This document shows, piece after piece, positions 1 to 64,000 of a stretch of DNA of 64,000 nt. The notes under the pieces are model-generated. The model made no database searches. It worked only from the letters and a program-made list of their open reading frames with translations, and was not told the DNA's origin. The stretch lies in assembly GCF_001540865.1 (NCBI RefSeq), contig NW_017893345.1:44955-108954 (forward strand), in the 5' to 3' direction. A program made the position numbers and the translations under genes. The DNA comes from Ananas comosus (Eukaryota; Streptophyta; Magnoliopsida; Poales; Bromeliaceae). The first letter of the stretch is position 1. Every line of letters begins with the position of its first letter.

Positions 1-1132
1 ACAGGTAAAGGCAGAGCATCAGGTACCTGCTGGCAAGCTTCAGAGTCTGCCAGTGCCCGAGTGGAAATGGGAGCAGATCACGATGGACTTTGTCGTGGGG
101 TTGCCTAGAGCACAGGGTGGTTTCGATGCGATTTGGGTGATTGTGGACAGACTGACTAAGTCTACTCACTTCTTATTGGTACAGACCACCTAGTCCAGGG
201 AGAGACTCGCGCAGCCATATCTGGACGAGATTGTTAGGCTGCATGGTATGCCGATTTCGATCGTATCAGACAGGGACCCGAGATTTGTGTCGCACTTTTG
301 GAGGAGTCTTCAGACAGCCTTGGGTACACAGTTGCATTTCAGCACAGCGTTTCACCCACAGATAGATGGTCAGTCAGAGAGAACCATTCAGACTCTGGAG
401 GACATGCTGAGAGCATGCGTCCTGGACTTTGGAGGAAGGTGGCATCGACATTTGAGACTGGCTGAATTTGCGTACAACAACAGCTATCAAACGAGCATTC
501 AGATGGCTCCGTTTGAGGCGTTGTATGGACGCAGGTGTCGATCCCCTTTGCATTGGAGTGATGTGGGTGAAAGGAAAACTCTAGGGCCTGATATTTTGGT
601 AGAGGCTGAAGAAAAGATTAGAGCTGTACGGCGACATCTTTTGACAGCCAAGAGTCGACAGAGGAGCTGCGCCGATACCAGGAGACGAGACTTGGAGTTC
701 CAGGTAGGAGATCATGTGTTTCTGAAAGTCTCGTCGTCCCGAAGAATTCGCAGATTCAGAGTGCGTAGAAAGCTCAGTCCACGCGTTGTAGGCCCTTTTG
801 AGGTATTGGAGTGAGTTGGACCAGTTGCCTACAGGATTGCTCTACCCCCATTACTGGCCAGTATTCATGATGTTTTTCACGTCTCGGCATTGAGGAGGTA
901 CGTGTTTGGCCCCTCGCACGTGATCGACTTCACTCCGTTGGAGCTTAGCGAGGACTTGCGATATGAGGAAAGATCGGTACGAATTCTGGCTCGTGAAACG
1001 AAGGAATTGCGCAACCGGGTCATTCCTTATGTAAAAGTACAGTGGAGTCATCACGAGGAGCGGGAGGCTACCTGGGAGCCAGAGATAGTGATGCGGGAGT
1101 CCTATCTCTACTTGTTCGAGGCTCAGGTTTGA
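1..1132 (+). pseudogene. Ty3/gypsy pol, integrase and chromodomain-like end (element B1)
   Basis: This is the C-terminal part of a Ty3/gypsy polyprotein, entering from outside the window and read in one frame from base 2. The integrase core is visible: catalytic Asp codon at 86-88, second Asp at 269-271 (in SDRDPRF) and Glu at 377-379, with 35 residues between the last two as expected for D,D-35-E. Motifs FHPQIDGQSERT and AEFAYNNSYQTS follow, then the post-integrase region and a chromodomain-like tail ending in ATWEPE. Two in-frame stops, TAG 191-193 and TGA 812-814, break the frame without shifting it, so the copy is dead by point mutation. The Met at 248 is internal and not a real start. 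The 3' polypurine tract and LTR follow directly. Confidence 0.93.
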
Positions 1133-1170
1133 GGTATGTTTTAAGTTTCGAGGACGAAACTTTTTGTAGT

Positions 1171-1179
1171 GGAGGAGGA
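1171..1179 (+). promoter_or_regulatory. Polypurine tract of element B1
   Basis: A GGAGGAGGA run immediately precedes the TG that opens the 3' LTR at 1180. It lies 39 bases after the pol stop, just downstream of the 'cgaggacgaaac' motif usually found here in this group of Ty3/gypsy elements. It would prime plus-strand DNA synthesis. Confidence 0.75.
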
Positions 1180-1248
1180 TGTAGTACCCTTAGTTTGAGT
1201 TGGTGAGAGGTAGGGAGGTAATTTTGGTTAGTGGTTATCCACCCCACC

Positions 1249-1253
1249 TACTC
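1249..1253. repeat. Target-site duplication of A1 (left), TACTC
   Basis: TACTC precedes the A1 LTR start and is repeated exactly at 6459-6463 after its end. Five bases is the normal duplication for Ty3/gypsy integrases. Confidence 0.9.
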
Positions 1254-3651
1254 TGTAACACACTGGACCCTTGCAAATTGCGAGGTTCAAGTGTTTGATC
1301 AGTGTTTCGAGTTTTTCCAGATATTCTGAAGGGTCGTTGACAGTGTTCCGACCTATGGCTCGTATCTCGAGAATTGAAGCTTTTAAAGTAGCGCTAAGGT
1401 CACCAAAGTGGAGGATTTAGACTGCTCTCGGGTTGCATTTTGCTCGACTGTGTACCGGTACACCTTGATGGTTGTATCGGAACAGAATTTGTACCGGTAC
1501 GCCTTGATGGTTGTACCGATACAAATTGGATTTTCTACCAACCCGAGTCTCGGGTTCGCGCGTGCACTGGGTTTGTACCGCTACACTTTCCCGTGTACCA
1601 GTACACTTGGCAGTGAGGGCTGTTTTTTGTTGGAGGGTGCAATTACAATTGTTGCAACCTATTTATACCACCCCAGCCCCCTTAGAGAGCTCTTTTGAGC
1701 CCTACCCTGTGGAGATCAAGGTGAGAACTCTCCCTCTTGATTTCTTCTCCATTTTTGATGGATTTTAGCAAGTTTTGATCTCCACTTTCTCACTTTTCCC
1801 TGCTTCTTGTTGGATTCCACCATGGGAGAAGCTTGGATTTCAGGATTGGGGCTTGATAGAAGATCAATCTTCAACCCTAGTGGATTCTAAGCTGGGCTTG
1901 GAGCATCTTGTGAGGTTAGTACCATGATCTACCATTTGGATCACGTTTTAGAGGATTTTTGATGTTGTAACCTAAGGATTGGAGACTTAGGGTTTAAAAT
2001 GGGGAATTTTGATTTGAGGCTTTTTGATCTCAATTGATGGGCTTAGAACCTTTGTTTAGGTTGGTTTAGAAGGACTCTAACTCCCATTTGGAGATCGAGA
2101 GAGTTTTCTTCGCATTCAGTGAGTTTTCACCATTTTTTCTTGAGTTGCTTAATGTTTGAGTAATTGGTTGTTCGTAACGTTCGTATCTCTCTCTTTTCCT
2201 TACTTTTAGGGTGCTAAGAGAGTAGCGGGCACCTTCGTCGACCCAAACGAAGGACGGCCAAGAGTTTCGGTGGGTTTGACTTCATGAAATAGGGGAGAAA
2301 CGTCTCCTATGTATTTTATACTTGTCGTTTCATCGAAATACATGCATATTCATGCTAGATAGGATTTCTATGAATTTTAGAATACTTAAAATGCATGTGC
2401 TATATATCATGAAAATTCAACTCTATATAATAGAGCAATATGTGTAATATGCATGCATGTGAAAAATATTTTTTTTGGCAAGTTGGAAACATATCTCATA
2501 TGATGAAACTGACTCGAATTATGTACTCCTGAACATTACACTCATGCTCGGACTTAGTGAACAAAAGTGCCATAAAGGGGCACTCGACTTAGTAAACTGT
2601 GAAACTGCAATATAGAGACATAGTGATAGGCCATCTGGACATCGACTATATTTCATGTTTTAGACATGATGACATAGTGATAGGCCATTGAGACATTTGC
2701 TAGATTTCATATTTTAGACATGATGACTTGGGACTTGAAACGGACTTTTACGCTTGCTTGCCATTGTGCTCATTCGCACATGCTTGTGAGGGTCGCTCCC
2801 CACAAGCCGGCACTTCGGAGATAGTCATCACGACACATACTCGCCCGTGCGGGATTGGGCGCCGAAATGGGATGCCGTGGGGGAGGCTCATTCCTATAGT
2901 GGGGATGTTGACTACCACGGGGCCATTAGGCACGGCGCAGGCCGGACTACCCACGAGTAGGTCCTACATGATCGGAACTGTGGTGACATAATATGTCTAT
3001 TGGACATTGACTAGAATAGTAAACAATGACAACTTACTATTTACTCGTGGACATCATAGTAGTTGTACTTATGCATATTATGTTATGGTAGCATTCTGAT
3101 TTATGCAAATTCATACTAAGTAGAGATATCATGTTGTAATAAACCTTCATGTTTAATTGCTTATTGTTCATATCACTTATACATATACTTACTTGCTTAG
3201 TTTTGGACCTAGTGGTGCTTTACACTGAAGTCAGTAATTGTCCACTGGAAACTATTATTTAATAGTTCTCACGCCCTCTGTTTTATGATTTTATTTCAGA
3301 GCCTTCAGCACCGGTGGAGACATGGGATCGCGACAAAGGGGTCGCGTAGCTAGATAGCAAGGATTTACTTTTGCTCAGGTGGTTTTCTCTCTTCTTCTTT
3401 TTTTTTGTAGAAAGAAAAAGAGGTTTTGTATCCATGTATAGAGACCACCTATGTATTACTCTTAGCATTGGTGCTTTAGATTTGTTATTGTTTTTCCTCA
3501 TGGTTTACTGTTAGTGGATGTTAGATCTTTTACTCTTTTCCTATGATAGAATCTAGATGTTATATGCTCTGATATCGCTAGATCTCTTTGTATTATTGTC
3601 TTGTTTACCATTTTATTGTAGACGTCTTGTATGTTTGAGACGTATGGCGGA

Positions 3652-6406
3652 TGTAACGCACTGGACCTTTGCAAATTGCGAGGTTCGAGTGATTGGTCGT
3701 GTTCTGAGTTTTTCCAGATTTCCTGGAAGGTCGTTGACTGTGTTCCGACCTATGGCACGTGTCCCGAGGAATGCGGTACGAAGCCTTGCACCAAAACCCA
3801 AAAATTTGGATTTTGGTCAGCTCTCGGATTGGCTGTCTGGCGGGCTTGTACCGGTACAAGGTTGTGCTTGTACCGGTACAGAGCCGCGAACTCGCAAACC
3901 CGAGCCTCGGGTTTGCGTTTTCGCAGGTCTTGTACCGGTACAAGGGTGGTCTTGTACCGGTACAATGATTGATGGTTGTACCGGTACAGCCATCGGGCCT
4001 GTACCGGTACAGTGCCGCAGAACAGCGCAACCCGAGCCTCGGTTTGGATTTTCGTAGCTCTTGTACCGGTACAAGATCCCGTGTACCGGTACAAGGAGGC
4101 AGAATTTGCACTGTTTGCTCTGCAGGGGCTTATTTGCGATTGTGGGCTTCTTATATCAGCACCCACGCCCCTAGGGCTCTCCCCTGGGCTGAGAAGAGTG
4201 GAGAACCAGGTAAGGGAGCTCCCCACACCATCTCTTTGGATTTGATTCCCATTTTGCATAGTTTTTGATGGATTTTCCTCTCTTTTTCCCTTTTGGAGCT
4301 ATTTCCACCATTGTTGGAGCTTGGGACTTGGATTTGGAGTTTGATTGAGGGAAGATACTTGAAGTGTGAGGACTTTGAGCTGGTTTTGAGGCTTCTAAGA
4401 GGTAAGTGGCAAGATCCTTTCCTCTAATCTTGGTTTTTAAAGGTTTCATTGAGATGAAACCCTAGATTTGGGATTTTAGGGTTTATTTTGGGCATTTTCG
4501 TTTTAGGGCTTTTGAAGCTCAATTGGTTGGATTAGAACCTTCCTCTAGGTTAGATTGGAAGGGTTCTAGCTCTCTTTTGGAGCATAGGAAGAGATTTCTA
4601 CTATTGAGGTGAGTTTTGGCCCTTTTGCTTCTAGGTTAAAGATTGAGCTTATTGCTCTTCGTATCGATTGGATGACACCCTTTTTGATGCTTCTAGGGTG
4701 CTGGAAGACTTGTGGAAACCTCCGTTGGAGCAAACGAAAAGCTTCGTTGTCGTCGGTGGGTTTGACCTAGCCCATAATATGAGAAAATCTCATATTTGGT
4801 GATAAGTGCCTTGTTACTAATTAATTCATGCAGTTTCATATTAAATGTATTTATTATGAGTTTTAGAATGCTTAAAATGCATAAGTTATATATGATGAAG
4901 TTTTGGACCTCTATGTAGTAGAGAGTTGCTTGATTGATCTTTGGTTGCATTTAGCCTTCTATATGAGGTTTGATTTCATGGTTCTAGAGAGTAAATGAGC
5001 TATGATTCATGCGTTTAAACATAAGTTTAATTGGGGCATGAAAGATGACAATTGCTACAATTGTAGGCGTCGAACTTGATATCACGTGAATTGGAGAGCT
5101 AATGTCAACAAGCGGCATTGAGCTCAGGACTTGTGAGAACCTAGTGGATAGGGCCATTGAGGGATTTGGAAAACGTGTTGAACATCAAATTGCCTAAGTG
5201 TCATCAAGGGGCACTAGGCGTAGCAACTGTTGAAACTTCACATTGTGACTTAGACTAGATCTTCGGGATGCTAGTTATGATACCATGTTAGAGACATGAG
5301 GATGGGATATTTGAGACTTGGACTATGCTTGCTTGCCATTTGTGCTCATTCGCACATGCTTGTGAGGGTCGCTCCCTACAAGCCGGCACTCCGGAGTTAG
5401 CCTGCGCGACTTTTGATCGCTCGTGCGGTATTGAGAAGCCTACGGGGTCGAGTGGGACAGACACATTCCAAGAGTAGGAATGTCGGGCTACCACAGGCAC
5501 TTAGGCGGCACAAGCTGGACTACCTTGGGTAAGTCCCTAATTGGAAATGGAAATCGACACGGTGTCGAATATGAATAATCACTACTAGATAGGATTGGTA
5601 GTTGGATCACTGGGACACGTTTATGATACAGTATTGGTACATTTAGCATACTTGTCGGTTTCATTATTGCATCGTAGTATACTCGGTTGTTTGGACAGTT
5701 TTACCCTTATGCATTGACATATTGCATCGTGAAGTTTACTTGTTATTATGTTGAGACATATTAGTATGCATCGGATATATTACCCTATGATAGCCTGGAT
5801 GTACATTACCATGACTTCATGCTTATTTGAGACACAGTAGACTAGCATTTCAATTATGCTTTCTTTCAGCAGTTTATGTATATGCTCCTTATTGCTTGTA
5901 TTATTATCGTTACTTACCCTTATTTTTGGGGCCTAGTGGAGCAAGAGCTGAGGTCAGTAATTGCCCACTGGGAACTATAAATTATAGTTCTCACGCCCTC
6001 TTTTTCTCGATGTTTTTCAGAGCCTTCCACTCAGGGTGAGGCCAGGGATCGCGGAAAGGGTATCGCCTCGGGCTAGCGCGCTTACCGGGGGATCGTTCGC
6101 TAGGTGGTCTACCTCTCGTGTTTTCTTTTGTGAGAGGTTGAGAGTTGTACCCACATATGTATAGAGACCACCATTTTTGTACTACTTATGGTTATCTTAA
6201 TTTGACTAGCTTTATTTCTTTACCTTGGTGTAGATGATAGAACTTTACTTGCTCTGATATCATTAGTTGCTAGTTATTTCATTTCTTGTATTTGTTCTAT
6301 CTCTTGCTTTTATTTCCGCTTTTGTTGTAGACGCCTTATATGTGTAGACATATGGCGGGTCTGGGCACGCTACCGGGAGGGCCTCCGCCGGTCCCGGGGC
6401 GTGACA
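3652..6406 (+). mobile_element. Family A solo LTR (A2) nested in A1
   Basis: A 2755-bp LTR running from TGTAACGCACTGGACC to GGGGCGTGACA with no internal region. The target duplication is GCGGA at 3647-3651 and 6407-6411; removing A2 plus one copy rejoins the A1 terminal sequence exactly as in other family A LTRs. U3 has a dense cluster of perfect GTACCGGTAC palindromes (first at 3848-3857 and 3870-3879, last near 4095) and two CCCGAGCCTCGGG-type repeats (3899-3911, 4031-4042). The U5 hairpin is at 5970-5992. The better-kept palindromes suggest it is younger than A1, as the nesting requires. Confidence 0.94.
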
Positions 6407-6411
6407 GCGGA
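6407..6411. repeat. Target-site duplication of A2 (right), GCGGA
   Basis: GCGGA follows the A2 end and matches 3647-3651 before its start. The bases after it continue the interrupted end of A1. Confidence 0.9.
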
Positions 6412-7323
6412 TCTCGACACGTCCCGGGCGAGCTTCCACTGGGTCCCGGGGCGTGACATACTCCCCCTATATAGTATCCACCTGAGAGATTAATTATCTC
6501 ATATTTCTTTTTCTCTCTAATTTTAAGCGTAGCTTAGTGGAAGCCGTGGCTCGAGTTCGAAAAATTTTCGACGTCGATTCGGAGGGCCGTTTGAGTGTGC
6601 GTGCGTCGTGGTTGCGTCGTTGGAGGCCGGGCGAGCGCGTGATTTCCTCTCCTTTCGACTTCTCGCCGTAGTTGGACAAGCTTTTCGAGGTGGGTTAATG
6701 TTATGCTTACCGGATTCTATGGATTTCCTCCTAATTCTATATGTTGACAGCATATGTTTTTAGCTTCGTTTAGCATGTTGATTAGCTCGATTATTGGTTT
6801 TGCATGCTTTTGAACCTGAATTGGAGCTTAGAATATTAGCTAAAGTATACATGTTGCACTTGGATTTGACCTAGGAGGAAACTAACGATTCTACATCGTC
6901 ATTTGCTCAAACTATCAGATTTAGCTCTAGCAGCCGTAGTTTGTTTGTATTGCCGCAGTTTGTGGGCGGTGGATACCCAGAATAGTGTAGCATATATTTA
7001 CGCTCGTGTTGAGATGCCGAGTGTATTTTTATAGCAGTGTTTAAACTGTTCCGGATTGTCGGGTGCCGTTGAGGTTGACGGTGGACCCAGCTTGCTTTTT
7101 TGCATCAGATTGTGCCGAGGGCACGTGAGTTTGGTTGTTAGACCCTGTTTACTTGACTATAGCCTGTGAGAGCCTGATTAAGCTCGACAGAGACACGCTT
7201 GCATACTCGGTTAGTTAGCGCCCACGAGTGCCACTCCGGAGTCGGGCTTTGGCTTTTGCGCTGGTGTCGTTTTGTCCTGGTTGGACTTGCTCTCCACTGA
7301 CGACCTTGTTTGGTGGCTGTTAG

Positions 7324-8300
7324 TGTAACGTACCGAAGCCCGGTAGAGCGTAGTGGACTTTAGCGAAATGGACTAAAGCGTCCAAGAGAGATGGTTCGAC
7401 AAGTTCCAATTAACATTCCAACAATGTTGGAAGGGTTAAAAAGGAGTTCTAAAAGAGTTAAAAGAATTTTAGCATCGGCCGTCGCGAAATAGAGTCGAAA
7501 CGGTGCAAAAACTGCAGTCTGGGCAAAGTGTACCGGTACAACCATCGAGTTGTACCGGTACAACCAGCAGGCCGAGAGGGGGGGTAGCTCTCGGGTTTGC
7601 CTCTGCGTGATCGTGTAACCGGTGACAGAACAAAGTGTACCGGTACACTTTGGTCTGGCAGCAACAATGAGGTCTGCCACAAATAGAAAGAAGTTGAGGG
7701 TATTTTGGTAATTGTTACAACATGTAATATACCCCAATACCCCTTCCCACTCTCTTTTCACAGCCACTATCTCTCCCTCTCATTTCTCTCTTTCTCTCTC
7801 TAGGAAACTCCCCAAAGAGCAAGGAGAAGGAGGAGAAGGGCTTTTGGGGGGATTTGGAGCTTGTAGAAGATCTTGAAGCTCTCCAACAAGGTGGACTTGG
7901 GTGAGCTTGTGACCAAGCTGAGGTTTTGAGGAAAGTTGGGCCTAGGGTTTGGATTTGGGCCCTAGAACCTCGACGTGCGAAAACGAACTTCGATTGAAAT
8001 TGATCGATGGTGAGTTTGGAACGCTTCGAAAAGGACGAAACCGTTAAAATCGCATTAAGTGCGTTAGAGGAGACCTTGGAGAGCAAGTGGAAAAAGTTTT
8101 GCAAAATTGCAGAGTTTTTGAGCTCTCGGGGTCCAGACCCTCAGCGAGGGACCGGTCCCCGTACGCGTGGAAAAGAGCAGAAAAGCTGCTCTACGCACAG
8201 CTTGCTCTCGGGGTCCGGTCACTCTAGAGGGTCCGGTCCCCGTAGCCGAGACTGGCCCAGTTTGGAGCAGTGCACGTTCTTGAGTGCAATTACAATCCCG
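7324..8300 (+). mobile_element. LTR and leader fragment with palindromic U3
   Basis: A new LTR starts with TGTAACGTACCG directly after the broken family B LTR (flank GTTAG). U3 contains GTACCGGTAC palindromes at about 7530-7650, then a pyrimidine-rich CTCTCTCTAGG block typical of the transcription start region of these LTRs. From about 7990 the sequence looks like U3 of a different LTR, with GGACCGGTCC-type boxes at about 8115-8235, so this piece is probably a mosaic of two LTRs. No LTR end or primer site can be recognised, and the right boundary is approximate. Confidence 0.55.
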
Positions 8301-8328
8301 AACCCTAGAGGTGTCTTCTGTTAACTTC

Positions 8329-8640
8329 TTCAGGATACGGGATTGTAGAAGTTCTCACCAGGCACGGCGATGTGCATTGCATGATGAGAGGTGCATTCGT
8401 TGTGGGCGGCCGGGCTATGTGCGAGATGAGAGCCGCTGGGGGACGACCAAACCTTGGCGTTGGCGATGGCCTTCTCCTCTCCAAGACAGCCTGTGGGTGT
8501 GCCACCTACGGCGTGGTCTGGAGAGCGAGTGATCAGAATGTGGCAACCGGAGGGTTCGCAGCGAGCGGCAAGTGGCTATGGTACGTGACCCAGGTTAGGG
8601 AACCTACTGCTACCGACGATGTCATGGCAGGTGTGGTTTA
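8329..8640 (+). pseudogene. Decayed Ty3/gypsy gag remnant
   Basis: A short degenerate stretch carries the end of a gag gene. A zinc-knuckle-like motif (RCIRCGRPGYVRDES) is readable near 8387-8435, with the expected His replaced by Tyr and the last Cys lost. After a frameshift, the segment up to 8640 reads like the gag-protease linker of these elements (YVTQVREP, then DDVMAGVV before a stop). No protease DTG, RT or integrase follows. This may be the only coding relic of a non-autonomous element whose 3' end is at about 10391. Confidence 0.6.
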
Positions 8641-10345
8641 GTTGAAGCAGTCATACACTTTTGCATGATGTAAGGTTGGTGCATAGCATGCATTTGTCAT
8701 GGTTAGTTGCTACTATATATACATTGTATAGTAGGGACCAAGTAGATGGGTGAGTGAGGATACCCGGGTATGCTTGCATATGGAAGTGTAGTACCCGTTG
8801 GAGCAGGTAGAGAGCAAGTTGGCACTAGCGAGTCACTAGTGAGAGTCTAATGCTAAGACTCATGATAGATATGGAATTGGCGGATCGACTCTCAAAGCAA
8901 TGTGAGTGGTTGATTGCGAGAGTTAAGCCATGACATGTGAGGACCTCTTGAGAGTCCCGAAATTTCGGATGTTGTCCCGGTAGATCGAACACTGAAAATG
9001 GAATCACTGTTGAGAAAAGCGATTAGTTAGTGGCCAAATACGGGCACGTGGGCCTAATAGTACCTCAATGTGAGGTGGGCGAGTCATGCTTGTATGGCCG
9101 GCGTGCATAGGCAAAGTTGCCTAATGCTTGACTTAGCGTGGGATGCTATAGAGGTGTATAGAGTGCTCGAGTGTAGGTACTCGTGGAGTGTGGATTGGAT
9201 CAGCCGGGAGAGTGTGTTGGTGGTAGCACTTGAGCATCGCTAGGTGTGAAGCATGCCAAGGATTACTCGTGGGGCTGATGGCTCGCACTAGGTGCTTAGG
9301 AGAGCCGATAGTAATATGTGTTGCTCGGGTGAGCGTGTCGTGTGAGACGACGGTTGCGGGTATTGTTTGAGGACGATCTGTGCCTGGACCACTTGTGGAC
9401 TGTGGAGGCTGGGCCCTTTGGACAGGCGCAGTCAGCTGTGGGTGACAATGGCCCGATGCCTACGGGTAGGGCAGAGTTTTGATCAGGGCGCTAGTCCGAG
9501 TTGAGACCCGGGAGCGTGGAATGCCACGTGTGGGATCGATGCACCCGAGGACTTGACGTGGTTTGGTCTTGGTTGCTCCTGGTTGGAGTGTGTACGAATT
9601 CTCAAGTGAGAATTTCACCTAGTAGTGATGATTGGCTTTGCGCTTGCGAGCGAGAGATGCTGTGCGTAGTTGAGACAGATTTAGGCGGTAGGCCTACGTA
9701 GAATGGTGGCCTGTGGCTCACCTGTGGAAACCGAGGAAAGCGGTTTGGATGATGACTCTGTCAGTGAAGCTGGTTTGGATACACGAACAGAGGGTTCGTG
9801 TGAGTTCGTTGCAAGAACGGATTAGTGCTGGCCGTGGCTTATGATGTCAAGATAAAGCGGTCTCTAGGAGACACTTGCATAATTGATAGATACGAGAGAT
9901 TGAGAATAATGCTTTCTTGAGAATTAAAATTGGAGTTGTGCCGGAGCGAGCCATCTCGTAGTAGAGCAAGGATTCGATTGTGATGGTAGCACTCGCGATG
10001 GGTCGATGCACCAATGATATTGCTTCTAAGCAATGCCGGTGATCGAATCGGAGTGTGTTCCCTGATAGGGTGAGAAGTGCAAAGAGGAGTTCTTTGCAAC
10101 CTGGTTGGCGAGTGGTGTTGGAGCGTGTAGAGTCATCAAGTATTGACTTACACTGCCACCGAGACTTGCGGAGCAATAATGCACTTTTGGTGTTGCACAG
10201 GGCAAATGTGAGTGAATCTGGTCTCACATCCTCCGTAGTGGGCCTTTAGATAGTTCCGATGAGTGAAAGGCCACTCCGAAGTGCGAAAGTGCATTGGAAT
10301 CCTCAATTGCTCAATAAGTTGAGTTAAGATATGAGTTTGGTTTGA
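8641..10345 (+). mobile_element. Non-coding interior of a non-autonomous LTR element
   Basis: About 1.7 kb between the gag relic and the polypurine tract shows no protein-like reading in any frame; the short open frames here have no recognisable motifs. The sequence is fairly G-rich on the plus strand and free of simple repeats. Its position, ending in the 'gagtttcgaggacaaaac' motif that normally follows pol, suggests replacement or loss of pol, as in large retrotransposon derivatives. The alternative is a pol gene decayed beyond recognition. Confidence 0.5.
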
Positions 10346-10379
10346 AGTGATTTGAGTTTCGAGGACAAAACTCTTTTTA

Positions 10380-10391
10380 AGAATGGAAGAG
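10380..10391 (+). promoter_or_regulatory. Polypurine tract before LTR C1
   Basis: The purine-rich AGAATGGAAGAG directly abuts the TG of the LTR at 10392. The 'cgaggacaaaact' motif lies just upstream, the same order as at 1150-1180. Confidence 0.65.
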
Positions 10392-12796
10392 TGTAGCATA
10401 CCGGACTTCTATAATTATGAAGTTACGGTGTATGTTGGTTTGGAGAGCCATTAGAATGGTTCCGGTGATGTTTGGGAGCATTCGGGCGTTTCGATGCGTG
10501 CCGGACGCGAAAACGGAACCCGAAAGATAATGTTGGACCGTGATCTAAATCCGGCATAAGCGTGGATGAAAAAATGGTTTGAACGCACCCGGAAACATGT
10601 GTTGGGAGTCTCGATGCGATTTGAGGTGAATCGGAGACCCACGGAGGAAAAACGAGCGAAAACGAACTAAAATTGGCGAAAATGCTGAAATTTTGACTAA
10701 GTCTGAAAATGCTGATTTTCTAGACCTACGGGGTCCGGTCCCTAGCTTCAAGGACCGGTCTCCGAAGCCCGAAAATGCCTAGTTTGGGCTGATGGCAGTC
10801 TTGTAAATATTGGAGAACTTTATATATAGGAGGGGTTTGGTTCCCCTTTCTTCTTCCTCCTCATTCCACACACACAACACACACAAAAGGGTAGAGAGAG
10901 GAGCTCCTCCCTCTCTCTAGATTTCTCGTCCATCTCTCTAGATCCATCTCCCAAACTTTGGATTTTGGAGGAGAATGACCTCATGAACGTGTGGGAGGCG
11001 ACGGTTCGGGCTCTCGTGCACCCGTTAGAGCGGCGTGCTTCCGTCTCGGCGTTCAAATTTCGGTAAGTGTTTAGAATTTGGTTAAATCCTTTATGCTTAA
11101 TGTTCCAGTGGTGTCTAAAGTAGTTCTAACATGTTTTCTCCCCTATTTGGGTTATTTGGAGATTGTATGCATGCTAGGGTTCCAAATGGGACTTTGGTAT
11201 ATATGAGGGTTTGATCTAAATTGACCTTATATAAACCTAATTGCTAGGTATTCTGACGCGTTGGCGAAGTCGGTTCGGCGATCCTTCGAGCCTGTGCAAA
11301 GATATTGAAGAAAAAGACGATTTGGCTTCGTTTTCGCTTGGAGAGCCGAGGCCACGTCCAAAAATCACGAGAATAGACCCCGAGCATCATGGCATCAAAT
11401 TATAGACCTATAAAATCCGGGGCCGCGAATTGACGCACGGTTGGTGACTAGATGCAAGATTGGGCCGAGCCAGGCGGCGTGTGCCGCGGGAGGCCGATTG
11501 CAAGTGTCGGCACACAATCGGAATGAGATTTGAGGTGGGTTGTGCTTCACCGAAGCAACTAGGTCACCTCCAAGTCGAAGTGAAGTATAGTTTTCAAATT
11601 AATGCATATAGGTGTATTGGTAGGCTAATATGATAATATGAATACTTGAAACATATTATGTAGTTAATGTTACCTACCATTGAGATGAAATGCATAATGA
11701 TATATGGTATATGCTAGATGAATGCATGAGTTTAATGCTAGATGAAAGCATGAAAATGATGATATGTATATGCATGATTCCTATTGTACTAGAGAATGTT
11801 GCTTATCATGAGATGTTAGATGAAACATATGCATGTTGATATACCATGAGATGCTAGCATGTTGGTATATTGTAGATTATGTTAAATAACATATGCATGT
11901 CGAGCTTGGTTCGATAACTCTTGGATGGTTAGAAACTTGATATTGGGCAATGAAAATGTGTAAACGATGATACTCGATATGGACAGCTAGGATGTCAATA
12001 GATCGAGTGGCATTTGATATTAGTGTAGTAAAGACACTATGATGTAAACATAGGGATAGATGAGTTCCCGAGTTGATTGATATGTGGCATGAAACCTAGT
12101 GTAGATGAAACACTTGATATAGGCTATGATATGTGACATGAGAACTTTAGTGTATAAGAACACTATGGCATTAAATATAAGGATAGTTTGATTCCCGCGT
12201 GATTGCTAACCCTAGTTGACAGGGTATACTCAGCGGACGAGGATTGGATCATACTCACTTAGCCTGTTTTGAGCTTGGGGTGGTCGCTACACACAAGCCG
12301 TGCACTCCGGAGTTTGGTCACACGAGGGGCAGTAGCTAGCTACTCGGATGAGTCGAATGGCTGGGACTCCTCACCTATAGAATTTGAGATGTGAGTCGGG
12401 GCGAACCTTCGGGTTAGCCAAGTGATTAGGTGACAATCATATGAGCTGTAGAGTGGATTCGGTATCCCAGTTGAGTGGATTTAAGGCTGAGGTGCAAGTG
12501 AGACGTTTTTTGCATCGAGCCTGGTTTTGCGCGGTATTTCGCGGATAATTGACTCAAGACCGAGTCGGATGGATAGTTTGATAAAGATAGATGAAACCTT
12601 ATGAGCAGAATTGTCAATAACATGAATTTAAGATAGAAGAAACCTTAGATGCCAATTGGATGAGCTATAAATAACGGGATTGAAGGTGGTATCAATTGGT
12701 CTACTAGTTGGTTGCATAGTTGCATAGATCGCATGATTTACATATTGCATATTGTGAGGCATGAACATAATAATGTTAGTTGTATGAATTATATGA

Positions 12797-12800
<4 letters not shown>
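10392..12800 (+). mobile_element. 3' LTR of a Ty3/gypsy-like element (family C, C1), truncated
   Basis: The LTR begins TGTAGCATACCGGAC, close to the start of the LTR at 61667. U3 carries GGTCCGGTCC and GGACCGGTCT boxes near 10730-10765. A TATA box lies at 10820-10827, followed by a CT-rich initiator region. The R/U5 part shares the GGTGGGTTGTGCTTCACC block (about 11533) and the GGTCGCTACACACAAGCC block with other LTRs here. The conserved hairpin and GGCGTGACA end are missing: the LTR runs into a TA microsatellite at about 12800 and is lost. Confidence 0.8.

Positions 12801-12835
<35 letters not shown>
12799..12835. repeat. (TA)n microsatellite
   Basis: An uninterrupted TA run of about 18 units. 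It marks the point where the family C LTR loses similarity to its relatives and could be a deletion or recombination junction. Confidence 0.9.
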
Positions 12836-12838
<3 letters not shown>

Positions 12839-13839
12839 ATATGCTCAAAGAGCTATACATCTTGTTGGTGATATAAGGTGGAATGTTAATAAAAGATGCT
12901 CAAAGAGCCACTCCTGTCTCAGACGATGTGCATAACTCAATTTAATCATATTATGTTAATTTCACAATTTTGAGAAATATTTATTTCATTTTCTTTAACA
13001 ATATGATGATAAAATGATACAATTTATTTCTAGATCTTGCATGATGTGTGGGATTTTATTTTATATGTATCAAGAATTCTTATTGATTTTCGGTTTAAAA
13101 ATTCTGAAATTTTGAATATCCCTGAAATTGATTTTTCAAAATTCATGTATGAAATTTTATTTAAAGTTTTTTTTCGGATCAAAATAAGTTATTTTTGATG
13201 TTTGAAAGTGGTGGATTACCTTATATTTTTTATGGAATTTTCGGGCTTCAATTACAATTTATTAAAAATTTCAGGCTCTGGGACCGATCCCAGGCAGGAG
13301 AGACCGGTCCCTCCGCCAGACCCGATAAAGGGCTTTTCGCGTGCCTTCTTTTTGTACTGCTTTCAAAATTTTTTTTCGTTCCCTACGTTCTCTCTTGCAT
13401 CTCTCTTGAGTCCTGAGTAGGGATTACTCCTGATCTTCTCCGATTTGCTCTGATTTTAGGTATGTTTTTCGGATTTTGTTGCATTTATATCATATACTCC
13501 GAAAATGTGTTTCGTTTCCGATTTTTTGGTGATTGTTCTAGAAATCTTGCTGCATGTGCTATTTTATGCTGTGATCTTGCTATTCGATCTGTTATTTTCA
13601 TTTTCACTAGTATTTCTTCATCTTTTTGGTTTATTTTCGACAATTTTTCATGGTAAAATTTTTTAAAAAAAACATTTATGTGGATAACCTGTTTTTGGTG
13701 CATGATCTGTGTGTGTCATGATCTTGAGGCCTCTGGGATTATCTAGTATTTATTTACCAATTTGCTCAAAATTTTTGGTATTTTAAAAAAAAAAATTTCA
13801 TATGCAAGTTTCATTATGTTCAACAAGTAATTTTCAAAA
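12836..13839. other. AT-rich stretch without a recognised gene
   Basis: No convincing coding frame. There is an inexact repeat of 'gctcaaagagc' (near 12843 and 12898), two ACCGGT-type boxes (GACCGATCCC and GAGACCGGTCCC, about 13280-13312) followed by a CT-rich segment, and a possible 5' splice site (AGGTATG, about 13458). This order of palindrome boxes, pyrimidine-rich leader and splice-like site resembles a promoter and leader for the envelope-like gene downstream, but that is inference. Confidence 0.35.
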
Positions 13840-13872
13840 ATGTACTCGTGGGTTCTCGTGCTAGTTGTCCTT

Positions 13873-15222
13873 ATGGCTGGGGGTGGTCGCGGTAGTAAGC
13901 GACAGCGCGCCTCAGCTAAGAGGCCGGTTGAGCAACAACCGGAAGATGAAGGGAGTGAGTATGCCCCGGGTGATGAATCTGAGGAGGACGAGCAGGATTG
14001 GGAGACCTTTGTTCCTGAAGTGTTGGCTAAGGAAAAGGACGCTGGGAAAGGCAAGGGAAAAGGAAAAGCTGTGGATAAAGGCAAAGGAAAAGCAACTGAA
14101 CGTCCCAGTCGTCGTAAGTCCGGGGGTGTTGAGATTCGAGAACCCGGCTCTGAACCACCACGTCGCAGTCTACAGGATGTTCCATCTAACCGACGGTCAA
14201 TGTATTCGTCGAAACACTGCATTGGAGAGCGAGATGTTGGGGTGGCCAGTATTATTAGTTGTGTGCCGGGTTTTCAGGATTTGTTTGAACAGGGGAATCT
14301 TCATCAGATTTGTGATTTCCCGGAGCAAACCGGTTATTGTTTGGAGCTGATCAGAGAATTTTACATGAGAGCAGGTCACCTCAGTGATTCCGACGGGGGT
14401 CCGTACGTGTTTAAGACTTCTGTCCGTGGTGTTGAGTTATCCATCACTCCTGCGACAATAGCTTCGGTGCTTGAGATGGAAGCTAAGACTGATGGAGTGG
14501 AGTATTTGCAGGCTGGGTTCGACTCACTTCGCGATTGGAACCGTGTCGTGAACACTATCTGCATGCCGGGTACTGAATCAAACGGAATTATGGTTATGTC
14601 CAAGGATTTCAAAATGGAGTACAGATTTCTGAACTTTGTGGTTTGCTACAATATCATGCCTCTCGCGAACACGAAAATCTTGAGATGGGATCGGATTCTG
14701 TACATGTATCTCTTGGGTAGGCCAGATATTGTGAGTGCTAAAAACATTAACATGAATATTCCGTTTTTGATCTAGCGGCGGATGGCGAAGGACATCAAAA
14801 CCTCTTGGCAAAATGAGAGGTTACCGTTTCCAATGATAATTATGCGGATTTTGCGACTTCGTGAGGTGGATGTTAGATGTTCATCATACGAGCACAGTTT
14901 GGGTCGGATCAATGAAAGGACGTTTGTAAAGTCCTCGGTGCAGCTTCGTACGCCGTCTCAACGTGCTTCTTCCCCTTCTGCAGCTCCACCTCCAGCTACT
15001 GCTACTTCTTCACGTCCTTCTATGGATATTTCAGAGGAGGATATTTCAGTTTCATCGGTATATCGCGAGCAGCAATGACTATCTGAGGAGCTTCAAAAGT
15101 TGTCTGCAGAACAAGCTGCAATTCGTAAGGATGTGAGCAAGATGAAGCGCTTGTTGAATATGATTTTTGACAAGTTAGGATGTTGTCGAGCGGATTTACC
15201 TCCAGGAGATAATTCTGACTAG
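13873..15222 (+). pseudogene. Envelope-like (plant retroelement) gene of Sirevirus-like element F1
   Basis: A single frame from the Met at 13873 (an upstream Met at 13840 adds a hydrophobic stretch and is less likely) to a stop at 15220-15222, broken by TAG 14773-14775 and TGA 15076-15078. The N-terminal region is basic (GSKRQRASAKRP), then acidic, then rich in KGKGK repeats. The middle (about 14200-14770) matches the general pattern of the 'putative plant transposon protein' or envelope-like domain of Sireviruses. A Ser/Pro/Ala-rich linker and a predicted coiled coil (SEELQKLSAEQAA, about 15080-15175) follow. Placement between pol and the 3' LTR is the usual one, but no pol is found upstream. 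The function of such proteins is unknown. The inverted copy F2 has Arg where F1 has the TGA. Confidence 0.75.
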
Positions 15223-15265
15223 GATTTACCGAGCTTCTCCTTTTGTCGTTTTGGCGCTTTCTAAC

Positions 15266-15278
15266 AAAAAGGGGGAGA
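15266..15278 (+). promoter_or_regulatory. Upstream polypurine tract of F1
   Basis: AAAAAGGGGGAGA lies 44 bases after the envelope-like stop. Repeated GGGGGAGA tracts before the 3' LTR are characteristic of Sireviruses. The same tract occurs in F2 at about 63764-63776. Confidence 0.7.
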
Positions 15279-15674
15279 TGATGGGATGGTCGATGTTCGA
15301 TGATGATGATGATGCATTTGATGATGAATGATGATGCATTTAGCTTAGGGCTTTGCTTAGTTAAGATGACTTTGTTTTCGTTTAGTTTAACTATGAACTA
15401 TGAAGTGTGAACTTTAGTTGATTGGTTGATCTTTTTGATACTTCTTGATACGTGAATCTTGATTATGCTTTGAGAATGTTTTTGCAGGAATAACTCAAGA
15501 CTTCAAGACTCCGTGTCTAAGTCATAGAGTTTGTATTAAGGGTGTAAAACTGTAAATTTCGTTTTTTTTGGATTGATCATGCAGGAGATTATCGTTTGGT
15601 GATTGCGATGATCTTCTTTTTATGATTTATTGGTTGTATACGAATTTTGTATTATATTTTGTCACGAAATCGCC

Positions 15675-15685
15675 AAAGGGGGAGA
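15675..15685 (+). promoter_or_regulatory. Polypurine tract adjoining the F1 LTR
   Basis: AAAGGGGGAGA is followed one base later by the TGTTAAGG start of the LTR at 15687. This position defines the LTR boundary. Confidence 0.8.
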
Positions 15686-15686
15686 T

Positions 15687-16891
15687 TGTTAAGGATTTTA
15701 TAGGTTGGCGAATTTCGTAAAGTTCTTTAGAGTCTTGAAGAGTTGATCGCAGAAGATTTTGAGAAAAGATTCAAAGTGGAGGACGAAGGCTCATTCGGAA
15801 AGAACGACACCTAAGGTATGAAGAAAAGATCATTTGTGGTGAAGATAAATCATTTGATTAAGTTCAGAAGGCTTAGATTGTTTTTAAACATATTTTCTGA
15901 ACTTTCTTGTGTTATGGGACCGGTCTCTGAGATGAAGAGACCGGTTCCACCAAGGTCCTCACTGCGTAATCCTTGATGCAACCGGTCTCCTGTGATGAGA
16001 GACCGGTTCCCGAACCTTGGTGGTTCTGTCGCGCAGCGAGGGACCGGTCTCAGGTTTGCGAGACCGGTTCCCGAACGTGGGGTTTTTTGGTCACGCAGGG
16101 AGGGACCGGTTCCTCACTTGAGAGACCGGTCTCTCACAGACCGGTCTCCTCGACAGGACCGGTCTCTGAGGACGACACAGGTTTTTGAAATCGACTTTTT
16201 GCAATCCTAGTCTACTTCTAAGTCTTCTAAACATATAAATAAGCTATGTGGGTCGTCTAAAATTAAGGCTTTGATTATTTTACCAATTCCAAACCCTAGA
16301 AACTCGTTTTCTTTCTGTTTCAATGCTTCGATCTACACAATGAGTTTCTAGCAATCAACATCGACTTGATTCTTCGTTTTTACTCGATACTTTCTACAAG
16401 AATCAAGTAGATGATTGATTAAAGGTGAACCCTCATAGCTTATGGTTTTCAAAAGATAAATCACCACAAATCTTCAATTCTACAAGCTCCGGAAGGAGGT
16501 TCGACGCGTGGATCTCGCGTGAAGCCGAGGATTCGGTGGACGCTTCAAGGAGTTGAGGCGTTGACGCTGCGAGGAGTTGCAGCAAGGTCGATTGGTGGAT
16601 TCCTATCGATCGAGGACCGGCAAAGATCTCCGTCAACGAGAAATCGGTAAATTGAGTCGTGTGTTTTTGGTCGAAATCACTTGTACTCAAGTTTTCTTAG
16701 TGGATTTTCTTTGCGTGATCGGTCCCGTGGGTGGTTTTCACTCAAATTGGAGTTTTCCCACGTTAAATTCTCGGTGTGCTATTTTAATTTCCGCTATTGT
16801 GTTTGTTTGCATCGAGATTTTTCAAGTTTGCCGGATTTACACCTATTCACCCCCCTCTAGGTGTTACTTACCTTTTAGATCCTTGGATCCA
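15687..16891 (+). mobile_element. 3' LTR of Sirevirus-like element F1
   Basis: An LTR of about 1.2 kb from TGTTAAGGATTTTATAGG to GGATCCA. It contains TTCACCCCCCTCTAGG near its end, a block typical of Sirevirus LTRs. The right boundary comes from comparison with the inverted copy at 62122-63325: the two agree up to ATCCA and then diverge. U3 has about ten ACCGGT boxes at 15916-16170, including the perfect 18-bp palindrome TGAGAGACCGGTCTCTCA at 16119-16136, conserved in F2 at 62877-62894. It is inserted in the 5' LTR of element E. Confidence 0.82.
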
Positions 16892-17706
16892 TATCTTACA
16901 CAATAAACCTTTAATATGACAATCACTATTAGATAGTTTATAGTAGCTGGATTCTTGGGACATGCTTGAGATTTACTATCGGACATATGGTTATCGCTTG
17001 GCATGATAGTATTACATGGAAGCCTTGTTTGTACAAGTAGTATACTTGTTTTACATGTTAGAACATTTAGTATATCATGAAATATATCATTCATGATAAG
17101 GCTAGCTATTTCAATGTGGAACTTCATGTTAAATAGAGGCATGTAAGCTACAGTTCAATTCATATTTTATACTCATGCTATTATTTCCAACTAAATGTTA
17201 AAATTATCTATTTCTGCTTTCGGGCCTATGGTGCATTTTGCTAAGGTCAGTAATTACCACTGGGAACTATTAATTATAATTCTCACGCCCCTGTTTGATA
17301 TTTTCTTACAGAGCCATCCACCCCAGGAGAGGCTCGAGACCGCGGTAAAGGGATCGCTACTAGCTAGATAGCGAGGAGTGCTTGATCTAAGTGGTTATCC
17401 CTCTAATTTTTGTATTATTTTTGTAAAGAGGGTGAGAGTTTTGTATCCATGTATAGAGAACATTTTTGGATATCATAGTTCTTGTATTGAGACTTTATGA
17501 TGTACTACTTTATCTTTATCTTAGTGGTTTAGTCCTCTTTCATCCTACTTGTTAATAGAATCTAGCTGTGCTTATGCTCTGATATCTCTAGTTGTTTTAT
17601 TTCCTTACTTTCATACACTATTGTTGTTAGACGTCTTATATGTGTGGCATATGGACGGGTCTGGACACGCACCGGGCGAGCCTCTGCCGAGTCTCGGGGC
17701 GTGACA
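16892..17706 (+). mobile_element. Right part of the 5' LTR of Ty3/gypsy element E
   Basis: This is the R/U5 end of a family A-like LTR. It aligns with A2 from about 5575 onward (AATCACTA-TAGATAG block), carries the U5 hairpin at 17262-17283 (one mispair) and ends CGGGGCGTGACA at 17706, followed by a primer binding site. The left part is cut off by element F1, and no matching left half is seen in the window. Confidence 0.85.
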
Positions 17707-17714
17707 GATTAATT

Positions 17715-17726
17715 TGGTATCAGAGC
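17715..17726 (+). promoter_or_regulatory. Primer binding site (initiator tRNA-Met)
   Basis: TGGTATCAGAGC, the complement of the 3' end of plant initiator tRNA-Met, lies eight bases after the LTR end. It marks the start of the element E interior and fixes its orientation. Confidence 0.93.
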
Positions 17727-18046
17727 CTAGGATTGAGTCTTAGTGGACCTAGCAAATCTTAGCCTGGTTGGACTATAGGAAATAGGCTCGTGAGAGACGG
17801 GGGTCTATTTGACTTATAAGCGAAAGTATTATGATTGAATTTTATAATAACTCTAAAAAGTTGGAGTTTAATCGAAGTGTATAACTTCTAACTTCGCGGA
17901 GGGTTACGTTGGCGGTCGACAACGTAACATTGAGAGTTAGTAGTAAAGAACGCTTCTGTACTTTTACATGATTTGGGTATTAAGTGTTGAGCGGGGTTAC
18001 GATAACGTGGGTTTTACTAACTTGCGCTTTTATGATGTTGTAGTGA
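17727..18046 (+). other. Untranslated leader of element E
   Basis: About 320 bases between the primer site and gag with no protein-like frame. This is the normal place for packaging and dimerisation signals, but none can be identified by eye. Confidence 0.6.
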
Positions 18047-19511
18047 TGATGCTGACGACACTCTAAATCTGTTGGAACGGACAATGCGGCAAACCGCGAG
18101 AGGGGGAGACCTCCGCTACTTTCGAATCTAGCGAGGTTCGTGACTTGAGGTCCCAGCTCACGATCCTCACTAACTTGGTGGCCCAGCAGGCGGCGGCAAC
18201 TCAGCGACAGGCCGATGTGGCGCACCGACAGGAGACGCGGATGAAGCGATTGGAGGATCTCTTACTGCAGCAGGCGGCGGCTAGGGAGGCACAGGGCCCC
18301 CACCACCCATGCAGGCTGCGGTCGTACCACCGAGGGCGCCGTCTCCCGCGCCCAGCTCTTCGCAGACGGCACCCGCAGTTGCACCTCGGGAGAAGGATGT
18401 TGTGGTACCACCGGTTCAGGTGCCTTTAGCGGGGGCAGTTTTTCCCGTGATGGCTGAGGGAGCTGAGCGGGATCGACTCATGGATCACTTCAATGAGTTC
18501 AGGAGGTGCAATCCTAGAATTTTTTACGGAGAGAAAGGCGACCACTGGATCATGGAGAAGTGGTTGTTGCATATGGAGAAGCTCTTCCGCGACACCTTTC
18601 TGGAGGAGAGGGACCGAGTTTGGCTTGCCACTCATCACCTGGACAGCGAGGCCTATCGCTGGTGGTTGGATATTCAGGACAACCCTAGCACCGATCTTGC
18701 AGCTATTACTTAGAAGAGGTTCAAGAAAGTTCTGCTGGAGTACTATTTCCCCGACAGTGTCAAGAGGCAGATGGAGAAGGATTTGCGCGGTATGCGCCAG
18801 GGGGATAGGACTGTGGCCGAGTAAGAGAGGGAGTTCTCTCGACTTCTTCATTGCGTGCCTTTTGTCATGCGGGACGATGAGGACAAGACCCGCATCTTCG
18901 AGCGTGGACTTCGGTCGTCGATTTTTCGATTTGTGCAATCTTCTAACCTCCAAACCTATCGGGAGGTGGTAAACCGTGCATTCATAGTGGAGAGCAGCGC
19001 CGCGGATGTTCAGGAGCGTCGAGAAGGCTTGGACAAGGGTAAGGGCAAGAGGCCCGCGACTGAGGGTGCGAGTCAGACGCACTCTAGGAGGCCGCCAAGA
19101 CACCCTAGAAGCCAGAGCCAGTCGAGAGGGCGCAGCTTATTTGCCCAGCGTAGAGGATCAGATTGTCGCCAGGCTCCGCGATGTGTGATCTGGAGTGGTC
19201 CCCACTTTCCGCGACAGTGCCCACAGGGTCGAGACAGGTGTTACTTTTGTGGTCAGGAGGGCCATTTTCAGACCGACTGCCCGAGGGTTTCTATCCCAGC
19301 ACCATCGTCTACATCAGCACCGGCTTCATCGGGTCCCAGCCAAGGGACTCCTTCTGCTCACTACCAGTCTGGGCGGCCACCCGTCCAGCGACAGACCGAG
19401 GGGTCGCGACAGGTCCCGAGCAGGCACATGTATGCAGCCCAGACCGAGGAGGCGGCAGTAGCCGAAAATGTGGTAGCAGGTATCATTTTATTATATGATA
19501 TTGAAGTTTGA
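18047..19511 (+). pseudogene. gag of Ty3/gypsy element E, broken
   Basis: The capsid-type retrotransposon gag domain is clear: WLLHMEKLFRDTF, then YRWWLDIQ, LLEYYFPDSVKRQME and the conserved IFERGLRSSIFRFV. It is followed by a basic linker and a CCHC zinc knuckle (CYFCGQEGHFQTDC, 19239-19280). A preceding knuckle has lost its second Cys to Trp. A coiled-coil-like Gln/Ala-rich N-terminus is in another frame, so there is a frameshift in the C-run near 18296-18300. In-frame stops are TAG 18711-18713 and TAA 18822-18824. The frame continues into the gag-protease linker and ends at TGA 19509-19511. The exact original start is unclear. Confidence 0.9.
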
Positions 19512-21456
19512 GTTTTATTTGCACATTCATTCATAGATCGGCTGTTTGCCGAGTTGCATGGCATCCCACTAGTTTCTTTGTTGCATCCGGGACGTATTGT
19601 TGTTCCCGACCACTCCTATTCGGGTAGGAGAGTGAATCATGCCCGTAGATTTACTTGCTTTGCATAAACTCGGAGAGTTTGATGTGGTTCTGGGCATGGA
19701 TTGGTTGACCAAGTATTTCGCCACTATCGATTGCAAGAATCGAACGGTGACTTTTAGAGATCCGGAGCAGGAGGAAGTTGTGTTTAGAGGATGCCAGAGC
19801 TTGCTGTTTGCGATGACGATTAGCTCCTCTCGAGCTAGCAGTTGATCAGCAGGGGTTGCATAACCTATTTGGCTAGTGTAGTGCTGAGGGGTGATGATGT
19901 TTCCCCGAAGATTGAGGATATCCCGGTAGTGCGGGAGTTTGGTGATGTGTTTCCAGCGGAGCTACGAGGCATGCCACCTAATAGGAAGATTGAGTTTGTG
20001 GTAGATCTTGTCCCTGCGACTACTCCAATCTCAAAGGCGCCCTATAGGATGGCACCAGCAGAGTTGAAAGAGCTGAGGACACAGTTACAATATTTATTGG
20101 ATAAAGGTTTTGTTCGGCCGAGTGTTTCACCTTGGGGAGCACCGATTTTATTTGTTAAGAAGAATGACGGATCACTTCGCTTGTGTGTGGACTATCGTGA
20201 ACTTAATAAAGTCACGATTAAGAACAAGTATCCGTTGTCAAGGATTGATCTATTTGATCAACTTTAAGGATCGAGTGTGTATTCCAAGATAGACTTGCAA
20301 TCGGGATACCACCAGCTGAGGATCAAGCCTGAGGATATATCGAAGACGACTTTTAGAACACGGTATCTACATTATGAGTTCACTGTTATGCCGTTTGGGC
20401 TCACTAATGCCCCGGCAGCTTTTATGGATCTAATGAACCGTATTTTCAAGCCTTATCTAGACAGATTCGTCGTGGTGTTAATCGATGACATATTGGTTTA
20501 CTCCCGAAGTGATAAGGATCATGAAGAGCACTTGAGGCTTGTACTCCAAATGCTTCGAAAAAAGAAGCTCTTTGTCAAGTTGAAGAAGTGTGAATTTTGG
20601 CTTAGAGAGGTAGCATTCTTGGGCCACTTGATTTCAGGAGCGAGTATAGCCGTGGATCCTAGAAAAATTAAAGCGATCAAGGATTGGCCCAGACCGACGA
20701 GTGTCACAGAGATTCGGAGTTTTCTTGGTTTGGCCGGCTACTATCGGAGATTTGTCGAGGGATTTGCAAAGTTATCTACTCCCCTCACGCAGCTCACACA
20801 CAAAGGCACTAAATTCATCTGGAATGATGCCTGCGAAAGAAGCTTCCAAGAGTTGAAGCAAAGATTGACGACCGCCCAAATCCTAACCTTGCCAGTTGCT
20901 GGGGCAGGGTATGTAACTTATAGTGATGCTTCCTTTAATGGATTGGGCTATGTTTTGATGCAGGACGGAAAAGTGATTGCGTATGCTTCTCGCCAATTAA
21001 AGGATTATGAAAGAAACTATCCTACACACGATTTGGAGTTGGCGGTCGTAGTCTTTGCATTGAAGCTATGGCGCCATTATCCTTATGGCGAGCGGTGCGA
21101 AGTATATACGGATCACAAGAGTTTAAAGTACCTATTCATTCAGAAGGAGTTGAACTTGAGGCAACGCAGATGGTTGGAGCTACTCAAGGATTATGACTTG
21201 ACGATTCTTTACCACCCGGGCAAGGCTAACGTGGTGGCGGATGCGCTAAGTCGAAAATCGACGGATAACTTAGCGATGTTTGTAGTTACTCAATCGCCGT
21301 TGATCGAGCAGATGAAGCGGTTGAAGTTGGAGGTGGTGGTGGTGGCTCCTGATACACCATTGAGGTTGATGACTTTGGTAGTGCACCCTACACTTTTGGA
21401 ATGGATTAAAGAAAAGCAAATTCATGATATGGAGTTACAAAAGATTCGAGCTCGGG
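19512..21456 (+). pseudogene. pol of element E: protease remnant, reverse transcriptase, RNase H; integrase missing
   Basis: Protease: the flanks are present (DIEV-VLF, then HSFIDRLFAELHGIP), but the DTGAS segment holding the catalytic Asp is deleted. Frameshifts occur near 19635 and 19845. RT: VLGMDWL, then [13 protein letters not shown] and [17 protein letters not shown], a stop TAA at 20265-20267 after LFDQL, then [32 protein letters not shown] and the catalytic LIDDILVYS (DD at 20484-20489). RNase H: first Asp at 20925-20927 (YSDAS), followed by the [17 protein letters not shown] and [10 protein letters not shown] motifs. The connection ends at KIRARV near 21456, where U3 of another LTR begins. 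Integrase and the 3' LTR are absent. Confidence 0.93.
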
Positions 21457-21894
21457 TACCGGTACACGGGCCAAAGCACTGGTATGCGAGTGCCCTAGTA
21501 CCGGTACTCCGACTCTAATACCGGTACCCCGCTTCAACAGCAGCCAAACCCGAGAGCAACCCCCTCTCGGGTTATTTATCGGGTACCGGTACTCGACCTC
21601 TAGTACCGGTACGCCGCCCTGCTCTCCCAAACCCAAGAGTAGACTTTCTCTACTTCACTGCCAAGTACCGGTACCAAGTCCCATTAACGGTACGCAAAGC
21701 CCAGATTGCAATTTTAGCAGTGTTTAAGCCCTATTTCGCGCCGAACAATGCTAAAACCAGTCAAACACAACTCAACTTTAACCTTTCCGAGATTATCGGA
21801 ACAACAAACGGACTATGTCCAATCATCCATCTTGCCACGCTTTGGTCATTTTGACCAAAAGTAGTACAAAATGCCGGGGAGCCGAATCCTCACA
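21457..21894 (-). mobile_element. U3 fragment of a minus-strand LTR (G)
   Basis: Read on the minus strand it starts TGTGAGGATTCGG at 21894 and carries GTACCGGTAC-type palindromes toward its other end (about 21457-21675). R and U5 are missing because it is fused to the pol of element E at about 21456. Its start lies within the transposase reading frame of the next feature, so it inserted into that gene (flank GGATC, 21895-21899). Confidence 0.7.
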
Positions 21895-22186
21895 GGATCA
21901 TTGCTTCCTCTTTGCCCTTCCACACCCTTAAATAGGGCAACTCCAACCTTCCATATTGCTCTTTAAGTCTTCTAGACAGTTCAATCACAGGATAACCTTC
22001 AGTTTTAAGCCAATTATAGATTCTTTCTGCAATCCATCCTTTTGAAGCATTCTTGTTTCCACACCTATTGACAACTTCACACATATGCCCTGACTGGAGA
22101 GTTTTGACTCGTCGATATAATAGATTGAAAGAAATAATTAGATTAAAGTAATATTAGACATAGTAGCAATTGAAATTTACTTCTTT
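21895..22186 (-). pseudogene. MuDR-like (Mutator) transposase fragment, downstream piece
   Basis: The minus strand reads RRVKTLQSGHMCEVV, then NKNASKGWIAERIYNWL and a region ending VWKGKEEAMI at the LTR border. This is the conserved segment after the MuDR DNA-binding domain (C-H zinc ligands, ASxxWIA, YxRxWxGKExAM), just ahead of the missing catalytic domain. The clear coding part is about 21895-22130; 22131-22186 has lost the frame and may be intron. It is bounded on both sides by LTR insertions. Its missing upstream piece appears to be the plus-strand fragment ending at 61666. Confidence 0.8.
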
Positions 22187-22191
22187 ATTTA
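22187..22191. repeat. Probable target-site duplication of LTR D (TAAAT on the minus strand)
   Basis: ATTTA on the plus strand, TAAAT when read with the LTR. It matches 61662-61666 in front of the LTR D start, although the two sites are about 39 kb apart and in opposite orientation. Confidence 0.7.
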
Positions 22192-24176
22192 TGAAACGCC
22201 TCGAGACCCGCCACTTTGGTCATATTCGGCACGCTAACAGACCGCCAAACGGACAGAGTTTCTCCTGTACATCCAAGGCGTCGCAACAGTACAATTCACA
22301 AGGTTCCAAATAGGAACAGAATTCATACATCGATTGCATAAGGAAGGTATCAAAGACATAACTGCCAAGCTATTACAAGCATTCAGCTCATTTTACATCA
22401 TATTTACATTAAGTTTACATTCAACTTCCAAGTACAACCATCTTTAGTACAAATTGTTTCATTCTCTCATTTCTACGCCTCTAAGCTAAACTGACTCGGG
22501 GCACTACTATCTCTGGTCTCATGTGGTAGGGCGCTATCTACCGAGCTACTCCCTTTCCTCGTGTCGCCGCGCTGTTCACGTGTGGACCTGAAAATCATGG
22601 GAGTGAGAACTATAAAAATAGTTCCCAGTGGGTACGACTACCCGAGGAAAGAGCTCGACCCACCAGGTCCAAAGAAGGCAAGATAAGTAGGTTAGTCCAA
22701 CAGATATATGTATAAGCATATAATTTATGCAACTAACAACTAACATGCTTATGCCTCACAATATACGATAATGCGACATAAATGCAATACAAATAGATCT
22801 ACCGTTTCTACTTACTATTTCACAATCCATATCGTTTACAGTCCATTCTAAGGTTCTTTTACCTTACCAAGCTATACCACCTGACTCGGTCTTGAATCAA
22901 TCATCCATAGCTCACCGCTTTACTTGACTTAGCCACCTAACGGCGAAATCATCGCACACGCCGAACAATGGCTCAAATCAATGGGCAGCGTAATCCTTTA
23001 CCTGGCTTAGCCATCTGACAGCGAAATCTTCGTACACGCCCAAGCTCTAATTTCAAGGTCACCAAGATCACTGGATGTGCACATCCGTCCATTTCCAAGT
23101 CAACGTCTCTAGGTTTATGTTCTCATGTCCATGTGGTCATCCTACTACTATACCTCATAACCTAGGTTCAATAACGCTAGGTTCAATATTCAACCTATGT
23201 TCAATAACACTAGATTCAATGTCCAACCTATGTTCAATAACATTAGGTTTCAATGTCCAACCTATATTCAATAACACAAGGTTCAATGTCTAGTCATGCC
23301 ACTCGTTATCCTACTTGTCCATACCTAGGATTCATGACATCTAGTCCCAATTTTACACTTGTCAAGTTCTCTAATCTTTTTTAGAGTTCATCGATCTATA
23401 TTCACTAACTACATCTAGGCATACATATATATCCTATATGTTCCACATGCATATGTTCTTGTCCAATGATAGATAATTTACCCTAAATAGCATACTATCT
23501 ATGTCTACTTATTTAACCAATTAATCTACATTACATACATGCATCGATAAATAAAACCATACTTCACTTTGGAATGGAAGCGACCTAGTCACTTCAATGA
23601 AGCACAACCCACCTTTCAAGCCTCCTAATTGCTTGTAGACACTTGCAATTAGGCCAACCACTTGGATCTCCAAGCTTTCTCCCATTCTCCCAAGCTTTTC
23701 TTGCCCTATACAAGAAATCCCTTCATTACCTTTTTCGAACCACTAAATAATCTTTGCTTTTAAAATCAAGTGCTCTTACATGACTTCCTAACCCTCAATT
23801 AGCGTTCTACAGGGCTAAAATATTTTTAGAACCCTCCACCAAGAAAACCCTCTTTCAACCTAGCGTCTTTCCATAACTAGAGGAGAAACTCAACCCATTT
23901 GCTAATTTCTATAATTTGTAGCTTAGATTAGCCTAGGGTTTGCTAGAAATCCATTTAGAAGGTCTAAACCCAAAACTCTAACTCAAACCCTAAAAACGAA
24001 ACTCGAGTCGTAAGCGTTTCGAGCCACAAGCATTTCGAGCCACCAAACGCCCGAGAGCTCGATCCACCACTCTTCCAAGCTTTCCGAGTCCGATCTCCAG
24101 CAAGATCGCCGAGTCAGAGAAGAGGAAGAAGAGGGTGAGAGAGATGAACTCCTCCCTCTCTCTTTCTCTCTATACA
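22192..24176 (-). mobile_element. R-U5 half of a family C LTR (D), minus strand
   Basis: Read on the minus strand this runs from a CT-rich initiator region (GAGAGAAAGAGAGAGG) through the GGTGGGTTGTGCTTC block shared with C1 and the U5 hairpin (22605-22626) to a GGTCTCGAGGCGTTTCA end at 22192. U3 and TATA box are missing: the sequence stops at 24176, where another LTR starts. The bases just outside its end read TAAAT on the minus strand, identical to the target duplication in front of the LTR start at 61667, whose U3 half is present there. The two halves are most simply one LTR. Confidence 0.78.
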
Positions 24177-26040
24177 TGTCACGCCCCGGCCCAGCGGAAG
24201 CCGTCCGATGAGTGCACAGACCCGTCGTGTACACCAAACAACCACAATACACACAAAGCGTCTACTAACAGGAATAAGCAAGATCAAATCCTAACAAGAT
24301 TATCAGAGCGAGTAATATAAAATCACTAATGTTCTAACACAAAGAGATCCATAATTAAATACAAATGTGTACAACTAGATCCACAAGTCTAACATAATCT
24401 CTAAACATTTAGCATTTTCAAGTTAAAGCTTTATATAACTTGCTTGTTACTATACAGGTTGCATAAGACTTACATAATAATTTCAGCTCCAATAATCCAA
24501 GAACCTTAAACGAATTAGTTTAAAGGATTTTTTATCAGCCCTAACCCAAAATCTGCATAATTACTTTAGCCCTACATAGCCTCTACACAACCTGTCACTA
24601 TACAATTGTTACAACAACATATAAAGAGTTTCAAATCTCAACAACCCAAAAACCTTCCACTAGAGAATTGAAGAGATTTAGATCAATCCGTAATCAAAAT
24701 TCTGCATATTAGCTGGTTTCAACTCCCAGCTGTCAAGGCCAATACACCATACATATAGCTTTTCTAGGGTTCTATGGCAAAACAAGCTATAGCAACCCAA
24801 GAACTAAAGCTAAACCATCTTTTAGGTTAATTAAATCAAACCTTATCAAAGAAATATACCAACTCTACTTCAGGTTTACCTCCAACAGGTTACTTCCCAA
24901 CAAATTCTTACTTCTTAAGCCCTCTCACATCAAGAACATATCAAGTAATTCCAAGCCTTAATATTCCTAAGGTCTCAAAACCAAGAGATGGCACGGGATT
25001 TACCTCAAACCCTATCCAAGAGCACAACAAACCTCATCTCTGAATTCCTGGTTTCCCTTGCTCTTAAATTTTCTCACAGCCAAAAGTCTCAACTCCTCCA
25101 AATCCCTCACCACAGGATTTGTAGAGAGAAAAGAAGAATAAAACAAAAGGAGAGAAGAGTCGAGCTAATTGCCTGCAGGAAAATACCCTGCGTACACCAT
25201 GCTTCCCTGCTCGCGATCTTCCTCGCAGCAGCAATCTCCAAATCCCTCATGAATTTCCTTCAAAAACCATCTCGTATGGTTTCTAGAGAGAAGGAAAAGA
25301 AGGAGATAAGAAGGAGAGAGAGAGGTGGTTCACTGCATGAGAACCACGTACATATACCTAGGGTTAAGATAAGCTCAGCCCCAATTGCAACTTGGCCCCT
25401 CACAAAAGCTGAATCAGCTTTTACACGTCAGTCCTCGGGTACTGGTACCCGTACCACCCTGTTTTGGTACCGGTACCAAGTGCAGATCCAGCACTTGGAC
25501 AGCAGCCTGGCAGCAGCCCTTTCTTGAAGTCGTTTCATGCATCCAGTCAATTCCGAATCCCTTTAATTACTTCCAATACATGCCAACAACCATCCACAAG
25601 CTCTCAATTCAATCCGAGAACAAATATATTTCATTTTCTTGCATTATCTTGATCAATTTGATCAAGATAGCCAATGCAAATCCTGCACCTGGCAACAACT
25701 TCACTCCGAGTTTCTTTTTGCGCGACTAATTCACGTCGAACACCTCAAAACCCTTCTAAAACGTACCATTAACTATCCCCAAGCATCAAAAATGATTCGG
25801 AGATGCTACAATTTATCCTCATGCCCCACTTTGATTCATTTAATCAAAGTTAGCGTTACAATCCGAAAAGTCTCTTTAGATTTCGTTTCGCGCCCAATTT
25901 GCGCCGAAACACTCAATTTTCTCCAGAATTCATCCCCACATCTCCAAAATTACTCGGAAATGACACATGACCAACTCAAGCTGCAGTTTGATCCTCTATA
26001 TCAAAGTTAACATTGCAACCCAACTTTTTGGTATATTACA
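24177..26040 (-). mobile_element. LTR (H), minus strand, about 1.86 kb
   Basis: On the plus strand it begins TGTCACGCCCCGG, the complement of the usual GGGGCGTGACA end, and ends GGTATATTACA, the complement of a TGTAATATACC start. Its U3 has GTACTGGTAC and GTACCGGTAC boxes at about 25440-25485 and a TATA-like element at about 25352. No primer site or internal region is seen, so it is probably a solo LTR. The flanking pentamers differ (ATACA on the left, TATCA on the right), so a target duplication is not supported. This fits a rearrangement breakpoint at its left edge. Confidence 0.72.
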
Positions 26041-26648
26041 TATCAAGTGACAATATACTATTTGGTGTTTTTTTTCGTTCCATGGATGTATATAATTATT
26101 CATGAAGAAACATATGTTGACGATGCAAAACCATCCAAATACCTTTAATTATACAAAAATGCGTAGTTGCAATTATTAAAAGAATTACGACAAATCGCGA
26201 ACGAGTTCGTACATCAAGATATAGAGTAATGATCTTTATAAATATTTTTCATAATTTCTCCATTAGTTTAAGTGCGCGAAATTAATAATTTTGTCTTGTA
26301 AGTGTTACATACACTTTGGAGTCCCATGTGTGCCAGTTAGTGCATTATTGCCATCTACTATGATGGGTCCGTCTCTATTGGTTGGTCAAAATGAGCGGAA
26401 AGTGATTGTATTATTTAGTCACATGAAAATTTGACCAATACGAATAGATAATCTTAAATATCATTGCAAGTTTACTATATCTCATAATCAATGTGAAGAT
26501 CTATCATCTAGTGTTCATAAATGTACCGATTGGAAAGTGAAAACTACAATTGATAATATCTCTTTAATATATAATACATTTTTACATTTATATTTATTTT
26601 TATATATAAAAAAAGTTTAGTGTAATCTTGATGGTGCTTTTATTTCAG
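26041..26648. other. AT-rich background, no gene recognised
   Basis: No open frame with recognisable content. A good 3' splice site (polypyrimidine, then TTTCAG) ends at 26648 and suggests this is intron upstream of the next feature. Confidence 0.4.
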
Positions 26649-27170
26649 GTCGATATCATGCAGAAATCACATTATACGTTAAACATGTTCTGCCAGATAT
26701 TCCATATGGCGGAATATTTGAAACTCTATCACAAGTTGTTGATCGAATGGAAACAGTTTTGAATACCCTACATACACTTCCACACACTGTACCTCCACGG
26801 CCAGTAGAACATGGTGGGCCATCGATGTTGGGCCATGTATCACTATATGATCCATCGAAGGCATATTCACCAATAGAGGAGCCACCTTATCATCCAGACA
26901 CAGTACCAACACTAATACAAGAGGATCCACCTCGACCAGTTGATATTATTTATCGTAGGCGCCGACAACAGTTGCAATCTCTCCATACATATCAACGCTC
27001 TTCTTAAGCAGCTCCACGGCCAGACATACTATCGACACATGCTATAGTTGAGCATGAGATCATATGGATGATGAAGACACAAGACACTCAGCCAATTATT
27101 AAGGATGCTGATATCGAACATCTCGACCCGCTGGAAGTCATTTGGAAGTCACAAAGCCCTTTGATGAGTA
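26649..27170 (+). pseudogene. Exon-like remnant of an unrecognised plant gene
   Basis: After a 3' splice site, a frame reads YHAEITLYVKHVLPDIP, then PRPVEHGGPSMLGHVS and IIYRRRRQQLQSLHTYQ to a TAA at 27005-27007. The same frame then continues protein-like (AAPRPDILSTHAIVEHE) to about 27165, so the stop may be a later mutation. The region is rich in Pro, His and Arg. It resembles the tails of transposon-related plant proteins such as plant mobile domain or 'phosphatase 7 long form' products, but I do not recognise it with certainty. Confidence 0.4.
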
Positions 27171-27399
27171 TGGTGTGAATCATCGAAAATTGCACTTTTT
27201 TACAATTTTCTCTATGAATGTAAAGGATATTATTCTTCTAATTTTCGTTATTCATGCCAGAGTACTATTAATTATGCTAAAGAAGACAATAAGTAACATA
27301 AAATATCAAGAGCGCAAACCGAAAGATAATATGAAACATGACTAGAAAAATCTAGTAACATAAGCTTCAGATCCGTAAAATCCAACTAGAAACTTCTAT

Positions 27400-30050
27400 A
27401 GAGCACGGCACTCATAAAACTCACACGATTGAAAGTGATGCTCTCAAACAAACGAATGATTGTTAAAAGATCAAGCAAATGAAAACCACTACGACTAATT
27501 CCAAGAAGGAACAAACCAAATCAATCAATTCCCTACGGTCCATCCCCAAAAACCCAATAAACACCCACAACAACTAATTCCCAGGAAAGAACAAACCAAA
27601 TCTCGTGAACTCTATTTGAGTAAGATACTTATGTTTGGTTTGGCGTACTCGTGATTAGAAACAGAAAAATACTGCCACGATGAGAGCAGTTCCACCCTAC
27701 CCAAATGGAATAACTGCCCCTCCAAGTAAAGGGGCCTCTAAGGACACATGGACGGTCCAATTCCAGTTGGAGGCGCATTAAAATCTTCAGTATGAGGTTG
27801 GATAGTAGGGACGTTACCACCATCCCCATTACTGTCCAACCAACCAAGCACTACGTAAGAGAATCGACAACACACAACTATGTCAACAAGAGAGAGGATC
27901 CTCTCCAACAGCAAAAGAAAGAATCCCCTTCAATGATACTCTACTATCTACTCTAATGGTTAATTCCACAAATAGCATTTAATTCGGAAACCAACGAGAC
28001 GAATCAGCTTTTACAAAGTTACAAATTATTTTGTATGGCATTAAAGACCATGTTGAGGGCTTGGCAACCAAAGAGCGGGTTCAAAATCCAAAGGAGGCTC
28101 AGAGTGACAGATAAGCTCGACACAGTAAGTGACAAAAATCTTCTCCAAGAGATCAGCAATACAGTCCACAATCAAATTTTTGCGGCAAGTCTATCTGCAA
28201 CAACAACACCAAAACCAAGTGAGCGCTATTCACAAACTAACCCGGAGAGGAAGCATAACTAAATTGCAAAACAGTCGAAGCAAATAACAAACAAATATAA
28301 GGAGTTGCAATATAAAAATTAATTAGTTGTCCTTGTGAATCATCGAAAATTGCAACTTCTTTGCTTTTCTTTAATGAATGCCAAAAAAAAGTTTGTCATA
28401 ATTTTCGTCTTCCGGGCCATAATACTAATATGCTAAACGAGACAATATGTAACACAGTAGCCAACACTACAAATCAAAAGAGAAAAGGGAACATGTCTTG
28501 AAAATCTAGTAAGATAAAGCTTCAGATCCCTATTTTCCAAATTAGAAACTCATGTACAGCAGGGCACGCGTAAAACTCGCATGTTTGAGACTTACGCTCT
28601 CAAACAAACGAACCGCCATTTAAAAGATCAAGCAAATAAGAACCACCATACCTAATTCCAAGAGAGAACAAACCAAATCAATCGAATCCCTATGGTATAT
28701 CCTAAGAAAAGCAATCAATATCCAGAATAACTAATTCCAAGAAAGAACAAACCAAATCAATCGATTCCCTACATTACATCCCAATAAAAGCAAACAATAT
28801 CCACTATTACTCCAAGAAAGAACAAACCAATTGATCCTATGGTATGTCCTGATGAAGAACCAGATTTAAAGAGAGTTCAGCCGAGTCATCTTTTGTTTAT
28901 TTGAGTCAATTTTTTCATTAGGGTTGATTGAGTCGTTTATGTTTTAATTTTTTCTAATTTTCAGAGTTATTTTGCTTGTTAATTTGTTTTAATCGTTTTT
29001 AAAAGATTGTTTTAGGATTTATCAGGTAGAATAAATCTCTAAAAACTAGGGATATAGTTTAGGCTTTTTAGATATATTCGAATTGAAAAAAGATCCCTAA
29101 CATCATGGAATTTGAATTAGATTAGGATTATGCTTTGAAGGTTATAAATATAGCCTATGCCTTATGATTTTAGAGACAAGTTATGATGGAATAAAATTTG
29201 AGTTTTGTGTTTTGACCGCGTTAGAGTATCTTCTTCCCCTTCTCTCTTTCCCGGGCGCATAGAGTATCTATCTTCTCTCTCTTCATCTCCTCCTTTATTT
29301 CTTTCGTTTTCTTCTTCTAAATTTTTTGTTCCAATTCTCTAAAAACAATTCTAAAATTTCTGACTTTTTCCTATTTATCGTCTATTTTCTTCAATTTTAT
29401 CTTTTTTTTTAATTATTTTTTAAAAAAATCTGAAAACTAATTTAAAATTTGAGAAAATTCTAAATTTGGTTTTGAATTGATTTTAGGCTCATCACTAGCA
29501 AGATAGGTTAGGATTTTCCTAATTTATCCTACATATTCTAAGAAAAACAATCAATATCCACAATAACTAATTCCAAGAAAGAAAAAAGCAAATGTCATGA
29601 ATTCTATTTTTAAGAAGTTACTTATGATTGGTTGGGTGTACTCGCGATTAGCAATAGAAAATGCTTCCATGGGAATAGTGATTCCAGCCTGCCCCTTGGA
29701 ATTACTACCCCTCTAAATAAAGCAGCCTCTAAGAGTGGGAACATTCACCACCATCCCCAGTACTATCCAACCAACCAAGCACTATCTAAGAAGATCAACA
29801 ACACACAACGATCCTCTCCAATGATACTCTGCCAACTACACGAATGGTTTAATACCACAAATAGCACCAATTTGAAAACCAACGAGCCGAATCAGCTTTA
29901 CAAAGTTATTTTGTATGGCATTAGGACCATGTTAAGGGCTTGGCAACTAGAGCCAGGGGGTAAAGTCCGAAGAAGTTTCGAAGTGGCAAATAAGCTCAAC
30001 ATTGGAAGCAGTGGCACCCGTAAAGCTTCGGACACATCAAAATGCTAAGA
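27400..30050. repeat. Diverged direct repeats in intergenic DNA
   Basis: Two copies of about 500 bp (about 27600-28120 and 29570-30020) share ordered blocks: a GTACTCG-GATTAG segment, CCAACCAACCAAGCACTA, ACAACACACAA, GATACTCT, CCAACGAG-CGAATCAGCTTT, and TTTTGTATGGCATTA followed by GGGCTTGGCAAC. A shorter related motif (TTCCAAGA-AGAACAAACCAAATC) recurs at about 27505, 28660, 28735 and 28815. Between the copies is an AT-rich region with a long pyrimidine block (29220-29320). No gene is recognised. Confidence 0.6.
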
Positions 30051-30129
30051 AGGGAGGCTTAGATATCAGCTAAGAAGGGAGATGTCAATAGCATAAAAAA
30101 TGCTACACGTTTAGGGTTATGGAGACCTA

Positions 30130-30852
30130 GGGCATGTCTGGTTCAAAACAGAATCAAAATGTAAATAGTAATCGAAATGAACGAGAAAAACGGAATAATG
30201 GAATCTCAAAAACGGAATGATGGAATCTCCTAATTTCTTCGGTTTATAATAGGATTCAGAATCGGAATCAACCCATCACTATTGTTTGTTTGAGAAAATT
30301 TCAATTGCCCATAAAAATATTTAATATGGAACTCATAATTCAAATTATAAAAATTGAATTCAACACTCAAAACAAAATAAAATTGAAACTTGAAATTTAA
30401 AATTAAATTTTTAATTCATGAATCAAAAACTCTAATATAAATTTTGATTTAAATTTCAGTTCAAACTTCAAAAAGATATTGAATTCACAACTCAAATTCA
30501 TGTTCAAACTCATGTTCAAATTGAATTTCAAATTAAATTTAAATTCACAATTCAACTTTAAGTTCAAGTTCAAAATTTAAAAGCACCTAAATTCAAATAT
30601 TGAACTGAAATCATATTTAAGAAATTATAACTAAAACTTAATTCCTTATTTCAAATTATAATTTGAAATTATGATTTAATCTAATAAATTTATTTTTAGA
30701 TTTATTTTGAATTCAATTAATCGTAGGAAAATTTTTTTCTCAATCCCGCCAAAATGAAAAGTTGGGTCCCACTTGCACAATGGGAATCACTTCGGAGGGA
30801 TTAATTCTCCTGGAATGAGAATCAGAATGCCAATCCCTCAAACCACACGCCC
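30130..30852. mobile_element. Possible non-autonomous DNA transposon
   Basis: The ends form an imperfect terminal inverted repeat: GGGCATGTCTGGTT at the left and AACCACACGCCC at the right. The interior is AT-rich with many 'caaattcaa' variants and no coding frame. GGGC-TGT-TGGTT ends are common in plant non-autonomous elements. No clear target duplication was found, so the superfamily is not assigned. Confidence 0.45.
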
Positions 30853-31773
30853 ATAATGTCAATCAAGACAACAAAGAAACAATGGCAGCTAACAAGGAAG
30901 ATTTCAATATTGGTTGGGATGGTGATCTTGCCCACAACACAGATCATAGACATCACATCAAGGATGTTAGGCTTCTCCAAGATTAGGTGGAGCTTGAATG
31001 ACCACACTTCTGCGCAGAGGAGAAGACAACGACAGAAAGCTGATGCACATCACCATCCCAATTGCACTAAATCAAATTAACACGTATACCAACAATAAAT
31101 ACCATAAAATTACTTCCAATAATATTTCCTTTCGAGTGCATTCAACATCATTTACATCAATGTTTCATGTTCTTTATAAAAGATTTGTCTTTCATTGCCG
31201 GACAGAGCTCAAAAATATGGAGTTCGCAAACAATCCGAATAGCAAAACTAAAGGTTTGATTGTCAAGGCACGTTCAACTATGTAGAACTTTTGGGGAAAA
31301 CATAAAAGGGGGAACACAAATGATCCTAATATGCATTTCGTATTTCATATGATTTAATTATCATTTCCTAGAGAATGTTCGACTAGAATTTGCCAAATCT
31401 TACCATTAAACAAATAAACACATTTCATTTTTGTCAAGGACCACAAATAAACATGACTTGAATCGGAACTATAACCAACTTTTCCAAAATGCCATAAAAT
31501 CCAACCGATCGACCTTACTTCAATTATAAACATGAAAAAATTACATGAGTTTAATAAGCTTGATTGAACTTGTTCTAAGTATAAGAATGTTGTCTACACT
31601 TGTTCCAACTAACTTTATCCATAAATCATTTTAAATGGGCACAGTCAACAACCAATCATTTCATATATACAAAGACGAGCATGGTTGCATGAGCAATTAT
31701 GTTCTCATATCTTATATTCGAAATGAGTTGTGTACCTCATGCAATTTTATTGATGTAAAACATAAGTACCTAC
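30853..31773. other. Background DNA, no gene assigned
   Basis: A minus-strand stretch near 30840-31010 is open (VWSFKLHLILEKPN) after a possible 3' splice site, but no partner exon supports it. The rest shows nothing recognisable. If the minus-strand gene continues past 31774, its last exons would be here. Confidence 0.3.
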
Positions 31774-33727
31774 CAGTTTTAGTGCGTCCCCAAATTGCTC
31801 GTATATAGGATTCGTATAATATTTGGTCCTCCAAAGTTCCTACACAAAACTACTACAATAAAACATGTCGTGCTTGAATAGCAAATGAGAAAACTCCGTA
31901 AAATGGACCAAAAAGTTTGCACCTTTCTTAGAAAAAAGCACTTCGAGTCACAACGTTCCTCCACTTTTGCCAAGCAATCCTGACAAAAAACATTAGTTAG
32001 CACCTTGAGATATAGTAACAGATAAACAAAACAAATAACCATATTCACAGAGATTACCTCCACAGTTTCTGACTCGTGATGCTCGTCATTTAAGGAAAAA
32101 AAGAACGAATAGTCCTGCAAATGAAGTAACGGAGGGAGATGATAATAATACACACCAGGAGGAAAATAGAAAAGAGACTCCAAAAAAGAAGTACCAAAAG
32201 TCCATTGATCACATAATGGTCCGGAAGATGTGGGAAAGCTGAATGCCTTGCATTATCTAATAATTCGTAAAATTCAGGGCTCTGCTAGAAACAAAAAAGA
32301 TAGATGTTATGGCCAATTGTTGAAAAGTCATCACAATCCAAATCAGGGATACAAACGACTTCAGGTTGGTGGAGCCCCTGCTCGATCTGCCCCTAATAGA
32401 GCAATAAACAGGAGGAAATAAATGAATTCAGGGCAGGAAGTGAGGTGAGTTTTATGATCTGAGGCGGATTAGGGGTAGAAAACGGGAAAAATCTTGACCC
32501 GCTCCAAATCCACCCTAAATCCATCCGAAAAGCCGTTTATATTTTAAAAAACTATCTCTAAAAATTAATATATTTATAAAGAAATCAACTATAAATAAGC
32601 TAGTGATTTCATCTCTCAAGTTGGCCATGTAATTTTTAATACTCTTTTTCTTTACTATGCATATATTTGAAACTTGAATTTTATTGTGAATTGTGATTGA
32701 TATTTTTGATTTTCATAGTTGATATTGTTAATTATATATAGCTTGATAATATTATCCATTACTACTAAAAAAACTGCTGACTATATTTATAAAACATTAA
32801 TATAATTATAACTTGTAAAAAAAAGGTATTAGCTAGCGGGGCAGATTCGGGGCGCCGGCGGGAGATAGATTGTGAGCCAGGACGAATTATGGGATAACAT
32901 TTTTGACCGGTCACGGATTCGGGGCGGGGGGCCGGGGGCAGGATGGGATGTCAGTAGTCAAGGCGGGAAGCGGCGCAGGGCTCCCGCCCTAGGCCCGCCT
33001 CGTTTGCATCCCTAATCAAAATGCTTGCCAATTCGATATCAAAATGATGTGCTCATATACCAACGAAAGATTATGTAAGAATATAAAACTAATACCCAAT
33101 TTTTTCGAAGAGGTTTATCAGTGGGAAGATTAGAAAACTCAAAAAGGCCCTCTTTTGCAAGTTCACGCACTAACTTATCAAAATCATCTCTCCCCTGCAG
33201 AAGGTAACAAGAAAACACATCAGAACTTGCAATTGAAGAATCCGTCTGAAAAGGATACAACAGTAGACAAGTATGATACTGCATTCATACATCGAGTCTT
33301 CGTCTCACTAGGCTTTCCAAGCATGTAAAATATGATTCAACTTCCTCTACTTTCTTTAGCATGTAAATTTTGGCCTGCATTTTGTCAAACATCAAATAAC
33401 AAAATCTTCGAAACAATGGAAATAAACATCAAAGCGTCTTCAGTAAAGTACTTGCATTCAAGGATTCCTTAACAAGTTCCTTTTCTAGCAATGAAAACTG
33501 TCTCGTCACCACCGTCTCATCTTCAAGAAGTTCATTAATAGAACTATCATGCTGCAATATCATAATTCACTTTTTAATGACTATAGACAGGTGCCTCTAA
33601 AATATTTGGTGAAATAAAGACTACGAGAGTACTCAAGCTGGTCATTTACCTGTATTGACTCACATGAATCTAAATGCGAGTCAAATTCACCATGCAAAGC
33701 CACCTGCTTTGCTACATGCTGGTAACC
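31774..33727 (-). CDS. 3' exon cluster of a large minus-strand gene, product not recognised
   Basis: Eight probable exons in transcript order: 33727-33650, 33551-33456, 33374-33291, 33245-33096, 32281-32156, 32114-32058, 31979-31923, 31839-31774. Every exon is a multiple of three (78, 96, 84, 150, 126, 57, 57, 66 nt), flanked by AG and GT, and open in a single phase. One intron uses a GC donor (after 33456, GCAAGT). Readable pieces include GYQHVAKQVALHGEFD, KIYMLKKVEEVESYFT, GRDDFDKLVRELAKEG and YYTNPIYEQFGDALKL; the first two look helical or coiled-coil. Exon 32281-32156 is the least certain, since another frame also looks protein-like. No stop codon is identified, so the end may lie further left. 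Confidence 0.62.
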
Positions 33728-34254
33728 CTAGCGCAATAAAATCATACAGCAATGAGATATTGTCAGCACAATTATTTGCTGCATAAGATAGTACAGGCAA
33801 GCAACTAAACACCAAGGAGTTTGTAATATTTGTTATGCGTTATGAGGGAATATGGGTGAGAATCTAGTTTTCTATCCTATCAAGATGAAAGCCTCAACAA
33901 AAGCATAACTACACATGCTTGCAACAGTTAAGACAATATTTTATGGAAATGAAAAGAAAATAAAGTACGCTAAGATTGAATGCATTGGTCTAAAGTGAAG
34001 ATGTGCTGTTATGCATGACAAAGTACTTGCCTCCTAGCAATAGTCATGCCCATATGCATGTAAATAAACCACTTCACATTTTAAATCATTAACATTGGAG
34101 AAGGCGATTTCCAAAGCATGATAATAGGCACACAAAGGCACACATGCAGCATCCATGCACATGCACCTGCAAGCACCCCAGCACACATACAGCCCACACA
34201 TCCACAACCACGTGCGCACGCGCGCGCGCACATAGAGAGAGACCGTACTTTTGT

Positions 34255-37086
34255 TGTAAGGAAGTGAATTCTCGAAGTACGAGAGTTGGACTTCATTCAG
34301 AATCGACCAAGGGTCGTGTTGGTGAGCTTTGGAAAAGCCAAAGATACTAAAATCACCAAAAGTGCATTGGAAATGAGTCCACGAAAGCAAATAGTGCAAA
34401 ACTTGCACTGGAGCAAAATTGCTCTCGGGGACCGGTCCCTGGCAGGGAGGGACCAGTCTCATCAGCTGGTGTCACGGGGTTGCTTGAGGCAATCGGTCCC
34501 TGGAAGGGAGGGACCGGTTCCCGAACGCGTGACCCAAGCTGAAGCTCTCGGGGACCGGGCCCAAGTCGGGGAGACCGGTCCCTCCGCGCGCAGAATGCCC
34601 AGTAAGGGCAGTGCACAGGGTGAAAAGTTGAGAGGGCCAGCTGGATATTGTTACAATAAGAGGGCTTGTGGTCCCTCTCTCTTCCTCAGCCCCTCATTTC
34701 CCTCTCTTCCTCACTCACACTCTCTCTCTCTCTAGAAAAAGAAAGAGAAAAAGAAGAAGAAGAAGAAGAAAAGAAAAGGAAAAGAAGGAAGAAAAGGAAG
34801 GAGAAGAAGAAGGGGATCAAGGAAAAGAAGCTTTTGGACTTCTCCCTCTTCCTCTTCTTTCTCTTTTGAGCTAACCTAGAGGTAAGCTTCTAACCCTAGC
34901 TTATGAAATTCAGNCTCAGGAAGGCCCAACCGATTCCCGAACGAGTGACCCGAGCTGAAGCGCTCGGGGACCGGTCCCAGGTCGGGGAGACCGGTCCCTC
35001 TGGGCGAAAAATGCCCAGTAAGGGCAGTGCACAGAGATGAAAGTTGAGGGATTTGTTTGGATATTGTTACATTAGAGTATGTAGGCCCCCCCTCTCTCTC
35101 CAACCCTCATTTCACTCTCCCTCACACTCTTTTCTCTTCCTCTCTCTCTCTAGAAGAGAAAGAACAAAACAGAAGAAGAAGAAAAGAGAAGGAAGAAAAG
35201 GAAGAAAAGGAAGGAGAAGAAGAAGGAGATCAAGCTAGAGGAAGCTTTGGACCTCTCCCTCTTCCTCTCTTCTCTCTTTGAAGCTACAACAAGAGGTAGG
35301 CTTCTAACCCTAGATGTGAAATTTAGGATTTTTGGGTTTTAGCTCTTTGGATGGGGTCAAATAGACCCCTAGCACCATTGTTGGTGGATTAAAACTAAAG
35401 TTAGGGTTCCAAAATGCAAATGGTAAGATGTGAACCCTAGGGCTCCAAAATAGGATTTTTGGTAAAGTATGAGATTGATCTCACTTGAGGTCTTGGAAAC
35501 CTAATTGGTACGTGCCTAAATGCGGGGGCGAAGTCGGATTTTGCATTCGTCAAGCGGGTGAAAAGCTTTTGGCAAAACAAGACCGACCGAGCTTCATTTG
35601 GACCAAGAAGGCTAAAGCCTCGCCGTAACGTTCGTTGGAGGGCATTTCTAGAGCCTCCATACCCTCAAGAGGTAGGGGGTGTCATCCCGAAGCAACCGGG
35701 TTTCCTTTTATGTCTAAGTTATATATATATATGATTGATCATATCGCACTATAGGAATAGTAGTTGTACATTTCCATTTCCTTGCATGCTTTCTTGGTAG
35801 TGTAGCGAGGTGAGCTTAACACGTGGACTAGGATAGCATGAGGATTGGGTCTTGTGACATAGAATCCTATAGCGGCATAAAGAGCCGAACTTGGACATAT
35901 GATAGCCTAGAAAAATGGCATTGAACTAGTGTGGTAGAAGCACTATGACATGAACGAGTGGCATGTAGAATAATTGAGACATTTACTACAATGACTGAAC
36001 GAGTGGCATCGAATCTAGTGTAGTAAACGTGACATGAACCTAGGGATAATAGAAGTCCCAACATTGATTATATATCATGATTGTGCAGCAGAGGCACATT
36101 GACCCTAGTAGACAGGGTATCCTCTTGAGAGGATTGGATCATACTCACTAGTCTGTTTTCGCTTGTCGGTGGTCGCTCCACCGAAGCACGAGTCTTCGGA
36201 GTACTTCACTAGGGGCAGACGTAGTTGTCCCGCAGACGGTCTCGGTGTGCGAGTGCAGCTTCTCCTCACCTATGAGATTGAGAGTGAGTCGAGGGAACCT
36301 ACGGGTTAGCCGAGTAGATTGGGTAATAAACATGAAATGCATAGTAGACTTGTATTATTACTTTGAGTAGACATAGTGTATGTTGTAGATTGCATTGCTA
36401 TGTACTTTTCTATACTCATGACATGATACTAGCATGATAGTAGTTGTTGCATGCATCGTTATCATTGGTGGCATGATAGAGTAGTTGCAGTTCATTACTA
36501 TATATATCTATCTCTCTATCTGTGCCAGCTTAAACCTAGTGGAAAAATCGACGGAGTCGGCGGCCGAACCCACTGGGAACTATATTTATATAGTTCTCAC
36601 CCCGTGTGGGTTTGGGGTATAGGTACACAGAGGCGAGCCGAGCGAGGATCGCGGCAAGGGCATAGCGCCCTAAGTGAGTAGTTAGTAGCTTTCTTTTTTT
36701 GCATATAGAGTACCCTCGTGTACTAGATGATGTGTATTTTGGATAGACATGGAAAGCTATGACGTATTTTGGGAAAAACATGTATTTACATTTTGAAAGA
36801 TGAAAATGTAATTAACCAAATGATGTAACTATTGAATGGTTGTAATAGTTAAACTATCTCTCTTTATACACTTGTACATTTACTTGTGGTTCTTGCTCTT
36901 AGTCGTATTACACTTGTGTGCATCATATTGATCATGTATATTATTTAAGCATTCCCTGGGCGCTTAATTGTACTTGATCAGGTTGTTTAGCCTTGAGCGG
37001 ACAGGGGAGGTACTGTCCGTTCGGCGTCCGTCCGCCGCGCCAGGACCGGACCAAATTGGTAGCGGTCTCGGGGCGGGGGCGTGACT
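34255..37086 (+). mobile_element. Family C LTR (C2) in an intron, with internal duplication and an N
   Basis: The LTR runs from TGTAAGGAAGTG to CGGGGGCGTGACT. Flanking pentamers TTTGT (34250-34254) and TCTGT (37087-37091) differ at one base, so the target duplication is imperfect. U3 has GGGACCGGTCCC-type boxes (about 34428-34580 and 34970-35000). A segment of about 410 bp (34501-34913) is repeated with clear divergence at 34917-35325, and a single N at 34914 separates the copies. Each copy ends in a CT-rich leader, a purine block rich in AAG/GAA and a splice-like GGTA-GCTTCTAACCCTAG. The U5 hairpin is at 36575-36599. No internal region is seen. Confidence 0.78.
34914..34914. other. Ambiguous base N
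   Basis: The only N noticed in the window. It lies exactly between two diverged copies of the same LTR segment, so it may mark a join between contigs or two collapsed LTR copies. Confidence 0.95.
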
Positions 37087-38228
37087 TCTGTAGTAGGATA
37101 CAAGATAGAAGATTACCAGTAGTACCACAACAAATTATTAAAATCAACTTCTGCACGTGACTACTGTATGAATGCTATTTTTTGAAACAAAGGTAAAGAA
37201 CATTTTGACGACAATAAAAACTTACAGCACCAACAAAAAGAATATACAAGCTGAAACACTATTGCGCTACTGCTTAAAATATTTTGGAAAGATACAAGCA
37301 CGTAAAATCAGAAAACACCAAACTAAGACCGCAAAACGGCTCTTCTCTGGCCAAAGTACAGAATGTACAGAAAGAGCCAGTTTATGTAGATGAACATCGA
37401 AATACAACATGTCAGCTTGAAATCTCTGAGATAAAGCATATAAACAAAAAAATACAAGCGTAGCAGTTATCAACCTTGAGCAAGAACCACAATAGCATGA
37501 AAGAGTCAACCTACTTAGCCCTCTAGGTCCTCTACAGGCTTGGTTACACTCTCGAACCACTGTTCAGGTAGGCAAGATATAGCTATTTTTCCATATTAGG
37601 AGAAATTTAAAACTTGTTGTGACTGAACAGAGAGATTAAGCTATTATTTCGGTTCTTACAAATGTAGAAGCAAATAAATGTAGATTAAGTCATTGATGCT
37701 CGTCATCAGCAATCATCACAAAGTGGTGCAAATGCGGTGGTGGTGAATGGGTTTAAGTGCACTGCTCTGGACTGACATTTGGTTTGTTGGTTGGTTTAAT
37801 AGCAGCACAGTACCTAGGCCTACATGCAATGGCCAAAAATAAAAGATGTATTCAATGCTCTCAAATTAGAATCAAGGAAGGAAAATGAATAAAGGTAAAG
37901 TTCAATAGAAGATCGAATACGGACAAATTGGAGGATTAAGTGCTCTTTAGGAGAGTCCAGGGGTCTACACATTAAACTAAAAGGAGACCAATAACAGTGT
38001 TATTCGACAAAGAATTTTTTTCTTTTTTGTTTTTTGGGATGGTTGTTTTTGGTTTGACTGATTGCCCCCGTGGGGGGAAGGGAGGGGTGGGGTTGGTGGT
38101 GTGCGCATGCGAGAGAGAGAGAGAGAGAGAGTGGCAAGTCAAAGAAATCATGATTTACACTAATTGGGGAAAACGCGCTCCATATTTTAGAAATAGAAAT
38201 TCACATTAGGCATCATAACACAACATAC
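37087..38228. other. Intron-like DNA with a GA microsatellite
   Basis: Between the family C LTR and the next exon there is no exon that I can support. A minus-strand open piece near 37400 (SQRFQADMLYFDVHLHKL) could be an additional exon but lacks convincing splice sites. A GA run of about 21 bases is at 38111-38131. Confidence 0.4.
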
Positions 38229-39266
38229 CGGAGAAGTCTCCTTGCATTTGTTGAGCAAATTGTTAGTGAAATCACCATAGGGAGGCAGTAGTCTGCTAAA
38301 TTCTTCATGTGTCTGAGCAACATAAAGATTACACTATTATGCCATGAAGACAATACAGCAGTATGCGAAAGCCAACAGTTAAAATACCTGTTTCACTGTT
38401 TGTCGCTTAGCTCCAGCCATTCGTTTGATGATTTTTAATAAATCATCCCTGTAACCCTACAAAATGGATTGTCTTTTAGAACCAAGGATAAAACAATACC
38501 ACTTACAAATACTTCATCAATACCTCAATTATCAAAGGATGGAACCGCCAGTACATGTCAAAAAAAAGTCCATGGAGGTCCTTGAAAGAGAAGAGTTAAA
38601 TAATTAGATTGACGTTCATAAATAAACTCGTAATCCAAAATCGAGCAATATATTCAAAACAATCACCTCAAGGGCCAAACATATCTCGTACTCAGAAATA
38701 GTAGAATCGCAGAGAGATGTAAGATGACCCTTCTCCTTTAGCCATTCAACTTGCTTACCAATCTCATGATTCCACTACAACAAGATTAAAAACAATTAAT
38801 AGTAATCCACAGAAATAAATTACTAGAAACAGTTGAGAAAGCAACCTGCATATATGGTGCCAAATCACAGAGCTTTTCGACTAACTTGTAGTATGTATCA
38901 TAGTAATGCACGATATTAGATTTGGTGCACCTTAGCTGCATAAAGACAAAATAAATACTTGTTTCAATAGTAACAAATGTTGCGTTGAGATACTTACTCT
39001 TATACACTCTTCAGCTCCTATGAAATTAGGTGGGATCAAACCCTTCATCTCCAGCTCTTTATGCAGATCCACCGGGCACCTGTAGAACTACATGTGAACA
39101 AAGAAGAATTTTGTTAAAATTAGTTCAAGAAATAAGTAAAATTTTAATATAATTACTTAAAAATAAATAACCATAGTGCATCGATACTTACATCTACAGA
39201 ATCCAAGGAATACAACGTTTTTGTAAAGTTTACTAGTCTAATAGCCTCTTGTTTATAATAGTGTTC
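38229..39266 (-). CDS. Central exon cluster of the large minus-strand gene
   Basis: Seven exons in transcript order: 39266-39192 (75 nt), 39087-38998 (90), 38935-38846 (90), 38774-38667 (108), 38580-38524 (57), 38456-38388 (69), 38312-38229 (84). All have AG/GT borders, all are exact multiples of three, all are open in phase 0 and none contains a stop; by chance this is very unlikely. Pieces read EHYYKQEAIRLVNFTKTL, YRCPVDLHKELEMKGLIPP, KSNIVHYYDTYYKLVEKL, GKQVEWLKEKGHLTSLCD, FDMYWRFHPLIIE, DDLLKIIKRMAGAKRQ and FSRLLPPYGDFTNNLL. The composition suggests a soluble, mostly helical protein. I do not recognise the family. No decay is visible, so the gene may be functional. Confidence 0.75.
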
Positions 39267-40862
39267 CTGAATAGAAAAAATGAAAAATTAATCTTACTCC
39301 AAAATATACCCCGTAATACAAAACAAGCAAAAAAAGAAAAGAGGGATGCTCAAGGTGCGCGAAGAAAGAGCAAGCAGTTTACAATCTTACACATTAATAG
39401 TGTTGACAAAGCGATGATAAAAAGAAGGAACAATGGATACAGGATAGAAGACATAAAAGAGAAGAGGAATAATAATCAGATTTTTTTAAAAAAAAAAGAA
39501 GAATTATTGTCATGTGACACTTAAAAGCACATTACATCTCCTATGAAGATTTTAAATTTCATGATAATACAAGGGAAAACATAAATACACAAGGTAACCT
39601 CGACCGCTACAGTCAATCCACATGTTTACATGTTCAAACAACTCCATGCATTAATACTAGAAGGTTTCAGTTTGGAGGTTGTATCTTAAACGTTAGGTAA
39701 AACTGCATGAAACTAACCTGAACTATGGATCTTTTGGATTTGGCTACCTAAACTTTCAAAATTTTGATTTTACTACCAAACCTTTCAATTTGTTTGATTT
39801 GACTCAGTCAAAGTAGTTTGACTTCAAATTGGAACGCATCGTTTATCTTACACATGTTAATTAGTATATTTTAGACAATTCTCATAATTACATATTCATT
39901 AAAGTAGTTAGCCTAAATTTTGGAGCCAATCGCGTTGACTAACTCAAGTTGAACTAATTGAAAGGTTGGGTAGTAAAATCAAAATTTTGAAAGTTTGGGT
40001 AGCAAAATCCAAATGGTCCATATTTCAGATAAGTTCCCTAAATGTTATTATGGCTACTTTTTGAACAGTATGCAGTTCCATGGAGCCTTATCATTTGAAA
40101 GCTTTTTTCCATCAATCTTAAATTACTAATACTTTCTCTGACCTTCCTTTGGCTGGTAATTTTTTAAAAAAAAAAAATTATAACCATTACATAGCTGCTA
40201 TCTAAACTATAACTCTCTGACAATTGGAACATATATCCCTCCACATATAACGTTGTCCGCAAGCATTTCATTATAAATGCTAGGAAAAGCAGTGCATGCG
40301 ATGGTGCAGGCGCATATGAGAAATGTAATCCCTTAACAATGTTGCCTAGAAAAAAGCAGCCTAGAGGTACATGTCTACATGAGTAAGTTGACCACGACAA
40401 GTATGTCATTAGCTGCTTAAATACTTCCTTAGAACCATGCGTAGATACTCCTAACAAACATTCAATTATTAACCAAATTCACAGTTAGACTTCTTTAACG
40501 TAAATTTCAGCATTATCCTTGCTATATTATAATGCTTAATGCTCTACGGAAAGTGTGGGGAGAGCCTGTAAAAGTTATGGGACTTCTCTATATTTCATTA
40601 ATCCCTTTCATTTTGATATGCACTCTTTATTTTCTAAAGTTTTGATCTGTAAATGCTTCTTACGTGGACACGTATGCACTTACCTATAGCAAAATTATGA
40701 TGCAATCGTCAATACAACCTACTCCTTCCTCTCCCTCCCAACAAAAGAGGATAAAAAATGAGTGCATTTAGGATGCTGTAGATACCATTTAGCACCATTT
40801 AGCATCATGGACCTTTGCATTTTATCTTACTTTCTGCCTATGTAAGGCTAATTAGATTAAGT
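39267..40862. other. Intron-like DNA
   Basis: AT-rich, with no exon supported. An imperfect inverted repeat is visible around 39725-40025 ('ttggatttgg' and 'actaccaaacctttcaa' on the left, 'gaaaggttgggtagtaaaatc' on the right), which could be a small MITE-like element. Poly-A runs occur near 39488 and 40166. Confidence 0.4.
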
Positions 40863-41396
40863 TGTGACACCCCCAGGTTTGGAATAGCCTTATATATAAG
40901 ATATAATGGACAAAACCTGTTAACACAGCTATAGCATTTTGGGCAGCAATGGCTAGGCCAAGAGGCTAAGAGCATTAAGCGTGCTGGGACTAGAGTAGTT
41001 CTAGGATGGATGAGGCCCAGAGGAAACGAGCGCATCATAGTTGGTACCAAAGCCAATCAACAGCAGAACGTGTGATACAAATCTCAGTTGAGCTAAGATC
41101 TGAATGACAGGCTAAACCAAGATCTGAAAATGACAGGCTTAGGATCATAATGACAAGGCTAGCAAGATGAGGCTTGGATGAAGGCTAGCAAGATGAGGCT
41201 TACATCATCGAAGCCTGACGGGAATGTCAAGGCTTAAAGGGAGGAGGAATGCAACAACCCCATGATTTGAAATAGTTCTATATACAAGATATATAGGGCT
41301 AAAACCTCTTAACCTCTCTAAGATATTTTGGGCAGTGGCTAGGCCCAAGAGATTAAGAGGGTTAAACGTAGTAGTTCTAGGACAGGTGACCCCCAG
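40863..41396 (+). mobile_element. Cassandra-like TRIM carrying 5S rRNA-like LTRs
   Basis: The 5' LTR is 40863-41037 (TGTGACACCCCCAGG to GCGCATCA). It contains a segment close to the 3' half of plant 5S rRNA (TTAAGCGTGCTGGGAC, then AGTAGTTCTAGGATGGATGA), including the region of the RNA polymerase III internal promoter. A degenerate initiator tRNA-Met primer site follows (TGGTACCAAAGCCA, 41042-41055, two mismatches). A short non-coding interior ends in a polypurine tract (AAAGGGAGGAGGAA, 41236-41249), and a 3' LTR starts with TG at 41250 and loses similarity near 41396. 5S-bearing LTRs, no coding capacity and very small size are the hallmarks of Cassandra. About 45 bp flanking each LTR are also similar (40818-40862 and 41402-41455). 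Confidence 0.7.
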
Positions 41397-42672
41397 CTAT
41401 AACATTTTATCTTACTTCTTTTTCTCTATAAGGCCTGATTAGATTGTAGTGCATCAAATTTAAAAGTCTCAACAGCTTGGCCAAAGCTACTTCAACCCAA
41501 AGTTAACTAGTTCAGTAATACCAAAGCCTTTGCCCTTACATACTCAAGCATTCCGCTTACTGGGGAATCAAAGGCACTTTGAAGTTTAATCGATTTGAGT
41601 AATTCGGATCATACTTTGTCGACATAATAGCTTTTACTAAGTTCATTTTCCTTTTTGCTTCAAGGCCCAATCAGTGCCACTGTTGATGCTAATTTGCTGC
41701 GATTGGAATCTGTTTTTGTAGCACACTAAACTTTAGTAAATGGCAAGGTTCTAGTGTAAGCATAGTACTTTGAACTATTTTAAATGTTTTGAGGGTTGTT
41801 TGTGTTATATCTGCCTATTTCTGGAGCATATTAGGTGTGAGAACGGACTTTCGACATCAAAATTTGCAAAGTGCAGGTTTTAGTGTTGAGTACCGGTACT
41901 GGATGTTGGTACCGATACCCTGTAGAGTGCCAAATTGGCCAGCTCTCAGGTTTGAGGAGCTGGGGCGTTGAGTACCGGTACTGGTTGGTGAGTACCAGTA
42001 CCGAACTGGGTGTCGGTACTGCATCGGGCTGGTACCGATACACCGTATTAAACCCGACGGTCTAGCGCTCCGGTTTGGTGTCTTTGTGCTGGGTACCGAT
42101 AACTGCATTTCATGCAGTTTGCTATTTGAGAGCTTTTGAGAGGCCTTTTTGGGATTGTTACATTAGTGTATATCCCTAGCACCCCTCATTCTTGGTCTTC
42201 TTCTGTGCTGGGACCTGAGGGTAAGCTTTTCCTCTCTCTCTCTCTCTCTAGATTTCCTCTCTAATCTCATGTAGATTTAAAGATTTGATCTTGTTTTCTT
42301 CTTTCTTTCCATGGAAGCTTGCTTGGTGAACCCTATAGGAGTCTTGGAAGTGAAGCTAGAAGCTTAGTTCAGGATTAAACTCCAACCCTAGCTCAAGTTT
42401 AGCTTGGTTTGGAGTTTTCTTGAAGGTTAGTAACCTAATTGCTACTCTTGATTGTGTTTTTGTGAAGATTTGTGGAATTAAACCTAGTTATGGAAAAACT
42501 AGGATTTAATTTAGAGATTCTTGTTGTGAGGCTTTTGGAACCTAATTGATGAGTGTAGAACTCTCTTTTAGGTAGGATTTGAAGCTTTGTAACGTCGATT
42601 TGGACTTTGGTCAGATTCTTCTTGAGTAAAGGTATTTTCCACCTATTTTGGACTTGAGTTTTGGTTATTTTT

Positions 42673-42700
42673 AGAGTCGACCTGCAGGCATGCAAGCTTG
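42673..42700. other. Cloning-vector polylinker remnant
   Basis: Twenty-eight bases match the pUC/lacZ multiple cloning site also used in common BAC vectors: the end of the XbaI side, then SalI, PstI/SbfI, SphI and HindIII sites directly abutting in the vector order, with AAGCTT at 42694-42699 and one further vector G. It lies inside an LTR where relatives have no such sequence. A match of this length by chance is not credible, so it is vector left at a clone end. Confidence 0.93.
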
Positions 42701-44598
42701 TAACACTTTTAGAAATTCTCTTAGGGTACTAGGAGCTTGACGGACAACTTCATTCAAAGGAACGAAAGGGATCGAAGAATATCCGGTGGGTTTAACCTCA
42801 CCGAAATGGGTAAACTCCCTCTATATCTTCTATGTTATTATAAGACATAATTTGGTGCATATCCATGCTAGTTAGGACATGGTAGAAATTTTGAATGCAT
42901 GATACATTCATGAGACATGTAGAATTTCATACTCTATTTAGTAAAGGTTTATCATGTAGACTTGTACACTAAATGGCACTAGATAGCATGTAATAGTATT
43001 TTCCTCTTATGCAACATTAGGATGCATGATAGAGATGAGTAAATGAAAGTCCTATGGGACTTCGCGTGGTTAGGAAATTATTGAGTTCGATTTGCATACT
43101 AATTAATATACTTGTTTTAGCCAAGGGCAAATATGACCTACTGCATGGTAGAGACAAATTGTAAAGTTAAGCATGTTGTACCTAACTAGTTGAACAACTA
43201 AGTGAGCATTATGACATTGTACTCGACCTTTCGGTCGTTAGTCGTATTTCATGTTTTAGACATAACGAATGAGATTACGACGCCTTTGGGCGATCAATAA
43301 TAGGGGCAAACGCATAACGCATATAATACTAATTGAATGAATTGCTTGCATGATAACTCCCATACTCCATATAGTGGAGACCTTGGTAGCAAAGCATATG
43401 CATGGCAATATGGCATACATTATAATTTTTGTGAGCATTCTTGTGATTCTTTGGATATGGCATTAGTAATGACTCTCTTGACTATAGTAGAAATAGAGTG
43501 GGTGAAACCCGACAGAGTCTTGAATGTTATATGGACCCTTACGTGTTTGAGATACGATGCATATTGATAGAGTCCTACCTAGTTAATTGAATGAGTTATA
43601 ACTCAAATAAAATAGTATCCGACCTTCGAGTCGATGTTGTGATTCCATGTTTTAGACATGATGATTGGGCATTTGAAATGTGGACACCATGCTATTGATC
43701 ACACTTGCTTGCCATTGTGCTCATTTGCACAAGCTTGTGAGGGTCGCTCCCTACAAGTCGGCACTCCGGAGAAGCCTTGCAACGATAGATCGCCCGTGCG
43801 GGATTGGGCGCCGAAGTGGATTGCCGTGAAAAGTGTTGACTACCGCGAGGCCATTAGGCACGGCACGAGCCGAGACTTTACCACGTGTAAGTCCCTCGTT
43901 GACTGGGTAAATGTAATTAAACTTGACATCGTACATCACCAGCAGTTGATGCATATATAGTAGATGGATATACTAGTCGGTTACTATCTCGTGGCTCTTT
44001 TTGATGCATTTCTAGAAAATGGACATTTATGTTAGTCCTTATCAATATTGACAACTTTCGTGGTAGTAAATCTACACCAATGTTGATTAGTATAGATGCA
44101 TGATTATATTGACAATGAAAAGTATTGTTCTTTAATCTGTTGTTAAAGTTTAACAATGATGAGCATGTAAACTTGCATATGCATTTACTTAAGCATGTGA
44201 CAATAGGAAATCATATCTGTTAGTTTACATTATTATGTTGAGGCATGACTTAGTAATAAATTTGTTTATTTACTTGTCATCTTTATGTTACTCACATTTT
44301 GTATGTTAGCATGCCTCAGTTAACCTAGTGGTGTATTTCACCACTCTCGGCGACTTACCCATTGGGAACTATTGTTTAATAGTTCTCACCTCCATTGGTT
44401 GTTTGTTTTTGTTTCAGAGCCTTCCGCAGCGGGAGAGGCTAGGAATCGTGGTAAGGAGTTAGCGTCTAGCTAGAGCCTCTGCGGTGTTATCATAGTTGGA
44501 CCCGTCGACATCTTTCTTTTTGTTTATTGTTGAAAGATGTACTATGTATTTGTTTAGAGATTTACTAGTTTTCTTCTTTTCCAGTTGTATGTACTTAT

Positions 44599-47149
44599 CG
44601 TCATGCCCCGGGAATCAGCATAGGCCCGCCCGAGGCGTGCCCAGACCCGCCATATGCCTGCACATATAAGGCGTCTACAACACTAAAGATATAAAAGCAA
44701 GGAAAAGTAAGACCACTATAGATATCAGAGTAACCAGCAGCTAAATTCTAACAACAAGTAGAGGAAAAAGAAAACTAATCCACTAAAGATAAAACATAAA
44801 GTAGATACATCAACTGTCTCAAAATACAAAATGGGTGGTCTCTATACATGGTACAACTCTCACCTCTCCAAAATAAAACCGATGAGAGGTAGACCACCTA
44901 TCGATACGTCCCTCGCCAAAGGGCTAGCTCGAGGCGATGCCCTTTCCGCAATCCCTAGCATCGCCCGGTATGTAAGGCTCTGAAAAGGAAACAAGAAACA
45001 GGGAGCGTGAGAACTATAATTTATAGTTCCCAGTGGGTAATTACTGACCTCAGCACAATGCACCACTAGGCCCAAAAGGGTAAGATAGGTATGAAAAGCA
45101 ATAGAAATAAACTGCAGATAGGAAAGCATGTATAAATGCTAAACTACTATGCCATAAACAATATGATGTCAATATGTTGTACATACACTCTACCATGATC
45201 AAATATGTCCAAAACATAACTAGTATGATCCCACACGGCAAACAAGTATACTGTAATGCAATGAGCGATATTACTAGGCATACTACATGTCTTAAATGTC
45301 CAAAGCTATGCATTAAGCATGTCAAGCTAATCCAACTACTACACCCTATCTAGTAGTGATTATCATTTATGGATTGTTATCATTGTTCAATCTTGTTTAA
45401 GGACTTACACAAGTGTAGTCCAGCTTGTTCCACCTATGTGCGGGTGGTAGCTCCAACATTCCCACTCTAGGAATGAGTCTATCCCTCCTGACCCCGTAGG
45501 TTTCTCGATACCGCACGAGCGAACATAAGTCACATAAGCCAACTCCGGAGTGCCGGCTTGTAGGGAGCAACCCTCACAAGCATGTGCGAATAAGCACAAA
45601 TGGCAAGCAAGCATAGTCATCGTCTCAAGTACCCAATCATCATGTCTCTAACATGATAACCATCACTAATAACCCATCAGTCTAGTTCTATGTCACAAGG
45701 TGATGTTCCAACTTTCACTAAGTCTAGTACCTCTTTATGACACTATAACATTGCTATATCTAAGCATGTTCCAATTCCCATGCCTCTTTATGGCATTATC
45801 ACAAGGTTCACATACAACCCCAGGCTCAATGTCGCTTTATGACATTAGCTCACTAATTTACATGATTTTCAAGTCTCAAGCCTCTTTATGGCCTAATGTA
45901 TTCTCATAATTCCAAACAAGGTTTATGTCCAAGGCATAATACATTTACCATGTCTACTATATAAAGCATGATTCCAAGTCTCAATTAGAATGCTAAACCC
46001 ATGTATAAGTCCCACACGCAAGCTCTCTACTACATAGAGGTCCGAAAATGCATTGTATATAACACAATCATTTCAAGCATTCTAAAATTCATAATTAATA
46101 CATCTAACATGAAAATGCATGATGTTTCATTTTACGATACATAAATCCACAAGAATGAGATTTTCTCATTCTTAGATGAGGTCAAATCCACCGAAACTTG
46201 CGCAACCCTTCGTTTGCTCCAACGGGAGTGTCCACTAGCCTCCTAGCACCCTAGAAGCATCAAAAAGTGAGCTACACGAAGCTAACGAACAACCACAAGA
46301 GTAAACATTAACCATCTAGACATAAGGGGCCAAAATCTCACCTATAGTGTAGAAATCTCCCTACAAAGCTCAAATGGGAACCAAATCCCTTCCAAAGCAA
46401 CCTAAACCAAGGTTCTAATCCAATTAGATTGGCACAAAAAGCCTCTAATCAAAAAGCCCCAAATAAACCCTAGGTTTTCCATTCTAGGGTTTCACCTCCC
46501 AAAACCACCAAATCTAGGTCTAGAGAGGAGAAGTGAGCAACTAAACCCAATAAAAGTTCCAAACCAAGCCCCAAGAGTGAGGATCTCCTCTCAAACAAGC
46601 CCTAAGTCCAAGCCTTCAAGCATCAACAAGGTGGGAAGAGAGGGAAAGGGAGATGTCCCAAGGCCTTCAAGCTTGATCCTCTTCCTCTTCTTCTTCTTCT
46701 TCTTCTTCTTGAGAGAGAAAGAGAAAGAAATGAGAAAGAGTGAGGGAAATGAGAGAGGGAGAGACCCCTGCCCCCTCTACATACTCTGAGAGACGAAACA
46801 AATGCAGAAAAACCCCCCCACTTCACCTCTCTCACACAGCCCAGATTGGGCTGACTTCGGGCAGAGGGACCAGTCTCTCCCACCTGGGACCGGTCCCTCA
46901 GGACCCTTCCGCAGTCTGCGCGTTCAGGAACCGGTCTCTCTGACCCGGGGGACCGGTTGCCTCAGGGGGACCGGTCTCTCCCACCAGGGACCGGTCCCCG
47001 AGAGTGAAACTCTCAGGACTTAGCCAAAAATCCAGAATTCGAACTTTTAGGTCGGAATACAGTCTACGACCCTCTACCAAGCGTGGAAAAGCTCAGAGCA
47101 CAAATCAAACACTCAAACCTTGCAATTTGCAAAGGTCCAGTGTGTTACA
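44599..47149 (-). mobile_element. Family A solo LTR (A3), minus strand, nested
   Basis: The 2551-bp LTR is in reverse orientation: CGTCATGCCCCGGG at the left (terminal TG mutated to CG) and GGTCCAGTGTGTTACA at the right. The target duplication CTTAT is at 44594-44598 and 47150-47154. Inverted U3 boxes here are of the GGGACCGGTCCC/GAACCGGTCTC kind (46870-47000), unlike the GTACCGGTAC boxes of other family A members, although the LTR ends are family A. The hairpin is at 45009-45031. A TTC microsatellite occurs at about 46682-46710. Confidence 0.9.
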
Positions 47150-47310
47150 CTTATAGTAGGCTTATGTTCTCGCTCTGATAGCCATGTTAGGATTGTTTCT
47201 TTTCCATGTTGTTGTAGACGCCTTGTATGCACCGAAGGTGCTTAGTGTACACGGCGAGTCTGTGCACGCGCCCGTTGGGCTTCCGCTGGGGCTCGGAGCG
47301 TGACAGTTTT

Positions 47311-48000
47311 GACCTATAAAAAGAAGGGAATCTTATGTTACTTAAAACGTTTTTAATCCCTCATGGAAAAGTAAGGTACTTGGGCTTGTACAAACTTAAG
47401 TGCTAATAATAATAACCGGCACAACTCTAAGCTGTGTGGCTAAAGCCCGCTACCTTCGTAATATTAGTGGGCTAGGTCCCCTTACACACTAGTTGGTGTA
47501 TTAAGGCATGGAGCAATATGGGGCTAGTTGGATGTCTGCCATAGGCTTTACGCCGGATTAAGAAGACATGGTGAGAGGCAAATTTAGAGCCATTGCAACG
47601 ATTTAGCGGTTTGTGGTGTTTTCTATATTAGAAGGCTGGGAAATACGAATACATTGACAAAGATGTTAGGACTTAAGTAGCAGAGGACTTCACCACCTAT
47701 ATGTCCTAGTCCTACATCAGAAATTCCGCACCTACTTGACTGCATTTTGTTGTATGGTAATTCATCTTCAGATATAGCTGCCGATGAAGTTAGGTATTGC
47801 AGTTCTTTGAACTAACCAGCAATCACTAACAAAGGCAAACTAGAATACACAATGAAATTGAGAGATACAATACTAAGATGCACAAATATTATGAAACAAT
47901 ACATTAAACATCAGGAACATACTGGGCAGAGACACACACACACAGAGATGATTGATGGATTATGAACCTTTCTCTAATCTTTCTATTGACAATGTCCTAA
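47311..48000. other. Intron-like DNA between two solo LTRs
   Basis: No exon is supported. A short CA run is at about 47934-47943. The only features are the flanking target duplications. Confidence 0.4.
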
Positions 48001-48005
48001 GTTCA

Positions 48006-50445
48006 TGTAACACACTGGACCTTTGCAAATTGCAAAGTTCGAGTGTTTGCTCAGTGTTCCGAGCTTTTCCAGATATTCTGGAGGGACGTTGACAGTAGTC
48101 TGACCTATGGCTCGTATCCCGAGAATTGTAGTATTTAAAATAGCGCTAAGGCCACCAAGGAGGAGGACTTAGGCTGCTCTCTACTTACATTCTGCAGGGC
48201 TGTGTACCAGTACACCTTGATGGTTGTACCGGTACACCTTGATGGTTGTACCGGTACACGTGTGGTGAACTGCCAACCCGAGGCTCGGGTTGGCCGTCTA
48301 GCAAGATTTGTACCGGTACACTTTCCCGTGTACCGGTACACAGTGCAGTGCGAGCAGTTTTTGTTGAGGGGTGTATTTGCAATTGTTGCAAACCCTATAT
48401 ATGTTGCCCCAGCCCCTTAGAGAGCTCCTTTGAGCCATATTTCGTGGAGAACCCAAGTGAAGACCTCTCCCTTGGATTTTTGCCCTATTTTGCTTGGTTT
48501 AACTAGTTTTGATCTCTCTTTTCTCCTTCTCTTTGCTTCATGTTGGGTGTTCACCATTGGACAAGCTTTGAAGCTTTTGTTGGAGCTTGATAGAGAGACG
48601 ATCTTCAACCTTGGTGCATTCCATGCTTGGTTTGGAACATCTTGAGAGTTGAGTACCCATGATCTCTCTTTTAGACCATATTTTGGAGGATTTTTGTTGT
48701 TGGAACCCTAGAAATGAGATTCAGGGTTAGAAATGGAGATTTTTGATTAGAGGGTTTTGGAACCAAATTGATGGGTTTACAACCTTTGTTTAGGTTAGAT
48801 TGGAAGAACTCTAACTCCCTTTTGGAGATCGAGAGAGTTTCCTCGCATTCGGTGAGTTTTCTTCACCTTTGCTTGTGTTGCTTAATGTTTGAGCAATGGG
48901 TTGTTCGTAACGTTCGTGTATCTCTCTTTTCTATACCTTTAGGGTGCTAGGAGAGTAGTGGGCACCTTCGTTCGGCGAAACGAAGGGTTGCGAGAGTGAC
49001 GGTGGGTTTGGCTTCATTGGATTAGGGAAAATCATCCCCTAAGTGGTTAAATATTTTCGTTTCATCGTATCGCATGCATATTCATGCTAGATAGAATTTT
49101 TATGAATTTTAGAATATTTAAAATGCATGTGCTATGTATCATGAAAATTCAACTTTATATAGTAAAGCATTATGTGCATTTTGCATGCATGTGAGAAGTA
49201 TTCTTTCTTGCAAGTTGGGAACATGTCTCGTATGATAAAAATGACTCGAATTATGTGCTTTTGAACTCTAAACTCATGCTTGGACTTGGTGAATAAAAGT
49301 GCCATAAAGGGGCACCCGACTTAGTAAACTATGAAACTGCAACATAGAGACATAGTGATAGGCCATTGGACATCGACTATATTTCATGTTTTAGACATGA
49401 TGACATAGTGATAGGCCATTGAGATATATGCTACATTCCATACTTTAGGTATGATGACTTGGGATTTGAGACGGACTTTTATGCTTGCTTGCCAATTGTG
49501 CTCATTCGCACATACTTGTGAGGGTCGCTCTCCACAGGCCGGCACTTCGGAGATAGCCATCACGACACATGCTCGCCCGTGCGGGATTAGGCGCCGAAAT
49601 GGAATGCCTTGGGGGAGGCTCATTCCTAGAGTGGGGATGTTGACTACCACGGAGCCATTAGGCACGGCGGAAGCTGGACTACCCACGGGTAGGTCCTACA
49701 TGATCGGAACTATAGTGACATAGTATGCTAATTGGACATTGACTAGACTAGTAAACAGTGACATATTACTATTTACATTGCGGACATTATGTTGGTTGTA
49801 TATTCATGAACATACATGTTAGAATAGTATTTTACTTATGCAAAATCATGCTAAGTAGAGACATCATGGTTTACTAAGTATTCATGTTTAAATACTTGTT
49901 GTTCACATTGCTTACTTGATCGCACTTACCTGTTTAGTTTTTTGGGCCTAGTGGTGCTTTTCACTAAAGTCAGTAATTGCCCACTGGGAACTATTATTTA
50001 ATAGTTCTCACGCCCTCTATTTTATGGTTTTCTTTCAGAGCCTTCAGCACCGGCGGAGGCATGGGATTGCGGGAAGGGGATCACTTAGCTAGCTAGCGAG
50101 GAGCGTTTCTTTTGCTTATTAGGTGGTTTACTCTCATTTTTTGTTGTAGTTGAGAGTGAGAGGTTTTGTACCCGTGTATAGAGACCACCATTGTTATACT
50201 TTTAGCACTTGTATTTTGGATGTTCAATGTACTACTTTATGGTTACTCTTAGTGGATTTGTTAGCTCTTTTATTTGACTCTATATCTCTTAGAATCTAGA
50301 TGTTGTACTATGCTCTGATACTCCTAGATGTCTTTTTATTATCGCATTATTTATCGTAATTTTTGTAGACGCCTTATATGTTTTAGACGTATGGCGGGTC
50401 TGGACACATGCCGGGCGGGCTTCCGCTGGGTCCCGAGGCGTGACT
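48006..50445 (+). mobile_element. Family A solo LTR (A4)
   Basis: A 2440-bp LTR from TGTAACACACTGGACC to GAGGCGTGACT (final A mutated to T). The perfect target duplication is GTTCA (48001-48005 and 50446-50450). U3 has GTACCGGTAC palindromes at about 48215-48340 around CCCGAGGCTCGGG (48277-48289). The TATA box is TATATAT at 48396-48402, and the U5 hairpin is at 49986-50009. It is the cleanest family A reference copy in the window. Confidence 0.94.
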
Positions 50446-50450
50446 GTTCA

Positions 50451-53400
50451 TGATCGACCGGTAGCATATATGTAGGGATTATCTACAACAGATCAAAAAC
50501 AAACATTCGCTTATGCAAAAGAGGTCAGATCCAAGTTTGGACCTTTGGTCAAAAAAACTACATAGACCCTAAAGTAAGGTAAATATTTTCTTTGATCACG
50601 TCAACAGGGATCCAAAATTATAGCTTGTTGAACATCAATGAACAAGCCATCCATTCCTCAATACTCCATTACAACCCATTCACCTCACTTTTAGAGAAAA
50701 TGTTTTCATATCAAGATCAGTGTCACCTGGCGATGTACAGCCTAATAAATGATAAAAAAGGCAAAAAAAAGAGAGCTTCGCCTATATCCAATCTTAGAGA
50801 GAAAAGAACAACATAGCAAGAGAGAGATGACGCCCGCCGACTGATCCAGGGGACACAATTGGATTATGTAAAACTAATTTCTAAAACTCAATTTGTTAGC
50901 TTTCTACAATACCTTAAGTATAGATTATTTATAATAGATCTAAATCAAAATAAATCCCGTTAACACTATTATCTTATCCAAAAACAACTATTATTCAAAA
51001 TTTTAATAATATGAAATCCACTAAAAGAAGAGATTATGGCTTATCCAAAACCAATAATTATGAAAATTTAAATAAATCATCCAACAAAAAATTGGATTTA
51101 ATATTTCCTACAAAAATAATTAAAATTACTAGAATAATTTATGTTCTATTTATTTTCAAAATTAGCAAAAGGTCAACCTTAAGTGCACCATGGAAGACAA
51201 AAATTGCAAAGAAAATCATCACTTAAATTGAAAAGAAAAAAGTAAAGAAAAACCGTATCGCCATTGTTGTTAGCAAAATTTGACGTTTCAAACATTTCCT
51301 CCAAAGATTGATGGGCTTGCAAAAATATAAGACAATAAACAAATGTTATCCGCTAATCACATATTTAAAAGAGTACACTAAAAATAGAAGAAAATTTCTA
51401 AAAGAAATAAACATAGTTTTAAAATTATTTCTCATTGAGAACTATATCATCTATAAAAGACAAAATACCATTTATCAACATATCGAAAAAGGTACTCCAT
51501 GTCATCCTGCATTTTACTACATAAGCAAGAGCAACCTCCAAGTCGCACCACAAAAATGTATAAGCAGTCTCTCATATCCATAGGATCAAGTAGACAGTGA
51601 CAAAATAGATAGCTTATGCAAATTGAACAAGCCAAATAGAAAGCAGGCACTTGGGGTGAACCACGAGGTCTACGTTCAAGATGAAGGATAGGTTCCAGCC
51701 CTCACTAAGTTAATTTGTTTTTCTTGTTAGGTTTTGGGTCCGTCAAAAGCCAAGAGAAACAAAGTCGAAAGAGGCACTCCAACCTAGTCTATGCTTGGAT
51801 GATGCCCAACTAGTTCCTTCTTTTTTTCATGCCCACAGTTCATTTAATATCCCAAGCATCCAAATGCTCATGTTTGATAATGCCTACCAAATCAAATGCT
51901 CTTAAGAAGATGGATTCTCCTTAGAGTGTAGCACCCAAGTCAGATATTGAAGTTCTTACAAAACTTCACAAGTAATCCAGATTAGCGATCGAGAGTACAA
52001 TGAGAAGAAAATTTTGACTTAGATCAAGAGACAAATCAAGGAACCCTAATTTGAAATATGATAAGAGATTCAACACATCAACAACATGAGCTAGAGATCA
52101 CAGTCACAGCTATAAGGACAAAGGTAGACAAACTAAAAAAAAAGAGAGTAGGATGTGGTATACCTATGTGCACAAATTTCTTTTTAGTTGTATCCCCTTC
52201 ATAAACAATTTTGCCTAGTAGATAGTTGCCACCTATCTAACTCTTCCTTCCATTAAACCAACTAGCGTGCAACCAATTTAGTTTACTTAAAATTCTTGGT
52301 TGTTGATAAAGTCGAGAGGAGAACAAAGAAAAGGAGAGAAATATTGAATCTTCTTTAGCCTGCTAAAAACCTATATTATAAGAATTCTTAAGAGTCTATT
52401 CTATTTTAGAGTAAAGATGTTTGGACCACTCTGTTGCTACAGCTAGCCATATTAACCAATGTTATAGGTTATGTTCATACAAACATAGTATATGTTTATG
52501 TGCTTAATAATTACTCAAACTTGTGATAGAGTAGTCATACCTCCATGCTAATCATTAACTAGACAATCCCATTCAATCCTACACTCAAATCCCAACTTAA
52601 AAAAAATGCACAAACAGTTGCTCACTTATACGAAGCCTATCAGCATGCCGCACTGCATATTGCATATGTAGGGCAATCGCTACTCCAAACCACATCTGCA
52701 GCAATATATGCAAATTTACGAAACATTACCATTGACCTACAGATAGGCCTAATTCATAACTTCCCTTGAAAATCATGCTCGTAGAATAAGAATTCCCACG
52801 AAGGAAAGAAAGACTGAAAACATATTGTAGCCACTACTTTTCTCTACTTAGCTTGGAGCTTCAACAAGCCCGCTAGTTGCAAGCCATTTTCGTACCAAGT
52901 GTGAGCACAGCATGGCATGTTTTAACTAAACACTTGCATGTAAAATAGCAAATTGATGCAGGCCAAATTTCTAATATCATATTTATGCAAATCAAATTTC
53001 AAAAAGAACTATTAAGCCTCTCAAAAATATAGCGAATGCTAAAAGAGGACGAAGATAGGAAGCTTGTCCAATCAATTCATTCATAAAACTTCTCTACGTT
53101 AGTGCTAGTGGGGCTTATTTTATAACAAACTTAAGTCAAAACAAATCTTTTAGCGTAAGTAAATATAGCTTATGCTCAAACAAACCATTAATCAAATTTT
53201 GAATAATCAAAGAAGTGTCGGAACCATTACTCAAAAGTTAAGAACTTGACGCACTAATTATATACTCTTTCTAATTTCCTGTAATAAGAAGAACAATAAC
53301 TGGAATAAAATAAATTTTATCTTTTTTCGCTTCTAAATGGCGTTGCCTGTAGACTAATTAGCAACAAGTCAAATTCAAGAAGAAAATGCCATTCGTCAGC

Positions 53401-54937
53401 ATAAACACACCGGTGAAGACAAAAATTGCAAATGAAATCATCACTTAGAGAAAAGGAAAGAATGCAGAACCATGGCATCATCTTTGACGCTAAAGTCTGA
53501 TGTTTTAGACATGTCCTCATAAGGCTGGTAAGCCTGCAAAGATGTAAGACAAGACAAAAACGTTATCTCCGCTTCATATAACAGAAAATTATTATGCTAA
53601 AAATAAAAGAAAATTTTCTAAAAGGTCATTTTAGAAACTCGTTCATATTGTAATGAATTAAATCATACTCCCTCAACACGTGCAATCTTATAAAATGGAA
53701 GTAAATTCGTTTCAGCAGAAAAGGCGATGAAGGACAGCAAATCTCACAATAGCACTGCAAGTTGCACTAGATTCGGCATCCATATTTTCAGCTTGAGTTA
53801 CAGCAGCACATGAAAGACCTTCGTACATAAATCAATTAAAACAAAAGAATAAGGTTAACAGTAAAAGGAAAGTAAAGATTTTGAATAACCTTTTCGAGGA
53901 AAGAAACTTAGAAGAAAGTATCCAAAAGGCAAGGAATATATCTCGATTCCTACTGCATCCAGCATTCCTCACCATTATGTAGGATTTGAAACTCGGTAAC
54001 TAGTCACCGCTAAACTTCCATGAATAGCTTACTCGCTCGCACACCCATTGCAACATGCAATCAATGAATATGTCAAATAGTGGGTATGGTTGTCAAACAA
54101 TTTCTACTGCCTCTGATTTTCCAGACACATTCTTTTCAGCCAAGCAATTTACAATCTCACCGGTATACACGCTTCCCCAAAAAGATAAGTAGATGTTAAC
54201 ATTAGCTAGCCATCTATAACAGAGTAAAGGACGTGACAGAGTAAAGGACGTGACAAATTGGGGAACTCTCTGCAGCACTTGACTAAGAATTAGTATATAT
54301 TACACGTCGGCAAAGGACACACTATCAATACTGAGAGGTGTTAGAAAGATTGCAATGTGGCATCCTGGCCCGGTTGAGCTAGCTTCTATCGGGTATGGCG
54401 CTTGCTTTAGGAGGACCTTCCAATGGAGAGTTGGCAAAACATTTTGGCGACCTTTTGGATGCAGCAGGCTGCAGCCAAGATCAGCTAGCTGGTTTTGGAC
54501 CAAAACGGACAAAAAGTCATAGGCAGAGAGATAGGTGCGAGCTTTGAGGAGACAGCACAGGTAGGTTGAGTCTTGCTATTGTAACACCATGGGAAATTAG
54601 TATAAAAGTGCAAGGGGAGAGCAGACAATATGGTTATTTTGATCATCCGGACAGACAGGTACTGATCTGCATCTTATTTTTAGCTCCCTTGCCCTCTAAC
54701 ACTGGATAATGCAAGTTCTTGGTTTGTATGAAAATTACGATGGCGGACAATAGGCGAAGATTGTGGTACTCATTCTCAAACAAGAGGATGGAGAGCCACT
54801 AACAAAGCTTTAGAGAAGCCACACGTCAGATGTGATGACCACGTACCGGCAAGCCATATGATGGCACAATAGATAATATAAACCGGCGATAATGCACAGA
54901 GAAGGAAAGAGTGACATGGGAAAGAAAACTGCAGTAC
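50451..54937 (-). CDS. Intron-rich interval of the minus-strand gene with one probable exon
   Basis: The best exon is 52695-52626 (70 nt, minus strand) between CTGCAG and GTGAGC, reading MWFGVAIALHMQYAVRHAD and leaving phase 1. Two weaker candidates are near 53530 (AYQPYEDMSKTSDFSV after a TTTGCAG) and near 53770 (AENMDAESSATCSAIV). An AT-rich region around 51150-51640 looks like a diverged copy of 53380-53720 (shared GAAGACAAAAATTGCAAA-GAAATCATCACTTA and TAAAAGAAAATTT blocks), so one candidate exon has been duplicated. The rest holds no recognisable sequence. Confidence 0.4.
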
Positions 54938-55209
54938 TCTCTCCAGAGTCGGCGGGAACCATCTCCTCCTCGTCGCTCAGCTTGGGCCGCTTCGTCCTCG
55001 CCTCCACGTCCTGCGCAGGAAAGTAGGACCAACAAAAATCCTAGAGTTCCCCTTCCTCCAACAGGGTACGAACTATCTAAGGCGCAGTTGTCTAAAGAGA
55101 GCAAGCGACCGGGATTGGAGAGACGGGTGGATGGATAGACAGATGCATAGATAGATAGATAGATAGATACCTCCGATGGATCCTCGTCGTGGACGTTCAT
55201 CCCGTCCAT
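54938..55209 (-). CDS. First two exons of the large minus-strand gene
   Basis: Exon 1 is 55209-55171 (ATG to GAG, 13 codons, MDGMNVHDEDPSE), followed by a GT donor that runs into a (TATC)n repeat. Exon 2 is 55010-54938 (73 nt) after CTGCGCAG, reading DVEARTKRPKLSDEEEMV and leaving phase 1. The KRPK basic cluster followed by an acidic stretch looks like a nuclear localisation signal. The GC-rich, CpG-rich sequence from about 55200 to 55600 upstream is a plausible promoter and 5' UTR. Linking these exons to those at 39-31 kb rests on strand, spacing and absence of another start, and is not proven. Confidence 0.62.
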
Positions 55210-55620
55210 GACGTGTGGGATCAGCGTTGGAGCCGTCGATGCCTCTGATCGTCGATCGAGTTCTTCAGTTCGGATATACGAAATAATGGCCGCTACTAGT
55301 ACTCGTGGGGATGAAACCGATCCGACGACGCGGACGAATCAGAACCCGTCCCGGCAACGGTTCCGACGTGCGACGGTTTTTTGGTTCCGCTTTTCAACCG
55401 GTTCAAAGCGGCAACCAGAAAGCGACCAGGGAGTCGACGCCGACGACTTCGACGCGAGGCGGCGGCGGCGTTGATGGCTTTGATGGGGGCGGCTGAAGGA
55501 GAGGAGGGAGAGCGAGAGATCGGCGGGCCCTACTTGAGGGCGTCCGCCGTAGAGACGGGTTTCGATGGGGGAGTCTGCCGGGCGGACAGCCGTAGAGACG
55601 AGTGAAACCCTAGAACGAGG
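55210..55620 (-). promoter_or_regulatory. GC-rich, CpG-rich probable promoter region
   Basis: This stretch is much richer in C, G and CpG than the AT-rich surroundings and lies immediately upstream of the minus-strand start codon. Open frames on the plus strand here have low-complexity Arg/Gly composition and are by-products of base composition. A poly-T run lies at about 55679-55699. Confidence 0.45.
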
Positions 55621-55699
55621 AATCCCGAACAGGGATTGTTGATTGAAAAAGGATTTGGATCTTATACGGGCACGTTTGGATTTTTTTTTTTTTTTTTTC

Positions 55700-56630
55700 T
55701 TTCTGCAGTAACTCCTTGTATACTAGTGAAAGCGTCCGCGCTTTGCAGCGGATAAAACTATAGGAGTAATTAATAATAAGAGAACTTCAAATGATGACGC
55801 TTTCTCCGAGGATGATGATAGTAAAGATGACGACGATCCCTTCAGCCACGGCCGAGAGGGAAAATAGGCACGCATTAGTGAGAAAGGGAAGGAGGGAGGG
55901 AGGCGACGGTGTATAGGAAAAGATGAGGAAGAAAAAATTGATGAATTAATTGGAGATGAGAAGATGCGGATTGTAGATGGCAGCGGATGGTTTGGATGCA
56001 TTAATTAGAAGTCTGGTGTAGAAAAGAGGAAGGATTATAACGAATTAATTGGAGAGAGAAGTGAAAATTGTAGATTATAGCGAAGCTATTTAAATGCATT
56101 AATTAAAAATTTGTTAGTGAAAATATTTAGATGTATTAATTAAATGCATTAATTAAAAGTTTGATGAAGGAAATGTGGAGGGTCAAATGCTAGTGAGGGT
56201 GAAGGACAACTTGCCACATGGCAAAAATTATTGGGGATTCATATAAGTTAATAGATATATTCTATCGTTATTATAAAATACTCCTGCAATTATCCTTGTT
56301 AAGTTAACTCAGATTAAATATAAATTAAATATATACCAAAGTTAAAATCTAATTAAAATACCTATTATGCCCCTATCTTATTAAACGGACTTTTTTTTGC
56401 AAATAACCTCCTGAGAAATTTTTATTTTAAAAATAGCCCTATCAAATTTGAAATTGCAAAAATAGCCCTGTCTCTGCCACGGAGGCGCCACGTCAGCGCC
56501 ACACGGGTAGGGCTGGGGTCAGGTGTTTAAGTTGAACACGGTGAACCATTTTACCGTGTTCAAACACGGTGAATGGTTTACCGTATCCAGTGTAGAATAC
56601 GCCCCCAAACCAGTGCGCGTATACCACATT
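55700..56630. other. AT-rich flank with start of an ACACGGTG repeat region
   Basis: No gene is recognised. 'attaattaaaag/aaatgcattaatta' motifs recur at 56095-56165. From about 56385 the sequence changes to 'aaaatagcccta' and 'gccacgtcagcgccac', phrases I associate with transposon borders in plants. From 56533 the ACACGGTGAA inverted motifs begin. Confidence 0.4.
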
Positions 56631-56830
56631 GGACACGGTGAATGGTTCACCGTGTCTAATACAAATACCTAGCTCTTAGCCAAAAGTGGCTAAGTTACAT
56701 GTAGTTCTATTGGACACGGTGAATGGTTCACCGTGTCTAATACAAATACCTAGCTCTTAGCCAAAAGTGGCTAAGTTACATGTAGTTCTATTGGACACGG
56801 TGAATGGTTCACCGTGTCTAAACACAATGA
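56631..56830. repeat. 81-bp tandem repeat with ACACGGTGAA palindromes
   Basis: Units start at 56631, 56712 and 56793 with GGACACGGTGAATGG, an exact period of 81 bp, and the first two units are nearly identical. Each contains ACACGGTGAA-TGG-TTCACCGTGT, a 10-bp inverted repeat with a 3-bp centre, and a second inverted pair AGCCAaaagTGGCT. Degenerate single copies flank the array (56535-56590, 56826-56850). Confidence 0.85.
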
Positions 56831-56849
56831 ACCATTCACCATGTCCAAT

Positions 56850-57104
56850 ACAACTACCAACCCTTCCCAGTACAATACAACATCAGATCAATCAACAATA
56901 CAACTTCACAACGAGGTCAGCACAACAGTACAATACAACATCACAACGCAACAACAAATTAATCCAATAATACAAATAATTCAACATTAACAATACATAC
57001 ATCAGTATCAACAGAATCTCAATAAAGTATCAATACCAGATAAATCACAACAGAATATCAAAAATTAAAGCAAGTTTTACAATATATCGAAGATACGACC
57101 AATA
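56850..57104. other. CAA/ACA-rich low-complexity DNA
   Basis: Dominated by 'caatacaacatcacaacg'-type repeats. No coding content. It ends where the truncated LTR begins. Confidence 0.6.
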
Positions 57105-58165
57105 TAGAACACATAGGAGGCATTTCTCTCCTGTTTCATGAAGTCAAACCCACCGTGACTCTCGCAACCTTTTGTTCGCCGAACGAAGGTGCCCACTATT
57201 CTTCTAGCACCCTAAAGGTATAGAGAAGAGAGTTAAACGAACATTACGATCACCCCAAAGATCAAACATTAAGCAACTCAAGAAAAAGGTGAAAACTCAC
57301 CGAACACGAAGGAAACTCTCACGATCTCCGAATGGGAGTTAGAGTCCTTCCAATCTAACCTAAACAAAGGTTCTAAGCCCATCAATTTAGATCAAAAAGC
57401 CCTAAATCAAAAAATCCTCATTTCTAACCCTAAGTCTCATTTCTAGGGTTTCATCTTAAGAAATCCATCAAAATATGAATCTAAAGCAAGAATCATGCTA
57501 CTAACCTGAAATGAAGCTCCAACCTAGGCTCCAAGTAAGCTAGGGTTAAAGATCCTCCCTCCACAAAGCTTCAATCCCGAAATCCAAGCTTCTCCAATGG
57601 TGGAGACCAACAAGAAACAAGAAAAAGTAAGGAGGAGGAGATCAAAACTAGCAAAAACCCATCAAAAATGGAGAAAACCCAAAAGAAAGAGTACTCACCT
57701 TTGTTCTCCACTGGTTAGAGCTCAAAAGAGCTCTCAAGGGGGCTCGGGTGGGTTATAAAGGGTTTGCAATAATTGCAAATACACCCCTTAATAAAAACTG
57801 CTCGCCCTGCACTGTGTACCGGTACACGAAAAAATGTACCGGTACGAATCCTGCGAAACAGCAAACCCGAGCCTCGGGTTTGAGATTTACCACAAGTGTA
57901 CCGGTACAACCATCAAGGTGTACCGGTACAAATCCTATACCGGTACAACCATCAAGGTGTACTGATACACAGCCCTACAGAATGCAACCCGAGAGCAGCC
58001 TAAGTCCATCCCTTTGGTGACCTTAGAGTTACTTAAAATACCATAATTCTCGGAATACGAGCCATAGGTCGGATCACTGTCCCGACCCTCCAGAATATCT
58101 GGAAAAGCTCGGAACACAGAGCAAACACTCGAACCTTGCAATTTGTAAAGGTCCAATGTGTTACA
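57105..58165 (-). mobile_element. Truncated family A LTR (A5), minus strand
   Basis: On the minus strand it starts TGTAACACATTGGACC at 58165. It has U3 with GTACCGGTAC boxes (57817-57950) and CCCGAGCCTCGGG (57866-57878), then the transcribed region with the CTTCGTTCGGCGAACAAAAG and GGTGGGTTTGACTTCATG blocks. It is cut off at about 57105, where A1 would continue for another ~1.3 kb. No hairpin or U5 end is present, and no target duplication can be tested. Confidence 0.85.
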
Positions 58166-59111
58166 ATTAATCATCGTCCTCGTGATAATCCATTGATCGG
58201 AAGCATTTAGGAATTAACCACTAATGACACGTCTCAAATTCTCAACTTTTGAGAATATATGTCATCATCTTATTAATTTCTTGGACAATTCATGGACACA
58301 TACACAACATGAATGGAAATAAGAACCCAAATTTATTCATAATATTTTAAAGTCAAATATAAATTTATGTCCTATAAAGAATACATGTGTGGGCCTGGTT
58401 GGCTTCCAGGGCATACATCTAATAATTTCTAGATATGTTAGACCAATTCACAGATGACATAGAGATAGAAATATTTGTTACTATTAGCTCCTATGGCATC
58501 CCTTTTAATTTTAATGTTCAGCATGATGATGCTACTGATACTACTGGTACTAATGATATTAAATTCATACGATTGTAACTTATAAAATTATTTGATTAAG
58601 AAATACGTGCTTTTGATACATGAAAGGGAGTGTTCATCTTTTGGAGCATAACCGTTATGATCAAAGTATTGTAATTTCTTGGTCGAGTGGGAGATTTTGA
58701 CTGTATAATTTAGTTGGTACCTAATAAAGTTTTTGTATCGCCTATACGGTAATAAATATATCACTAGGCTAAGTGCGAGAATGTTTGAGTGGCCGACATG
58801 ATATATTCAAGGCTATCTATAAAGAGACGGTTAATCTAATTAAGTCGATCTATAAAGATACAGTAGATCTTACGGTTAGGATGAATTTGGACACGTCCTT
58901 GATGGACGGACGTGATTTAACATCCTTATATCAAGTTATATATAAATATGTAACATACAGAAGTTCCGGTCTAACCCTAATCCAATTGTCTGTGATGGCT
59001 CCATTTCCGGAGATAAGGAAATTAGATTCGAAACGTCCCGTTTTCTTGCAGATCGTGAACGGGGACGAACCACGAGCAAAAGTCGCCGCTTACAAATCGG
59101 GTACAGAAATC
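58166..59111 (+). other. Upstream flank of the MuDR-like gene, possibly its N-terminal exon
   Basis: An open plus-strand frame from about 58773 (FKAIYKETVNLIKSIYKDTV, then FPEIRKLDSKRPVFLQIV) runs into the family B LTR. It lies on the same side and strand as the MuDR-like domain at 61440-61666, so it could be the start of that transposase gene, but no diagnostic motif confirms this. 58166-58770 shows nothing recognisable. Confidence 0.3.
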
Positions 59112-59116
59112 GAAAT

Positions 59117-60989
59117 TGTAGTATCCCTGGTGTTCAGCTTTTTTAGGCTTGTCGACACGCCGTGAGAGTGTCGGGACAAGTCCGAATCTCGTTGGCGCAA
59201 AATAGACGCAAAACGGACTTAGTGGGGATGCGAGAGCAGGAGTTAGCATTGGAATCTGCGAATTTGCAGATTTTTTGCTTGTTGTACCGGTACAACATCA
59301 GGGTTGTACCGATACACTTTCTGTACCGGTACAGCATCGGAGGTGTACCGGTACACTTCGCCTGATTGGCGAGCAGCTGCTCTCGAGTTGCCATCTATAC
59401 CGGTACGGGTGCTCGTGTACCGGTACACCTGGTTAGGTGAGGGGCTTTTTGGGAATTTTCTCACCTCCTTGTTGTCACCCTCTCCCCCACTCCTTCTTAT
59501 ACGTGGAGAGAGGCTGAGAGAGGGGATTTTTCATGCAAACCTCTCCTCTCTCTCTCTAGGTTGAAGCCGATCGTGTGGTGCTTGCCGAGGGAGTTGGTTC
59601 GTCGCCGACGTCGCGTCGCGGTGCCGTTCGAGTGTGCGTTTGACGTGGTAGCATCGTGGGAAGGCCGGGCGAGGGTACGATTCCGCCGTTTCGACGTCAC
59701 GCCGGTGTTGGTTTGGCATTTAGAGGTGGGTTAATCGTCGATTTACCTCCTAAGTAGCTATATGGTCGGCATGTATTTATCGTGTTGTTTAGTATATTTA
59801 GATTGCTCGATTCATGGATTTCATGTTGTTATCTTCAAAATCTGAATTGGAGCTTTGTCTTTTGCTAGTATCTGCTACACATGTGGGACTTGGATATGAC
59901 TTAGGAGAAAACTGCGACTATGACCTGTCATATGCCTAAACTACCTGATTTAGCTTTAGGAGCCGTTGTTATTTTGTATCACCGCAATATCAGCGTGGTG
60001 GATACCCCAAGAAGTTTAGATCTCTGTTACGCTCGTGCTGGGATGCCGAGTGTATTTTTATAGTAGTGTTCAGACTGTTCCGGATAGTTAGGTGCCGTCG
60101 GGATTGACGGTGACCCAGTTTGCCAAGTTGACATCAGATTTGCCGAGGACACGTGACTTGTTGGTTGTTAGACCAGTTGGACCCTGTTTCTTGACTTTAG
60201 CCTGTGAGAGCCTGATTGAGCTCGACAGAGATACGCTTGCATACTCGTTTCGGTCGCGCCCACGAGTGCCACTCCGGAGTCCGGCTTAGTGCTTTTGCGT
60301 TGGTGTCGTTGTGTCCTGGTTGGACTTGCTCTCACTAACTACCGAGTGTGGTGGTTGTTAGTGTAGCTTCGACAGGCGGGACGAGTGTATCACAGTCCCT
60401 GGTGAGATTGGGTTAGGATTTACTTTTACTACAGTTGGTTAGTGTAGAGCATGATAGTGTAGTGGCATGTAGCTGTGATTGTCTTCCAGCTTTCCCTACT
60501 ATCTTTACTTCCTTCTGTAGACTTAGTGGGTGTACCGATAATGTTGAGGGTGGCACCCACTGAGAACTACTTGTTTTACAGTAGTTCTCACGCCCAGTTG
60601 TTACCCTTCTTTTGCAGAGCCATCGGTTCCGGCTGCTGCATCTTCTGGGGGTGATCGTGGCAAGGACGTTGCAAGCTAGAGCCCTACCCGACGAGTTGCT
60701 GAGATAGAGGACCCCTGCTGAAGGTAGAGTTACTTCTGTTTGAGTTCATGTACATACAGATGTTATGACTCGCTGGGACGAGCCCTTTTTGTACCTGGAT
60801 AGTATGTATGTATATGGAACTCACTTTTGTTTAACTTGTTCTTTTTCTTTCTAGTAGCTCTATATTACTGGTTGTAGTGTTGTTTGATTACAGTTTCAGT
60901 ACAGCTTCGCTTCGTATACAGAAAAAACTCCTTCGTATACGGCGGGTCTGTTGGCATTCTCGGGGAAACGTGTAATCCGGGGCGTGACA
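59117..60989 (+). mobile_element. Family B solo LTR (B2)
   Basis: A 1873-bp LTR from TGTAGTATCCCTGG to CGGGGCGTGACA, with the perfect target duplication GAAAT (59112-59116 and 60990-60994) and no interior. U3 has perfect GTACCGGTAC palindromes (59284-59420) that the family B LTR at 1180 lacks. A CT-rich initiator is at 59541-59560. The U5 hairpin at 60562-60589 has the longest perfect stem in the window. Confidence 0.93.
60562..60589 (+). ncRNA. Conserved LTR hairpin (best example)
   Basis: GAGAACTACT pairs with AGTAGTTCTC around a short loop, preceded by a CCCACT motif and followed by CACGCCC. Equivalent hairpins occur at 3246-3270, 5970-5992, 17262-17283, 22605-22626, 36575-36599, 44364-44387, 45009-45031 and 49986-50009, always in the R/U5 part shortly before a TTTCAGAGCC-like site. 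Stem positions change in pairs between copies, supporting an RNA structure. Its role is unknown. Confidence 0.6.
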
Positions 60990-60994
60990 GAAAT

Positions 60995-61666
60995 CATGGT
61001 AGAAGGTACGATCTTAAGTTCTTATAAAGTTTCAAATAGTGATAATGGTGTTGATAGTTGGGAGAAGGATAAAGCTGATATTGGAATTGAGGGTGTAGTT
61101 GATGGTGTAGTTGATGTTGAAGTTGATGAAGAAGATAATGTTGGAGATTTGGGTGCAACTGAGATAGAAGATGCTGTTGGAGATAAGGCTGTAGCTGAGA
61201 AAGAATATAGTGTTGAAGATGAAGGTGGAGCTCATACAGAGGCTGATCATGATGGTGGAGATGATATAAGGCTGATTTGGTTAGAGATGAGAGGGGAGAT
61301 GAGGGTAAAGCTTACACGAGGGCTAATAATGTTAGAGATGATGAGGAGAATAAGGGAGTAGATGAATCAGATAAATCTATACTGAAAATTTTAAAAAGAA
61401 TTTAGTTTTTAGTTCCATCGAAAACGACTCAAATAAGGATAAGTTAGTTTATGATAATGAGAATCCAATTATGGACAATGGTGTGAAGTATCCTGATGTA
61501 AATTCATTCCGAAGTACTCTTCTTTCAATTCGTTGTCCAAAATGAATTTCAATACAAGGTTATAAAAAGTGATCAATCTAGAGTGACAGCAAGCTGTATG
61601 ATAGAAGGTTGTGGGTAGAGAATACACGCAACAAGGATTTGAGGAGAAGCTACATTTCAGGTAAAT
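60995..61666 (+). pseudogene. MuDR-like (Mutator) transposase fragment, upstream piece
   Basis: An acidic linker (many Asp/Glu/Gly/Val, 61060-61300) is followed by the start of the MuDR N-terminal DNA-binding domain: NPIMDNGVKYPDVNSFRSTL (about 61460-61515), then after a one-base frameshift QNEFQYKVIKSDQSRVTA, CMIEGCG, a stop, and RIHATR. It ends at GEATFQV next to the LTR at 61667. The next residues expected in the family (VKTL, then the H-C ligands) are those that open the minus-strand fragment at about 22115. CAGGTAAAT at the junction also resembles a 5' splice site. Confidence 0.8.
61662..61666. repeat. Target-site duplication of LTR D (TAAAT)
   Basis: TAAAT directly precedes the TGTAATATATCGG start of LTR D. 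The matching copy, in reverse orientation, is at 22187-22191 next to an LTR end. Confidence 0.72.
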
Positions 61667-62121
61667 TGTAATATATCGGACTCCTACAATTATGAAGTTT
61701 CGGTGGGAACGAGCTTAAAAAGCTATTAAATAAGTTCCGGTGAGATTTGGAGAGCATTTGAGCATTTTTAGCGCAAACTAGATTCGAAAATGGACTCGAA
61801 AAGCTGGAATCTGCCTAAGTTGCAAATTTTGAAATAGGCTATCGGGCTTTGAGGTACCACAACTGGGTACCGGTACCAAGTTCATTGGGTACCGGTATGC
61901 TGGGACGGGTACCGATATGCAGTGTAATTATAGAAAATTCTGCGCTCAAGTTCTCGAGAAAATGAGCTCGGGTACCGGTACTGAAGCTGGGTACCAGTAC
62001 TGGATCGCGCGAGTACTGGTACGCGAACCCGAATACTGGTACTCAGCCTGGCAGAGCGCTGTTTTTGAGGAGTAAAAGTGTAATTTCAGTAGGGTTTATA
62101 AATAGGGGTCCTTGTGAGTTG
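61667..62121 (+). mobile_element. U3 half of family C LTR D
   Basis: It starts TGTAATATATCGGACTCC, followed by AATTATGAAGTTTCGG as in the C1 LTR. It carries GTACCGGTAC-type palindromes at 61867-62041 and a TATA box (TATAAATAG, 62097-62105). It stops about 15 bases after the TATA box, where element F2 begins (flank AGTTG). The R-U5 half is not to the right but, inverted, at 22192-24176. Confidence 0.8.
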
Positions 62122-63325
62122 TGGATCCCGAGGATCTAAAAGGTAAGTAACACGTAAAGGGGGGTGAATAGGTGTAAATCCGGCAAACTCGAAAAATCTT
62201 GATGCAAACAAAACAAAATAGCGGAAATTAAAACAGCACACCGAGAATTTAACGTGGAAAAACTCCAATTCGGAATGAAAAACCCACGGGACCGATCACG
62301 CAAAGAAAATCCACTAAGAAAACTTGAGTACAAGTGATTTCGACAAAAACCCACGACTCAATTTACCGATTTCTTGTTGACGGTGATCTTTGCCGGTCCT
62401 CGATCGATAGGAATCCACCAATCGACCTTGCTGCAACTCCTCGCAGCGTCAACGCCTCAACTCCTCGAAGCGTCCACCGAATCCTCGGCTTCACGCGAGA
62501 TCCACGCGCCGAACCTCCTTCCGGAGCTTGTAGAATTGAAGATTTGTGGTGATTTTAACTTTTGAAAACCATAAGTTATGAGGGTTCACCTTTAATCAAT
62601 CATCTACTTGATTCTCGTAAGAAGTATCGAGTAAAAACGAAGAATCAAGCCGATGTTGATTGCTAGAAACTCATTACGTAAATCTAAGCATTGAAACGGG
62701 GAGAAATAAGTTTCTAGGGTTTAGAATTGGTAAAATATTCAAAGCCTTAATTTTAGATGACCCACATAGCTTATTTATATGTTTAGAAGACTTAGAAGTA
62801 GATTAGGATTGCAAAAAGTCGTTTTCAAAAACCTGTGTCGTCCTCAGAGACCGGTCCTCTCGAGGAGACCGGTCTGTGAGAGACCGGTCTCTCAAGTGAG
62901 GAACCGGTCCCTCCCTGCGTGACCAAAAACCCAACGTTCGGGAACCGGTCTCTCAAACTTGAGACCGGTCCCTCGCTGCGCGACAAAATCACCAAGGTTC
63001 GGGAACCGGTCTCTCATCACAGGGGACCGGTTGCATCATGGTTTACGCAGTGAGGACCTTAGGGGAACCGGTCTCTCCATCTCAGAGACCGGTCTCAGAA
63101 CACATGAAAGTTCAGAAAAGTTGTTTTAAAGCAATCTAAGCCTTCTGAACTTATTCTAATTATGTATCTTCACCACAAATGATCTTTTAGTCATACCTTA
63201 GGTGTCAATCTTTCCGAATGAGTCTTCGTCCTCCAATTTGAATCTCTTCTCAAAAACTTCTGCGATCAACTCTTCAAGACTCCAAACAACTTTACGAAAT
63301 TCGCCAACCTATAAAATCCTTAACA
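62122..63325 (-). mobile_element. 3' LTR of Sirevirus-like element F2, minus strand
   Basis: This is the inverted counterpart of the F1 LTR (15687-16891), nearly collinear over 1.2 kb: TGTTAAGG start at 63325, GGATCCA end at 62122, and the same order of ACCGGT boxes (62846-63100), including the 18-bp perfect palindrome at 62877-62894. A plus-strand frame 62374-62565 and its F1 counterpart on the minus strand are LTR sequence, not a gene. Confidence 0.85.
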
Positions 63326-63336
63326 ATCTCCCCCTT
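63326..63336 (-). promoter_or_regulatory. Polypurine tract adjoining the F2 LTR
   Basis: The minus strand reads AAAGGGGGAGAT immediately before the LTR start. A second GGGGGAGA tract lies at about 63764-63776, as in F1. Confidence 0.78.
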
Positions 63337-63819
63337 TGGCGATTTCGTGACAAAATATACTACAAAGCTCGTATACAACCAATAAGTCATAAAAAGAAGA
63401 TCATCGCAATCACCAAACGATAATCTCCTGCATGATCAATCCAATAAACAAAAATTTACACTTTTACAACCTTAATACAAACTCTATGACTTAGACATGG
63501 AGTCTTGAAGTCTTGAATTATTCCTGCAAAAACATTCTCAAAAACATAATCAAGATTCAAGTAACAATGAGATCAAACAATCAACTAAAGTTCACACTTC
63601 ATAGTTCATAGTCAAACTAAACGAAAGTACTAAGTCAAACACCTAAAGCATTAAAACAAGTTCATTTTCATCTTAACTAAGCAAAGCCCTAAGCTAAATG
63701 CACATCGTAGTTCATAATTAATGCATCATCATCATCATTAAGACGTAAGACCATCCATCCATCTCTCCCCCTTTTTGTCAGAAAGCGCTAAAACGACAAA
63801 AGGAGAAGCACGGTAACTC

Positions 63820-64000
63820 CTAGTCAGAATCATCTCCTAGAGGTAAATTTGCCCGACAACATCCCAATTTGTCAAAAATCATATTCAGTAAGCGCTTCAT
63901 CTTGCTCACATCCTTACGAATCGCAGCTTGTTCTGCAGAGAACTTTTGTAGCTCCTCAGATAGACGTTGCTGCTCGCGATACACCGATGAAACGGAAATA
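63820..64000 (-). CDS. C-terminal end of the envelope-like gene of F2 (partial)
   Basis: The minus strand is open from the window edge to a stop at 63820-63822. It contains the same coiled-coil segment as F1 (SEELQKFSAEQAAIR) and the CC-Asp/Pro-rich tail ending DDSD. No stop interrupts the 60 codons visible; the F1 TGA position is an Arg codon here. The interior of F2 continues beyond 64000. Confidence 0.72.
   Translation of the reverse strand, partial: ISVSSVYREQQRLSEELQKFSAEQAAIRKDVSKMKRLLNMIFDKLGCCRANLPLGDDSD

Follow-up and report, generated by a model that had tools for sequence, protein, structure and literature searches.

MULEs are typically recognised by terminal inverted repeats and a 9-bp target duplication. 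The gene considered here resembles the MuDR/MULE elements in carrying the MuDR DNA-binding domain (PF03108) above the profile cut-off and in having copies dispersed through the genome, but differs from them in being decayed and frameshifted, split by one LTR (C), occupied by a second, solo LTR (J) and cut at 58426 and 21894, both ends of this copy being cut away. Its surroundings are best compared with the nested LTR retrotransposons and solo LTRs of plants, with which they share TG..CA ends, 5-bp TSDs, the primer binding site TGGTATCAGAGC and the insertion of one element into another, and nothing in them lies outside the known range. We take C, E, H, J and K to be gypsy-like types and F, from its layout, to be a SIRE-like copia element, some of these type names being assigned here. 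The third system to be considered is ectopic or illegitimate recombination between LTRs: PMC7251063 counts elements and solo LTRs without TSDs among the products of unequal recombination, and a comparable feature of the present locus is a hybrid LTR (24177-26040) whose flanks, TGTAT and TGATA, differ. However, the switch within this hybrid is not at matching LTR positions and the product is an inverted arrangement, whereas the word “inversion” does not occur in the main text of that paper.

The stretch of DNA that was analysed, hereafter the window, spans positions 44955-108954 of contig C2860, reaching the end of that contig; it is 64 kb long, has a GC content of 41.3% with a single ambiguous base at 34914, and consists of a nest of LTR retrotransposons. 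The genome searched amounts to 381,958,007 bases in 3128 contigs, including C2860 itself, C2099, a contig of 225,124 bp that repeats the region, and the pseudomolecule C17. The original prediction, made from the sequence of the window, held that one MULE gene and the LTR insertion within it are now two opposite-strand parts about 38 kb apart, and that the breakpoints are set off by LTR ends at 24177 and 62121. The split into two inverted parts is a true and well-founded observation, but its breakpoints were wrongly placed, both points being TSD-bearing insertion junctions, and what remains is ordinary scrambling driven by transposable elements. The features on which this reading depends are the following:

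10392-12811 (right edge approximate), plus strand: family-C LTR, the reference copy within the window
21895-22191, minus strand: MULE 3' piece, made up of the intron remainder and an exon opening with VKTLQSGHMC; TSD TAAAT at 22187-22191
22192-24176, minus strand: family-C R-U5 piece, 1985 bp; 24172-24176 (TGTAT on the minus strand) is one TSD copy of E
24177-24406, minus strand: remnant of the 3' LTR of E, its last ~230 bp, inside C
24407-26040, minus strand: front of a family-H LTR (first 1634 bp), whose start TGTAATATACC is intact and which breaks off in mid-LTR at 24407
57083-58165, minus strand: M-type LTR, truncated at 57083; the C17 copy leaves the window near 57204
58426-58549, plus strand: upstream MULE exon piece; homology to paralogs stops at 58425/58426
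59117-60989, plus strand: solo LTR J in the MULE; TSD GAAAT at 59112-59116 and 60990-60994
60990-61666, plus strand: MULE 5' piece with a frameshifted PF03108 domain; TSD TAAAT at 61662-61666
61667-62112, plus strand: family-C U3 piece with TATA box; its last 5 bp, GTCCT, are one TSD copy of F
62113-64000, minus strand: F, comprising its 3' LTR (62113 to about 63328) and a portion of its interior; extends to 101435 on C2099

When the two halves of the gene are considered, the sequence agrees with what had been predicted: on the plus strand, the MuDR-like frame runs up to the intron start GGTAAAT, behind which the LTR start TGTAATAT lies at 61667; on the minus strand, the frame VKTLQSGHMC... 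comes after the LTR end ..GGCGTTTCA at 22192; and TAAAT borders both LTR ends. The plus piece matches PF03108 in Pfam with 36.4 bits (E 4.1e-09, profile positions 24-58 of 67, cut-off 25 bits), while the minus-strand piece alone matches no transposase family there. The score is 41.3 bits once the exon end is added to the plus piece and 38.2 bits when the minus-strand piece is attached to it as well; the domain stops where the exon does, and these scores are therefore silent on the join. No MULE transposase core domain was found among the ORFs scanned, which were part of those in the window, and the gene is cut by LTR K at 21894.

It is the distribution of relatives in the genome that connects the two pieces. 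The 5' piece matches 14 non-focal places (all 16 candidates were scored, including the two focal contigs), and at 12 of these the 3' piece lies directly behind it with an overlap of 4-5 bp (19 of 19 candidates scored); of the other two, C13:4841910 shows the 3' piece in truncated form at a distance of 10 bp, and C179 lacks it. Three non-focal places (C17:10.2 Mb, C1:8299705 and C8:4963788) match the 3' piece without a 5' match, the first being a copy of the present broken locus. All 12 MULE copies that were fetched are contiguous and show an undisturbed intron start, namely GGTAAATAAG in seven, GGTAAAGAAG in four and a variant in one. Because the relatives are uninterrupted and TAAAT stands on both sides of the LTR, the two pieces are one gene entered by LTR C; the placement of matches genome-wide puts them in the same family, and not in different MULE families, the outcome that had been named as speaking against the prediction.

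The assignment of both LTR pieces to family C, with U3 and TATA box on the plus strand and R-U5 on the minus strand, likewise stands. Their best relative in the window is 10392-12811, to which they are colinear and in matching orientation, their local scores of 95 and 180 standing well apart from the highest values reached in 30 shuffles each, 38 and 59 (eight LTR stretches compared). As the second-best match of the minus piece (16893-17706) scores 91 and the plus piece also resembles LTR J (80) and LTR K (71), the assignment rests on the best matches together with the order found at other loci. At six of the nine distinct non-focal loci examined, U3 and R-U5 follow each other in order with 32-69 bp between the matches; among the other three, the minus-strand matches of L022 and L024 were dropped by the strand filter and L008 did not show this order. 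The insertion itself has TG..CA ends, a single 5-bp TSD (TAAAT/TAAAT) and an empty site in 12 of 12 fetched relatives. No intact copy of the focal C insertion, named beforehand as evidence that would speak against the prediction, was found among the candidates scored (40 of 248 and 40 of 4481).

The two points once taken as breakpoints have a different nature. F is inserted in C at 62112/62113, with a TSD (GTCCT/ATCCT) in which four of five bases agree and with LTRs that differ at 15 of 1215 sites (K 0.0125). Its LTR ends in ..CTCACA before AG and a primer binding site, so that F begins at 62113 with flank GTCCT, 9 bp away from the start at 62122 that had been given for this LTR (F2). Beyond the window, on C2099, F ends at 101435 and is followed by ATCCT, 34 bp of C, TGTAT (101475-101479) and an LTR start at 101480. 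The end of this E-family LTR is followed on C2099 by GATTATTG and the primer binding site TGGTATCAGAGC, and is therefore the end of the 5' LTR of E, which makes 24177-24406 the tail of the 3' LTR of the same element. E is thus inserted in C at 24176/24177, its 5' terminus being C2099:101480 and its 3' terminus position 24177 of the window: immediately behind the LTR end at 24177, the R-U5 piece of C opens with TGTAT, and since TGTAT flanks both ends of E and is present once in relatives of C (read by eye), it constitutes the TSD (TGTAT/TGTAT).

A single inversion of 24177-62121 with breakpoints at LTR ends, as originally proposed, would fit the orientation of the pieces, but it is now extremely improbable, as both points are TSD-bearing insertion sites, of E and of F, and the 34 bp of C that belong between them are found elsewhere. 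Flanked on either side by a TSD copy, these 34 bp are located beyond F, at C2099:101436-101479 and a second time at C17:7.131 Mb; inverting 24177-62121 would hence not rejoin the C LTR, and the rearranged segment is not 24177-62121. An inverted F1/F2 pair was likewise considered as the cause and discarded by reasoning, given that both C pieces would fall inside the flipped part.

The stretch 24177-26040, which had been read as one LTR of family H, is a hybrid of the end of E (24177-24406) and the front of H (24407-26040). Of 40 scored places matching the query 24177-25300, three are the focal locus, 36 match only from query position 894-897 onward, corresponding to 24177 to about 24406, and one matches only the other part. 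Among the family-H places listed, 18 begin exactly at 26040 and others 2-21 bp later, with a few secondary matches starting further in; by eye, the four family-H copies that were fetched continue beyond the switch for about 650 bp or more, and the LTR end of E is matched by none of them. The flanks of the hybrid differ, TGTAT standing on one side and TGATA, the 5' flank of the family-H part, on the other. On the opposite side of the locus, 58426-58549 is MULE sequence in all five paralogs fetched upstream, and homology to all five stops at 58426, at a point that falls, by eye, inside an apparent coding exon of the paralog. The part of the MULE upstream of 58426 occurs neither in the window nor in any of the stretches fetched from the focal locus. 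Judged from homology between sequences, the real discontinuities are accordingly to be placed at 24406/24407, inside the 3' LTR of E, and at 58425/58426, inside the MULE exon. A reciprocal junction was sought among 40 candidates scored out of 3209, in which no E-LTR piece ending at the cut was listed.

Other LTRs near the right-hand cut were examined as alternatives. LTR J, whose start at 59117 is given by 38 of 40 scored places that are non-focal and start at query position 165 or later, is an ordinary insertion and not a breakpoint, because its TSDs (GAAAT/GAAAT) are perfect. The M-type LTR at 57083-58165 and the 5' LTR of E are only 70% alike, for which reason homologous exchange between them was rejected. 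A different M-type copy, a solo LTR at 44599-47149 (minus strand, TSD CTTAT), has an empty site at the matching place on C17 and represents a presence/absence difference between copies of the region. Homologous exchange between the LTRs of H and E would have to join non-matching positions, H running at least about 650 bp past the switch and E having ~230 bp left; it is therefore disfavoured, and end-joining fits better.

Taken together, the pieces have a single origin: C entered the MULE, E and F entered C and J entered the MULE, with duplications, and the locus bears two cuts. The history that we consider probable is that the insertion of E and F into C was followed by illegitimate breakage and joining that cut the 3' LTR of E and the MULE exon. 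A family-C retrotransposon, now represented by a single LTR, would first have entered the MULE intron (TSD TAAAT), and its LTR would then have taken up, in the R region, the gypsy-type E (TSD TGTAT) and the SIRE-like copia element F (GTCCT/ATCCT). Later breakage and joining would have cut the 3' LTR of E at 24406/24407 and the upstream MULE exon at 58425/58426, leaving the MULE 5' part, C U3, F, the short C stretch and the 5' LTR of E opposite in orientation to the tail of E, C R-U5 and the MULE 3' part. Some 34 kb of other DNA would now separate the oppositely oriented parts, and the far breakpoint would lie outside the window. Illegitimate joining may have produced either one inversion or a rearrangement of greater complexity, with 24406/24407 or 58425/58426 as its junction; the 34 kb between the cuts are not accounted for by one simple inversion and may have arrived either with it or later.

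An alternative to an inverted rearrangement of a single locus is an inverted duplication, in which MULE plus C would have existed twice in opposite orientation, each copy losing a different half. Part-duplicates of the locus do exist in the assembly, the left block having a second copy on C17 (94-97%), but the only contigs with the MULE 5' piece at 100% are C2860 and C2099 (16 of 16 candidates scored), R-U5 occurs at 93% or more only on C2860, C2099 and C17 (among 40 of 4481 candidates scored), the C pieces overlap each other by the 5-bp TSDs only, and two losses of complementary halves are the less likely course, all of which makes such a duplication improbable.

Whether the order of the parts could instead have been produced by the assembly depends on the comparison of contigs. 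Window positions 41703-64000 correspond to C2099:72000-94233 in two blocks at 99.6% and 99.1%, an alignment of about 22 kb that contains 71 mismatches and 53 gap positions; C2099 carries the R-U5 and U3 pieces of C at 100%, and the order is the same on both contigs, as read up to C2099:56260 and from C2099:72000 onward. No N runs occur in C2099:72000-141600, and C2099:51276-56260 aligns unbroken. It was also observed that C2860 and C2099, the same region at about 99%, are only 97% alike in LTR J, and that they are either redundant assembly or two haplotypes.

C17 holds a partial third copy in reverse, at 94% for 25696-20677 (L019) and 96.8% (K 0.0228) for 34175-24198, with more at 48682-44142 and 57200-56945; this copy includes the 24406/24407 junction and the MULE 3' part. 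To the left of about 57204, C17 has sequence of an M-type LTR, and the matches obtained with C17:10144001-10161600 are all short and weak, none of them continuing the window. One sampled 2-kb stretch (C17:10176001-10178000) has no match in the window, so C17 has its own DNA at that point. The left block lies on C17 at 10.17-10.21 Mb and the right block, which runs from inside F to the 5' LTR of E, at 7.126-7.139 Mb, in the same orientation and 3 Mb apart; the right block is bounded on its left by 100 N, this gap falling inside F. As a separate observation, C17:10161550-10171743 shows a purine tract before an LTR start, pol to its right and a second LTR end, and looks like a tandem array sharing LTRs.

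These data bear on an assembly artefact, by which the left and right blocks would have been misjoined somewhere in 57204-61666 or via a repeat, lying apart or in the same orientation in the plant. This explanation keeps some weight because C17 places the two parts differently, with its gap inside F and its departure near 57204. It loses weight because the order is shared by two contigs of differing sequence, and further through the lack of N runs and the unbroken alignment on C2099 and through the TSDs that tie together the MULE 5' part, J, C U3, F, the short C stretch and E; on balance we regard it as rather unlikely. The same-orientation placing on C17 speaks either against fixation of an inversion or against the ordering on C17 itself. 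According to the MD2 paper (PMC8774480), there are chimeric regions in F153 v7. Were the placing on C17 real, two haplotypes would differ by an inversion of ~3 Mb on chromosome 17 with one end in the present retrotransposon nest, which seems very unlikely. Breakage and joining within a single split locus thus remains the reading that we prefer. The locus may serve as a worked example for scrambled retrotransposon nests, in which TSDs and the empty sites of paralogs tell insertion junctions from true breakpoints, and it flags a region of chromosome 17 where the pseudomolecule disagrees with two other contigs, which is useful for assembly checking.

Several other repeats of the window deserve mention. 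LTR K is a U3 piece only (21894-21455, minus strand), and at about 21455 it is fused with a pol frame of gypsy type running in the opposite direction, and the same fusion is present in the C17 copy. In 10392-17720, a purine tract is followed by the C-family LTR that breaks off near 12811, then by a SIRE-like piece without 5' LTR (3' LTR to about 16901), another LTR end and a primer binding site at 17715. Direct-order repeats of about 60-430 bp occupy 27174-30001, within the part shared with C17. Finally, 34513-35326 is a tandem duplication of ~400 bp (80%), with the only N of the window (34914) at its joint.
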